64,000 nucleotides of DNA, taken from positions 453,227 through 517,226 of the forward strand of contig WELB01000055.1 in the NCBI GenBank assembly GCA_009602725.1. Direction: 5' to 3'. The stretch is from Spirogloea muscicola. Taxonomy: Eukaryota > Streptophyta > Zygnematophyceae > Spirogloeales > Spirogloeaceae. The notes below the pieces were generated by a model. It was not told the origin of the DNA and searched no databases. It worked only from the letters and a program-made list of their open reading frames with translations. The translations under genes were made by a program, and so were the position numbers. Below are positions 1 to 64,000 of the stretch, one piece after another (positions within the stretch are counted from its first letter, which is position 1; every line of letters begins with the position of its first letter).

Positions 1-239
1 GCGTGGCTGGGGGAGATGCCGATGCTTCCCACCAGCGCGAAGGAGCCCGGGGAGGCGCGCGGCGGCGGCGGCGCGGCGGCGGCGGTGGCCCGGAGGCGCT
101 CGCCACGGGGCGCCCGCTGCTGCCCGTGTCGTTCGGTCCCCCAGTAAATTAGTACGGTGCTGGTGCGGTGGGCCCGTAAACGGGCCCACCGAGACGGCCC
201 CGACGAGGCGGCAGAGCGGTCGCCCTTCCCAACGTGGGC

Positions 240-800
240 GACGGTGGCTCGGGGATTGCCGCGATGGCTCTGTGGGCTGGCCTCTCACAGCCATTGCCTC
301 GCACTGGAGGAGCTGTGTTTCTCTGCTGTGGCTTTAAATGGTCAAGGGGGGATATTATGCACCCGGTGGGCCACTTGAGTCGCTGTGTGCGTCTAGCGCT
401 TTTCTCAACCCCTATCCTCAATGGGCGAGCACTTTCTTCTTTTTGCTGGCCCCTTCCGAGCTTCGTTCATTCTATCTTCTGGGCTGGGCGATCACAGCCA
501 TCGCCCTCTACCCGCAAATGCCTCCTTCTCTGTGGCCGCGCGTCTCTTGGTCAGGAGCTGGTGCGCGGCGCGGGGCGTGCCTTGGCGCGGCACCTTGACG
601 TCGATCGCTGATCCAATGGTCACATAATCTGGAAGCGGCGCTGGCTCCCAGAGCCTGACTAAGAGACGTTGTCATCTGTCTTCGGGCTGGCTTTCACAGC
701 CCTCGCCCCCTAAGAAGAAAGCGCGGCCACATTAACTGGTGGCTGGGAGAGGCCAGCCCAAAGGAATGCACAAGATCTGAAGGAGGGCCCTGCGGTAGAG
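240..800. repeat. LINE 3'-tail hairpin cluster
   Basis: This stretch carries several copies of the short hairpin found behind LINE copies elsewhere in the window. Plus-oriented GGGCTGG...CAGCC hairpins lie near 274-297, 480-503 and 683-706, and a minus-oriented one near 740-762 is followed by the usual AAAGGAATG and GTCTGAAGGAG-like flank. The phrase ATGGGCGAGCACTTTC at about 421 recurs beside LINE tails at 45.4 kb and, inverted, at 50.0 kb. No LINE coding sequence is visible, so these are probably very short 5'-truncated insertions. Opposite orientations lie within 60 bp of each other. Bases 1-240 are GC-rich with no recognisable gene. Confidence 0.6.
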
Positions 801-2092
801 CCACTTTCTTTCTTTCGCAGAGACAATCCTGCCGCTTGATGCGGCCTTCACTTTTGTGTTTGCCTCCGAGCTTTATTGAACCGGCCGCTCTGGCCCTCTC
901 TCATCCTTTGCACCCATCATGCTTGTCGCCGCCGCCCGCAGTGCTTCCGGTCTGCAGCAGCAGCCTCGGCACACCATGCTGCACCCAGGTGGACTCCTGT
1001 GTTACTCAAGGTGGCCTTGCAGGCGACAGGAGGGTCGACTCCAGGAGCCGGCAAAGGTGGCCCACTACGCCTGAGCACCTCCGCAAGAGCTGAGGACAAG
1101 CACAAGTCGCTTGATGCGGCTTGCCTCAGACAGAGGTGCACTCTTGCTCCGAGAACGCCCTTGCCAGCTTTGCCTGCCACACACGTGGGGGCCTGTCTGT
1201 GCTGCTGCTGCCCTACACAGAGCGACCGAGGACTAGCTGACTCCAGCTTGCTGCGCTGCTCCAACTATGTGCTCAAATGTGCTCAACACACACTGGCCAA
1301 CAATGCTGTCCACAGCTGATTGAGTGCTGTCGCAGCCTTGATCATTGGTGTCAGCAAAGAATTATGATGTGTTTTGCCTTGCATGCACCGATGCATGACA
1401 AAGAGCTGGTGGCATGCGGTATACGCTAAGATCCTATCTGTGCAGATATTCCTAATTATGATGTATGCTGTGGGAGCAAGACCCCACAGGTCTCATAGGT
1501 CCGTGTTTCCAACCAGGCGGGACTACATCGGATGACGGGAGGCGGGCACGGTGCTGCCAAAGTTGCTGATCTGGAGCCGAGCACAAGGACCATCCTCAAC
1601 TGCGTAGACAGCAATGCGAAGCACAGGCAGGGCAGCCTGCATGCAGACCCAGGACACAGTGAATGTCAGCAATGACAAAGAGGACGACTGCGATGTTGTT
1701 GAACGCCTCTTGTGAAACTCGTGTGACCTGAAAGTCAGTATTCACAAGAATCTGCAGCAACTGGTGGGGAGACTTGCATGTTGTTGGCAGGTGGCAGACA
1801 TCCTGACATAGCGCCGCTATAAATTACTAGGGGAGCAAGCTGCCCACTCACAAGGCATGGCCAAGCCCAAGGCAGAAGTGCTGCGCACTCTACATGCGCC
1901 GCAGTGGAACCTCGCCTGTCATTACTGCCTCAAGGTGGCAGCCACAACATGCTCATTGCTCAGCTGCGGCGTAGCCGCCACCCTGGCGTGGAGGACGCCT
2001 TCAGCACCCGCATGCCCGCTGGGGGCTCCATCTGCCACTGATGTTCAATCCAAACTCACGATTCGCCACTAACAGCTGCCCCTCCTTGAAGG
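801..2092. other. No gene recognised
   Basis: Only short overlapping frames without recognisable similarity occur here. Base composition is closer to the flanking host island than to the repeats. It may be 3' flank of RCL1, which ends at 2093 on the minus strand, or decayed repeat. I see nothing specific. Confidence 0.4.
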
Positions 2093-4224
2093 CTATGAAA
2101 GTTTCCTGGACTTGTTTCTGTGTGCGCTGCCAATGCAAGACAGCAGCACGGTGCCAGTCGCCGGCTCCGGCTGTATGTTGAACTGCACACCAAGGAGCTC
2201 CTTGATGTGCCGAAGCATCCCAATGGCTGCTGGCGCCAAGCGGCCCACTCGCACCTTGGACAAGTCGTCCTCACTCAGAGCGCAGAGCAGGAACAGCAGG
2301 CTCTGCAATGAGGGGACCCGATTAGGTTGTACTTCAGACAGTGACGTTGCTTCTACTTTGACTGAACTGACCGTCACTGAGGGGTACCTGACCCATAAGT
2401 GCAATGGTGCAGCTACACCATACTTGGTGAGTCGAGTCCACAACGCCGCCGAGGTGTATTTCATCCAGGAGCGCATGCGCCGCCCGCTGGCCGACTTCCT
2501 CAGGGAGGAGGACTGTCTCCCGCTTGACGCCTTCTTCATCTTTGTCGCATCTCGCGGCCACTGCGCACTCTGCGCTTAGGAGGCACCCGGTTGTGGTCTC
2601 GGCCACCAGTACCATCCCATATCCCGGCGACCTGTACATGTCAAGCGCAGCCAGGACTTGAGAACTTCATTATCTATCTCATATACTGGAAGAGATTGGT
2701 GCAATGAAATCCCGTACTCCTGCCCTTCAAGCCCTGAACATCAGAACTTTATCAGCACTTGACCTCGAGGACCTGGCAAGTCGACGTGTGCTGCACTACA
2801 GACAAGCCTCTTTGGCACTTACTTGCCAGACTCAGAGCCGGCGTAGTGATCTGTGAAGATGTAGACATCCGCAAGGAGGCGGTTGAGGACGCCCCGCGCA
2901 GCATCCACCATGCGGTTGACCATCTGCGGTGACACACGGGTGCTGTACGCAACGCCCCGCACACGCTTCACCATGCCCTCATCAACCAGGTGTACAGGCT
3001 GCAATTTGTAACAACACCACATTGCTGAGGTTTCCCGCTTAACCTCAGCATCTGGGCATGCAATGCCTGCCAGCGGGTGGAGGCTAGAGCAGCTGAGATA
3101 GGGCTAGATTATCCAGGAGCTTCATTCTGGGGTTAAGGTTTGGAGGTACAAGTCAGAATGCTGGAGTGCTCATTGCCAAGTGGTGCAAAGTTGCTCACTA
3201 GGAGGCTGCCTGAGACGACAGGCAGGCGGAGGAGGACCTCGCCGCCACCAAGTGGCGGGGCCCCTCGCCGCACAACCTTCAGCTCCACGTCCTCAGTGGC
3301 AACACCGAGGCGCCGGAGAAGGGGCAGCGTGGTGATGCGGAAGGTGTCCACACACGGGTCCTTGTTGTCATTTGTTATCCCTGCATGGCGGCTCTTACGA
3401 TGAGGAAGTATTAGATAAGTATGATAAGAGAACCCACATGCATTGTAAAAGTATTAGCTCAGCTTGGGGCCCACCGAATGCATGTGAGATGAGAACATCA
3501 AAGGCAGGCACCGGTACCTGTGAGCGTGATGGATAGCGGCTTCTTGCCAAACAGCCCGAGGACGATGAGTATCTCAAGGAAGTAGCCTATGGCGCGGTCT
3601 GTGCCGCAATCGTGTGTCAGGCTGCGGCCGCCAACCAGCACGCCGGGCGTGTACAGCAGCCTTGTGCCTGGCTCAGGGACCCACTGCGTCAGTCGGGCCT
3701 AAGAGTGCCTCCCTGTCAATGGTGACCCCTACTCAAATTCTCAACTGAGTCTCTCAACTCGCTTCCGTTGCTCCTGTTGAATGTGTATAGTAGAACACTG
3801 TAAGTCTACTGAGTATGAAAACGATATCTTTCTTATAGTGTGGTAGAACGACGGACGGCTGAGGGAGGCAGAAGCGCAGGCAAGTAGCGGAGAAGGAGGG
3901 GTTGCACGCGAGAAAGAGACCGCAATGAACGAGCAAGGGAGAGATGGGAGGGGAGGAGAGAGCGAGAGAGCGAGAGATAGAGCGCCGGCTGGCTTTAGCG
4001 GGGCAGAGGGCGGCGGTGGGGTGGGCACCGGTCTCGTTGATCTCGACGCGGCAGCCGCGCGAGAGCTTCTCCAGCAGGCGCAGGAGGGAGGCCTCGGCGG
4101 GCCGCAGCCCCGGCGCCCTGGCGGAGGCGCGCAGGTCGTCGATACGCAGCGGGGCGCCCGACAGCGTCGCCAGCACCAGCCGCGCGCGCAGCTGCCGGCT
4201 TCCGCGCAGCCGCACGGCCGACAT
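2093..4224 (-). CDS. RCL1: RNA 3'-terminal phosphate cyclase-like protein RCL1
   Basis: This is the RCL1 family of nucleolar proteins, which act in 18S rRNA processing with Bms1 and lack cyclase activity in characterised members. Six minus-strand exons splice in frame: 4224-4029, 3667-3518, 3380-3199, 2998-2823, 2631-2424 and 2302-2093. They give 373 aa, the usual family length. The start MSAVRLRGSRQ matches the family start. Conserved blocks in order are LVLATLSG, RVEINETG, the glycine-rich YTPGVLVGGRSLTHDCG, GKKPLSITLTGITNDN, VRRGAPPLGGGEV, RGVAYSTRVSPQMVNR, SGKSPGYGMVLVAETT and a C-terminal LSKVRVGRLAP block. All introns are GT-AG and phases agree at every junction. The gene looks intact and is head-to-head with histidinol dehydrogenase. 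I infer function from family membership; the assignment is very secure. Confidence 0.95.
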
Positions 4225-4690
4225 GGCGGCCGCCGCCGCCGCCGCCGCCGCCAACGCCACCGCCGCCGCCGCCGCTACCGGGGGGTCCGAGCGCGGGGCA
4301 GTGCTTGGGGCCCCAGAGCTTTTGGCTCTGGAAGCCAAAGGGTTAAGCCCGACGAAGCAACCCTGCAGTCCGACGTCGGGCAGCCCGACNCGGCGCCGCG
4401 GAAGCCGGCCGAGGCCCGCCTCCGGCGACCGGCGGCCCCCGGCGTGCGGCGGCGAATTGCCGCCGGGGCCACCGGCCGCAGATTCGGTGAGCCTCCGCCG
4501 GCGAGGTTTAGGGGATTGGGGTTTGGGCAGAGGCGCGGCCCTGCCGAAGCCTGGACGGCCCGGGAAAAGCTCACGCGGCTGCGCGCCGCCGCGCTGAGAA
4601 AACAGCTTAACGTCGTTTCCCAAAACAATGACCATAGGAGATTGACAACGACGTATTTCCAACTTGGCAGAACCTCGCAGGGCGGCGGCC
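4225..4690. promoter_or_regulatory. Shared RCL1/HisD bidirectional promoter region
   Basis: The RCL1 start codon (minus, 4222-4224) and the conserved HisD exons (plus, from 5200) point away from each other, so this GC-rich stretch should hold both promoters. It opens with a GCC trinucleotide run at about 4226-4275. A plus ATG at 4223 overlaps the RCL1 ATG and opens a poly-alanine frame to 4597, but I see no support that it is translated. A single N at 4390 marks an ambiguous base. No TATA-like box stands out. Confidence 0.45.
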
Positions 4691-5199
4691 ATGGCCGGCG
4701 GCGCCCCCCCAATGGTGCCTGCCGCGTCAATCGCAGGTGCTGCCCTCCCGCCCCTTTTGAAATACCCTCTTGCGACGCTGGCTGGCCGGCTTCACTGAGG
4801 CTAGACCCGCAGACAATGTGCTGCAGCAGTAGCTTGGGCAGCAGGGCCCGAACCCCCCGCCAGCAAGCTCGACCACGCAGGGTGTTGAGTCGGACATGGC
4901 GCGAGCTGTGCTGCCTGTCGCTCCAATCTTATAAGCGTCGTCTTGCACACGCAACAGGCTCGTGATAGTGCTGCTGACAGGATCAAGCTCACGCTGAACA
5001 CAAGTTGTAAAGGAACTGCGGCGGGGCACACCTCTGCCGCAGGTAGAAGATTCAGAAAGGTCACCCATCTATTCTGGAGCACACGGCACAGGAGCTGTCT
5101 GGAGGCAGCCTGCGTCTGAGATTCACGTCCTAACAATTTCGCGGTATGTAAGATAAATCTGACAGAATTGTAGTGGGCTGGTCGATTTATCCTGTGCAG

Positions 5200-8100
5200 T
5201 CAGCACGGAGCCAGCCAGGCGAACATCGCTGCGCTCTTACCGGCTGGCCGAGCTGAGCGACTCGGACGTCGCGGCGCTCCTGACGCGACCGCGCATTGAC
5301 TTCTCGTCCATCTTCGACACGGTACGCACCTGCAAGGAACACCGGCAATATCAGCCCGCAATGTCACTGTGGGCGTAAGCGTGCATGTGTTTCTTAATAA
5401 ACAGTGAATGTTAAGTACCAGATGAGAACACTACGTGGCCAAATATCAGGGAAGGAAGCCATATTATATATATATATATGTATATTTCTGCCAACCACCC
5501 GCAGGGGGTCTGCTTTGCTGAGATTGTTTAATTTGAACTTTGTAAGTCATCTTGTGGGCTTTGATGTTTACGAACCAGGGGTGTAGGATCAAGGTTTCAG
5601 GGAATATGTGTACCTCAAGTTTTTGTATTGGAAAGAAAATGCACCGCTTGCCTACTCCACAAGACTGTACAATAATTGCTATATCTGTGTACTTTCTCAG
5701 GTAGGCCCCATCATAGAGGACGTGAGGACAAGGGGGGATACAGCAATCCAAGAGTAAAGATGTTCAAGATCAGATGCTTCATTCGCTCGACTTTCCTTTC
5801 TGCTATATGATGTGACTGCACTGTCATACAGAGGCTAAGGACAGGTTGCTGTGTATATCTGGTGAACGAATTGCTCACAGCTGGAATCTCTCCCCATCCT
5901 CCATCATCTGGTTGATCAATGCAGCAATAGAAGCAGAGGGAAGGCAGCTGATGTATGCGATTGAATGTCTTCATAGATACACGGAGCGATTCGACAAGGT
6001 CAAGCTCAACAAATTTGTTGAGAGGATTGAAGACATACCAGAGCCGCAGGTTGGGCTGACTGACTGAATCATAAGAGAGGCTGGCAGGCACAGAAAAGCA
6101 TACCGTCAACAGATTGGCAATCCTTCACATGCAGAGCAGCAGCTACCAGTGATGCAGTCTTGGCTTGGTGACAACATTAAGTCCCAGCTGAATTCCAGCT
6201 ACCAGATTGTCTGCAATTGGAAAGCTAAGTCCTGCAGTATTCTTGTAGCTGGAGCAAAGGACAAAGGCTGCATTTGATGTCGCCTTCTCAAACATCAAGG
6301 CCTTCCACGAAGCTCAGAAGAAGACACAATCGCTTGTGGTCGAAACAATGCCTGTAAGATATTCCTGTCCAATCTCGGTCTCTCAGTTGCACGTAGCTCC
6401 CTATGCATGTAGGGAGGCTGCAACACTTAAAGACCGTCGTCAGATAGAGAAACAGGCGGTCGGTGGATACAACCCAGCATGTTTACCATCCGACCAAGAT
6501 AGGATTCTCTTCATCCGAGCCTTCCTGAGCTCATAAGCTTCTGAGCTTCCCTTTTGCTTGCACCCACTGGCTATGAAGGTGCTCTAGGATCTCACGGCAA
6601 AATATGCAATGTCTTCTGTCCAACTGTCAGGGTGTGCAATGTAGGCGAGTGGCGCGGCCTATTCAGCGGGTGGGGCTCTACGTGCCTGGTGGGACTGCGG
6701 TCCTGCCGTCTACGGCGCTCATGCTCGCAGTGGTGAGCATTGTCCGTCAGCCAAGAAGGTCCTCCATGGGCACTTTGGTTTCCCAGTGTCTCAGATCCTT
6801 ACCTGCTCACATGCACTTGGCCATTTTCGTGACATTTGCTCGACTACCCACTTGGCAGCCTGCTGGGATTGCCGGCTGCGAGGTTGTGGTGGTTGCCACA
6901 CCCCCCCAAAAGGATGGCACCATTTGCCCGGTGAGCAGTGGCAGCATCCTATTATGTATTGACCTGGTGAATGCTTCTCTCGACTGTTCTGATCCATGGC
7001 TCATGAATCTCAGCAATAATTCCTTTCTGTGCAGGAGGTCCTCTACTGTGCAAAGAAAGCAAATGTTACACACATCCTCAAGGCCGGTGGGGCACAGGTA
7101 CGAAGCAGCCATGCTAGGCTCACTGTGCCCGTGGCTAAGATTACGCCACGGCACAATCTGTGCATCAGTGCAACTCATGACTTGTCTGAGTAGCTCCTTG
7201 CTTCCTCGCTCATGCTAGTGCTGTGCCTCTTGAGCACTGTGATAGGCTGTTGCCGCCATGGCGTGGGGAACTGACTCATGTCCAAAGGTAGGGGTGCAGC
7301 GCCCAACTTGTCGGTCCAAGTATGTGCTGCCTTGAGCTCCTCTCTTCTTGCATCAGCAGCATCTGAGCGGATTGACAATTGAAAGTCAATCCGCTCAGAT
7401 GGTGCTAGCATGGATGTCCTCCATGGCTTCATTCAAGCTTGTGCCTGATTCTGTAAGTAAAATAGATCAGCACAGTAGCTGACTGACTGTGAACTTGACT
7501 CTGCCCAGGTTGACAAAATACTTGGTCCTGGCAACCAGTACGTGACAGCAGCCAAGATGCTCTTGCAGGTGCTGAAGGAATCAAGGGATGCTTGTTCTTA
7601 CAGAAGCTCTCGTGAGGCTCCCCTTATATGTTGTCTCTCATCACCGTGTCACAGCGCAGTTACGAGGCTGGTCTTTTCAAGAGTCGCTGCTTCGCTGGCA
7701 CGTCAATACTGATCGAGAAACACAACACCTGAGGAAGGAAAGGCATGCCCGAGTGGAGCTTATACCTGAGCACGGCTGTAGTCATTAGCTCGTTCTTTCT
7801 CAATCCCTTGTCATCATAGTTGTCTTAATTACTTTTCATGAGTGGGCAAGCAGAACAGCGAGGCCATGATCAGCATCGACATGCCTGCGGGCCCCTCCGA
7901 AGTACTTGTGATTGCTGATAAGGATGCCAACCCTGCACATTTGGCGATTGACTTGCTTTCCCAGGTAGTCACCCACTACGAATCTCTGATTCTGTTGCTT
8001 CAAGTAGAGCTCTGTGACCCAGTGATTCAGCACATGAAAGCGGGACGCACTATCAGAATGACAAGTGGACAGAGTCAAGAGTGAGCCAAGAATCTGTTCT

Positions 8101-8310
8101 CTGCGCTCTTTCTTCAGCACCTCATTGTGCATCGTGCAGGCTGAGCATGGGCCAGACAGCCAGGTGGTGTTGGTGGTTGTAGGCGACGAGGTCAACCTTC
8201 CTGAGATTGAGCTGGAAGTGGCGCGGCAGTGTGATGCCCTGCCGCGCGGCAGCATCGCTGGCAAAGCACTGGAGCACAGCTACTCAATCATAGCTTCCAA
8301 CATGGCTGAG
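5200..8310 (+). CDS. HDH: Histidinol dehydrogenase, 3' part missing
   Basis: Histidinol dehydrogenase catalyses the last two steps of histidine synthesis (L-histidinol to L-histidine, NAD+- and Zn2+-dependent); in plants it is plastidic. Eleven exons join in frame: 5200-5321, 5701-5753, 5977-6049, 6249-6353, 6631-6732, 6859-6930, 7035-7097, 7246-7287, 7509-7568, 7854-7964 and 8140-8310. They encode about 324 aa, with [24 protein letters not shown]-type, [46 protein letters not shown] and [14 protein letters not shown] blocks. The Gln and His of the last block are Zn ligands in the E. coli enzyme. The next family block (YAPEHL, holding the catalytic Glu-His pair) and the ASGTNH region are not found before the aquaporin gene. 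The 5' exon is uncertain: an ATG at 4691 with a donor after 4737 would add a short transit-like leader in the right phase. The gene is truncated in this assembly, or broken. Confidence 0.9.
7360..7401. repeat. Perfect intronic hairpin
   Basis: Within the HisD intron between exons ending 7287 and starting 7509, CATCTGAGCGGATTGA is followed after 10 nt by its exact reverse complement. The 16-bp stem is perfect and would fold in the pre-mRNA. Confidence 0.85.
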
Positions 8311-8912
8311 GTCAGGACACACAAGCTTTCTCAGCTGTAACAATCTCGCGTAGTCGTCGCTCTGAATTCTACTCTCATAGACAAGTGCCTTTGCTGTGGC
8401 GTTGGTGCAGCAATGAAGTGCTCATGAGTAATCACTGTTAAGCTTGACATAGACAATACAAGTGCAGGAGGGGCTTGGGAGGCAAAGGGGTGTGAGAAGG
8501 GAGGGANCCGACCGGAACTGGCCAGGTGCCTTGCAGGACAGTGGTGCCCGTGCACTTACTGGACCCCGCAACCTAAGTGCACACTCTGCTGGCGAAGCCG
8601 TAACGGGCTTTTGATCGGGGGAATTGTCCAGCCTTAGCATCAGATTGTACTTGATGGCCACATCTGGGTTGTGTCTAAGCATGCCCCTACTCTCGAGACT
8701 GTAATTTTCTTGCTCGGCCTGCTACCTGTGTTGCTCCTGTCGTTCACGTTCAGCAGCCATCACTTCTTGTCTTCGCCACTCAGAGTCCTCCATTGCACCT
8801 ATTGCCGCCCTTATCCGGAGGACCAGCAGACCACCCTCGTCTCACACCCCTATAGGCACTGCAGCTGCACTGCAACTCTTTTTCTGCAACCATGAAGGAA
8901 GCAGGTGCTGAT
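8311..8912. other. Spacer with ambiguous base, expected HisD exons absent
   Basis: The exon at 8140-8310 ends at a good donor (GAG/GTCAGG), but I find no acceptor followed by the expected NLYAPEHL block in any frame here. A single N lies at 8507, so an assembly join may have removed the last HisD exons. No other gene is visible. Confidence 0.5.
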
Positions 8913-10181
8913 TTACAAGCCATTATGTGAACTTGGCTCTGGCTCCACCTCCAACACCGGTCGCTTGGTGCCGGAGCGGAGCATGCTGAACACGTCCCGT
9001 CGCTCACGGTATACATCCGCGTGGTGAGGGGGGATCAGGCGGTAGACAAAAGCCAGCGCGCAGCATGCGAGGCCCGGCCCGACCCAGAAAACCCAGTTGT
9101 CTCGCCACAAGACATCGCTGCCCATGGCTACAGCAGGCCCAAAGCATCGAGCAGGGTTCATGCCCGCGCCGACATACCCCGCAACAAGGCCACTGGACAC
9201 AAAGATGAGGAGGCCCAGCGTGCCGCCAATGAGAAACGGCGAGAGGACTGGCCCGAAGATCTGCCCCTGCTTGGCGTCCAACGCAGTGCCGAACGCAACA
9301 AACAGTAGAACAAATGTGAACGCAAACTCCGATAGCAAGCCCTGACGCCAGCGCAGGCCCGTTATCATTGGAGCTCCACTGCCGTGGCTGGGCTGCTGCA
9401 AGAGGCAGCCACCAAGGAAATACTTGGCTGCTGTGGCGTGAGGTAGCACGCCCTGGGCAATAGCTGCTCCAATTATGGCACCCCCGGTCTGCGCCAGAAT
9501 GTAGAGGACCGCTCGCGGGAAGGAGGTGAGGCCTGTGAGCATGGTGGAAAATGTGATGGACGGGTTGATATGACCGCCAGACGACGGGCCTGCTGCAAGG
9601 ATGTGGAGCGCCAGGATTCCAGCATTGACAAGACCGATGGCCTTGCCAGGTGGCAGGAAACCGCCTTCGAGGCACGCAATTGTGCCCGCAAGGCTTGTGA
9701 ACACCAGTGAGGCTGTCGCCACCAGCTCGATGACCGAAGCTCGCCACACCTGGGCACAGAAACAGTGGCCCCAAGGCATTTAGTTGCACATCACAACGTA
9801 CTTTAAGCATAAACCAGCAGTGAAGAGGCCCATGTCAGGCATTCATTGTGTCAGTGTGGGAGTGGCGACCAGTCTCAAAAACGCCGAGACTGCGTCCGCT
9901 GGCTAAATGCTGGCAATGGACAGGACAGATGGTGGGACTTGTCAAACAGCAGGGCCGAGGGATGTCCAAGAGCTCCCATGGACCTCGGGCGAGGCAAAGT
10001 CGCTGAGCCTCAGGATACCGAGTACCGGGCCGCCGAGCGCGCGCCTGATGCGGCGCTCGGTGGCGCTCAGGTAGCGGGGCTCAGCCTCGTACTGCACCAG
10101 GCCTCCTGGGAAGCTCTCGCAGACCGTCGGAGGGTCGCCGCTCTGCACCTTGCCGTCCAGGCTCGACCTGCACGCCGCCAT
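8913..10181 (-). CDS. Aquaporin-like MIP family channel
   Basis: This is a major intrinsic protein: a six-helix membrane channel for water or small neutral solutes. Two minus-strand exons, 10181-9984 and 9749-8913, join in frame (donor CCCGAG/GTCC, acceptor TGCCCAG/GTGTGG) to give 344 aa. The first exon encodes a 66-aa cytoplasmic-type N-terminus ending SDFASPE. Six hydrophobic segments follow, starting with VIELVATASLVFTSLAG. The two half-helix loops are GGHINPSITF (about residues 125-134) and GAGMNPARCFGP (about 261-272). The first motif is NPS rather than NPA; the second is canonical with the selectivity-filter Arg. The C-terminus is basic then acidic (RRDVFSMLRSGTKRP...EVEPEP). The subfamily and substrate cannot be told from sequence. 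The stop TAA overlaps a TGTAA, the usual green-algal poly(A) motif, probably by chance. Confidence 0.9.
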
Positions 10182-10577
10182 ATCAGAGCTGATTGGAATC
10201 TACGACGACCAAAGCAAGGCCGCCGTGGAGCCTTGAAGGCAGCTCCGTTGCGCAGCCGCTGTGTCAGCCTCCATGCGCCAGAGCTGCCCGCCCACTACTT
10301 GCCCTCAAGGGCCCTGGGGTCCAGCTGCGCACCGCGTGGCGTGCCGGTGGCGCATCCCGGGGCCGCCGCCGGCTTCCGGAGCCGCTGCGCCGCCGCTGCC
10401 GCCTTCGAGCGTCATGGCGGGCGCAGGGCCGGCGCGCGCGGCAGAAGTCCCCACGGAGCCGAGTCCGGGGGCAGGAGCCCGGCAGCGGAGCGCCGCGCAG
10501 CGGGGAGGCAATGCGGGCGGGCGGAGGCCCGGAGGCAGGACGCAGCGGCGAGATGGGGCTCTAGGCGAGCGCCTGCG

Positions 10578-10614
<37 letters not shown>

Positions 10615-11087
10615 CGGCGGCGGCTGTTGGCGGGGGCTTGCTGATAGCGCGGACTGGCTGAGGTCGTTATGATGGCAACCTCGCGAGGCCGCTTTGAAAC
10701 CATCGTGTCGATACCCGATGGGGGCCCCCTTGACGGGACGGGGGGCGCCGCCGTGAAGGACCCGCTCGTTCCCGTCAGGGGCATCCAGCGCGGTTGTGGA
10801 CGGGAATCCCGCCGCCGCCGGGCAGCTCCGGGCAGCTGCAAAACTGCTTCCCGGCTGCCCCTCCCGGGCCCCGCGGCAGGCCGCCCCTGCCCGGAGGCGC
10901 CGCCCAGCGGTCCCGCCCCGGTCCACGTCGGCGGCGCGTGCCTCCCGTGCGCCCGCCGCCTGCCCCGTGCGGCGGCCACGCGCCTTGCGCGGCCTTCATT
11001 GGCTCGCAGCGGCGCCAGAATGCCATCTGGCGAAAAGGAAGCCAACCTGGCGTCCAGTCAGCGTCCACCCTGACAGCCTGGGGCCCT
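10182..11087. other. GC-rich aquaporin upstream region
   Basis: Very GC-rich sequence upstream of the aquaporin start. It includes a GGC trinucleotide run at about 10573-10621. Long open frames occur on both strands, as expected for this composition; none is recognisable. It is likely promoter and 5' leader. Confidence 0.45.
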
Positions 11088-11159
11088 GGTGACGCGGCCG
11101 GGCTCAAATAGCGACGCCTGGCGCTGAGCACCGTTCGCGAAGCCACCTGGTAGCCTTGT

Positions 11160-11735
11160 GGCTAAGCAGTTTTCAGAAAGAAAGTGGCTCTCCCAAGGGA
11201 AGGCGCGCGGAGCGCATGATATGAAAGGAGGCCAACTCAAGACAATCCATTGTTCAGGCAGAGTCTAGTGCAAGGTATACAAGGCTACATGTTACGGTCT
11301 CACGGGTGACCACGAATGAATCCGACAAGCTAACTTGGGGAGCTGGAGCGCCGCCGCAAAAGCCGAAGGCCTGAATCAGAGCGCGCCCTGCACGTTGATG
11401 AAGAGCCAAATGCTTGCGAGCGCTGCAAACTAAGCGAGTGCCGCATCCTACTATATGCAACTAAAGCCTGCGGAATGCTGGAGCTGCCCCCCCTACTTGG
11501 ACGACGCGCATCAACCAGCCGGGCCAGATGCTGGATCAGGGAGGACCATTTTACGCCGTAGCCTCCAAAGAATAACAGCGAGTCCAAATCGACTGGCCCC
11601 GCTCCCAAAAAAAAAAAAAAGGAGGGCGAGGGCACTGAACAGACAGCCTGAAAAGGTTTGACAAAGGTCCGAAGGGTGCCAAATAGCGCTTTCTCAAAGC
11701 GTTTCCGGTAGGTTGATTACTCAGTAACCTCAAGC
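11160..11735 (-). mobile_element. LINE-B fragment, 5'-truncated
   Basis: Minus-strand C-terminal part of an RLE-type LINE. It reads YGVKWSSLIQHLARLVDARR, then ALVAYSRMRHSLSLQRSQAF in one frame and HLALHQRAGRALIQAFGF with a V-T-R-E end in another, so at least one frameshift is present. Related copies lie at 20.9-21.5 and 33.3-34.1 kb. Its tail near 11195-11310 has the B-type 3' sequence (GGCGCGCGGAGCGCATG, then GGAGGCCAACTCAAG, as read on plus). It appears to interrupt the repeat unit described at 11740-12210. Confidence 0.7.
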
Positions 11736-11739
11736 GTTC

Positions 11740-12210
11740 AAAACAGTAAGCTCTTCCCAACGGGGCGAGGGGTGTGAACGGCCAGCCCAAAGGGGATGGA
11801 CAAGGTCCTGTAGGAGCTAAATCGACACAGCTGTGCAGGTGGCAGTAGGACTAATCAAGACTTCCTCACCATCGTCCAGGATATATGGCCAACGGTTCAT
11901 CATCAAGAAGACAACCGGCAACACTATTCAGCGCAGGTCGAATCTCTTTCAATTGGCCTCGCTTTAATTTCATGCGCACCGCGCGCCTTCTCTCTCTTTC
12001 AAGCACATCTGCTGGTCGTGAAGCATAGATGTTGCGATTTTTGTCGCCTGGCCGACGCCTTGTGGCTGCTGGAGTGGGCAGCTGCTGAAATATTGGAAAG
12101 GGCAGGAGGTCCAGGGCGGAAAGGGTACCCCGCACTACTGATTATTGAGCAGTCCGCAACACTACTCCGACTAAGCTGGGAGGGGAAAGGGGCGCGGTGC
12201 ACATGGAATA
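11740..12210. repeat. Repeat unit, candidate Copia LTR (left copy)
   Basis: About 450 bp here match 20345-20763 in the same orientation (for example GCAGGTCGAATCTCTTTCAA and GGTCCAGGGC shared), and 11088-11155 matches 20258-20330. The two copies flank the Copia block directly, with TG...CA-like ends. They could be its LTRs, the left one split by a LINE-B insertion. The alternative is a recurrent LINE 3'-flank repeat; I cannot decide. Confidence 0.45.
11943..12002 (+). mobile_element. 40-bp LINE-B tail insertion with 10-bp TSD
   Basis: TCTCTTTCAA at 11943-11952 is repeated at 11993-12002 around 40 bp of LINE-B 3'-tail sequence (ATTGGCCTCGCTTTAATTTC onward, ending in CGCGCGCCTTC). The paralogous unit at 20546-20555 has a single TCTCTTTCAA and no insert, so it is the empty site. 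The same tail sequence occurs at 62.2 kb. Confidence 0.85.
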
Positions 12211-15200
12211 AAAGGTTGGCGATATCAAGCCAATTATGTAAATCAGCCAAACCAAATAGACCTCTACATCTATCAAACTTGGGCTTAGGCAACCCCTTGG
12301 TCAGTATATCTGCAGTCATATCAGTAGTACTGCAATATTTCATTCTGATGACTCCTCCTACTTTCTCTCTAACAAAATGATGTTGTACTCTATATGCTTG
12401 GTACGAGCATGGTAGACAGGATTCTTGATCAATGCAATACTGCCTTGACTATCACTGAACAGAGTGGTTGCGTCAGATGAAGAGATAAACCCACATTCTT
12501 GAAGTAGTCTCCTCAACCAGGTTGCTTCCTGTGCTGCTCCAGTAGAAGCCATGTACTCTGCCTCTACAGTTGAAGTTGCTACAGTGCTGTTTTCGACTAC
12601 TCCAGCTCACTGCACCTCCTCCTAGCTGAAAAACATAGCCTGTTACTGATTTCCTGTCATCCAAGGTTCCTGCCCAATCAGCATCACAGAAACCCACCAA
12701 CTCATCACATTTGTCTCCCACTGCCTGAAAAGTCAAACAGACATTTCTGGTTCCCTGCAGATACCTCATGATTCTTTTCACAGCTTGCCAATGTTCTAAA
12801 CCAGGATCTTCCACAAACTGAGCAACAACTCCCACTGCTGCTGCTATGTCTGGACGCGCTGCCACAGCCACATACGTCAAGCATCCCACTGCTTCTCTAT
12901 AAGGTACTTGTGCCATTTGTCTCTTTTGGTGATCATTCTTTGGTCTCTGATCCTTGCTCAAAGTTTGTCTTGTATTCTGCGGAGTGGATATAGGATTGCA
13001 GTCTTGCATACCGAATTTGTCGAGGACTTCAGTAATGTACTTCGACAACCCCAGCTGTAGAAGCTTCTTGCCTCTATTTCTCTTCACTTGTATGCCCAAG
13101 AAGTATTCCAAAGACCCTAATTCCTTCATCTTCAATCTACCACTCAGCTCTTCCTTTCACTCTTTTCACTCCAACAGCTGAATCTCCCAAAATGATCAAA
13201 TCATCAACATGTATTGCTAGAGTCACCTTGGCAGGTTGTTTCCTCACATATACTCTATAATCTGCTTCAGATCTCTTGAAATCTTGATGTAGTAGAAAAG
13301 TGTCCATCTGTTCATGACAAGCTCTGGGTGCCTGTTTTAGTCCATACAATGATTTCTTGAGCTTGCAAACTTTGCTCTCCTTACTTTGACTGCAAAACCT
13401 GCAGGTTGCTGCATATATATCTCCTCATCTAAGTCTTCATTCAAGAAAGCTGTAGTCACAGCCATCTGCACTACTTCCAAATCATGAATAGCTGCCACGG
13501 CCAACAAACTCCTTACAGCACTATTCTTGACTACAGGAGCAAATGTCTCATTATAGTCTGTTCTTTCCTTCTGTGCACAACCTTTAGCCACAAGGCGTGC
13601 TTTGTATCTGTCAACAGACCCATCACTCTTGAGCTTCTTTTTGAAAATCCATTTAATAGGGATTGCCTTCCTATTAGTTGGTAAGTTTACCAGGTCCCAA
13701 GTGTAGTATTGTTCTCATTGATGGCGTTAAGTTCTGCTTCAGCAGCTGCTTTCCACTTGACAGCTTCATCACTACTCAAGGCTTCCTGAATAGTGAGAGG
13801 TTCATGAAGAGCAACAGCAGCAAAAATACGAACATCTGTTCTGTGACTTGCACACTGTCGGGCTTTGGGTTGCAACTTGTGCCGTGTTTCGGTTGGGATG
13901 TGCATCCACGCTGCACAACCAAATATCCTAAGATGAGCCACTGTAGGCTGCTTCCCTGTCCAGAATTGATATGGTGTCATATTCTCAATGACACGAGTGG
14001 GTAACCTACTCTGGAGATATTCTGCCGCTGCTACTGCTTCAGCCCAAAACTCAGGTGGTGTAGAGAAATGAAACAATAAGCACCTGGCAGTCTCCATCAA
14101 ACTTCTGTTCCACCTCTCTGCAACACCGTTTTGTTGAGGGCGGTACGCGGCAGTCAACTGCCTGTGTATACCCTGTTGCTGACAAAAGCTTTTGAACTCT
14201 TTAGAGATATACTCTCTACTGTTGTCGGATCGGAGAGCCTTCACTTTTCGCCCTGTTTACAACTCTACTGCAGCTTTGAAAATTTTTAAATTTTCCAACA
14301 CTTCACTCTTGTTTTTCAGAAAATATACTGTACTCCACCTGCTGGCATCATCGATGAATGAGAGAATGTATCTACTCCCTCCTAAGGATGATGTTTGCAT
14401 AGGTCCACAAACACTAGAGTGTACTAGGTCTAACAGACCAGAAGCCCTATAGTGTTCACCAGCAACTGGAGGTTGAAGATGAAGTTTACCTTGCACACAG
14501 GCTGAACAACACTCAATTTCAGTAGGAACAACTTTCAATCCACACACCAAGCTCTGTGTTTGTCCCATCCTCTTCACATTTGGATGCCCCAATCGTGCAT
14601 GCCATTGCTTGTCTTGTGATATGGCAGTCTGATATGCTTGACCCTGCACCTGTTCCTGTCCCTGTTCCTGTCCCTGCATCTTTCTGTTTCTGTACCTGTT
14701 AATTCAAAAGAAAGAGATCTTTTTCTCTCCGACCTGTAAGAGTAGGATATTCATGTTTCTCAATCACACAGCGATCATTTTCACAAGTAACGCGATAACC
14801 AGTTTTGAGCAGCTGAGGTACCTACAATAAATTTGCTGCCAATGCAGGCACATGTAGCACACCGTTGAACAACTGCTCATTGATGCCGTTCAACCTAGGC
14901 ACCTGCAAACGCACTTGGCCAATTCCAACAGCAGGATGTACACTAGCATCTCCCAAGAAGACCCTGAAAGGAGCAATGCGTTCATACTTCTGCAGCCAAT
15001 CACGTCAATATGTGAAATGATGCGTGGCGCCACTGTCAATTAGCCAACTGTTTCTTGTTGACTTGACCTGCTCTCCACATAGGTGAGCCTGAACCCCATT
15101 GTATCTATTGTAACTTCTGTGCCTCTGTGATCATCACTCAGAGCCTGCCGTCTTGGACAATTGTTGATTATATGGCCAGGTTGACGACAGTAGTAACATA

Positions 15201-18200
15201 TCCTGCCATCTGGCTGATAACGTCTCCCATCATTCCACCCAGGTCGGTCAGGAGAGTCCCTAACATGTGCCCTGTTATCTGTCTGATATCGCCTGCCCTC
15301 ATTCCACCTAGATCAGTCCAGATGATCCCTAAAGCCTGGCTCCACAATGCGTCTGACCATCAAAGCTGCATTTATACCCTGCACAGCACGCCTCTGCTCT
15401 GCCATCTCTCTTTCCTTGTGAAGAAAAATGCGGCTGCTGATATTAAAGAATCGGCTGTAAAATGGCAGCCAGATGCATACAGGTGTTCATGACGTAGCCA
15501 AAGGCTAGGCAGACAGGGCGCCCTCAATACCCCCGTGTCAGCAGTAGGAAGTCAGATGAGCTGAGGGGAGGAAGAGCAACCCCGCTGCGCAGACCAGAGG
15601 CTGCTGCAAGGGCGCGACCAGCCCGGCGATGCAAAGCAATCGCCTGGACCGCTGTAGGCACATAGACAGACGCATTTGGTAGCAGGACACAAGACCCATA
15701 GGCACCGAGCCACCGGGAAAGGCTGCACCCTGTTCCCAGCGCCGCTGGTCAGCTTGAGAGGCCAGCAGCGAAAGTAACGAGGACCACCAACCCCCGTAAC
15801 ACCCATGGATGTCCATGGCCAGGGGGTAAAAGGTATCACCCGCCGGGTGGTCCTTGTACTTGCTCAAGTTCTTCTGTTCGGCCACCTTCACGGCATAGCC
15901 GGTCTCAGAAGTAATGGGGCCCTTCGTGCGGAAGCTGTCGGTTAGGACGACGTCCATGAGGAGCCGCTTGCCACCTCCCAGGGGGACGCCAACTAGATCG
16001 ACACGCCTCGTCCGAGGGACCCCGTTGCGGAGTTGGATGGGCATCACCCCGGTGCTCTCCAACGCCACTTGACATCCCGCCTCCTTGACGATGCCATACA
16101 TGGCAACACGTAGGAGGTTGTGGGAGCCCATGCGCTCACTGCCTCTGGCAGACCTGAGCATGTGGTCACCCATGAGCAATGCATCATGCTCAATTAGCCC
16201 ACATTCACACTTGGTCACCCCTGCCAAGCACAGGGACGGTAAGCCAAGGCGGCGGCGCATAGCATCGCAGCACGAAGCATTTTCCATCAGCAAGCCCGCA
16301 TGCAAAGGCAAAGCGCGGAGCCACTCAGACGCTCCCAGAGACGAAACAGATAGGAGCCGAGCCTGGCCTCGAGCATCCCCTTGGAGGAGACTCCGGAGAT
16401 GCTCCAGTGGTTGCTCGTCTGCAGCACATGAAAACCGCGATTGAGCCTTAACATCAGAAACGTCAGCCCCTCCAGCAAACCCAACAGGCTCATTCACCAG
16501 AGGCGGGTATGCGGCAAAGAGGTCCTGTTGGCATGCTTTGAGGATCACTTGGAAAGGCAGACTCCCCTGAACCACGTTACTGATGTGAGGCGCCAATACA
16601 CGTTGTTGCTCAAGGAGGAATCGTCCAGATATGGACGAAGCCACTTGAGCCCAGCAGCCAAGGTACGCTGGTCTGCATAAGCCGACCAAGGGGCGACAAC
16701 CAAGCCCACCGTGGCGTATGGGCGGCAGCGTACATTGCACCAGTGCTGCTGGAGACTGCTCTAGGAGTGGGTGAGCAATCAGATCAGCAAGGCATTGCTG
16801 AAGCTTGACATCAATGGATGCATAGATAGCATCCAAGCTGACCGATGGTGGGACCATACGCAAGAGGTAGCACGGCCGCTGTGCCACAGTCCTGGTCAAA
16901 ATGGCCACTGCCAACTGAGAGTCCCCGAGGCTGGGGAGCTCTGGCAGGACCTGCATGTATCCTTGGAGACGAGCAAGGACAGCACCCTCCGAGAAAGACG
17001 GGTCCCATAGTGGCACTCCCAAGATTCTTAAGCCGCCCTCTGGAGTCTGACAAGATGTCGGCAACGAGGGGAAGAGGGGAAGAGGGATGCCAATGGGGGA
17101 CCAGGCAGAGCACTTAGCCGGATTGACCCCAAGCCCGATAAGCTGGAGCTGGTGCTGAAGCGTGCCAAAAGCTCGCAGCACCTCCTCTGGGGGGCCGAGG
17201 AGCGTGGTATTATCCGCATAGCTCGGGAGGAGAACGCCAGGGTGAGCGCTCGCCGTGTTGCGCAAAGCACGGTGATGCGCCAGAGCGAAGAGGAAACCAC
17301 CCATTGGATCACCTTGGCGTGTCCCCGTCTTTGACTGCAGAACAGCCAAAGAAATCCCTGCCCCCCACAACAATGCAGATGGCGAGCCATACATGCAGCG
17401 GAAGTGAGGGAGGAGGGTGGGAAAGTACTGCCTTAGCTCCTCGGCAGTAACCTGCCGATCCACAGAGTTGAAGGCGTTCTGTACGTCCACACTCAAGGCC
17501 AGCCAATTGGGGTTGACATCCAGCGCCGCTCGTACCCCGTGCACCAGGGTCTCAGCGCCAGCACGCATCCCTGCCCAAACTGGTGGAAATGGAAGTGCGC
17601 CTGGGCATCGTCCTGGATCTGCATGATTAGCGTGCGCCCCACGAGGCGCGACAGAACCTCCCCCATCGAGATAGGACGCACTCCCCCGCTGTCCTTCTGC
17701 AAAGCAATGAGATTGCTTGTGAAGAGGACTGCGCCTACACGATGGGTGAGGTGTCCACGCGCAACATGTTGCGCGACCCTCAGCAGCAGATCGAAATCCT
17801 CCGAGTCGTCCTCCCCATACAGCTCCCACAAGTGCTCAAAGAGCATGCCCAATGGACCCCCGGCGACTGCCTTGCGGCTACTCACAATTGCCCGACGAAA
17901 GACAGCCGGGTCCAGGTTCACCGGTTGAGCAGGCCGTGAAGCTCTCCATCCATGTATCTAATCTTTGCGGGGCCGGAGGATGGAGCTGCTCGAGTGCGGC
18001 CAAGGTTGCCGCATCATGCGGTGCTGGTGTGGAGGGCTCCAAGGCTTGGGCAGCCCTGGCAAGGTCGCCGGCTCGGCCAGATCGGATGGCGCGTCGCTTG
18101 CCCGCCTCCTTGATATCCATTTCCGACGTGGTGGGCCAATAGTTGGCTTGCACAAGTTGCGCAGCCGCTTGGTGCTTTGCAAGTAGCAGCTGCCACTCCC

Positions 18201-18930
18201 CACCTTCAAAGAGGTGAAGGCACAGCAGCAGCTCCTTGCGACCTGCCCTCCCCTGCGGCAGGCGACCAAGCAAGAGTCGCGGAAACAACACAAACACAGC
18301 CCATGCAGCCTCATCCTCCCTGTCACGAGCCAGACGTCTCAGAAGTAATGGGGCCCTTCGTCCGGAAGCTGTCGGTTAGGACGACAGAAGGCGAGTCAGA
18401 ACAAACTCCACAGTCAAATCATCCCTGTTGGACATCGTTGTATCTCTGACAGCAGCATATTTGATGGCAGTCCCATCATGATGGCAAGAATCTGATGCTG
18501 GACTGGCACTTCTGCTCCAAAATCATGTAGCTGTAGTGCCAAGACCTCCACTCTAATTACAAACTCCTGTATACCTTCATCCTCTTCCTTCTTGCACTCT
18601 CTGAGCACGTACTAAGATAGTATACTCTATCGATGCCTCTATTCTCAAACTTGAATTTCAAGTGATCCCAAATCTGGCTGGCTAATGGCCATTTGACTAG
18701 ACCAACCATCTCTTCATCTGATATGTTGGCCATCAAGAGGGCTGATGCTGCCCTGTTCTCTCTTGAAGAAGGACGACACAACCCACGCACTGGATTAGAT
18801 TCGACTGCATCCCAGACTTCTTGGTATTGAAGCAATCTAGTCATCTTCCACTTCCAAACTGGCCAACTTGTCTCTCTTGACAGCTTGGGACTATGGACAG
18901 GAAGTGAGCCGCCCAGTGGGCCCATAACCT
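12210..18930 (-). mobile_element. Copia (Ty1-type) LTR retrotransposon fossil
   Basis: A broken Ty1/Copia element on the minus strand, interrupted by a LINE-D copy at about 15450-18386. In element order it has a gag region with a UBN2-like segment (18930-18390), a CCHC zinc knuckle CYYCRQPGHIINNC (about 15200), a protease region (about 15050), integrase with GPMQTSSLGGSRY and YRPQQNGVAERWNRSLME blocks (about 14600-13900), reverse transcriptase with MYGLKQAPRA and IHVDDLII (about 13600-13100), and RNase H with GFCDADWAGTLDDRKS and HIEYN (about 12750-12300). It carries several breaks, roughly ten, and is not functional. Protein blocks remain easy to read, so it is of moderate age. A possible LTR pair is listed separately. 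Confidence 0.9.
15450..18386 (-). mobile_element. LINE-D inserted into Copia
   Basis: A 5'-truncated RLE-type LINE on the minus strand. It starts within the region before the RT (VLFPRLLLGRLPQGRAG) and runs to a stop at 15524-15526 after S-S-D-F-L-L-L-T-R-G-Y. The RT has GTRQGDPMGGFLFALAHHRA and a YADN box where the active element should have Y/F-A-D-D, so a catalytic Asp is replaced by Asn. The endonuclease region has CECGL...H then RRVDLVG, LLMDVVLTD and a following Lys. Frameshifts near 17900, 17560 and 15600 divide the reading frame. The 3' tail ends in a GGCTG-CCATTTTA-CAGCC hairpin (15450-15467). The 5' junction carries about 50 bp copied from its own endonuclease region (18333-18385 matches 15900-15950). 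Confidence 0.85.
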
Positions 18931-19140
18931 GAAACGACTCTTACTCTGCCTGCCCTCGTCTTTCTTGATCTGCAACCTGAACCTGCTGTTCACGATCTGC
19001 GTTTTGTACCTGTCCTCCATGCCTTACAGCCACTTCCTGTCTTGAGGTAGGAGGACCGGCAGATCGTCCTCGCCTTGGTGCAAATGCGGACGCAAACGCA
19101 GACATGGTCACAAAGAGTTCAGAGTAACACAAAGGCTTGC
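18931..19140. other. Copia 5' flank, unassigned
   Basis: Lies upstream of the Copia gag start on the element strand. No primer-binding site of the usual tRNA-Met type is recognisable. Nothing else is seen. Confidence 0.3.
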
Positions 19141-19159
19141 CTGGTTACACACAGAGCCG

Positions 19160-19370
19160 GCGAGCACTCAGCTCCACCTGGCCGCACCCACAGCACCGTC
19201 TTGCCGCACACAGAGCCGCCGCGCACGCAGCGCCGCCTAGTCGCACACAGAGCCGCCGCGCACGCAGCGCCGCCTCGCCGCACACAGAGCCGACGCGCAC
19301 ACACCGCCGCCTCGCCGCACACAGAGCCGCCGCGCACACAGCGCCGCTTCGCCGCACTCAGAGCCACAGG
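19160..19370. repeat. 37-bp minisatellite
   Basis: Five or so tandem copies of a 37-bp unit based on CACACAGAGCCGCCGCGCAC plus GCAGCGCCGCCTCGCCG. Units beginning at 19207 and 19244 are nearly identical. The period is not a multiple of three, so open frames across it are artefacts of composition. It ends against the start of a LINE-C copy. Confidence 0.85.
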
Positions 19371-19424
19371 ATTGTTCGGACCAATCGTGTCTTCTGCCGG
19401 AGCCTCCCTTATCTGACGCCCTGA

Positions 19425-20105
19425 GGTGGTGGGCGTCCACAATCTCCTACGGGACGCCCTGGCGGGCTTGATGCGCGACGCCGGCTACCGCGCCATCGTT
19501 GAAGTGAGCAATGTAATGCCCATCACCACGGATTCCCAGGGAGGCCATCACCGTCGCACCCTGGACATTGTGGGTGTACAACCTGGCGGAGGCCCACGAG
19601 CTTTGGTTGATGTGGTGGTGACTGAGGCATACAAGAGTTCCGCTTCCACACACATTGCTGGCCACGCAGTGGGAGGTGCTGAGCAGAAAAAGCTCCGACA
19701 CTACTCAGACTACCCCCGCAGTGACCACCTCCTCCCGGCCGCAATCGACACTTTCGGCTGCTTGGGTCCTCGCTTCCATACCCTACTCGAGAACATAGCG
19801 AGTCTGGGATATGCACGACGCGAGGATATGCTCCCAGCCCAGATGGGTATGCCGGCAGCCTATCTGTCATTTCTGCGACGTCGAGTGTCAACCTGTCTGC
19901 AACGAGCTCAGGCGTATGCTCTGCATCAGAAAGCTGGTCGAGCCTTAGCTGCTGGCACAAGAGCTAGTCAATTGCCGTCCGGTATTCGAGCGTCAGCTAG
20001 CGACCTCTATGTGCTGACTCGTGGTTACTGAGCGGGTCAGCTTAGCAGCAGGTGACGTACATTTGTCCAATGTGCTTGCCTTTGTACTTGGCCACACATG
20101 GCCTC
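19425..20105 (+). mobile_element. LINE-C endonuclease fragment with intact C-terminus
   Basis: A 5'-truncated LINE-C copy with an undisturbed 200-residue frame. It begins in GVHNLLRDALAGLMRDAGYR and continues with RRTLDIVGVQPGGGPRALVD, VVVTEAY, AEQKKLRHYSDYPRSDHLLP, AIDTFGCLGPRFHTLLENIA and CLQRAQAYALHQKAGRALAA. It ends SDLYVLTRGY at TGA 20029-20031. The D...D...K arrangement fits the restriction-like endonuclease of R2-type LINEs. The CCHC finger is missing because truncation lies just upstream. The tail (CAATGTGCTTGCCTTTGTAC, TTGGCCACACATGGCC) has a small GGCC hairpin. Confidence 0.85.
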
Positions 20106-20257
20106 CCCATCTCTTAATATACACGCATTATCTAGGGAGACTCTCATCGGCCTAGCCGACCCACTGACTCACCATATTTCTATATTCAACAAGTACCACC
20201 CCTTCCAGCTTCCGCGCAATAGCAGTAATCGATACTGCTACTTCACTATATGGAGCG

Positions 20258-20763
20258 CTGATGACGCGGCGGGGCTCAGACGGCGACGCCTGACGCTGAG
20301 TACGGTTCGTCGTCGCCACCTGCATCGACTGTGACTTGGCATCTTTGAAGACTGTAAACTCTTTTTGAGGGGGCGAGGGGCGTGAAAGACCAACCCAATG
20401 AAAATGGACAAGGTCCGACAGAAGCTAAAAGCTCACAGCTATGCAAGTGGCAGGAGGAATTAGTAGTAAGACTACTTCAACCTCATCATGGATCTAGGCC
20501 CAACATAGAAAATACAACCGGTAACACTATAGAGTGCAGGTCGAATCTCTTTCAAACACATCTGCCGGCGGAGAAGCACAATGACGCAATCTGTGTCAAT
20601 CGCTGGGTTGTAAGGCTTTTGGCCGGCGCCTTGTGGCTGCTAGAGTTAGCTTCTGTGACGGGCAAGAGGTCCAGGGCAGGACAGGGTACCCCACACTACT
20701 CACAATTATTTAGTCTGCTGATTTACTCCCCCCTTAGCGGGGAGGGGAGGGCGCGCAGTGAGC
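20258..20763. repeat. Repeat unit, candidate Copia LTR (right copy)
   Basis: Second copy of the unit at 11088-11155 plus 11740-12210, same orientation. It keeps the empty site TCTCTTTCAA (20546-20555) and contains a minus-strand LINE-type hairpin at about 20390. Its left end starts TGATGACGCGG versus TGGTGACGCGG in the other copy; its right end merges into a LINE-B tail, which makes the LTR reading uncertain. Confidence 0.45.
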
Positions 20764-21600
20764 ATGAAATGAAAGCATGGCCAGATTTAGCCAATAATGT
20801 TGAGGCAAAAACTAGTGCAAACAAATAAGGCTACATGCAACGAAGCTCATGTGAAGGTGGCTAAGGTACGAGTGTGATGTTAGTACCTTACCGGTGAACG
20901 CATACGAATCCGACAAGCTAACTTGGGGAGCCAGAGCACCGCCATGGAAGCTGGTGGCCTAACTTAAAGTGCGCCCAGCATGCTGATGAATAGCCAGAGC
21001 CTGCCAGCGCTGCAGACTAAGCAAAAGCCGCATATTGTAACATGCAATCAATGACTGCGGAATGCTAGTGTGCCCAAGCCCCCCACAACTGCGACGGCGC
21101 GCATCAAACAGTCGATGTTGGATGAGGGAGGACCATATCATACCGTAGCCACTGTAAAGATTTATAGCAAACGGATACAAGTGGTCTTCTAGGAGTGGTC
21201 CTTGCAATGCCTCTCCTTATTGCTCTCCGCGCTGGACAATGCCCAGCCAGGCACAAATGATGTGAATGCTCCAGCTTTTGTATGCGTCAGCAAGTACAAC
21301 GTCCAGGAGCAGGCGAGGCCCACCGCTCCGACAGGTGGCGACCACGTCCAGATGCCGCAAGTATGGCTTCCTGCGCCTGTTGGGGATTGGCATGATGCAG
21401 GACACCTACATAACCAGATGATATTCCGCCTCGCGCACAATTTCAAGCATGGTATCTCTGAGTAGGTCGTGAGAGGTGCGCAATGGACTCACCCACCTCA
21501 ACACACATCAGCATGTACGCAGCTAGAGCGATCTTATCATCGGCAATATAGTCACACTCGCACTGGCGGATGCCAGCTAATCAAAGGGCCCGTAGGCTGA
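20764..21600 (-). mobile_element. LINE-B fragment
   Basis: Minus-strand 3' part of LINE-B. From the 5' side it reads a degenerate CCHC segment near 21470-21560 (CECDYIADDKIALAAYML), then DVVATCRSGGPRLLLDVVLA, an FAINLYSGYGMIWSSLIQHR block (21.15 kb) and SLQRWQALAIHQHAGRTL (20.98 kb). The tail at 20745-20900 includes GAAATGAAAG, GGCAAAAACTAGTGCAAAC on the plus strand and a GGTAC...GTACC pairing. Several frameshifts break the frame. Confidence 0.7.
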
Positions 21601-21659
21601 GGTGATAATGTAGCGCTGTACCAAATAGGTAATCCGAAAGCTGAAGGAACTTGTATATG

Positions 21660-22800
21660 GTCATTCGCCTCCAACGCGTCGAGGGGCGTATCCTCAGACT
21701 CCAGAGCGTCGAGGGGCGAGGTCTTTGGGGGGGAGCAAGCGCCATGCCAGGCCGCGTTCCAGCCCCACCTCCCCACTCAAGGCCTTCGGCCGCCTGGGCC
21801 GTCTGGCCCAGGCCGCTCTCCTGCCTGGACTCTCCGCCCACCAGGGGTCAGCGCCCCTCAGGAGCCACAGCACCTTGGCGCCGGCGTGTCCAGTGATGGC
21901 GGCACCACCAATGGACGTGGAGAAGCAGGGGTCAGCCAAGGTTTGGCAGAATGGGGTAAGCGCCGTGGCACCGCTGCAGAGCAGAGACAATTAGAGGCCT
22001 TGAAGAAGCCTTGGAGGATGGTGAGCTTGTCAGAGCCGAGGTTACACTCCTGTGCAACGGTCATGGGTATCGGACATCGGCAACGACCTAGTAGCTGGTG
22101 GACTTGAATTTTTTGCAGAGAAGGCAACAGTGGAGTGGCGGGTGAATAGCAGCCATAGCCGATGTAAGATGCTGAGCCACTGGGACAGAGGCTGCCGCGG
22201 CGCGACCGCCGCCGCCCTCGCCGTCGATGCAGGCGTCACTCGCGCATCGCTGTCGCAGCGTCGCTTCGCTCAGCATCTACGACCGCTACGGCTGCTATTC
22301 GCCCGCCACTCCACTGTTGCCTTTGGCCGATCCAAGTCCAACACCTACTAGGTCGTCTTGTCAAATCACGCATTGGGGAGCGTTGCACAGGAGTCTAACC
22401 TCGGCTACAACGAACTCACCATGACTCTAGGCCTCCAGTCGTATTCTCTTCTTTCCACCGGTGCCACGGCGCTTACCCTATACTGACAAACCCTGGCTTA
22501 CCCCTACTTCTCCACATCCATTGGTGGCGGCGCCATCACTGTTCTCCCGTCGGTCGCGCCGGCCGGACGCGCCGGCCCCGAGGAGCTGTGGCTCCTGAGG
22601 GGCGCTGACCCCTGGCGGCGGGGAGCCTCGGCGGGCGAGCGGCCTGGCCAGACGGCGCAGGCGGGCGAAGGCCTCGAGCGCGGAGGTAGGGCTGGAACAC
22701 GGCCTGGCGTGGCGCGTGCCCTCCCCAAGACCACCTCGCCCCTCGACGCCCTGGAGCCCGAGGATGCGCCCCTCGACGACGCGATAGACGCCTTAGACGC
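21660..22800. repeat. 1.1-kb foldback (long inverted repeat)
   Basis: Two arms of about 500 nt are inverted copies of each other around a short centre near 22175-22275. Matching pairs include GCGTCGAGGGGCG (21675 and 21707) with CGCCCCTCGACG (22738, 22767), CCAATGGACGTGGAGAAG (21907) with CTTCTCCACATCCATTGG (22505), and CAACAGTGGAGTGGCGGG (22125) with CCCGCCACTCCACTGTTG (22300). The arms have diverged by point changes and small indels, so this is not an assembly palindrome. No transposase is visible. A transcript would form a long imperfect hairpin. Confidence 0.85.
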
Positions 22801-23438
22801 GGAGGACTCTCAGCATCGTCTCGTGTCTAGCTGTGTCATTTTTCTTGTAGGCAACTTCTTGGCTCTTTGGAAATTGTCCATTCTTTTCGGGCCGGCCTCT
22901 GCCGGCCCCTCTTCTCTATGGCCGCGCACTTTCTTCCTGGGAGGTAGCGGTACTTAAACTTTGTTATTTAGGCACTGCGCCCTGTATTCTTTCCCCGTCG
23001 CGTGTTCATTTCCTGCCGCCGCGCCGCCTCCCACTGCTGGCACCGCCCCGATCAACTTTTCTGGAGCCCTAGCTTCTTCAGGCACCCTCTTCTTGCCCCT
23101 TTGTAGCTGCTAAGAGTTTTTGGCCCCTTCGAACCTTTTGTCAATTCTTTTCGGGCTGGTTTTTCACAGCCCTTGCCCCCATTGGGAGTGCCACTTCTGG
23201 AGCAGCTTGCCTCCTCCAGGCATGGCCTGCCCAGGCAGTCACCTCCATTGAACCTCTCTCTACTCAGCTACATGGCTAACCCATGTGTAATCAATTGCCG
23301 AAAGCCCCAGCCTGTGAATCTGCCCTGATGGCACTCCGTTTGCTTGTCAACTCACACACATGCACCAAGGGATTGGTTCCGTCTGTGAATTCATAGGGGC
23401 CACGTCAGGGAATATAGTTAAACTCTTTAGCACTGGCG
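22801..23438 (+). other. Spacer with LINE tail hairpin
   Basis: Contains a plus-oriented LINE-type tail: CCCCTTCGAACC near 23130, then CGGGCTGGTTTTTCACAGCC at about 23148, then CATTGGGAGTGCCACTTCTG. The flank matches the arm of the mini-element at 42256. A second weaker GGGCCGGCCTCTGCCGGCCC lies at about 22888. No gene is recognised. Confidence 0.5.
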
Positions 23439-23557
23439 TGAAACGATCATACCAGGGCCACTACAGCGGATCCCATCAGAACTCCGAAGTTAAGCTCCCT
23501 TGGGCGAGAATAGTACTGGGATGGGTGACCTCCCGGGAAGTCCTCGTGTCGTATCCT
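23439..23557 (+). rRNA. 5S ribosomal RNA
   Basis: About 119 nt match the green-plant 5S rRNA: GATCATACCAGGGCCACTAC, GGATCCCATCAGAACTCCGA, AGTTAAGCTCCCTTGGGCGA, TACTGGGATGGGTGACCTCC and AAGTCCTCGTGTCGTATCC. The internal control regions are present. Terminal pairing at the 5' end is imperfect (TGAAACGATC against GTCGTATCC), so the copy may be slightly divergent. It is a single copy here, unlinked to other rRNA genes. Confidence 0.92.
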
Positions 23558-23780
23558 AAGAAGGGTTTTCTTGGGCGAGAATGTTTTGGGATAGATGACC
23601 TGTTGGAGCCTTTCCTTGCTTTGCAATACTTATTCTCTTGGGCGCGAATAAGTATGTGGAAGGGTGATCTCCCGATAATTCCCTGTCGTATCTAGCATTC
23701 TTTCTTGCTTAACAGGCTCCCTTGGGGGGGACTTAACCTGGAACGGGTAAACCACAGGGAAGTACTAGCTCGTATCCACA
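23558..23780 (+). pseudogene. Tandem decayed 3'-half 5S copies
   Basis: Directly behind the 5S gene, its 3' half recurs at least three times in decaying form. The anchor TGGGCGAGAA (23501 in the gene) reappears at 23572, at 23639 as TGGGCGCGAA, and degenerately near 23723. These are followed by GGGATAGATGACC, GGAAGGGTGATCTCCCG...GTCGTATC and AACGGGTAAACCACAGGGAAGTACT. Spacing is 67-84 nt. The 5' halves are absent. Confidence 0.75.
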
Positions 23781-24976
23781 CTCATACATGCTCTACAGCC
23801 CTTTTCGACCATCGTCATTTTCTAGTTAGCTGGTCCTTGCAGCCCTAGCCCCCTTTGAATGAGCTACTTCAACTTGCAGCCATCGCCTTTGGAGGAGATA
23901 TATAATCTTTGTTTCTTTTGGCCACCTGCTTCACGTTCAAAAGCCTCGATCGAGAAGCTCCAAGGTTGTACCATTTGAGCACTACTGTGACTTGCCCAAT
24001 GCAGTGCACAGATGTCGCCCTTGGATGCTTGGTCCGACATCTGGCATGTTCAAGTAGCCAGAGCTCTTGGTCTTGATCTACATAGGAGCCATAGGCACCT
24101 TGTCTCACATTACCTGCTCGATACAACAGCTCGCTAGCCATTAGTCATTCCTCAGGGGACCAGCTGACCGCGCTCTATCAGGAAATTTAGTTGCATGTCC
24201 GCACATCGTGGCATGCACTAATCAGACAAAGACAGGCTCAGATCTGCACCGAGGATGGGTGGCAGCCATAGCCAGGGAATGCGAGCGGGCGGATCACATT
24301 CGAGTCTGAATAGCCTCCGTGTGCCGGGGCTCCCACCTTCGCAGGGAGTGCTCCCAAGGCTCACTGAGCTATAACAATATGGCTTCCCAACCCAATTCGC
24401 CAAACCGCCATGCTGTCATACCGGGAATTCGTGGAGAAACATACACGGAGTGCAGGACGGTAGTGTCAGCGGTCTGCTAGCCAGACTCGTACGTTGTGGT
24501 CAGCGTGCTAGAAGCCCTTTTTGCTGCTGCAGGTGGTGAGATGGTTGCGCGAGAAGGGCTTGCACCGCACGACTGTCGAGGAGCAGCAGCCTGCCACAGC
24601 TTCTGGGTGCCTAGACACAGGATCTTGTGATGTGGGACTCTCCAACGACTCAGCTCGGAGGACATCCGTGCATTCAGATTCTGCCTCAAAAGAATAAGTG
24701 CAGGGCTCTCAGTCGCAGGCACTGCCTGCCCAGCTGTGCTGCAACTGCTCACAACCACATGCTTCAACGACCCAGCAAAAGCTAAGTCTCAGGATGGTCG
24801 CCAATTGAGAGCCACAATTCAACTCAAAGTGCGCTGAAGGGCAGGATGTGTGGAGCCCTGCACCAGGTGTGGCCTACTGCTCCACAGAAGCTGGAATGTG
24901 TAGCCTTGAAGAGCTTTCATGCTACATGCAGGCCCCTGCCGCAGAAACCTCGGAGCCAAACAAATGGGGTGCCCAA
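23781..24976. other. No gene recognised
   Basis: Ordinary-composition sequence between the 5S cluster and the 3' end of the MRS2 gene. Short frames on both strands have no recognisable similarity. It presumably includes the MRS2 3' UTR just below 24977. Confidence 0.4.
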
Positions 24977-27900
24977 TCAAGTTATAAGAAGCCTATATCT
25001 GGCATATCCTACAAGGCTGAAGAAAGAGGCAAGGCAACCAGCCGTCGATATGATGATCACCTGCAGAGAATCCAGCCAGTGATTTAATTACAACCTCTAG
25101 CAAGTCGACTAAGTCGATTCCATGGTAGTGATGAAACAAGAGGTCAAAGCTAGGATAGCCAAACTGAATCTGGAAGTGTATGTGTGCTCTCATTGACAGA
25201 GTAGGCGGTCAGCCCCTACTTACCCACGCAAAGGCGGAAGGGTCGTCATTCCAGTCATAAGGGATGTTCATCCCAAAGATTCCTGTGACAGCTGTGAAGA
25301 TGCCCACTACCATCGTCGCAGTGTTTAGTATGAGCTCAAGCTGCAATATGAGGAAGACGGCATTTAGCACGTGTCAGCTGCTGTGGCCTGTGCGCACTTG
25401 CTTGCCATGTACTTGTCTCTTTCAATGCATGGCCCACGGCATGCTTGCATGAGCACCCCTCAGCACAAATATCAGCCAAATGGCAACATCAGGGGAGGCG
25501 AGTGGAGGCAATGACGTGCCTGGATGAGCTGATTACGATGGTTGTCAAGCTGCCACAAAGCAACGAAAGAATAAATGAGCAGTACAGTACACAGCCAAGG
25601 ACAGGTGGGACTCCCTACAGTCATGCAGCCTGCACAGGCATGGGCTACACGCTTACGGGGGGGGCCCTGACTGCATGCCAGAGGTCGTCCTGCGAAATCG
25701 GCGATCACCCTCTGACCATAGGTGCACACAAAGTTCAGGTCGGAATTGAGCACTCGCAGTGGGGAGAGAGTACCTGTATGTTGATGTAATCTTCTGTATC
25801 ATCGATGTACTCACGAAGCTGCAACAAGTGCGACACAGCGAGCGGAGGGAAGCTTAGTGACAATGAGCCAGAACAACGCTGAACCTGACCTCTGTGGTGG
25901 CCTTTTGATGCTCTTCCTATGATACTCGAATACTGCAGTGAACCAAAGTTTCATACTGCAGCGTTGGCTGTCTGTGCAGCTCTGCTTCTCACACGAGAGG
26001 AGGAAAGTCAGGCCTCACCGTAGACAGCTTGTTTAGGGTGCTGTCCACTTGGACGAAATACGACTGCGCACACCAAGCGCGAGCATGAAGATATACGATG
26101 TCAGATTGGGGTTTCAGCTATAGCCTCAAAAGCTAAACAGAGACACCAGGTACTCAAGGTGCCAGAGCTCATGCACAAGAAAGATGTGCGAGCTACATGA
26201 GCATTGTGATGTGACAATGCTAGATCATCTGTAACTGCACAAGGCTGCTAGTCAAGATGCACCGCACCACAGGCGTCCACACAAGGAGCACAAGGGCCCG
26301 AACCTCCAGAAGCATCTCCAGCTCCTCGACGTCGTCGTCCACGTCGCTCAGTGTACTGATGGTGCTTGCTCGGCTTGCACCACCTCGCGAGACACGGGAG
26401 CCGATTGTCGGGGAGGGAGGCGCCCAGTTGACGCCCACAGAGACGCCCGGTGATCCCGGCACAAGTAGCTTCCTCGTCAGAAACATGTCCCTCATGTCAT
26501 CATCATCGTCGAGGAGCTGTTCCAGCTCCTCCCTCACCTACACATTGGAAGGAGGAAGCTGACGTGGCGGTCTAGCGAGCAGGCCATGCAGGTGCTTGAA
26601 TGCTGGCACGACTCGGTACAAGGTGCAGGCAGTTCGGGAGGCGAAGCTTGTCTCAGCAGATGGAGGAGTAGCTGAAAGTGACGGACGTGACCTTGGAGAA
26701 GGAAGCCAAGAACCTGCGTTGCCAGCTACTGAACGAGCCGAGGCAAGCGGCACCGTGGACGTCAGATTGGGAAGGACAGCTAACCTTCTGCACGCGACCT
26801 GTCAGACGGGTCATGATTGTCTTGAGCTTGCGCACACGCTCGAGGTTGAGGCTGCTGATCTGCATCACAGATGCACATAGTCGGGAAGGTCTCAGGAGAG
26901 AGGTGTGCCACGCGGCTTCGAAGCCCCAGCGTCCATGCAGGAACCTACTTGAGGACCTCGCAAGAGCTTACCCAAGTCTTGGGAGCACCGGCAGAAGAGC
27001 ACTGTGTTGGCAAGTACAGTCTCCCGAAATCACAGTGGTTGTGGGCTGCACCTAGCTGGGGGACGAAGCATCAAGTGCTGCTAACCTTGGAGGTGAGCTC
27101 ATCCAGAGCTGGATATGCCGCATTCTCGAGCTCGGTGGTCCGAGCATCCAGGAAGCTGCATACGGCCTCCAAGACCACCTCAAGAGCGCGGAATTCAAAG
27201 GGGGGCACTGCCAAGGAAGTCCCCACCAGTGACATGTCAGGACCGTGATGTTGCCGCACAGATTGCAACGGCCGTTGGGACCGAACTCCCGGGCTCATGT
27301 CAAGGGGCTTGACATGGGGTCCTCGGCATTCCAAAGTTGGCGGAGAAGCGAAAGTCGTCAAAGTCCCCGCATCGCAATGTGCCCCTGCTTCTCTGAGGTT
27401 CTCTCTCTAGAAGCAGCGAGGACGTGCTCACCGTCGGCGTCCTCATCAGCGGCATGGCCCCCGTTCCAGGGACTGCCTTTCACCAGTGCCTCCTCCTCCT
27501 CACTGCCATCGGGTGTGTACGCAAGTCCGTACTTGCCGGCCTGGCGCACGGGAAGCCGTCGCCGCAACTCCTCAATGAAGGGGATCACATTGTCGTCGGT
27601 CGGGTTACGCAGCAGGACCTGCAGGCTCAGCGTGGCCACTTGAGGTTTCGCGCTTCCGGCCTGCACGTCCTAGAGACTCCGAGTGGAGGAGAACAGCCGG
27701 TCTGACAGAGATGCAGGACCTCTTGACACTGGCGTAGCTCTGTCTGTGTGCTCGTTTGCCAAGAGAGCAGCCTATGTGACTGCGTCGCAATCGCCTAGAT
27801 GCCAGAGGACTCGGGCTCAAGTGAGCAGTCAGGCTACTCGCGCGAGCAAGAATGGTTGACAGGGAGGTACCTCGTCTGCAGTTATGATGGCTTTGATGTG

Positions 27901-28356
27901 CTGCACATAACAAGGACAAGGCCATGCTCAGCTGACGTGAGCGGAGCAAGCGACTGCCAGCAACCCTCCGGGCGAGCGCTGCAGCCTGGGGTGCACGGAC
28001 CCAGTGCCTGTGGGTCGAGTTCTCGTAGCTCTCGCATGCAGACCACAACAGGTGGCTTGACAGTCACGAGCTGCACCAGCAAGATCGCAGCGACTGGTAC
28101 TAACCTCGAGGTTGAGTACCATGGCCCGCTCACGACCGAGGATGGAGGATGGGTTGGGCAGCAAGGGGTCGAGGAGGCGCAGGTCACGGGCGTGAATGCC
28201 GACGCGGTGCATGATGGCATACTTGTCAGCGTCGAGCACCACCGCGCCCCCGTCCTCGCCGATCCGCATCCACGTACGCGCGCCCAGCTCCAGCACCTTC
28301 TTCTTGGCGAGGTCCGCCGCGGACGGGACGCTGGGCTTCAGCTCCGGCACCACCAT
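24977..28356 (-). CDS. MRS2: MRS2/MGT-type magnesium transporter
   Basis: A CorA-superfamily Mg2+ channel of the plant MRS2/MGT group, in organellar, plasma or vacuolar membranes in known members. Eleven minus-strand exons join in frame: 28356-28105, 27900-27871, 27618-27432, 27207-27086, 26859-26785, 26537-26304, 26063-26019, 25818-25774, 25549-25520, 25340-25224 and 25060-24977. They give 406 aa, a normal length. Blocks in order are [131 protein letters not shown] and [17 protein letters not shown]1 carries the signature GMN (about 363-365), and a second TM ([20 protein letters not shown]) ends in RYRLLIT. Two exons are only 30 nt. The intron after exon 9 has a GC donor (CAG/GCACGT). The gene looks intact. 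Confidence 0.95.
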
Positions 28357-28850
28357 GGCCTTCTGCGCGGCACCGGAGACGAAGGGGCCCGGCCATCAGC
28401 TCGCCGGCCACGCCAGCGGCGAGGAGCCGAGAGCCTTGTGTCCGAGCCGCTCATGCCAAGGCAAGGCTCGTCGGGGACGACATCTAAATCTTAAACCCCC
28501 CCCAAGCGCGCCACCGTCGGCACGTCGAGCAGCTAGCTCCCAAGCCCGAGCGGCGGAGCTCGAGCGAGCGGAGGCAGCTGGAGCCCTCTCAGGCTCTCGC
28601 CCTTGCAGCACCGGCGGGGGCACTGAGCAGCGGGCGGCTGTCGCACCTTTCGGGAGGAGCGGTGAAATGAGTAGACATCGGAAAGAACATCAAAACAACG
28701 GCGGGAGCACTGTCCCAAGATCAGGGGCCCTCACCTTCCCGACCTTGCCATCCGGCGGAAGCGGCCTGGGGAGCTTCATGCCTCAGGCGGCGCAGCGGCG
28801 GCGTCGGGCGGCGGCACGCGGCGGCTGCGCCGCCCGGGCAGCCCGCCACC
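28357..28850. other. GC-rich MRS2 upstream region
   Basis: GC-rich sequence upstream of the MRS2 start, running into the assembly gap. Open frames on both strands reflect composition. It probably holds the MRS2 promoter and 5' leader. Confidence 0.4.
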
Positions 28851-29706
28851 NNNNNNNNNNNNNNNNNNNNNNNNNNNNNNNNNNNNNNNNNNNNNNNNNN
28901 NNNNNNNNNNNNNNNNNNNNNNNNNNNNNNNNNNNNNNNNNNNNNNNNNNNNNNNNNNNNNNNNNNNNNNNNNNNNNNNNNNNNNNNNNNNNNNNNNNNN
29001 NNNNNNNNNNNNNNNNNNNNNNNNNNNNNNNNNNNNNNNNNNNNNNNNNNNNNNNNNNNNNNNNNNNNNNNNNNNNNNNNNNNNNNNNNNNNNNNNNNNN
29101 NNNNNNNNNNNNNNNNNNNNNNNNNNNNNNNNNNNNNNNNNNNNNNNNNNNNNNNNNNNNNNNNNNNNNNNNNNNNNNNNNNNNNNNNNNNNNNNNNNNN
29201 NNNNNNNNNNNNNNNNNNNNNNNNNNNNNNNNNNNNNNNNNNNNNNNNNNNNNNNNNNNNNNNNNNNNNNNNNNNNNNNNNNNNNNNNNNNNNNNNNNNN
29301 NNNNNNNNNNNNNNNNNNNNNNNNNNNNNNNNNNNNNNNNNNNNNNNNNNNNNNNNNNNNNNNNNNNNNNNNNNNNNNNNNNNNNNNNNNNNNNNNNNNN
29401 NNNNNNNNNNNNNNNNNNNNNNNNNNNNNNNNNNNNNNNNNNNNNNNNNNNNNNNNNNNNNNNNNNNNNNNNNNNNNNNNNNNNNNNNNNNNNNNNNNNN
29501 NNNNNNNNNNNNNNNNNNNNNNNNNNNNNNNNNNNNNNNNNNNNNNNNNNNNNNNNNNNNNNNNNNNNNNNNNNNNNNNNNNNNNNNNNNNNNNNNNNNN
29601 NNNNNNNNNNNNNNNNNNNNNNNNNNNNNNNNNNNNNNNNNNNNNNNNNNNNNNNNNNNNNNNNNNNNNNNNNNNNNNNNNNNNNNNNNNNNNNNNNNNN
29701 NNNNNN
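28851..29706. other. Assembly gap (856 N)
   Basis: An unbroken run of N. Its right edge lies inside a LINE-A reverse transcriptase, in the same reading frame as the copy at 47.5 kb, so the gap probably hides the 5' part of that LINE. Confidence 0.95.
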
Positions 29707-30778
29707 CTGCAGATCTGCCAGCACCTGGCCAGGGACAACGTGCCGGCCGGCATCCGTGGCGTCCTGTGCACCAGCACGCTGCTCGCCCTCGACAAGCCGA
29801 GCGGGGGGGTCAGGCCCATTGCCATTGGGGAGGTCCTGTACCGCCTGGTGAGCCGCGTACTCTGGCAGCAGCATGCGGGGCCGGCGCAGGTGCACTTGGC
29901 GCCACACCAGTACGGCGCGGGGCTGCGGAGTGGAGGCGAGGCCGTCGTTCACGGGGTCCGTGCGACCTTGGACCAGCACCCGGGGTGGCTGGTGCTGGCC
30001 GTCGACGTGGCGAATGCCTTCAACACCGTGGAGCGCGCCAGCATTGCGGAGGAGCTCCGGGCCTCCTTCCCCTCCCTGGTACCCTTTTTCCGCTTGGGGT
30101 ATGGTCAGCCCAGCGACCTCCTCTGGCGGACAGGGGGTGAACAGGTGGAGGTCCTGCAGTCCCGCACGGGCACGCGGCAAGGGGACCCCCTTGCCGGCTT
30201 CTTCTTTGCGCTCGCGCACAACCGGGCTCTGCAGGCAACCGCAGCGGCCCACCCGGGAGTCCTTCTCCCAACCTTCGCGGACGACACCACAATAGTCGGC
30301 CCTCCGGAGGACGTGGCGGCGGCCTTCGGTACCTTCGAGCAGCAGCTGGCCTCCCTCGGCCTGTCCATTCGGGCGGCGAAGTGCGCGGCTTGGTCCCCTG
30401 GCGTTATTCCACCCACCCTGGCGCTGCCCCCCGGATGCCGGACTCCGGCGGATGGCTTCACCCTCTTGGGCGTCCCCATCGGCACGCCGGCCTTCGTGGA
30501 GGGGCAGCTGCGAGCCCGCCTCGAGGAGCACCTTCTGCCCGCGGCCCGGCTCCCCGAGCTGGAGGATATGCAGCTGTCCTTGGCCATGCTGACCAAGGCC
30601 ATAGGGCAGCGGCCCCAGTACCTGACGCGGGCCACCCCGCCGTCCCCAGGGGCATTGGCAGCGTACGAGGCGTTCGACGCGGGCATGGGGGCGAGCTTGG
30701 CGGCCCTGGTCCGCCACCCGGGCTTCGTCCCGTCGTCAGCAGCTCTCCACCAGGCGGCGCTACCCATCAGCCATCCCC
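29707..30778 (+). mobile_element. LINE-A reverse transcriptase fragment
   Basis: Nearly identical to 47529-48590 of the long LINE-A copy. It starts in LQICQHLARDNVPAGIRG and keeps LDKPSGGVRPIAIGEVLYRL, AVDVANAFNTVERASIAEEL, GTRQGDPLAGFFFALAHNRA and PTFADDTTIVGPPEDV with the catalytic Asp pair. The frame is open to the end of homology at ALPISH (30778), where sequence switches abruptly to an inverted LINE-A piece. The 5' part is lost in the gap. High similarity suggests recent origin. Confidence 0.9.
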
Positions 30779-30940
30779 TGTCTACAGCAGAGGCTGCAGC
30801 CAAAGCGCGAGTGGCACGCAGATGCAACGCGTGTGCCATTGACCGCTGCAGCGATGCTTACAGGCGCATGTGATACACCCGGGCTGCGCTTCAACGACAA
30901 AAGGCGCCTTGGAGATGTAAATGCCGTGTCTGTTCCGGTT
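30779..30940 (-). mobile_element. Inverted LINE-A C-terminal fragment
   Basis: Reading the minus strand gives R-V-Y-H-M-R-L, then SLQRSMAHALHLRATRALAA, the LINE-A C-terminal block (QVYRMRLAVSLQRSMARALH in the long copy). It abuts the plus-oriented RT fragment directly, so two parts of LINE-A face each other tail-in. Confidence 0.75.
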
Positions 30941-31884
30941 CCTTTGGGCCCTCTAGATTGCAAGTGATTATCTTACGGAGTACGCTTTGAGAAAGCGCTT
31001 TGGCCCCTCGTCAAGTCTTTGCGGGCTGGCTGTTCACAGCCCTCGCTTCCTTTGGGAGAGCCACTCTCTTGATTCTGATCTGCACTTGCTGACTAGGAAA
31101 AAAGTGGCTCTGTACAGGGAGCGGGGGCTGTGCAATGCCAGCCCAACGATGGGAAACCGTCTGCTCGGGCGCGGCTCAGGTCTGGCTCGGTCCAACCGTC
31201 AGCAGGCAACCCCTCAGCCCCCTCACTCTCACTCGTGGGTACACGAGTCCCCATTCAGTCGTGTTTTCCGTTCTAACTATACCCTTCGTGGTCTCCTCAC
31301 GAGCAGCGTATTGGCTTCCTTTGTCCCCTCTACTCGCATGCGCACTGCCTTCTCCTCTCCCTCTGGTCATTCCAACCTGCACTTGCAGAGCTCATTGAGA
31401 CCACTCGCGGAAGTCACGGAGGTTACTATCATCTTTTCTGCCGCTTCCAAATTTCTTAGACCTCGTGCACTGCTTTGGAATTGGCCTCTCACAGGCTTTG
31501 CCTTACAGTGAAGAGCTGTTCTTTCTACCTTTTTCTGTCGTGGAGTGCTCATGCTGTGATTCTGGGCTTGCTCCCGAGGCCCCGCCCCGGCCCGCAGACG
31601 ATGCAGAGCGGAGCAGGACTGCCACTGCACTGCCGCTCCGACCACTCCCGTCGCCGCATCCATTGCCGTCACGCTTGGCTAGCTGCGTGTCAGGTCGCCA
31701 TGTTGCAGCGTGTCCGTTCTTCTCCGGGCTGGCCTGTCACGATCGTTGTCCCTGCCTGGGAAGGCCTGTCCCCTTTACGCGAAACACACTGGAGCAGGCA
31801 TGGGCAATACCGACCTTCTTGTCGAGAACATCCATCGTGTTGTCCAAGGAGCTCCCTGCCCTGTCTGTCGTCCGGGTTTCTACC
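30941..31884 (+). repeat. LINE tails in unassigned sequence
   Basis: A plus LINE tail at about 30985-31060 has GCGCTTTGGCCCCTCGTCAA, then GGGCTGGCTGTTCACAGCCC and TTTGGGAGAGCCACTCTC. A weaker hairpin-like stretch lies near 31480 (GGCCTCTCACAGGC). Otherwise there is no recognisable gene. Confidence 0.5.
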
Positions 31885-32165
31885 ACCCCCTGGATTTCAG
31901 CCCAGATGGGCATGCCGGCAGCCTACTTGTCATTTTTGCAACGTCGAGTGTCAGCCTGTCTGCAGCGAGCTCAGGCTTATGCTTTGCATCAGAAAGCTTC
32001 TGGAGCCTTGGCTCGTGGCATGGAAGCTGGTTGATTGCCGTCCGGTATTTAGGCATCAGTCTGCGACCTCTATGTGCTGACTCGGGTCACTGAGCGGGTC
32101 AGCCTAGCTGCAGTGTTGCACATTTGTCAATGTGCTTGCCTTTGTGTTAGGCCACACAGGCGCTT
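31885..32165 (+). mobile_element. LINE-C 3' fragment, decayed
   Basis: Matches 19840-20110: CAGATGGGCATGCCGGCAGC, RVSACLQRAQAYALHQKA, then the stop-proximal region and a tail with TGAGCGGGTCAGC and CAATGTGCTTGCCTTTGTGT. Small indels disrupt the terminal SDLYVLTRGY motif. Truncation is at about 31885. Confidence 0.8.
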
Positions 32166-32451
32166 TATCACGATACACACTCCGTTCCCCGAATACCTCT
32201 GTAATGTCTTCAACATTTTCACTCGATCTCACAACTCTTCATCACCTTCTCGAACTCACCCTTGCGGCATTCTATACTCGACTTGGCACTCAATGGTACG
32301 TAGATCATAGCAATAACCAAATTGCCATGTCCATTTGCCCGCTAGCAATTACTGGATTGCTTCTCTTATTCAGCCCGGCTCCCTACACGGGTCTCTTTAG
32401 GTAACGCGTTCGCGACGGCGGCGATGCCGATGCCTCCCGCCGCTGCCCCCC

Positions 32452-32523
32452 GGTTCTGTAGTGTAGTGGTTAGCACTCTGGACTTTGAATCCAGCGACCT
32501 GGGTTCGACTCCCGGCAGAACCT
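32452..32523 (+). tRNA. tRNA-Gln (anticodon UUG)
   Basis: A complete 72-nt cloverleaf: acceptor GGTTCTG pairs with CAGAACC, the D-arm is GTGTAGTGGTTAGCAC, the anticodon arm CTGGA-CTTTGAA-TCCAG holds TTG, and the T-arm is CTGGGTTCGACTCCCGG. The sequence is close to plant tRNA-Gln(UUG). There is no intron and no encoded CCA. It is isolated among repeats and looks intact. Confidence 0.95.
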
Positions 32524-32589
32524 GGCCTTAAATTGAAGGTCACGTTTTGGTTCTACATACTGATCGTTCTCATCACAAGATCGATAGCT

Positions 32590-33140
32590 AGGTACGATCG
32601 TCATGACATTACGTACTTGGGAAATTTGAGCGGGAGTCCGGGATATTGGATGCTGCCAAGTCCATCTGATCCGTCCGACCGAGGGCCAGGTGTAAAGCGC
32701 AATTCCGACCCTCACTATAACCTTCTTGCTACTTTTCGAATGAGCCGTCGGCTTCACCAGATAGAGAGCCAGATGCAATCATAATGACCTTGATCAGTTG
32801 GGAAAGTCAGCGGAATGTCTCGTGCCGCTAAAATCTATATCTAGCATTACTTTGAATTGGCGGATTCGACCGAATAAGGGCCAGGTGCTACCATGGTGAC
32901 TTGTCTTCTTGGCATTGGTGAATGGAGTCGGTAGTTTGTCGTATTACAGGCGCTTCGACTGTTGATCTGGTTTGTGGCCCCTTCGACATGTTCGTTCTGT
33001 GCATTCATTGTGGGCTGGCCAATCACAGCTATCACCCTCTACTGGAAAAGCCTTTCTTCTTTACGAACCTCGGATGCCCCCAATCGAGAGCCAGGTGCGA
33101 TCGTGGTTACCTGGCTACTTGGAATTGGTGAACGGAGAGA
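32590..33140 (+). repeat. Degenerate dispersed direct repeats downstream of tRNA
   Basis: A motif like GAGCCAGGTGC.ATC.TGGT, with a following TTGG.AATTGGTGAA.GGAG, recurs in degraded form near 32590, 32765, 32880 and 33078. Spacing is irregular (about 114-199 bp). A plus LINE-type hairpin (GTGGGCTGGCCAATCACAGC) lies at 33007. The origin is unknown. Confidence 0.5.
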
Positions 33141-34081
33141 AGGCACGCGGTGCGCATGTAATGGAGGAGTGGCCAATGCAAGGCAAATCTCTGTTCAGGC
33201 AAAGCTCGTTCAACAAGTGGGGCTACATAAGGAGAAGGAGAAGCCCGATTCTAAGGTCACTAAGATAAGTGTGACCTTAGTACCCACAGGTGAGCACATA
33301 GGAAAATGACAGGCCAAGTCGAGAGCCAGAGCGCAGTCACGGAAGTCAATGGCCCACCTTAGAGCGCGCCCAGCACTCTAAGGTGCCAGAGCTTGGGAGC
33401 GCTGCAAAATGAGCGAGAGCTGCATCTTGTAATGTGCAATTGATGCCTGCCTATTGCTAGTGTGCCCCGAGCTGCCCCCCCCGACTGGGACGACGCGCAT
33501 CGACCAGCCGTGCCAGATGCTGGATGAGGGAGGACCGTCCTGTACCGTAGCCTCCGTACATTAATTGTGGCGCACAGATAGAAGTGGTCTCCTGGGGCCA
33601 GTCCTTGCATGGCTCTCCTTTTGGCGCTCCACGCTGGACGTTAAGCAGGCAGGCACCATTGACGTGGGTGCTCCAGCTCTGACTGCGTCGATTGACAACG
33701 TCCAGAAGCAGGCGAGACCCCGCTCCGGGGGGGGGGCGGTGGGGAGGGCGACAACGTCCAGGAGAAGCACGTATGACTTGCCGCGCCTATCAGAACACGG
33801 CGTGATGCCCGACACCTCCATTGAAGGATGATACCGGCCTCGCGTATGATGCCAAACGTAGCATCTCTGAGTAGATTGTGGGCAGCGATGCGCTCACCAC
33901 CCTCGACACACCTCAGGATGTGCGCAGCCAGAGCGATCTCATCGTCAGCACTGTGACCACACTCACAATAGCGGCTGCTAGCCAAGCAAAGGGGGGAAGA
34001 CCGAGGTGATGATGCAGTGCTGTGCGAATCAGATCGTACGTCTGGGCGCTGAATGGACTCGTAGGTCGAATGAGCTTTCAA
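33125..34081 (-). mobile_element. LINE-B fragment with CCHC finger
   Basis: Minus-strand LINE-B 3' part. It starts in the linker and CCHC region (YCECGHSADDEIALAAHILR, then C-VEGGERIAAHNLLRDATFG), continues through degraded endonuclease and the LIQHLARLV-type block, and ends in a B-type tail at 33125-33300. The tail has an AAGGTCAC/GTGACCTT pairing (33257-33283). Several frameshifts are present. The plus sequence includes a run of G at about 33726. Confidence 0.75.
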
Positions 34082-34403
34082 TCACTCGACCGCCTCCGTG
34101 GAGCTTATGTGAAAGATCCTGGTAAGACAACGTCCATCGTCCTTGAGCATTTGCGTCAGCTCAGGGACGGCCTGCTCGCCTCCCATATGTGTTGTAAGAC
34201 TATGCATTCTCCTGGGAACAGCCCGCCCATGCACAAAGTCTGCATGGCCCTCCGCCAGTGAAGGTAAGGAGCATAGGAGGTCACGTCGTAGGAGGACGTC
34301 TAGTGGCGGTGCTGTGAAGCTGGAAGGGCAGCTTCCCCGTTGCCACTCCCGCTGTGGCGGGTGCTAAAATAGCCAGACCCCTCAGGGTGAAGCGCCTGAA
34401 GAT
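34082..34403. other. Unassigned sequence between LINE fragments
   Basis: A short plus frame (34022-34261, RGAYVKDPGKTTSIVLEHLR) covers part of it but has no recognisable family. It lies between truncated LINE-B and LINE-A copies and could be older repeat. Confidence 0.3.
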
Positions 34404-34440
34404 GGTGGAGGCCACTTAGGCATCCTAAGTGGCCTCCACC
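34404..34440. repeat. Perfect 17-bp hairpin at LINE-A junction
   Basis: GGTGGAGGCCACTTAGG, a CAT loop, then its exact reverse complement. The hairpin ends exactly where LINE-A sequence begins, with a short tandem GACCGCTCACC at the junction. Confidence 0.9.
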
Positions 34441-34930
34441 GACCGCTCACCGACCGCTCACACCCAGCTCAATGTGCCACCAAGGCTGGGTATGCGGTCG
34501 CCTGCGCTGCTCAGGCCAAAGAGCTGAAGTACGCAGACTATCCGCGGGAAGACGAGTTCTTCCCGTTGGCCATTGATACCCATGGGGCGCTGGGCGCTCG
34601 GTGGCTCGGTGGCTGCTCACCCAGCTCGCTCGCCACACCATCGCCCGTCGCTTCCATGGGGAGCCGGTCGACTTCCCTGCAGTCGGGTCGCTGGCGCAAG
34701 TGTATCGGATGCGCCTGGCCGTCTCGCTGCAGAGGTCTATGGCCCGGGCGTTGCACCTTCGTGCCGGCAGAGCCCTCGCTGCTGCCTCTGGCTCTGGCCA
34801 GGGGACCCACTTCAACGAGCCTAGCCTCTCCGACCTGCGGCTGCTTAGCAGAGGTTACTGAGTGATTCTCCTGTAGCTCTTTGGAGTTTGTCCATTCTTT
34901 TTAGGCTGGCTTCTGCCAGCCCCTCTCTTT
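34441..34930 (+). mobile_element. LINE-A C-terminal copy with intact end
   Basis: 5'-truncated LINE-A beginning in the late endonuclease region (AGYAVACAAQAKELKYADYP in pieces), with one frame disruption near the repeated GGTGGCTCGGTGGC at 34600. It continues through ARHTIARRFHGEPVDF and RMRLAVSLQRSMARALHLRA to SLSDLRLLSRGY and a TGA at 34859-34861. The tail has TAGGCTGGCTTCTGCCAGCC at about 34899. It supplies the normal LINE-A ending that the long copy has lost. Confidence 0.85.
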
Positions 34931-35640
34931 TTCTTTTCAGTGAGCCGCTTGGGACAGGCGAGCCACTGGGCGGTACCCAAGCCGCTGATGAAGTCAGGAC
35001 TTTGTCGTGCCACGGGGCGTCGACTGCCATTTCACGTCGAGAAGTCAGATTAGGCATTTGAGTGACGTGTGAGGATGACGTGGCAGGCAGAACGAACAAA
35101 CCAAGTGAAGAAGTTTGTAAAATGACAAATATAGAAATTACTTAATTCGTCTTGGAAAGGAATGCAGATGCAGAAAGTGGTAACAACTTGGTAAAGTCGA
35201 CGTGGTACAGCTGAGAAGCTGCCCCCACGTTTGTGAGTCCTGACGGCACTGGGTCAGCATCTATACAAGAATTGCAAATTTGTAGGTATGATCTTGAGCG
35301 GTGGTGTTAGACATTGAGTACGCCATTCACTGTTGCACTCGGATCACAAAGGCATCACGGCAGACTGATCTTCATGATGACAGATGCCGGATGACAGATG
35401 TGCCGAAGCTCACCGTCGTGTAGGATCTCACGTAGGATAGATGTTGGTAAGAACACGGTGTAGTACTCTGAATATGATTAGGATCACCACAGGATTGCAG
35501 GAGGCGGTCGACACCTTGTGAATTCTTACCAGCACCATTGCATGTCGATGGACCTGTAGAAGTACACGAGGCATCTTGACTTTTACTTTAAGATAAACAG
35601 TCGTTGATAGCAGTTGTCAGAGGCTTTGCTTTATATCTAG
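34931..35640. other. AT-richer unassigned sequence
   Basis: Composition drops in GC relative to neighbours. No protein or RNA gene is recognised. It may be the outer part of the Gypsy remnant that follows. Confidence 0.35.
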
Positions 35641-37401
35641 CACTACAAGTAGTGGCTTACCGTTGCATATCCGGATGTTGAGCTAAGCGCGAACTGGTCA
35701 GGCAATAGGCACATGTCTTGTGAACTGATTTTCACGATCAGTACAGAAGTTAAGCCAGTTGTTGGAATAATCAAGATCAACCACCTTGGTTGCCACAGCA
35801 TGGAGACTGATAGATTGGCAGGATGACGTCCAATGAAGGAAATCAGGATTATAGTGGGACGAAGAAGTCTGAATAAACATTCCATTAACCATCAAAAGCC
35901 AGGGTATATATTTGGGCCACTCACAATATTTAGATGCCGATGTCTCACGTCACTTGTTGAAAGACGCGTGCCATGCCTCGGTATGCTGGTCCAGTCGTCG
36001 GAGTTGCCTCTGGCTTGCGCTCTATGTCACTCCAACTCTCCCTTAAGCTCATCCGACTTGCCATCGTTATGTGCCTGACTTGGTGATAGTACTGCTGCCT
36101 TTCCATGCCCTTGTGGAGTGCATAATCTGTCAGACCACGTTTTGTAATTTGCACTATTCGTTCTGCTAACCCATCGGCTTGTTAATGATCACGTGAAGCG
36201 AGGCGATGGTCAAAGGTGTAGTCAAGCAGACGCTGGAAGTCCTCTTGGACTTAGATCCTTGATGATTGAAATCCAACACAAGCTCCAGATCGTGCACCCC
36301 CTGTTTTAAGAAAACTCTAGTGCTTACAGTTGCAATGTATGCACTACACTTTCCAGGGATGATAACTAAATAGACTCATCTGGCAGAACTTCCAATCATG
36401 ACTAACACTTGAGGTGCCGAGTGCCCCTACAAAGAGGACCAGCTCATCGAGACGCCCACTATACAATACTCCTTAAATGACAGAGGGATGAAGCTAAGGT
36501 GACTTGATGAAGAGTGTGTCACGAAATTGATAATATTCTTCATATAGGATATAATTCCCCAGACCACCAGTGGCCAACTCAGTGGCCAATAGACTCAGTG
36601 TGCGTTTCATAACGAAGTGCCCCAGGGAAGTAATACCTTGAACTGAATATTTGCGCTCAGGAAATGACACTGCCATATTCAGATCGCTTTCATGAGCTGA
36701 TTATGATGCGTGTACTTAAGACAAGCTCGGTAGCCGTTACGACTAATCTGCATCGTTGTAGAGTCAGAAAGATAGAATGCCGGTCTGAAGGTATTGCAAC
36801 ATGGGTGCATCTAACGATATATCTTGATATAAACGGCCATCGCTGAAAACATCCAGGGCACATGCAACTGAATGGCAATGTGTAGAAGTTGTAAGAGTAT
36901 TAGCAAGCCGGTATGAGTAGGCTTGCCTTCATCGTATTGTCATGTGAGCCACTTGAAGATCTTTTTTACAAGCATAAAAATATCAATGGATCAGGAATTG
37001 GCGTACAATTGATAGCGCCGGCGCATCGCTGTCGCAGTGGTTTGCCGGCGCAACATACCTGGTCGATGAACAGCTTTAGCTTCATGTTCCTGGAGCTTCG
37101 AAGCCCATCGGGCCAGGTTTCTATGATTTTTGGGTTGTCAGCAATTACTGCTTAGGTGATGATTACCGATGAGTTGGAAAAGTTCCAAGTCATAATGAGG
37201 AGTTGCCCACACAGCTGTCCCAGACATTAACCTTCCTGAGCGACAACATTTCTCTGAATTGTTGGACATTTGATACGACTGGCATAGCCTTAAGATGATG
37301 GTGCTTTTGTTCATCCTGCTCGATGAGACAGCACCCATACCCACTTTCTCCAGTCGGTATGCAGGATAAGGTCCTTTCATAGTCAGAGCGACGTAATACA
37401 A
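35640..37401 (-). mobile_element. Ty3/Gypsy retrotransposon fossil
   Basis: A strongly decayed Ty3/Gypsy pol remnant on the minus strand. The RNase H region is visible at 37400-37140 (VGMGAVSSSRMNK and AVWATPHYDLELFQLIGNHH) and the integrase core end near 36270-36100 (a D-H-R-L-A-S-R-D-H then ADGLAER-like stretch). No intact frame of useful length remains and no LTR is recognised. There are many breaks, so it is the oldest LTR relic in the window. Confidence 0.7.
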
Positions 37402-37439
37402 AATCTTGAGTCAGGGCATGTTTCTGAAGATGTAGACGC

Positions 37440-37660
37440 TTCCTTCAGAGGGCGATGGTTGTGAGAGGCCAGCCCAGGCAAAGGAATGAACTATGTACAA
37501 AGGGGCCAGAAAAAGCGCTAAAATCACACAGTGACTCAAGTGGCCACGAGGCACTCAATCACCCCCGTTGAGCAGCCGCAGGTCAGAAAAACTTTTCTCC
37601 AAGTAGCGGGTTCCCTGGCCAGAGCCAGAACGGAGTGCGGTCCTGGCCGCCTGCAGGTAC
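37440..37660 (-). mobile_element. LINE-A tail copy
   Basis: Minus-strand LINE-A end: RSGSGQGTRYLEKSFSDLRL followed by L-N-G-G-D and a stop at 37555, then a tail with the hairpin near 37466-37484 (GAGAGGCCAGCCC on plus). Compare SGSGQGTHFQEPSISDLRLL in the long copy. It is 5'-truncated about 30 codons before the stop. Confidence 0.75.
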
Positions 37661-38254
37661 TCATGGACGCTGCCCTCGGCGAAGAAGGCTGTATTACGCG
37701 CCGCATACGCTGACATGCGTTCTACCATGTCCAACACGGTGGTATTCGAGTACATCTTGACATTTCTTAACCATCTGACAGAGGTCGTAAATTCGATGAG
37801 CCCGAGGCAGCCGGGCCAGGTGGCCAGCCACGCTTCGAAGGTCGCGCGGCTGTCGTTCTCCAGGCCGTAGGTGAGGTCGTCCAACAGGGCGCCCATCGCT
37901 GCCCCGAAATCCTGCGACAGCTTTATCTGGTATAGAGACGGCAAGGCGAGCATGGTTGGGAGGGGGCCGCCGCTGTGCTCGTCGTCGTCATCGTCGTCGG
38001 ATTCCACCACCTCGGCAGTGCGGCGGCGGAGGGCGGCGCACGAAGATCGGCGGGGATTGGTGAGCGGGCCGGGGGCGCGGCGGCGCGGCGCAAGTGCCGG
38101 CGGAGGGTGGGGGGCGGGCTGCTGATCAGAAGTGCTGATCGAGCCCGGGGAGCGCGGTGCGCAACTGCCGGCGGAGGGGCGGAAGCTGACGAGATCGGGT
38201 GCGGCGTCGAGGAGACGATTCGATGGTGCAACTGTCGGCGGAGGGGCGGACCAA
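37661..38254 (-). other. Unidentified open frame between LINE copies
   Basis: A minus-strand frame runs open from the LINE-C tail (38313) through this segment into the LINE-A end (37555). The middle part is in neither LINE: a proline/arginine-rich stretch, an acidic run (ESDDDDDDEHSGG) and about 110 residues including LPSLYQIKLSQDFGAAMGAL and TFEAWLATWPGCLGLIEFTT. No family is recognised. It may be a host exon, a transduced piece or chance; GC-rich composition favours long chance frames. The GCCGGCGGAGGG motif near 38096 and 38168 recurs in altered form at 38236. Confidence 0.35.
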
Positions 38255-40015
38255 AAATTTCGTGTATTTGAAACAAACGTAGGCCAAATGGCTAAGTACA
38301 AAGGCAAACACATCTAAAGATCTACATATCCTACAGCAGATTGACCCTCTCAGTAACCACGGGTCAAAATATAAAGGTCGCTAATCGATGCATGAATACT
38401 AGACGTCAGATACGAAGCCCTTCTGCCACCAACTAGAGCTCGCCCAGCTTTCTGGTGCAGGGCATAAGCCTGAGCACGCTGCAAACAGGCCGAAACTCGA
38501 CGTCGCAAGAACGACAGATGTGCAGCTGGCAAGCCCAACTCAGCCGGAAACACATCTGCACGTCGTGTGTAGCCTAGATTGGCAATGTTTTGAAGAAGAG
38601 TCTGGAAACGAGGACCCAGACAGCCAAAGATATCAATTGCTGCTTGCAGGAGCTGATCGCATTGGGGTAAATCTGAGTAGTGCTGCATCTTTCTTTGTTC
38701 TGCACCGCCCACTACGTGACCAGCGATGTGTGTCGATGCTGGACCTTTATATGCCTCCGTGACAACAACGTCGACCAGGGCCCGTGGTCCTCCACCAGGT
38801 TGCACGCCCACAATGTCAAGCGTGCGGCGATGATGACGTCCCTGGGCGTCCGTGGTAATAGGCATGATATTGTTGACTTCCACGTCCGCACAGTAGCCGG
38901 GCGTCACGCATCAAGCCCGCCAGGGCATCGCGAATGAGGTTGTGGATGCCCACCACTTCTGGTTCAATGGGGCATCTCAGCATGTGAATGGCGAGCTCAG
39001 CAACCTCTGCAAGGAAGCCGCACTCGCACTAACGCACACCAACCAGGCAGGCCAGGGAGGCCGAAAAAGAGTTGAAGTGACGTCCGAAAGGCCTCGAAGC
39101 TGATGCTGAAGGCGTTGGCGATGGCGTGAGAGGAGATCCAGTCGGTGGCACCAGGTGTGGCTAGAGAAATAGGTCTTGCCAAGCTCTTTGGATTGTTCTG
39201 AATTCCTGGCAGCCTCCTCAACCTTCTACGGCGCTCATCTTCCACTGCCGTAATCAGTGTGGATTGTGCCCCTCTATCAGAAGCTTGGGCAATGGCGGAG
39301 AATGGCGTGAGTATGGGTTGGAGAAAGGGAAAAGAGCCGATGGCTGAGTCGCGGATGCTCCTCAGATCCGCTTGGAAAGAAAGGGACCTTCCTCCACATT
39401 GCGTACAGGGTTGTGGAGGCAAGGGAAGCGCATGGGGAGCAGAGAGGCGATCTGGTGCCAGCAGCCCAGGAAGGCTGCTTGCGCCGTCTGCTCCAACGAC
39501 CGGCAGCCAAGGCCGCTCATGCGAGTGGGGAGGGAGGCCTGAAGGGAAGCTGAAGCTGAGGGGAAAGATGAAGAATGTAGAAGGGATGCCAGGGACTGCA
39601 GAAGGGAGGCATCATATTCCTTGTAGAGGTCCACCACCATGCCCAATGGGGCGACTGTCCATTGCAGATAGCAAGCCCGTTGGCCGATGCAGCGGGTGAG
39701 GATGGCCAACGCCAGCTGTGTGACCCCAGGAGGGGAAGGGAAGGGAGGAGGGCAAGGTGTCTATGAAGGCGTTCCCTCAAGTCCACCGCCACGTGAGCTG
39801 GTGTGCCGAAGGTGACCTTGAGGATGGCCATCCCATTGAAAGGGGTCAGGCAGCCGTAGGGGAGCTGAAGGTTGGCGGGGAGACCGCGTGGGGACCAAAC
39901 CACACTCTTGGACGGGCAAATCCGCAGGCCCATCAGGTCCAATTCGCGAACGAGCAAGGGGTAAGCCGACATGACTTCAGCTGGAGGTCCAGCTGGAGGT
40001 CGGCGGGGGAGTAAC
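38255..40015 (-). mobile_element. LINE-C, RT thumb to tail
   Basis: The longest LINE-C copy, minus strand. It is truncated just downstream of the RT catalytic box (GPPAEVMSAYPLLVRELDLM at about 39980). It continues through AILTRCIGQRACYL, the linker (ITAVEDERRRRLRRLPGIQN), a CCHC finger (CECGFLAEVAELAIHMLRC at 38970) and the endonuclease (HHRRTLDIVGVQPGGGPRAL, DVVVTEAYKGPASTHIAGHV, AEQRKMQHYSDLPQCDQLLQ). It ends SISDLYILTRGY at a stop at 38350 and the LINE-C tail to about 38255. A few frameshifts lie in the RT and linker. The last 185 codons are open. Confidence 0.85.
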
Positions 40016-40079
40016 GGGCGCTGATCGGATTGGCCGTGAGGGTTGCAATTGCCGGCCTTAAGAAAGCGCGACCAGATTG

Positions 40080-40385
40080 ACTGGTGGCTGTGAGAGGCCA
40101 GCCCAAAGCAAGCGCGGCCAGAATAACTGGTGGCCCAAACGAAAGGACAAAGTCTGAAGGAGCCGGATGGAGCAGAAAGCAAGGTTCTAAGTCTTAAGAC
40201 AACAGCAAGGGGACTCTCAGTAACCTCTAGTCAGGAGATAAAAAGGGGAAAGCACGGCCACATTAACTGGTGGCTGGGAGAGGCCAGCCCAGAGGAATGC
40301 AAAAGGTCTGAAGGAGCCGGAGTGCTAAGGACTAAGACATCAGCAAGGGGACTCTCAGTAACTTCTAGTCAAAAGATGCAAGTCG
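40080..40385 (-). mobile_element. Two tandem LINE-E tails
   Basis: Two head-to-tail insertions, about 40080-40240 and 40250-40385. Each begins on the minus strand at the last codons L-L-T-R-G-Y (or the decayed equivalent) plus TGA, and ends in the tail hairpin (GGTGGCTG.GAGAGGCCAGCC as read on plus) and the GCGCGGCCA.ATTAACTGG-type end. They hold almost no coding sequence. Confidence 0.75.
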
Positions 40386-40454
40386 GAAAAGCAGTGCAGT
40401 GCGGCTGCTCAAGTAAAATTAAAGGTTAAAAAGAAAGGAAAGGCTAATGAAGGA

Positions 40455-41463
40455 GAGATCGTGTATTAGAAAGAAATGTAGGCCAAATGGCCAGGTACAA
40501 AGGCAAGCACATCTAAAAATCTACATAACCTACAGCAGATTGACCCGCTCAATAACCACGGGTCAAAACATAAAGGTCACTACTCGATGTGTAACGAATT
40601 CACATGGCTGGAATGTCAATGCAGCTGTAATGTATTGACAGATGCCTGGAGATTAGATACCTCATCCGGCTGATAAATAAATTGACTGTCAGTGCCGCAG
40701 GAAAGGCTTGACAGATGCCTGGAGACGGACAATTTCACCAGGCTGGGCAGCGTGGCTTTGATATAGAGCTGAGAGCGGCGCAACCCGGAGTCGTGACACG
40801 CGAGACAGCATGGTGCTGGCGCTGGAACGGCGACGGGAGGTGGCAGCGCTGTAGACTGACTGCCTTGACGGCATTATTAGCCGTTAGTATTGACGGGGAT
40901 GATAGACGGCTGACGATAGCCTGGGTGTAGTGACCGTCAGCTGCGAGTGACGGGTAGATTGTCGGTGGTAGCCGTTGTTAGCCGTCGACAGGTCGTGGAC
41001 GGGTCATCAACGAGAGACTGGGTGCCGAATATCCCACCCGGGCCCGTATGGCCGGGCTCGCAGTCCGTCGGGCTATAAAGGGGGCACCCGAGATGGGAGA
41101 GGGGGTGAGTTCTTCACCCAACCTCGGACCCCTGGACCCTTGCCCCTGCAGTAACCGTTGCTCAGTTTTACCGTTGCGGCCCCATCCCAATGCCTCCCGC
41201 TTCTCCTTGCGCCGCCGGCAGCCCGGGCTTGGCGATCCACAGCATTCGTTACACGATGCATGAATACTAGATGCCAGGAACGGAGCCCTTCTGCCACCTA
41301 CTAGAGCTCGCCCAGCTTTCTGGTGCAAGGCACTAGCCTGAGCACGCTGCAAACAGGCCGAAACTCGACGTCGCAAGAGCGACAGATATGCAGCTGGCAA
41401 GCCCATCTCAGCCGGAAACACATCTGCGCGTCGAGTGTAGCCTAGACTGGCAATGTTTTGAAG
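40455..41463 (-). mobile_element. LINE-C 3' copy split by a solo LTR
   Basis: Minus-strand LINE-C end: 41463-41259 encodes the CLQRAQASALHQKAGRALVG region, and 40584-40455 holds the stop region and tail (AATGTAGGCCAAATGGCC as read on plus). The two parts are separated by a 664-bp solo LTR and rejoin at CGATG. Its sequence is very close to the copies at 38.3 and 41.6 kb. Confidence 0.85.
40590..41253. mobile_element. Solo LTR, fossil
   Basis: A 664-bp solo LTR with 10-bp inverted ends TGTAACGAAT...ATTCGTTACA, starting TG and ending CA, flanked by the 5-bp target duplication CGATG (40585-40589 and 41254-41258). It contains a TATA-like CTATAAAGGGGG near 41080 in plus orientation, which suggests the LTR reads on plus. 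No internal region is present. It is younger than the LINE-C copy it interrupts. The family cannot be assigned. Confidence 0.85.
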
Positions 41464-41579
41464 CGGGGCTGGGTGGCGGCAGACGGAAATTACTCGCCCC
41501 ATCGAAAAGAGGAGCTGGCAAGAGCGAGCCCAAAAAGAACGGACAAGATCTATTGAGCCAAAAAAGAAGGTGCCGAAAG

Positions 41580-41750
41580 AAGAAAATTTCGTGTATGAGA
41601 AACAAATGTAGGCCAAATGGCCAAGTACAACGGCAAGCACATCTAAAGATCTACATGACCTACAGCAGATTGACCAGCTCAATAACCACGGGTCAAAACA
41701 TAAAGGTCACTAATCGATGCATGAATACTAGATGCCAGAAAAGAGAGGCT
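41580..41750 (-). mobile_element. LINE-C tail copy
   Basis: Minus-strand tail: AAATTTCGTGTATGAGAAAC at 41585, AATGTAGGCCAAATGGCCAA, then GACCAGCTCAATAACCACGG and ATCGATGCATGAATACTAGA as read on plus. It covers the last codons, stop and tail of LINE-C. It is truncated at about 41740. Confidence 0.75.
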
Positions 41751-41787
41751 AGTACAGAGCTAGACACGAGACGTTGCAGAGTGAAGC

Positions 41788-42250
41788 TCAGTACCCACGA
41801 GTGAGTAGCAGCAAGTCCGAGTAATTCGCAGCTGGGGAAGAGGCACTCCGCCTATACCCAGATGAAGCAGCCATAGCGCGGCCAGCTCGCGAGTGGATTG
41901 CGTGAGCCAGGGAGCGCTGGAACGAGGCCGACAGCCGCATACAAAATACCTGCGCCAGTAAGCCGGCAGCAGAAATCCGGAAGCTCCCCCGGCAGACCCG
42001 GCCGCCGATCAATGGCCTGACGGCCTGACGGACAAGACGCTGGAGGAGATCCAGCCAGCGGCTGCCGAAAGCCCCGTGTACATCAGATCGCCAGGGCCGC
42101 GAATTCATCACCATTCGGGTGATCCGCGTATTTGCGGTCCTTACCCCGGGCCGCCAGGCCGACCGCGTGCCCTGCAGTCGACGCCGATCTGGTGAGATTG
42201 GCCAAGTCGACGCAGTCCGTAGTCACCACATTGGCGATCATGCGCGGACC
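41788..42250 (-). mobile_element. LINE-E endonuclease fragment
   Basis: Minus-strand fragment reading NVVTTDCVDLANLTRSASTA, LAARGKDRKYADHPNGDEFA in one frame, then GAFGSRWLDLLQRLVRQAV and CMRLSASFQRSLAHAIHSRA in another, ending NYSDLLLLTRGY with stop at 41788. One frameshift lies near 42100. It is closer to LINE-A than to C. The 5' end abuts the mini-element at 42256. Confidence 0.8.
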
Positions 42251-42255
42251 GACCT

Positions 42256-42397
42256 TAGGCCCCTCCGTCATTTGGCCCCTTCGAACCTTTGTAAACAATT
42301 TTCTTTAGGCTCCTTCGTCAATGGGGGCAAGGGCTGTGAAAAGCCAGCCCGAAAATGCTTTTAAAGGTTCGAAGGGGCCAAATGACGGAGGGGCCTA
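42256..42397. mobile_element. Mini-element with perfect 35-bp terminal inverted repeats
   Basis: TAGGCCCCTCCGTCATTTGG and the next 15 bases (42256-42290) are the exact reverse complement of 42363-42397. The 72-bp centre holds a minus-oriented LINE tail hairpin (GGGCTGTGAAAAGCCAGCCC). Outer flanks show no obvious duplication longer than 2-3 bp. There is no coding capacity. It could be a MITE-like unit or a product of inverted LINE-tail joining. Confidence 0.85.
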
Positions 42398-42404
42398 GAG
42401 CGCT

Positions 42405-42540
42405 ATGTCAGACTAGAGGTTACTGAGCGTCCCCTTATGCTGATGTCTTACTTCTTAGCACCCCGGCTCCTTCAGACCTTGTCCATTCCTTTGGGCTGGC
42501 CTCTCCCAGCCACCAGTTAATGTGGCCGCGCTTGCTTTAT
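42405..42540 (+). mobile_element. LINE-E tail copy
   Basis: Plus-oriented tail starting at the last codons (GACTAGAGGTTACTGAGCGT) and running through GGCTCCTTCAGACCTTGTCC, GGGCTGGCCTCTCCCAGCC and CAGTTAATGTGGCCGCGCTT. It is the inverse of the two tails at 40.1-40.4 kb and shows the sense-strand order clearly. Confidence 0.8.
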
Positions 42541-42699
42541 GTCAGAACGGGAGGAGGATGGATCACTCAGTAGCGACGAGTGAGGAGCCTCAATCCGACA
42601 GACTAGCTGCCGGGAAACAATTCCCTTGGCGAATTCCAGAGGCTGCAGCGCGAGCATGGATGGGGAGAGCCACTATAGATGGGCGAGCACTTCCTTTCT

Positions 42700-42780
42700 T
42701 TCTGAGGGAGGGAGAGAGAGGGAGAGAGGTGAGGGCGAGGGAGGGAGGGGGAGGGAAGGGGGCGGAGGGGAAGGGAGAAG
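42700..42780. repeat. Polypurine tract 1
   Basis: A GA-rich low-complexity run, almost all purine on plus (GAGGGAGGGAGAGAGAGGGA and similar). Confidence 0.85.
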
Positions 42781-42985
42781 AAAGCGCGGCCAGATTGACT
42801 GGTGGCTGGGAAAGGCCAGCCCAAAGGAATGGACAAGGTCCGAAGGAGCCGGAGTGCGAAGGACTAGGACTTAGACATCTGCCAGGGAACGCTCAGTAAT
42901 TTCTAGTCAGGAGATGCAAGTCTGAGTAGCTAGCCAGCGGAAAGACGTCGCCCTGACGGACACCGGAAGCCGCCGCCAAAGCTCG
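42780..42985 (-). mobile_element. LINE end with SDLHLLTRNY
   Basis: Minus-strand LINE end (ALAAASGVRQGDVFPLASYS, then D-L-H-L-L-T-R-N-Y and stop at about 42895) with its tail and hairpin at 42801-42825. It sits between two polypurine tracts. Confidence 0.75.
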
Positions 42986-43135
42986 GAAGAGGGGAGGGGA
43001 GGTGCAGGGGGAAGGAGGGAAGGGAGGGAGGGAGAGAGAGGGATGGGGAGAGGGGAGGGGGAGATGGGGAGGGAGAGGGAGGGGGAATGGGAGGGAGAGG
43101 GAGGGGGAATGGGAGGGAGAGGGAGAGAGGAAAAA
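42985..43135. repeat. Polypurine tract 2
   Basis: A 150-bp GA-rich tract with an internal repeat of about 24 bp (GGGAGGGAGAGGGAGGGGAA-like, repeated near 43070-43115). Strand asymmetry is extreme. Confidence 0.85.
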
Positions 43136-43149
43136 TGTGGGTTTAAAGA

Positions 43150-43800
43150 GATGGGGAGGCCATGTGTGGCCAAGTACAAAGGCAAGCACATTGACAAATG
43201 AACGTCACCTTCTGCTAAGCTGACCCGCTCAGTAATCATGAGTCAGCACATAGAGGTCGCTGACTGATGCTCGAATACAGGACGGTAATCGACAAGCTCT
43301 TGAATTACCAGCCAAGGCTCGACCAGCTTTCTGATGCAACGCATGAGCCCGAGCTCGCTGCAGACAAGCTGACACTCGACGTCGCAAAATTGACAGATAG
43401 GCTGCCGTCTGGGCTGGAAGCATATCCTCGCGTCGTGCATATCCCAGACTCGCTATATTCTCAAGTAGGGTATGGAAGCGAGGACCCAAGCAGCCGAAAG
43501 TGTCGATTGCGGCCAGGAGAAGGTGGTCGCTGCGGGGGTAGTCAGAGTATTGTCGGAGCTTTCTCTGCTCAGCACCTCCCACTCCGTGGCCAGCAATGTG
43601 TGTGGAAGCGGAACTCTTGTATGCCTCGGTCACCACCACATCCTCCAAGGCTTGTGGGCCTCCGCCAGGTTGTACACCCACAATGTCCAAGGTGCGATGG
43701 TGATGGCGACCCTGGAATCCGTGGTGATGGGCATTACATTGCTTACTTCCACAATGGCGCGGTAGCCGGCGTCGCGCATCAAGCCCGCCAGGGCGTTTAG
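43150..43800 (-). mobile_element. LINE-C endonuclease fragment
   Basis: Minus-strand LINE-C: LNALAGLMRDAGYRAIVEVS at 43800, then LDIVGVQPGGGPQALEDVVV, AEQRKLRQYSDYPRSDHLLL and AIDTFGCLGPRFHTLLENIA, ending SVSDLYVLTHDY with stop at 43229, then the LINE-C tail to about 43150. The frame shifts once near 43690. Closest to the copy at 19.4 kb. Confidence 0.85.
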
Positions 43801-45064
43801 AGCATGTGCATTGGCGCCATGGTGCCTACTCAGGCAATGAGACGTCAAATCCATGTGCCCAACACCTCGGATGCCGACCCTGGCTCCCTCCAGTGAAAAC
43901 ATTAGGGAGGTGCAAGTGGCTTTCAGAAATTACAAGATTCAGAAGTGCAACCAACTGCAATGTTGCAGCAGGACACCATTGAAAGCGGGAGCCAAGATTC
44001 ATGTAGAGTCGGGCTGCTGCCCTGCTTAAAGTCGCCTCTGGTGTGCCTGGTAGATCCGGCAAACGTCACCATAGCCACTGCCCATACTGAGACCCCACGG
44101 GTGCCCTTCACCCTAGGCTGGACGAGGCAAGCAGAACGGATGGAGCTTGGCAGAGACGAGGAAATGAAAAGACAGACGCCTGAAGATGAACGGATTTGAA
44201 GTCTCGTAAAAGTTTAGCCTTGGCTGCCGCTTCTTGATTACTGGCGTGAGAACTCGTGCGACTGTTGGCTTAATTTCACTCAGTGGCCTGCCGTTTCTGC
44301 GCTGAGCGTCAGCACTTCCAGGGTCGGGGCGTCCTCATTTTTTTGTCCAAGGGCTGGCATTCTCACAGCCACTGCCCCTTACTGGGACAAGCCTTCTTTT
44401 CCTGCCGCGAATATGTCCAACTTGCAGGTGCTGATTGTTGGTCATCCAATGGGCTATTAACAGTAGCACTGCTCGTGCTCAGTGTTGCTCTATGTCAAGT
44501 TTGACTCCATGTACTTCAGTGTGCTCACTTTTAACTGGCAAAGCCCACCTCCAGCCGTGCTTTCGTCCTGCTTCTTAGCCCCTCCTAGCCCAGGGCATCG
44601 CCTTGCGTAGACCCTTTGTCCGGACTTCTATTGCCTTATGCGTGAGCAATGCATTGGCTCGGCTAGGTCTTCATTAATTGGTGTGCTCCACGCTTCTCTC
44701 GTAGGGGCCTACTCATCGACCAGTTATCCACTCGCTTGGGCTTGCCTTTCACAAAAACAAAAGAAAGTGCTTGCCCATTGAGGATAGGGGCTGGAAAAGC
44801 CAACCCAAATAAGAATGAACAGAGTACGAGAAGGGGGCCAGGGGAAGCGCTAAGAAAAACAAGCACACAGAAAAAGCTCTCCTAAATGGGGCGACGGCTG
44901 TTGAAGGCCAGGTACAATCGCATGTACAGCCAACACCTTCTCTTCAGCGAACTATACCACTAAAGGCTGGCCCCTCACGGCCATCTCTTCTGGAAGATCT
45001 TCTTTCTTGTCCATCCTTGTTCTGGGCTGGCCTTCACAGCCGTCGCCCCCTTGGGAAGGACTTC
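43801..45064. other. Unassigned sequence with LINE tails
   Basis: No gene is recognised. LINE-type hairpins lie near 44352 (plus), 44788 (minus, with AAAGAAAGTGCTTGCCCATT before it), 44964 (plus) and 45024 (plus). Bases 43900-44330 show nothing. Confidence 0.45.
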
Positions 45065-45790
45065 CTTTCTTCTCTCGTTGAGAAGAGAAAGGAGTGCGCA
45101 TGCAATGGGAGGGAGGCCAATTCAAGCCAGTAGTGTTTAGGCAAAAGCTAGTGCAGAAGTAGAGCTACACAAAGCGAAGCCCTCTGCTAAAAAGAAAGCG
45201 GCTGCTGATATGAAAGAGGGTCCCCTGCTAAGGGGACCCACTTCCAGGAGCCCAGCATCTCTGATCTGCGGCTGCTTAGCAGGGGTTACTGAGTGTCGCG
45301 TAGCTGCTTTATTTCTATTTCTTAGCGCTTCCCCTGGCCCCCTTCTCGTACTCTGTTCATTCTTTTTCGGGCTGGTTGTTCCAGCCCCTATTCTCAATGG
45401 GCGAGCACTTTCTCTGCTAAGGGGGCTTAAGGCAACAGTGCGGAAGCCAGCTGGGGGACTTCCAGTACTCACAGAGTGAACACATGCCAAAGCGACAGGC
45501 TAATTTTAGGAGCCGGAGCACCGCCTCTGAAGCCAGTGGCCTGGCTTTGTGCGCACTCTGTACGCTGATGAATGGCTGAAGCTCGGCAGCGCTGCAAAAG
45601 TAAGCGATGAAAGTACTTGGCTACGAGGTAGTGGCCGTTGAGGAAGCAAGCCCTTGTGATGCTATGGGAGAGAAGGCGCGCGGAGAGCATAAATTGAAAG
45701 GGAGGCCAATTCAAGCCAAAATATTGTTCAGTGTAGTCCAGTGGAAAATAAGCATTGGGTGGAAGAGGTGGCTCTCCCCATGGGGGCAAG
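45065..45790 (-). mobile_element. LINE-B tails and C-terminal piece, head-to-tail
   Basis: Minus-strand LINE-B tail at 45790-45650, then a second LINE-B C-terminal piece (LLLQRCRASAIHQRTECAQS, GFRGGAPAPKISLS at about 45600-45480), and its tail at 45180-45065 (GGGAGGCCAATTCAAGCCAG on plus). A plus-oriented LINE-A end (45230-45450) lies between the second piece and its tail. Confidence 0.65.
45230..45450 (+). mobile_element. LINE-A tail with normal ending
   Basis: Plus-oriented: AGGGGACCCACTTCCAGGAG then SISDLRLLSRGY and TGA, with a tail including CGGGCTGGTTGTTCCAGCCC (45368-45387) and CAATGGGCGAGCACTTTCTC. An 8-bp perfect hairpin (GGGTCCCC...GGGGACCC, 45218-45239) straddles its 5' junction. 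Confidence 0.85.
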
Positions 45791-45799
45791 TGCTCTGAA

Positions 45800-48700
45800 G
45801 GGTAGATCTGGTCGCGGGCGCCGCCGCCGCCGCCGCCACCCCTCTTAAACCCCTGGCCGCCGCCGGCGCCGTCGCCGGCGACGCCCGCCATGGGGTCCGC
45901 GGCGGCGTGCAGCTCTCGGCGTTGTCCTCGGAGCCGGAGTCTCGAACTTCCCCCGGCCAAGTTCGCGTGGGCGCAGCGGTTTCTCACCCTCGCCGCCTTC
46001 CATGCCGCCACCACGCCACCTCCGCCGCAGCCCCCCCTTCTTCCGCCGTCGCCACCCTCGCCTGCGAAGCCCCCGCGCGCGCCGTGCCCCACCTGCCCGC
46101 GGGATTTCGCAACTCCCCATGGTGTCTCTGTGCATCGGCGACACTGCAAGGGGCATGCCAGCCCCACCGGCCCGCCGCCCGCAGCGGCCGTCGCGGCTTG
46201 CAGCCCCATCGTCCAGGCCCTGGCATCCACTCGGGCGGAGCATTCCACGGAGCGTTCCACGGAGGATTCCACGGAGGCCACTACTATCGTCTCCCGCCCG
46301 AGAGAAGTGTCGGGCACCAACGTTATCGCCTCCACCCCTGAGAAGCGAGGGGACCCACGAGGTGACCACGCTCCTCCATCCTCAGGGTACCATGTCCCAT
46401 GTGCTCGGCCCTGACGCCCCTGAGTGTGCTTCTCCGGCGACAGTGGTGCGGCAGCCGCTACCGCCCGCCGAGTCGTCGTCACCACAGCCGCCGACGTCCC
46501 CACCGCCCCCACCTCCTCCGACGCCGCCTTCCCGATCATCCGCCATCCCGCCTCTCGAGCCGCCCAGCCTTCCACAGTCGGCGCCATCGACGCCCCCCCC
46601 ATCTCCGCCGCCTCCACCCCCGCCGAGCGAGCCGGCTCCACCGCCGTCGCCCTCTCCTCCCTCGCCCGACCCGCCTCGGTGCCAGCTTTGCCAGAGGACC
46701 TTCACCACGCGGTCCGGCCGGTCCAACCACCAGCGAACTTGCGCGGGCAACATCAACCGTGCGGAGCAGGCGCGGAGCGCAGCGGCGGCGGGTGGTCGTC
46801 GGGGCAGACCAGGCAGGCCTCCCGCGCCGTCCCCGCCCACGCCTCACCACTGGCAGTGGCTGGCCGACCTTGACCTGGCCGCAGTTCACCGCCAGGCGGC
46901 CCTGCCGCTCCTACGCCATGTTCCACGCTGGGCACGCCCACACCTCCGCCGCGCGCTCCGCCCGGTGACACAGCGGATCGTCGCGGACCACAGAGACGAG
47001 GCGGCGTGGAAGCTGTTCATCCTCTTCCCCCGGCTGTTGCTCGGGCGGGTCTCTCTCGACAGCCGCAAGCAGGGCCAGCAGCCCCTCTTGGAACGCGTCC
47101 AGTTGTTCGAGAGCGGGCACTGGGAGGAGCTCCTGGCGAGGCACGACGCAGCCGTGGCGGCATCCGAAGCCAACCGTGGTGGTCGAGGGGCAACACACGA
47201 CCGGGCCGCCAGCGTCCGCAGGGCTCTTCGCTACGGCCACGCGGGCGAGCTCTCCCGGGCTGTGCAGGCCCTGGACGATGCGATGCTGGCGCCGACCAAT
47301 GCGGCAACCCGGGCGGCTCTGGACTCCCTCCACCCCCCGTCCAGCTCCCCCCTGCCACCGTGGTTGGCCGCGTTCGCCCCGCCGGAGGAGGTGGTCTTGG
47401 ACGCCGACGCCCTCATGAAGGCTCTCCAGACCAGCCGTCGCGCAGCCGCCGGCGGCCCCTCCCGCATGCTAACTGAGCACCTGCGGGAGATCTTCCTTGA
47501 GGGTGAGGCAACAGACTTCAACGCGCTGCTGCAGATCTGCCAGCATATGGCCCGCGACAATGTGCCGGCCAGCATCCGCGGCGTACTGTGCACCAGCACG
47601 CTGCTCGCCCTCGACAAGCCGAGCGGGGGAGTCAGGCCCATTGCCATTGGGGAGGTCCTGTACCGCCTGGTGAGCCGCGTACTCTGGCAGCAGCATGCGG
47701 GGCCGGCGCAGGTGCACATGGCGCCACACCAGTACGGCGCGGGGCTGCGGAGTGGGGGCGAGGCCGTCGTCCATGGGGTTCGTGCGACCTTGGACCAGCA
47801 CCCGGGGTGGCTGGTGCTGGCCGTTGACGTGAAGAATGCCTTCAACACTGTGGAGCGCGCCAGCATTGCGGAGGAGCTCCGGGCATCCTTCCCCTCCCTG
47901 GTACCCTTTTTCCGCTTGGGGTACGGTCAGCCCAGCGACCTCCTCTGGCGGACAGGGGGAGATCAAGTGGAGGTCCTGCAGTCCCAAGCGGGCACGCGGC
48001 AAGGAGACCCCCTCGCCGGCTTCTACTTTGCGCTCGCTCACCACCGGGCCCTGCAGGCAACCGCCGCGGCACACCCAGGAGTCCTACTCCCCTCCTTCGC
48101 GGACGACACCACCATCGTCGGCCCTCCGGAAGACGTGGCGGCGGCCTTCATCACCCTTGAGCTACAGCTGGCCACCCTCGGCCTGTCCACCCGGGCGTCA
48201 AAGTGCGCGGCCTGGTCTCCCAGCGGCCTCCCACCCAACCTGACGCTGCCCACCGGCTGCCAAACTCCAGCAGATGGCTTCACCCTGCTGGGGGTCCCCA
48301 TCGGCGCGCCGTCCTTCGTGGAGGGGCAGCTGCGAGCCCGCCTGGCGGAGCACCTTCAGCCTGCGGCCCGGCTTCCCGAGCTGGACGACATGCAACTATC
48401 GCTGGCCATGTTGACCAGGGCCATTGGGCAGCGGCCCCAGTACCTGACGCGGGCCACTCCGCCGTCCCCTGGGGCGTTGGCAGCGTATGCAGATTTCGAT
48501 GCAAGCATGGTGGCGAGCTTGGCGGCCCTGGTCCGCCACCAGGGCTTCCTCCAGTCGCCAGCAGCTATCCACCAGGCGGCGCTACCCCTCAGCCACGGTG
48601 GTCTCGGCCTGCGCCCGCTCGCTCGTTCTTGCCGGGCGGCATACCTCGGCAGCTGGGCGCAGACTGCCGCCTCCGTGGCCCAGCGCTTCTTGGTCCACGG

Positions 48701-49930
48701 CCGGCGGGCACTGGAGCAGGCGGTGGCGGAGGTCGACATGGGCCCGCTGCCGTTCCAGGTGTCGCTTCGCTCCGCCCACCAGGAGCTGCTCGCGGCGCAC
48801 CCGGACCTGGCCGGCCAGGCGGTATCCTTTGCGCACCTCGCGCACACCGCCGACTTGCGCGTCCAAGCGCGCATCGCGGCAGTGGTCGACAAGGCCGCCT
48901 ACACCACCGCCGTGCTCCAGCTCCCCGAGGCCGACTTGCGCGGGCGCGCGAGACTCCACTCGGCCTCTTCCCCGGGGGCTGCGGCGTGGCTCCAGGCCCT
49001 CCCCCTCTACGACGCCCTCACCCTCCCGGACGAGGTATTCCGAAGTGCCGTCCACCGGCTCCTGGGCCTACTGCCGCCATGTCTCCAGGGTGTGCGTCAA
49101 TGTGAGTGTGGCGAGCGCGGGACCGAGCCTGGAGAGCTGGCTGCTCATGTTCTGCGCTGTTCCCACGGCGGAGAGCGGACAGCGGCCCACGACCGCCTCC
49201 GCGACGTAATGCATGGCATCCTGTTGGAGGCTGGTTTCTCCGTGGCAGCAGAGCACTCCGGAATCATGCCAATCCAGCACAGGGCCGACGGTCTCCATGC
49301 CAGGCGTGTAGACCTGGTGGCCACCCGACAGGCCGGCGGGCCACGTCTTCTCCTGGACGTGGTGACTACTGATGCCTATGACCGCTCACACCCAGCCAAA
49401 TGTGCCACCACGGCTGGGTATGCGGTCGCCTGCGCTGCTCGGGCCAAAGAGCTGAAGTACGCGGATCATCCGCGGGAAGACGAGTTCTTCCCGTTGGCCA
49501 TCGACACACATGGGGCGCTGGGCGCTCGGTGGCTCGAGCTGCTCACCCAGCTCGCCCGCCACACCATCGCCCGGCGCTTCCATGGGGAGCCGGTTGACTT
49601 CCCTGCAGCCGGGTCGCTGGCGCAAGTGTATCGAATGCGCCTGGCCGTCTCGCTGCAGAGGTCCATGGCCCGGGCGCTGCACCTTCGTGCCGGCAGAGCC
49701 CTCGCTGCTGCCTCTGGCTCTGGCCAGGGGACCCACTTCCAGGAGCCCAGCATCTCTGATCTGCGGCTGCTTAGCAGAGATAAGGGGAAGGGGCAAGGAA
49801 GGGGCGAGCCCTTCTTTCCGTACTAGGTTCACTCGTTTTTTGGGCTGGCTTTTCCAGCCCCGATCCTCAATGGGCGCGCCCTTCTCTTCTTCGGGCTGGC
49901 TTTTCACAGCCCTTGCCCCCATTGGGGGAG
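45800..49930 (+). mobile_element. Near-complete LINE-A (RLE-type non-LTR retrotransposon)
   Basis: The longest LINE in the window. It has a GC-rich leader from about 45800, one long coding region (next entry) and a 3' tail with two hairpins: GGGCTGGCTTTTCCAGCCCC at 49839 and CGGGCTGGCTTTTCACAGCC at 49887. The domain order (zinc fingers, RT, CCHC, restriction-like endonuclease) is that of the R2/NeSL type. The exact 5' end and target duplication cannot be fixed because both flanks are other LINE tails. Partial copies are at 29.7, 30.8, 34.4, 37.5 and 45.2 kb. Confidence 0.88.
45890..49826 (+). CDS. LINE-A polyprotein: zinc fingers, RT, endonuclease
   Basis: The main frame (ATG 46002 to 49826, 1274 aa) holds a C2HC finger CQLCQRTFTTRSGRSNHQRT-C (about residue 227), RT with LDKPSGGVRPIAIGEVLYRL (about 536), AVDVKNAFNTVERASIAEEL, GTRQGDPLAGFYFALAHHRA and PSFADDTTIVG (about 699), a CECGERG...HVLRCSHGG finger (about 1033), and an endonuclease with RRVDLVATR, LLLDVVTTDAYD and AKELKYADH (about 1101-1160). 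An upstream frame from ATG 45890 carries another finger, CPTCPRDFATPHGVSVHRRH-C, so one frameshift around 46350-46400 probably separates the true N-terminus from the rest. A proline-rich segment lies between the fingers. The end is abnormal: SISDLRLLSR runs on into DKGKGQGRGEPFFPY because the usual G-Y-stop and early tail are deleted. All visible RT and endonuclease residues are kept. Confidence 0.9.
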
Positions 49931-49934
49931 CCAC

Positions 49935-50210
49935 TTCTTCTTCGGAAGGAAATATTTCGAGTATTTGAAACAAACGAAGGCCAAATGGCCAAGTACAGAA
50001 GAAAAGAAAGTGCTCGCCCATTTAGGATAGGGCTGGAAAAGCCAGCCCAAAAAAGAATGAACCGAGCACGAGAAGGGGGGCCAGGGGAAGCGCTAAGAAA
50101 AACACGCACACAAAGAATCAAAGCAGCTACGAATCACTCGGTAAGAAATGGCATGAAAGCGCGGCCAGATTGACTGGTGGCTGGGAAAGGCCAGCCCAAA
50201 GTTCGGGGGC
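49935..50210. repeat. Cluster of LINE tails
   Basis: LINE-C-type tail fragment at 49945-50000 (AAATATTTCGAGTATTTGAA, then GAAGGCCAAATGGCCAAGTA on plus), a minus LINE-A-type tail at 50005-50110 (GGGCTGGAAAAGCCAGCCC at 50029), and a minus LINE-E-type tail at 50158-50205 (GCGCGGCCAGATTGACTGGT, GGCTGGGAAAGGCCAGCCC). At least three tail types are packed in under 300 bp. Confidence 0.7.
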
Positions 50211-50768
50211 CGCCCATCAGTCGCGTCCCGGGCCCGACAAAGCGCCAAAGAGAGTCTGGACTTTGTTTATGGGCGCGCACCAATTCTTCCTCACAGCCAC
50301 CAGCCCACTCCTTGAAGCGTCTTATATGTGGAAGCCCCACCAGATTCTGCCGTCAGGCGATGCTGGTGCAACAACGACAACGCTCAAACACTGAAAACGA
50401 CGATCAGGGCTTGGGGCCGAGCCACCGCCGAGGGGGGCTTCCACCGACCCCAACCCCAGCCCTTTCTACCCCACGCCCGGGCCCCTAGGGACACGGGGAG
50501 CGCCGGCCCAGCCGCCGCCATTGCCCGCCGCCGCCGGCACCGCCGTCGCAGCCTCCGCGCCGTCGTCGGCGCTCGTGGCCCGCCGTGGTGCTCGCTGCGT
50601 CGTGTGCGGCACAGCAGGCGCTGTGCTGCCCCGCCTCTCTCAAGGCCTCGCCAGGTTGCCCGCCTCTCTCGTGCCTCGTCGCCCGGGAACGCGCGCTCGC
50701 CCTCCTGGCTCTCCGCCGGCCATGGCGGGGGCAGCAGTTGCGGCCGCGCGCCCGCCGACCGCGCTGTG
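50211..50768 (+). promoter_or_regulatory. GC-rich upstream region of MAP3K gene
   Basis: Strongly GC-rich sequence between the LINE tails and the kinase start codon. It should contain the promoter and 5' leader. Long frames on both strands are compositional. No specific element is recognised. Confidence 0.35.
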
Positions 50769-53700
50769 ATGGCGCGCTCTGCCGGCGCTCACGCTCCAAA
50801 GTCGAAGGTCCTCAATGACAAATATGTGAGCTTGCAGCTGCCATCCCTGTGAGATTGCCATGCTTGCTACCAGGAAAGACCTAGCTGCTGTCGGAGGAAG
50901 AAACATGCCATTGTTGTTCAGAGTCTACCGCGCTCCGTGACCAGGGCACTCGGCTTCCTCTCAATCCTCTCTGCCTCTCTGAGCTGAAACCTATGGTGTC
51001 AGAGCAATGTTGTTCATTGACGAAACAGACAGGTCGATACTGCGTACCTGAGGCAGCGATAATCTCACAACTGCAGCTGCTCGGGGATGAGATCGGGAAG
51101 GGTGCGTATGGGAGGGTGTACAAGGGCGTGGATCTGCAGAATGGTGACTTTGTGGCTATCAAGCAGGTCTCGCTTGAAAACATTCCGTCTGAAGATCTCG
51201 CCAGCATCATGGTGTGTCCTCTCCCTTTGTCCAGGCACTCAAGGTCCATCGTGTTTGTAAGCCGAGCACCTGCAGCCCTCTGCCTGCTGATATATGTTGG
51301 CATTGGACCTTTGTTCCGAATGTGGCTATCCTTTCCTAGTGCTTGCTAGTGCAATCAGACGGATTCAGTCATTCCTGCACATTTGGAAAGTCTAGATTTC
51401 ATGAATCTCCTACAAAGCACAGCCTTGCAACAGATGTGGTCAGCACATATCAAGTTGCTGAGACCTGTCTCAGCGTCCTGACTACGGGACGCATAGACTC
51501 ATCTATCTTTCAATGCCATCATGAACCATCTGATCTGACTGAAGTAGCCCTCTGTGTTGTGGGTGGCTGCCGGGTTGCTGCTGTGCAGCAAGAGATTGAC
51601 CTTTTGAAGGTATGTGCATCAGGCCTGCAACCTAACTCGCCGGACTCCATTCTGCCTATGCTCCAGAAATCTTACATTGACCTGTCCGAGCCACTGAACC
51701 TGGGTTGCTATTGCACCCTCAAGCATTTTGAGGGATGGTGTCTCTTTATCTCTGCCCTTGTACCATACATTAACTGCTGTTCTGGCTTCACAGAATCTCA
51801 ATCACAGGAACATTGTCAAATACCTTGGTTCTTTCAAGACCAAGTCACACTTGTACATCATACTAGAGTAAGCTAAACCCTCTGATCTCCCATCTCCTTC
51901 TTGTCAGTTGACATGCGTTTCGGAAGTGTAGTTGGCTTGCTTGTACTGCAGATTTCTGTAAGTTGTCCTCTCATTTGGTGCAATGCAAATATATTACTAT
52001 ATGGTGCTGGCTCAGCGGTGCTCTGAGCAGACAGTAACCGAGTTACAATATGACACAGCCAGCTGATTGTGCAAGTCTTGCATGAGCAGGTATGTGGAGA
52101 ATGGATCTCTTGCAAGTATTATCAAGCCCAGCAAATTTGGAGCCTTTCCAGAGTCTTTGGTGGCCATTTACATTGCTCAGGTACGCTGTTTCAAGTGGTT
52201 ATTTTTATTGCAAGCACGCAGCATCTATTTGCTCTGCTCTCACTGTCAGCTCAATACATGAGGACATCGAGATTGTCTTTGAAGCTGAGCATCAGCAAGA
52301 AGTTTGTAGGATATCCTGGTTATTCAGTGTTCGCTGGTGCTCTGAGGCTGCTTAAGTATCCTAAAAGTTCATGTGCCGCTTCAATAGAGCAGGAAACAAA
52401 GCTTGCTCTTACAACAATGTGCTGAGCCTGATCAAAGTGTCTGTGATGTAATTATATGGTGCAGGTCCTTGAGGGGCTCGTGTATCTGCATGAGCAAGGA
52501 GTCATACACAGAGACATCAAGGGTGCCAACATCCTTACGACTAAGGAGGTATAGGATACTACTGAAGAAACTCAAATGCATGGTCTACCATATCAAGTAG
52601 CTGGAACGTGTTTGCAAAGCATCGACTAAACCATGATCGAAGCCCTCGTACATTGTGAACTGTGGTCCTGGTTCAGCACCCCCCTTGAGATGCTTCTTCA
52701 TGGACAGCCATCTGCTTGCATGCAGGGTTTGGTAAAGCTTGCAGATTTTGGAGTAGCCACGAAGTTGAACGAGGTTGATCACAATGCCCAATCAAGCCAT
52801 CCTGTTGGCACTCCATACTGGATGGCTCCTGAGGTAGTTAATTTATCCATTTTAAGCACACCAGCAGGCATACATTACTTGCTTTTGCAGTGTGCTTGGA
52901 TCACATATTGACTTTGCAGTGCGGCTCATTGAACATCTCACTTCACTGTATGTAGCCTGTGGCTGGTTGTGATACAAGATTCTGTACATATTTCACCTTA
53001 GGGCACTCTGATCATCCAAGCTGATTGATGTCCTTTTTCCACAATTCCATGAGATGCAGGTGATTGAGATGTCAGGTGTGTCAGCAGCATCTGACATCTG
53101 GAGTGTGGGCTGCACAGTAATTGAGCTTCTGACCTGTGCGCCACCTTATTATGACCTCCACCATATGCCAGCCCTCTTTCGCATAGTACAGGTGTGCCTG
53201 CAGTCAGTGTAGAATTCACATTGACCCTAGGGCTTTTGGTTCCTTGGATATGCATCAGTAAGGATCTCACAATGTGCTTAACAGCAAGTAGTGCAGGCTC
53301 ATGCATCCTCTCCTCTATTTGTGATCAGCCGCCCTTTGTTATTGGTAGTCATGAATATCATTGTGGGACCTGCGTATATGAATATCTTTTCAAGATTCAC
53401 CTAGGGCCATGCTGGGCACTAAGTGCAACTTCTCGTAGTTGCAGGATGACAAGCCTCCACTCCCAGATCATCTTTCTGCTTCACTTCGGGAGTTTCTTGA
53501 GCTGTGCTTTCAGAAGGTAGATCTTCTGCTTCTTTCTTGTCATTGCTACGTTTGTGCCCTCATAGCTCACCAAGTTTGATCAACATCATGTATGTCTGGT
53601 GCTTGGCCATGACAAGGATTGCAGACAAGGTGGACCACAGTGCTTTCTGGGCACACGCCTTTGTACTGACTGTCTGCTTAGCACTTATTGTGCACTGAAG

Positions 53701-56700
53701 CCTGATGCATCTGTGTGGCCTGCTGCTAACAGTCAACTTTAGCGCATTCCTCATCGCATTGAGCAGAAGACCATGTTGCTTGGTTCTCAGGATGCATCTC
53801 TGAGGCCTGATGCTAAGGAACTTCTCAAGCACCAGTGGTTTACCAGCTCCAGAAAGGCCCTTCAAAGGTCCTTGAAAAAAACAGGCGGCCGGATCAGGTA
53901 CCTCTGGTCATTAGAGTCTTCCACGGTGAAATGTCCCGAACGATATACATGCCCTCGCTGTAGCTTAGATCAGGTGCATCTAGCATATACCTTGCATTAT
54001 TATCACAGGGGTGACCTGAGTGAGGACCTGAGTGGATGACTGTGACCCGGATTGTTTGGTGCAGCAATATACCTGAGGATGTGTCACTTGTCCTGGAGAG
54101 AACAATTGAGGGTGGAGAGTTCATGGATATCCTCCTCTCCCAAGAGCCAAGCGTGGGTGGTGCTGTTTCTGTACATGACCCATTTGACACCGACTCGGTA
54201 TGTCTTACAGAGGCAATAGTTCCAAGATATGATTATTCGTGATGTGCATGTGTCTTGCCCTCGACCAAGCTTGTGTGGCTTATTTAAAAGGCAGCCTCAT
54301 AAATTGACCGACTTCATGGATTCAGTGTTGGTTGAGCCCTTACTTGAGCCTGATTGGATCATGCTGAAGGAGGACGAGTACACCGCAGATGGCAAGCCCG
54401 GTAGCCGCAGCAACAGCCTTCGGCTACCTCGGCAGCAGAATCACTTATCTACTCAGCAGGTCCTTGTCAAAGATCCAAAGGATGCATCTACTTCCAAGAC
54501 ACAGCCTGCTTTAGCATCCATCGAAGGCCCAGTTCGGAAGAGCAGATCGCTCAATGGAGTCGGCACACTTGAGGGGGAGACTGTGCTCTTGCTCAGTTCG
54601 TTTGACACAGCTGGAGATGTTGAAGATCCTGACTCCCTCCCTCCTATTCCTCCCCTCACTCCTCCTAAGCTTCCTCCTCGACACGCTCCACGACCTTCTG
54701 CTAAGGTGAAAGATATAACAGTGACAGTGCTTCGGACGCCCCCACCTCGAAAGAGAGAGGTCTCCTCGCGGACTTCCTTTGGACTTGAGAGTCTTGAGAG
54801 GGAGGACCCGGTAGGTCAATGATCACACAAAACCATCCATTGAGTGTGATACATGTATTGCTGATTGTTGCCAGTCATGAGGGATTTTCTGGCCAGCTTG
54901 CCCAGCAAAGGCAGATACATGTCATGCACTGAGTCACTTACTCATGACTCACTAGCTTGGCCACCCTGCCATTACTTCACTACGTGCTGACTGCAACATT
55001 CTCTGATTGTAGGTAGAGAACTTGGAGAGCCCAGCCTGGGGGGGAAGGGATCCATGGGAAGATGTGGGCATGGTATCACGAGCTCCTAGCGATGACTACG
55101 GAGCACTCACAACCAATGGCCCCCGAGCTTTGGATGGGGCTGCTGTTGAGGCTGCACAAGCAGCAGATAAATCTCATGTAAGACGTCAGCTTGCAGAGCA
55201 GCTCCAGACAGCTGTTGTGGACGGTGAATCATCGAAGCCGGCTGCTACTGATGATGAATTTGATGTATGGAACCTCCTCTCCACCCAATCATACAGCAAA
55301 TGACACGCCTCCTTGTGATCCTGGTAGGCTCAAGCTTGCTTGAGCAGTGAATATCTACCCGTGGGCATGGGCATGTTCCTTGTGCTCCTTCCTACTGCAG
55401 ATCTGTGCATGCCAATTGAGCAAAATCTGCACATTGCTTGACGAGAGTTGTGGATAGTGGACCTAGAACATTGCTATTAGCAAGTACTGTCTAGGCACCC
55501 AGCTGGCACCCCAAAGTGCAAGAGACTTGCTTACGGAGCTTCACTCCACGGTCAGCATCTCAAGAAGTGTGCTGTTTGCAGGAGCTTGAGCAGCAGGCGC
55601 TGGATGGCCACAAATTTGCCAAGCAGGTAAAAGAAAGCAGTCAGTGCAGCCTCGTTCTGATGGTCTAAACATACTAACCTCTGTTCGAATTGTGGTAGAA
55701 AGGGCTTGAGTATGCCTGATTGCCTCTGTATGGCAATGCTTTTAGACTTGCCTCTATTATGCAGTTTGTTGCTTCATTCAACACATTATCTGGTCATAGC
55801 AATTTTGATTGTATCTAGCTATGCTCTTCATTGTGCTGCAGGCTATGGAGATGACACGACTGCTCGCTCTCCTCAAGCCAGAGGCGTCCGAGGAGACTGT
55901 AGTGAGTGCAGGACATCGCTTGGCTGCATTGCTTGACGAGTGCCCAGCACTTGAGCAAGAGCTTGTGCAGCGCTACACCATATCGCCTATTGTCGACCTC
56001 CTCTATTCACGGAATCCCTGGGTGAGTATCTAGTCTGGAGGCTGTTCACACCTGCGACTTCAGTCCTTGCATATTTGAGAAGGTCTGATGTGACAGTGGT
56101 TTCTGCTTCTTATTATTGGTGAATAGAGGGATCGTGTGACTTCCTCATCATTGGCTCCTATTTGGCAGGTGTTGGTAGCCTCGCTCAAGGTGGTGAATCG
56201 ACTGAGCAAGAACAGCAGTGATCTGCAGGAGATGCTCTGTCTTATGGGCTTGGTATTCACCTGACCTGAATCTTGTTAATTATGGTGACTGACATGATAA
56301 TTTAGACAATCGCTAGGGACATCGAAAATGGAGTGAATAATGCTCAGCTCATTCTCTTAGTAGCGGATTGCTACTGCATGATTCACTTGTAGGCCTCACC
56401 AGTCTTTCTCTGTGGATCCGAAGGTCCCCACCGTGATGCAACTGAGTGGACCAGCCCAACCTAAGGATGTTCGCCTTCAGGCTGCAAAATTCATTGACCA
56501 AATGTGTCACAGAAGGTGGCTACTCATAACTTGGTCCTAATTGATCCCATACGTCCAATAGATTGTCATGTCTAGTACCCTACCGCACCACATGAGACTA
56601 TGCACGGGGCTGCCTTATGTGTCCATCGGCATCCTCTTGATGCAATGCTTGACTAGCATATAAGTCTAGTCAAACTTAGTCACATTCTGCAATTTCGGGC

Positions 56701-59700
56701 GCCTCTTGTCCGCCTATCTTGTTAGCGCGCAAGATGACAGTGTTGAGTGCGACACATATAATGCACGCAGCACTTTTTGTTGGTAGAATACTCATGCTGA
56801 TGAACATAGTCATCTTTCCTTGACCTGATAGATTGTAGTCCAAATCTGGAATGTGTGTTCCAGCAACAAATCCTTGCAGATGCTTATGGCATGTAAAGGC
56901 TGTGCTGTCCTTGTGAGCTTGCTTGAGCCGGAGTACAACATATACTGGTACACTTGCACAAGCATCTGCTCAATTGGAATGTATCATTAAATGGCTGCTA
57001 TGTGGCTGAATATTATTGTTGTAGTGGATCTTAGATTGCATGTACAGATGTGCTAAATGAGCGTTTTGCATTCTGCATTCTACACTCTGTCGTGCGAGGG
57101 TTTTACATGCGTCTTTGTCTGCGCTTCACTGCAACATATTGCTGCTCTGATGCTGATCACGCAGGGAACTGGTGCACACTGGTCTAGATGGTATATGCAC
57201 CGTCTTTGGGTACCTGCAGACCAAAGGCGAAAAAGCAAAGAGTAGCTTTCGCCGCCTGTTTGCTAAATGCGGAGCTCTCGAGCACTTGGTCAAATCTCTT
57301 CACAGGTGACATGCAACAATAGCAGGGACGCCATCCATGTGCACAAGCCTTTGACTTTATTGTCTAATGGAAAGCCTTTGACTTTATTGTCTAATGTGAA
57401 GCCAAGCACCGACCTCGGTGATGCCATTGATAAGCTGTCGTTTAGAAGCATCATACAGGTAGGAGGATGTACCTGTTGCAGCGACTGCTGGGCATGTAAA
57501 TGTAGTTGCAGGTACCTAGGCAACCGGGATGCTCTTGATGTATTATAATGGCACTAAGTCCGAGAGACAGTAAGCCTAATCTTGTTTCTCCCCATCTGCA
57601 GCCTCCAGGCTGCTGGCAGATATGAGTCCACTGATGGTGTTGCAGCAGGCCCACCATCAGCTGTCCCCGCCGCAAAGTCGACGCCGATTCGCAGATACTG
57701 GCCTGCTCGCCGTGCTTCCACTGGGGAGCTGCATCCAGCCTCGTTGAGTCAAGGTCTGCAGGCCCTTATGCTTCTGGCATTGCATGTGTTATGAATGAGT
57801 GTGGTCATGCTACTTTAAGGAGTATGCCCACATCTGAGGTTCAGGGCCTTCACTGGCTTCATAATGCAGAAGGGGAAAGGGAAGTGCACATTGTGCCCCC
57901 TTCCAGGGCTGGATGGGGGCAAAGCTGGGCTGCTCCCACCAGCGGTCAGCAATCCTCACAGCCATTACACCAACCATTTGGGCCAGCACAAGTGACACAG
58001 GGACCGTCAGCGTTGACGTCTGGCGCCATGGATTTTGCAACCCCCACATCCAACGTCAATGGTTCTGCTCACATGGATGCTGCTCTGACAAGACTGAAGC
58101 CCGGCGGTGCAGTGGAGAATGCAAACGCTGCTGTAAGTGCTGACATAGCAAGGCGCTATGAGGGTAAAGCGGCAGATCTATTGCTTGAGTTTGCTCAAGG
58201 AGATGAATTGGTCAAGGGACACATATGCGAGCCTGACCTGCTGCTGAGGCTCTTCCAGCTCATCCCAAGATTGCAGTCATATGTGCTACTCAAGGTGTGC
58301 CACAGTTTGTGCTATGTCAGCATTAGCCTTGGATTCTCTTGGTCATGTATCTGTTGAGAATCTTCTTGTTGTTGCAGATGCTGCTAAACAATCAGGGCAG
58401 CCTTGCACTCCTGTGAAGTCTATGTTGGCCATCTTGGGTTTAGGACGCATTGAATCTGTGCTGGTGATTGTGTATAAGTGTTTGGCAAATCCCTCATGTG
58501 ATCCAACCTTTTGCAGGTCCTGACTACAATCCAGCTGCTGACAATGGATCCGAATACTTTGGAGCCTCTCCAACGAGCAGATGCTATAAGGCACCTTGTT
58601 CCAGTCTTGCAGTATCGCACTGGCGACTTGGTCTCTGACATCCACAGTCAAGTGTGGGGCCACCCTTCTAGTCCAGTCCAGCACTGATACCAGGCTCACT
58701 TGTGTTGCTGACTTTTGGTCTGTCAAGGAGGGCATTGTATGTGCTGCGTCATACGGTGCCACCTTGGCTGCACTGACATTGTTGTCTTTGATTGGTCAAG
58801 GTGTTGGGCGCCTTGTACAACCTCTGCAAAATCAACAAGCGCAGGCAGGAGCAAGCCGCTGAAGCCGGCATCATTCCACAGCTTTTGCATTCCCCTCTCC
58901 AGGGCCTCGCCTTGCCCCTTCTATGCGACATGGCTCACGCGTCTACGCTCACGCGCGAGCAGCTCCGCGTGCATGGCGCCCTTGAACTTTATGTGAAGCT
59001 CCTCCAGGATGACTACTGGGCAGTAACGGCCTTGGACAGCCTGGTGGCTTGTCTGGCCAATGACAACGAGCAACGCAGGGTGGAGACGGCACTGCTGAAG
59101 AGGGAGGCGCTGCTTGCACTGGTTGCCTTCTTCCACCATTGTAACCCGGCGCACCCTTCCTACCCACACATTCTGGAGCCCTACTTGAAGTTGATCACGT
59201 ATGTCTTTCGCGAGCTCTCGCTTGTCAATCTGTACAACGTCCTCAGATTAGTCACAAGTCAACAACCATAATGAACAGAAATGTATGTTGGCGTGGTGAA
59301 TACATACTTTCTCTTTTGAATTCTGCAGATGTGTATCCAGCTGGCAGCATCTAGGGCATGGCAACCAATTTGCAATTTGGTGGTTGCTGTGCAGCAAATC
59401 GGTGCGGCTGAACACCGCCTTGGCCCTTGCCGGGCTCACTCCCCTCCTCGTGCAGCGCCTAGACCACCGGGATGCCATTGCCCGCCTTACCATTCTCAAA
59501 ATGATCAAGGTTGATTCCTTTGCCCCCTTGAAAGCCCTTCTTCATATCTGAAATGCAAGGCTTGCAAAGTGTGTGTTTGTTCTGAGGACGGTCATCTGCT
59601 AGGCGCAGGTCATAGCAGTGCACTGGCACAATCGCAAAGCGATGATCCAGCCAATGAATGACGACTTTGTGAGGAGAGTATCACATGAGAATGTCAAAAT

Positions 59701-59948
59701 AGACAGAAGCAACCTTCAGGGTGATCATACACATGTTTTCCTATGCTGATGCATGTTCCCCTTCTTTGCAGGCCATATATGAACACCACCGGAGGCCGAA
59801 GCAGCTCATTGTGGAGCATGACTTGCCAAGCAAGTTGCAGAGATTAATGGAGGAGCGGAGGGATGGAGAGAGGTCAGGAGGCCAAGTGCTTGTCAAGCAG
59901 ATGGCTTCCTCACTTCTCAAAGGACTGCACATCAACACGGTTTTGTAG
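50769..59948 (+). CDS. MAP3K-epsilon/Cdc7-type protein kinase
   Basis: Ser/Thr kinase of the plant MAP3K-epsilon group (fission-yeast Cdc7 relatives), linked to cytokinesis and cell viability in known members. Exons: 50769-50825, 51077-51211, 51589-51609 (21 nt), 51794-51867, 52090-52180, 52465-52548, 52726-52833, 53060-53191, 53445-53516, 53791-53897, 54065-54197, 54295-54810, 55013-55264, 55582-55626, 55842-56021, 56169-56252, 56424-56515, 56864-56947, 57165-57305, about 57407-57458, about 57609-57750, about 57834-58294, 58517-58651, 58801-59198, 59395-59509 and 59772-59948. The kinase domain has [28 protein letters not shown] and GTPYWMAPE. The middle is low complexity. The armadillo-like C-terminus includes [29 protein letters not shown] and [18 protein letters not shown], ending LHINTVL. 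Exons 20-22 are uncertain; the others keep frame. Confidence 0.93.
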
Positions 59949-60278
59949 CAGGTTTAGCAGGTTGATCTCGATGAAGGACGCGAGCTCTGAGATTGACCTC
60001 TTGTTTTCTCTTCCTTAGCTGCCACCGAGATGTAGGCAAAGATGCGATTGGTCAGAACTAAGTCTTTCAAATTAGCGCTCAGCACTGCTCAGCCGTGCCA
60101 TGTTGCATACTCGTCAGGCAGCTTGTGTGTAGTAGGGCAGACGTGGGTGACCGGGTTGGACGAGGTGCAGTTGTATAATGTTCCCCTTGCGTTAGCAGGT
60201 CATCAAGGCCTAGAATCAGGTCGAAGGAGCTTCTCCACACAACTCATAGGAGGCCTTGTGACACCCTGGGAGGGGCTT

Positions 60279-60283
60279 TGTAA
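60279..60283 (+). terminator. Candidate TGTAA poly(A) signal of the kinase gene
   Basis: TGTAA, the usual green-algal polyadenylation motif, occurs about 330 nt after the kinase stop. It is a short motif and could be chance. Confidence 0.3.
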
Positions 60284-60302
60284 AAGGTTGCCCAAGCCAT
60301 CT

Positions 60303-60345
60303 TTCATTCATTCATTCATTTATTCAATCATTCATTCATTCATTT
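60303..60345. repeat. ATTC tetranucleotide microsatellite
   Basis: About ten ATTC units with two interruptions (TTCATTTATTCAATCATTC), in the kinase 3' flank. Confidence 0.9.
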
Positions 60346-60879
60346 ACATGTGCTTGGCCCTCTGAAAGGGTACTTGTGGTGGCCCTCTGAAAGTGTGCTT
60401 CTGGCGACATCAATTGTCTTCTGCACAGTCATATTAGCTGTGAAACACCTAGGCTGATGCTCGAGCTGCAATGATACACCACTTGAGCTTATGGGTTCCA
60501 GCATACTGCAGGCTATGACAGTTGCCAGATTACCTACACAGGCAGTCCTTTGGCAGCCGGATCATCCACAGGCTCCTTGTACTGTCATGTGACCTAATAT
60601 ATTCCACTACTACAAATACTCAGTACAGGGTCTCCTACTTCGACATCATTTGAGCCACTTGCCAGCCAGAGAGCTTTTCATGATGCTGAGTGCCACTATC
60701 ACGAAGTTTTCTGCTGGTCACCGCTTGCATGAAGCTTTACACCTTGAGAAGAGAGGTAGGCAACTTTGCCAATAGAGTCGGAGCTGGAGCTGGTCCCCAC
60801 TTGTAAGGGCCAGCCTGACCTGCAGCCTAAACTCAGTGTCCGCCACCTGCAATCAGGCCATCAGCAGGCCTTGTGCGTG
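60346..60879. other. No gene recognised
   Basis: Spacer between the kinase gene and the repeat block. A short repeated phrase (GGCCCTCTGAAAG) occurs at 60357 and 60381. Nothing else is seen. Confidence 0.4.
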
Positions 60880-61090
60880 ACGTAGCAAGCAGCCAGCCAC
60901 TGAGCGACCATGAGCCTCATATACCACGAGTACTGCTCCTGCTCAGAAGTATGAGTGAGTTGCCTCTTTACAGAAGTTCATGGACGATATACATGTCAAA
61001 AAGATGAAAGCCTGGTTCGTGATGCAGATGGCAGCCAGCCACTGAGCAACCATGAGCCTCATGTGCTATGTTGCTGCTCCTTCAGAAGGT
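60880..61090. repeat. Satellite-like repeat, left copies
   Basis: The phrase CAGCCAGCCACTGAGCAACC followed by ATGAGCCTCAT and CTGCTCC.TCAGAAG occurs at about 60890 and 61030, and again at about 62410. The second copy is interrupted after CTTCAGAAGG by the block at 61090-62262 and its continuation resumes at 62262. The unit length is about 140-170 bp. Confidence 0.75.
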
Positions 61091-62130
61091 GCTATGTTGC
61101 TGCTCCTCTTTGCCCCCCCCCCGCCCGACCGTTGGCGCGCCCGCGCTTGCCCCCCGCGCCGCCGCCGCCGCCGCCGCGGCGGCGGCGGCGGTCCTTTCGC
61201 CCCCCGCTGCCGCCGGCTGGCGAGCTGGCGCCGACGAGCTCATGGCCGCGCCAGGCCCCGGGGCTTCTTCGGGCGCCACGCTCAAGGCCGCGCCAGACCC
61301 TGCCCCCGCCCCTCTGGTTGCCTCGCCGCTGCCGAGTTCCCCCGGTCACCCTCGGCTGGGCAGCAGTTCCCCGTGCCTGCGCCAGCGACAGCTGCTCCTC
61401 CCGACGCTTCAAGCCCCGCGGCGGCGGCCTCGGGCGCCCCGGCCTCCTCTACCCCGGCGGGAGCCGAGCTCGTCCTCCCCTACCAAGCGCCTCCTGTCTT
61501 CACGGGCAGCGACGGCCTGAGTACGAGCGAGGTTCTGTCCCTTCGGCCATCCAACTCTTGGCGGCCGCGGCACCACCGGCCCTCCCTCCCCCTCCCGCCA
61601 TCCCCCCTGCCATTGCTGCTTCCTCAACCTCCTCTTGCAGCCCCACAAGCGGTATAGGTCGAGTCGTCATGGCCCCCGTCAGCACGGCTCCCCCCGCTCT
61701 GTGGCACCTCCAACCCTCCCTCGCCCCTCCCGCCATCCCTCCTGCCATTGCTGCTTCCTCAACCTCCTCTAGCAGCCCCACAAGCGGTATAGGTCGAGTC
61801 GTCATGGCCCCCGTCAGCACGGCTCCCCCCGCTCTGTGGCACCTCCAACCCTCCCTCGCCCCTCCCGCCATCCCTCCTGCCATTGCTGCTTCCTCAACCT
61901 CCTCTAGCAGCCCCACAAGCGGTATAGGTCGAGTCGTCATGGCCCCCGTCAGCACGGCTCTCCCCGCTGTGTGGCACCTCCAACCCTCCTTTCCCCCACC
62001 CGCCCTCCCTCCTGCCATTGCTGCTTCCTCAACCTCCTCTAGCAGCTCCACAAGCGGTACCGGTCGAGTCGACATGGCCCCCGTCAGCACGGCTCCCCCC
62101 GCTCTGTGGCACCTCCGGCCCTCCTAGTAT
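61090..62130 (+). repeat. GC-rich block with four in-frame 135-bp repeats
   Basis: The left part is a GC-rich, alanine/proline-coding stretch with a GCC run (about 61158-61190). The right part (61560-62127) is a tandem repeat of exactly 135 bp. The anchor CATTGCTGCTTCCTCAACCT starts at 61611, 61746, 61881 and 62016. As coding sequence the unit is 45 residues, including SGIGRVVMAPVSTAPPALWH, and stays in one 390-residue frame that ends at 62127. I recognise no domain. It could be an exon of an unknown repeat protein or a non-coding minisatellite. Confidence 0.8.
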
Positions 62131-62164
62131 AGGGCGTCTTTTCATGTAGCCACATTCTCTGCGC

Positions 62165-62262
62165 TGCATTCTTTGCACTTTCTGCATTTTCTGCCTGAAC
62201 AATGTAATGGCTTGAATTGGCCTCGCTTTAATTTCATGCGCACCGCGCGCCTTCTCTCTCAG
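62165..62262 (+). mobile_element. LINE-B tail insertion
   Basis: CTGCCTGAACAATGTAATGG, CTTGAATTGGCCTCGCTTTA, ATTTCATGCGCACCGCGCGC, CTTCTCTCTC: the LINE-B 3' tail in sense orientation, about 90 bp, without coding sequence. It ends at the point where the interrupted satellite unit resumes. Confidence 0.75.
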
Positions 62263-62565
62263 AAGGTTGAGTACATTGCCTCAAGACAGAAGAAGATGCT
62301 GCAAGCTTGCAGTGCTCGAAGCTTCGAAGTCCAGACATCCTTAGTGCCATGTCCGTAATGAGCGATACAAATGTCAAGATTGATGGAGGCCTGGTGCGTG
62401 ATGTAGATGGCAGCCAGCCACTGAGCAACCATGAGCTTCATATGCGATTAGTCTGCTCCTTCAGAAGGATGAGCACATTCCCTCAAGACAGGAGAAGATG
62501 TTGCAAGCTTGCAGTGCACGAATCATCACGTCCAGACATCCTCAGTGCCATGTCCGTATACTAGG
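62263..62565. repeat. Satellite-like repeat, right copies
   Basis: Two further copies of the 60.9-kb repeat. AGGTTGAGTACATTGCCTCA, GAAGATGCTGCAAGCTTGCA and CCAGACATCCTTAGTGCCAT at 62265-62350 recur with few changes at 62467-62555, separated by the GATGGCAGCCAGCCACTGAG phrase at 62405. Confidence 0.8.
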
Positions 62566-63640
62566 TAACAGCATTTGGATCAATTACCTGGCACTCTCCA
62601 TTCTTGAGCTTGCACGTTAGCCGTTATGAACGGTTTCCCTTAATCACTATGAGCAAAATGCAGCGGGATGACTTGCATGAGTCTAGTAATCCCATATCGT
62701 TGTGCTTAGTGATTGCTTCGCTAGCAAGAGTGCTAAGAAGCAACCTCTGGAGGAACTGACAAAGTGCGGCAATGCGGAAGTGGCTCTTAGTGGCTGCAAC
62801 CAAGTCTGAGTGCGTCATTGACAGGGAGACAGCGGAGTAGAGAAGAACTCAGACCTCGGACCTAGAATTTAGCAACTTTTGTCATAAGTCAGCGATCAAA
62901 GTCAGGTAATGAAAGTATAGCCGAGTTGGAAAGCATAGCAAAAGTTTGTCAGTGACTAGCGCGCTCTTCTTGACCGTTAAAAGGCGGGGTGGAGCCTGAC
63001 TACACTAGATGGCCGAACAAACTCCGTTGGCAGCGTGCAGCTAGTTCTCCCTTTCACAGTTGGGCCTTAGAGGCCACTCAGCCCGACAAGTCGTGCTCCA
63101 TATACATTTCACCTGTTGTCTACTTTGTAAACCGGAGCATTCACACCAATCAGTATCTTCATTACTGGCCGGGGACCACCTGTTTGGGGCGCACATCAGT
63201 TTATCCCAGATCTTGGAGCTATCAAAGATAGACCCTCTATGTCTGAGCTTCACAGCACCAAACTTGGTTGCTTTGCTCGGCAACCGTTCCGCTTGCTGGT
63301 CCTTCTGCTAGGCAGTAGCGTTGGCCTTGCCTTTGACACCATGCTAATTCTCGACTATGACCGCTTGACAACTATTGCCAGAGATTGTTGCCTGCCCATT
63401 ACACCAATTGCACTGTGCCGCTGCCGCTTCACTTGACCACTTTGTGATCCAGGGGGGTTGCAGGGCACGTGCCACAGAGGGATAAGTAGTACGGCCGAGA
63501 GAGGGGTCACCTGCGCAGCCCATGAAGGCACAAGCCAGGGCTCCTGAGGTTGTGGGTCTTTCAGACTGGCGTCCCTGCAAACTACCACAGACCTTTTGGA
63601 GCACCCTAAGCGTCACCGAAGCTTGCGGGTATTCGAGGAT
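62566..63640. other. No gene recognised
   Basis: Ordinary-composition sequence. Short frames on both strands lack recognisable similarity or clean splice structure. Confidence 0.35.
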
Positions 63641-64000
63641 ATGGTGGACATGTGTCATGCAGGTCGATGAGAAGTATGACATGTCTGCTGATGCGGAAGA
63701 ACACTGTCCCTATCATCGATACTGCTGAGGGATACGTGTTTTCCATTGCGCCTCACCGCATCTCGTGGCATCAGCGGCCCTCCTGGGGTCTTGGCTTGTT
63801 ATAGAAGAAACTTGTATTCTGAGAAAGCTGGAGGCATGCCATGTAGTGACGGGATGTGTAATTGTGCAGGTGCCTGCCTCATGACGCAACAGGCCTACGC
63901 TGAGGCTTGAATGCCAGCCTGTGTATCAGTGGCGCGAGAAGCGTCGCACTGCACACTATTTGGCAGTGGATTCAGGAAAGCCACAGCTTGAGGTAGCCTG
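63641..64000 (+). other. Possible exons of an unidentified gene
   Basis: Two stretches look exon-like on plus. One starts near 63689 (MRKNTVPIIDTAEGYVFSIA, then PHRISWHQRPSW). The other, after a possible acceptor at about 63908, reads LECQPVYQWREKRRTAHYLA then VDSGKPQLE up to a GTAGCC donor at the window edge. I do not recognise the family, and the link between them is a guess. Confidence 0.25.

Follow-up and report, generated by a model that had tools for sequence, protein, structure and literature searches.

Several LINE families whose proteins form one superfamily carry a short hairpin with GGCTG/CAGCC arms close to their 3' ends, and most likely it forms the conserved core of a 3'-terminal recognition element of these single-ORF, R2-like LINEs, which are assigned to the restriction-like endonuclease (RLE) type by motif. 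Five things were directly seen: the position of the hairpin, the 3' end that it accompanies, its sharing across families, its conservation above the flanking sequence and the homology of the LINE protein to R2 reverse transcriptase (RT).

The hairpin was counted by pattern scan in the window, i.e. the whole 64-kb stretch of DNA that was analysed. The strict forms GGGCTG(N3-14)CAGCCC and GGCTGG(N3-14)CCAGCC have 9 sites each, which pool to 15 distinct places, and the permissive form GGCTG(N3-12)CAGCC has 23 distinct sites; 100 dinucleotide shuffles of the window gave means of 0.28, 0.24 and 3.10, respectively. Two permissive sites (9391-9410 and 28823-28843) were judged by eye to be without LINE-tail context and are probably due to chance, leaving 21 of 23, where an earlier note had reported roughly 25 hairpins in both orientations. 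Both orientations are expected because copies insert either way, and since the hairpin sequence is nearly palindromic, the strand was read from the loop and flanks. The window is not special, because the 153.1-Mb genome holds 17,100 matches to the strict hairpin (gap 4-10), about 7 per 64 kb, versus 69 for a reversed-pattern control. The same genome yields 68 chlorophyll a/b-binding matches and an LHCII-like protein, which indicate the green lineage or a green plastid. Recognisable LINE coding sequence lies in sense within 200 nt upstream at 6 of the 23 permissive sites, and two of these six adjoin the LINE at 45849-49826. The LINE ends and tails elsewhere in the window are as follows:

45218-45419, + strand: F1-type LINE end with C-terminus, stop, 3'UTR, hairpin (45369-45387) and 3' end
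34452-34950, + strand: F-type LINE end with C-terminus, stop and hairpin (34904-34921)
15415-17835, - strand: B-type LINE (P0002) with ORF, stop at about 15527, hairpin GGCTGCCATTTTACAGCC (15453-15470) and 3' end at about 15415
42776-42976, - strand: F3-type LINE end with C-terminus, stop, hairpin (42804-42821), CCAGTCAATCTGG and 3' end
40244-40310, - strand: F3-type tail, hairpin 40272-40289
40086-40103, - strand: F3-like tail hairpin
42473-42539, + strand: F3-type tail, hairpin 42494-42511
718-779, - strand: F3-type tail, hairpin 741-758
23137-23202, + strand: E-type tail, hairpin 23153-23172
42331-42350, - strand: E-type tail hairpin
684-702, + strand: E-like tail hairpin
31023-31042, + strand: E-like tail hairpin
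31125-31144, - strand: E-like tail hairpin
275-292, + strand: E-like tail hairpin, diverged
482-499, strand ambiguous (- by the loop rule, flanks read better as +): tail hairpin
44352-44370, + strand: tail hairpin, E-like
45025-45041, + strand: tail hairpin, diverged
44759-44820, - strand: F1-type tail that the exact pattern does not catch, its stem (GGGTTGGCTTTTCCAGCCC) containing a U-G pair
19417-20133, + strand: C1-type LINE end with ORF C-terminus (204 aa), stop, a different hairpin GGCCACACATGGCC (20090-20103) and 3' end
43137-43796, - strand: another C1-type LINE end, with hairpin GGCCACACATGGCC around 43158-43171
38248-38595, - strand: C2-type LINE end, GCCATTTGGCC hairpin
45659-45738, - strand: D-type LINE tail, GGCTTGAATTGGCC hairpin class
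ends near 11186 (-), 33126 (-) and 62266 (+): further D-type tails

The F1-type LINE ORF at 45849-49826 is followed by hairpins that are not its own:

45849-49826, + strand: LINE ORF, F1 type, 1325 aa, with C2H2 finger, RT, CCHC and RLE-like C-terminus
49842-49860, + strand: hairpin GGGCTGGCTTTTCCAGCCC, belonging to an F1-type tail that is not that of the preceding ORF
49893-49912, + strand: hairpin GGGCTGGCTTTTCACAGCCC, at which an E-type tail is cut short
50030-50048, - strand: hairpin of an antisense F1-type tail
50179-50196, - strand: hairpin of an antisense F3-type tail, with sequence like the F1 stop region close after it

From about position 49779, the last residues of this ORF and its 3'UTR are unlike those of all matching sister copies. 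The genomic sisters have their own tail, with GGGCTGGTTGTTCCAGCCC 79 nt after the stop; in the window copy this tail is missing and a nest of other tails follows. The earlier note, which placed the hairpin in sense after the LINE stop codon, needs correcting here: the tails beside the stop at 49826 are foreign, nested ones.

Six full-length LINE proteins were compared and found to be 39-76% identical in pairs, with F1 and B proteins about 43-50% identical. In phmmer and profile searches of PDB sequences only, R2 proteins came first for the RT, with LINE-1 well behind; the top PDB match of the six-protein profile was to R2 proteins (E 1.5e-10). An N-terminal zinc finger (C278, C281, H294, C298) is invariant in the six proteins, and Pfam gave weak finger matches in three of five. 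At the C-terminus, a C-X-C..H..C motif and R113..D116..D131 with K161 and Y165 are likewise invariant, and the Pfam search returned no match for the CCHC knuckle or a PD-(D/E)XK nuclease there. The same search found no APE/exonuclease family in any of the five proteins. By their sequences, these elements are single-ORF LINEs with a zinc finger, an R2-like RT and a putative RLE, the last assigned by motif only. Their 3' flanks vary from copy to copy instead of sharing the R2 site in 28S rRNA genes, and they are not R2 proper. A search with RVT_1 for more LINE families gave 150 scored matches, mostly of about 160 residues, which were taken as LTR-type RTs by length only.

The association with LINE stop codons proposed in the earlier note was borne out at the ORF ends. 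An exact sense GGCTG/CAGCC hairpin lies within 160 nt of 65 of 123 non-redundant LINE ORF ends, against 7.2% of random sense windows; the counts lean to F1 and F3 because L010-L038 (29 of 73 or 78 loci; 29 of 78 for the ORF-end count) were chosen by likeness to window positions 49780-50260. Among P0001-type LINEs, the relatives of the 45849-49826 ORF, the hairpin is present in 20/20 fetched ends, with one mismatch in L055 and a U-G pair in L049 and L056, and among ends of the P0002 type (B), whose protein is 43% identical, it is present in 9/10, the remaining one (L066) being broken before the hairpin. In both types the stop-to-hairpin distance is 56-116 nt. Sharing by divergent LINEs holds for F1, A4, E, F3 and B but is not universal, since C and D have a different hairpin, GGCY...GGCC, in the corresponding position. 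A GGCC hairpin occurs instead in 21 of 24 C-type ORF ends, compared with 3.4% of random sense windows of the same sequences. D-type ends have the GGCTG/CAGCC stem in 0/3 and GGCY..GGCC in 3/3; family labels in the ORF-end count are those of the best C-terminal query, and 6/8 hairpins labelled 'D' there have the F3 spacing of 74 nt after the stop. ORFs of E type are known from fragments only.

The hairpin mostly lies about 30 nt before the LINE 3' end; measured on a single representative copy per family, the distance is 27-31 nt for F1, A4, E, F3 and B. End motifs defined 131 F1/A4, 46 F3, 15 E, 15 B and 15 D 3' ends, a set in which a few chance matches are possible and C1/C2 ends are less clear-cut. 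Poly(A) is absent at the 131 F1/A4 ends, which fits LINEs with an RT that initiates on a particular 3' structure; beyond about 9 nt the bases are mixed. The missing poly(A) and the similar hairpin-to-end distances would also suit an element that forms or stabilises the RNA 3' end, as the histone mRNA stem-loop does, in a non-polyadenylated LINE transcript of which the RT copies whatever end it meets. This explanation is improbable. In histone mRNA the RNA ends about 5 nt downstream of the stem-loop; here the end lies about 30 nt downstream, and stem and loop are unlike the histone ones. Rfam matches at the hairpins all stay below the gathering score of their family, and the RT of R2, the nearest studied relative, is described as needing a small two-stem 3'UTR core (PMC10499050).

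Ten pairs of families were compared, and in 9 of them the hairpin is the best conserved part of the 3'UTR, above both flanks. In this comparison the upstream 60-nt piece of F3 was taken from a copy that is truncated, and that of E starts in a neighbouring tail. Hairpin identity among F1, A4, E, F3 and B is 0.70-0.90, versus 0.50-0.54 after shuffling. Between E and B the hairpins match in 17/18 bases, while the 60 nt before them agree no better than chance (0.57 vs 0.55). The 25 nt 3' of the hairpin are above chance in 5/10 family pairs, and between F1 and B they are as conserved as the hairpin.

In 8/8 families the aligned last ~62 nt give a better fold than column-shuffled alignments do, with 0-4 of 200 shuffles reaching them and z of -5.1 in F1, -7.4 in A4, -3.5 in E, -2.3 in F3, -2.6 in B, -3.4 in C1, -3.7 in C2 and -3.7 in D; single-sequence energies of B, C1, C2 and D are borderline against whole shuffles (p 0.06-0.11). 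An upstream block in A4 and F1 can pair with downstream AUGGGCGA to form an outer helix that encloses an internal loop rich in pyrimidines, the A4 arms being UUGUCCAU/AUGGGCGA. In a hand-set register, its pair 3 is C-G in 10/10 F1 and 17/18 A4 copies and A-U in 10/10 E copies. Against flank shuffles the helix is significant in A4 (p 0.014) and marginal in F1 (0.068), with no significant gain in E, F3, B, C1, C2 or D (0.075-0.69). It is taken as present in A4 and, tentatively, in F1, and is not regarded as a general feature; no claim is made for comparable pairings noticed by eye in B, C and D.

The covariation that the earlier note had set as a check largely fails to appear in the GGCTG/CAGCC stem. 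Stem positions pair in 89.5% of cells versus 38-59% in slid controls; the inner stem is invariant or changed on one side (C-G to U-G), and no two-sided change was found in F1/A4/E among 37 distinct aligned copies of a 39-row alignment. Among the matches listed, 100 of 1,214 genome matches, inspection by eye found no compensated double change and 15 matches with stem changes beyond C-G to U-G, of which 11 break a pair and 4 retain it as G-U, a pattern that dead copies should show. The claim that stems are kept while loops vary stands for the stems; the loops are less variable than stated, the 5' arm and loop start (GGCTGGC) being conserved too. Tails with no coding sequence do retain the hairpin, but this is no evidence of function because 5' truncation keeps any sequence near the 3' end.

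Such retention, together with the lack of two-sided change, is what a short ancestral palindrome with no role in the RNA would give, being common since 5' truncation spares only 3' ends. This is very improbable given conservation above both flanks in nearly all family pairs, the different yet complementary arms at the same place in C and D, and a common U-G variant that keeps the pair. Action as DNA, with a cruciform or hotspot marking insertion targets for other LINE copies, would fit tails that neighbour each other and often cluster, but it can practically be set aside in view of the mixed 3' flanks of the 131 F1/A4 ends and of insertions into LINE coding sequence or 3'UTR away from the hairpin (e.g. 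L006, L041).

In the favoured reading, the LINE RNA ends with the stop, 50-120 nt of poorly conserved 3'UTR, the hairpin, about 30 nt and a pyrimidine-rich end, with a TGTYCAT-like block just before the hairpin in F-type families. The hairpin takes the form GGCUG...CAGCC in F1, A4, E, F3 and B and GGCY...GGCC in C and D; F1 ends in ...CUUUCUUCU, and the DNA copies have no poly(A). The RNA would fold in vivo, the element's own RT would most likely bind the hairpin structure, and target-primed reverse transcription would start at the RNA 3' end. Frequent early stops would then leave thousands of short tails, inserting into one another. It is conceivable, though rather unlikely, that the hairpin serves as a public 3' tag, in which the RTs of several competing LINE families in one genome recognise an almost identical structure of 18-20 nt. 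Each family could then copy the RNAs of the others, and all would draw on a common pool of thousands of tails; specificity would lie in the outer helix and the junctions. An exchange of tails between families is not claimed: B has an F-like and D a C-like tail, and B and D group together in the protein tree at 82/87, but the AU test does not reject a tail-compatible tree (p 0.14). A SINE origin of the tails was set aside: 34 of the loci contain no tRNA genes, and the window's 5S and tRNA matches adjoin no hairpin. No partner SINE with the same tail came to light in this tRNA search.

The recognition tag itself would be of a kind already known from other LINEs, best likened to the UnaL2/ZfL2 stem-loops or the R2 3'UTR core. 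ZfL2 elements have an endonuclease of another type. They belong to the L2 clade, and the 3' tails of UnaL2, ZfL2-1 and ZfL2-2 are described as containing one stem-loop, which the element's own protein recognises (PMC4176376). Partner SINEs are known for such stringent LINEs; for the algal ones, the tRNA search of 34 loci found none. In R2 of Bombyx mori, the 3'UTR core ('R2 tag') is reported to be needed for target-primed reverse transcription (PMC10499050). The likeness extends, in that account, to an RLE-type LINE protein, putative in the algal elements, a short 3'UTR structure of stems and single-stranded linkers, and counterparts built on other stems across diverse R2 elements; R2 differs in inserting in 28S genes and in a core that draws on distant parts of a 248-nt UTR (PMC10499050). 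The algal LINEs have one compact ~60-nt terminal module, scattered genomic sites and much the same hairpin across families of one genome.

Dualen/RandI is the LINE group that combines APE with a PD-(D/E)XK nuclease. One group encoding both is described in PMC3636483; no APE family was found in the searched proteins of the hairpin LINEs. RandI (Dualen), L1 and RTEX are listed as green-algal LINEs, some sharing tails with Chlamydomonas SINEs, and RandI ends in repeats such as (ATT)n, unlike the hairpin LINEs (PMC3747384). The monocot L1 lineage ME1 and maize and sorghum SINEs offer a further parallel, since their last 45 nt are reported as hairpin-forming and conserved among divergent LINEs (PMC3747384). 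The CGAG conserved 3' of the ME1 hairpin (PMC3747384) also occurs in algal tails (ATGGGCGAGC), perhaps by chance. ME1 differs in its L1 clade, compensatory stem changes and conserved loop (PMC3747384), the algal inner stem being nearly invariant. No publication on this hairpin was found among the best matches of each search of the open-licence PMC literature, nor was any paper on RLE non-LTR elements in green algae or Chlamydomonas found in that literature.

These compact (~60 nt), phylogenetically layered R2-like LINE 3' ends outside animals, with more than 17,000 strict hairpins, would provide a test set for models of how an RT chooses its RNA. If the minimal tag truly is one hairpin plus a short tail, it would also be a simple substrate for target-primed reverse transcription.

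A short hairpin recurs many times in the window, as the earlier note had claimed, with counts far above those of dinucleotide shuffles for both the strict GGGCTG...CAGCCC form (9 against 0.28) and the permissive GGCTG-N-CAGCC form (23 against 3.1). Across the 153.1-Mb assembly the strict form, allowing gaps of 4-10 nt, gave 17,100 matches, compared to 69 for a reversed control. The recurrence is genuine, and in this respect nothing sets the window apart from the rest of its genome. Chlorophyll a/b-binding genes gave 68 matches in the assembly, and one chlorophyll a/b-binding protein searched against PDB matched 83 distinct chloroplast chlorophyll a-b binding sequences at E 1e-50 or better, which marks the source as a photosynthetic eukaryote, either from the green lineage or carrying a green plastid.

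The open reading frames at 45849-49826 (1325 aa) and 15538-17835 encode LINE proteins, with an RVT_1 match. Genome search with these two proteins found at least 36 and at least 67 matching stretches, respectively, and 3' ends were fetched for 20 members of the first family (P0001, whose window copy is of type F1) and 13 of the second group (ten of type B, that of P0002, and three of type D). All 20 fetched P0001 relatives continue to a stop codon and their own tail, with the hairpin 79-116 nt on, usually followed by about 30 nt to a terminal CTTTCTTCT or similar, beyond which copies diverge; loci L045 and L054 are interrupted shortly past the hairpin. Of 131 F1/A4 end motifs, 55% have TTCT no more than 10 nt away, part of this being the element's own end; as a speculation, the terminal CUUCU and TTCT might assist base pairing to the nicked target. 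In B-type LINEs, GGCTG-N-CAGCC lies 56 nt from the stop in 9 of 10 ends, the tenth (L066) being broken upstream of the hairpin position. D-type LINEs, 56% identical to P0002, lack GGCTG/CAGCC in all three ends and carry GGCTTGAATTGGCC 86-87 nt from the stop instead. C-type LINEs (P0005, for which 150 matches were scored) carry GGCCACACATGGCC 60-61 nt from the stop (C1) or a GGCCATTTGGCC hairpin (C2).

Association with LINE ends was measured in 78 loci plus the window, where tblastn located 123 non-redundant LINE ORF ends. An exact sense GGCTG/CAGCC hairpin lies within 160 nt after 65 of the 123 (F1 32/41, A4 13/22, B 8/12, A2 2/4, 'D-labelled' 8/20, C 2/24), a count that omits the U-G stem variant GGGTTGG, found among the misses. 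Random sense windows contain this hairpin in 7.2% of cases (2.2% in the window alone), and the GGCC hairpin, present at 21 of 24 C-type ends, in 3.4%. Recognisable LINE coding sequence lies within 200 nt upstream of 6 of the 23 window hairpins, which is what a majority of short, 5'-truncated tails would lead one to expect; hairpin retention in tails without coding sequence, earlier put forward in favor of an RNA role, carries no weight.

The earlier note also placed the hairpin downstream of the LINE stop in sense orientation. This holds for the P0001 family but is misleading for the window copy at 45849-49826, which is followed by the tails of other LINEs. Among 35 other P0001-matching stretches, 31 stop matching at residue 1308-1311, four stop earlier and none goes further; the window ORF continues beyond 49779 into other sequence holding nested tails.

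Nested tails near the end of the 45849-49826 LINE
49842, +: F1-type tail, within the sequence past 49779
49893, +: E-type tail truncated at its hairpin, within the sequence past 49779
past 49779, antisense: C2-like sequence, in the same nest
50030, antisense: F1-type tail, in the same nest
50179, antisense: F3-type tail, in the same nest
50150-50210, -: composite of F3 tail and stop region, seen also in loci L010, L011, L012, L013, L015 and L017

F3-type tails are found again and again immediately 5' of the stop region of a different LINE (TTAGCAGRGGTTACTGAG), the bases at the junction differing between cases; such composites are read as either a site of recurrent insertion or a product of template jumping. 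Of 46 F3 end motifs, 4 have the stop region no more than 22 nt away, and six F3 rows show it when 30-nt flanks are included, a rate biased by the choice of loci for similarity to such a composite. Elsewhere in the window, the open frame 37555-38313 (-) starts within the tail of a C2-type LINE, finishes in the C-terminus of a P0001-like LINE, and is a chimera of nested LINE pieces. An N run at about 28849-29706 lies within a partial P0001-type LINE (858 N in the window), and Rfam matches to 5S rRNA and tRNA lie among LINE tails at 23439-23557 (+) and 32452-32523 (+). A 135-bp tandem repeat (four copies, 95% matches) occupies 61569-62124 inside the open frame 60955-62127, and 12473-13156 (-) matches RVT_2 (E 1.4e-8), the RT family of Copia-type elements.

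The hairpin shows 70-90% identity among the F1, A4, E, F3 and B families, with a single difference in 18 bases between E and B. Upstream of it, similarity over 60 nt mostly does not rise above chance, the exceptions being F1-E (p 0.01) and A4-B (p 0.04). The 25 nt downstream exceed chance (p <0.05) in 5 of 10 family pairs, and in F1-B their identity is a little higher than the hairpin's (0.72 vs 0.70). Six full-length LINE proteins share 39-76% pairwise identity and an invariant C2H2 finger, RT motifs, C-X-C...H...C knuckle and R..D..D motif, the last presumably of RLE type. Their profile finds R2 proteins best in PDB (E 1.5e-10), followed by LINE-1 ORF2 (1e-4). In the protein tree, F1 pairs with A4, and D with B at 82/87 support. 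An alternative tree, in which families with like tails stand together, is not rejected (p 0.14); tails simply passed down together with their LINEs are therefore compatible with the data.

Over about 62 terminal nt, consensus energies fall below column shuffles in 8 of 8 families (z -2.3 to -7.4), 0-4 of 200 shuffles reaching those of the real alignments. The F1 and A4 consensus has an outer helix, pairing upstream UUGUCCAU with downstream AUGGGCGA, that encloses the inner hairpin together with an internal loop rich in pyrimidines. Compared to flank shuffles that keep the hairpin, the gain gives p 0.014 (A4) and 0.068 (F1), with no significant gain in D (p 0.075) or in E, F3, B, C1 and C2 (p 0.295-0.689); the outer helix is accordingly claimed for A4 and, tentatively, F1 only. 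Aligned with MAFFT, 39 copies from F1, A4 and E, 37 of them distinct, have pairing bases in 89.5% of cells; slid controls reach 38-59%. Two-sided changes are absent from this alignment's inner helix, and three outer-helix pairs have one such cell each; the five measures of the test were reached in 13-20 of 500 shuffles, a figure that the tool itself does not count as a probability. Outer pair 3 is C-G in 10/10 F1 and 17/18 A4 copies and A-U in 10/10 E copies, with 2 of 12 F1 rows not located and E shifted one base by hand; outer pair 6 is unpaired in 10/10 E copies in that register. Pair 3 is one family-level compensatory exchange in a hand-chosen register. A genome search with an A-type pattern that left three pairs free gave 1,214 matches, and among 100 of these examined by eye two stem classes, GGGCTGG and GGGTTGG (C-G to U-G), are both common. 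Scattered stem changes in 15 of the 100 rows break the pair in 11 and keep it through G-U in 4, with no compensated double change. The stem covariation that the earlier note asked for is weak: the inner helix has no two-sided change, and the outer helix has one exchange at family level.

Related systems have been described. For Bombyx R2, PMC10499050 reports that reverse transcription starts only on RNA with the R2 3'UTR, and that a 43-nt two-stem core suffices while stems vary among R2 elements. A conserved region of ZfL2 proteins binds the stem and a variable region the loop (PMC4176376), and in a plant L1 lineage, elements that are otherwise divergent retain a 45-nt hairpin at their ends (PMC3747384). 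The hairpin finding is real and biologically meaningful and bears out most of what the earlier note had guessed, but it is of a known kind. By analogy, each LINE's reverse transcriptase most likely picks out its own RNA by this hairpin, a putative tag that would take that RNA into target-primed reverse transcription.
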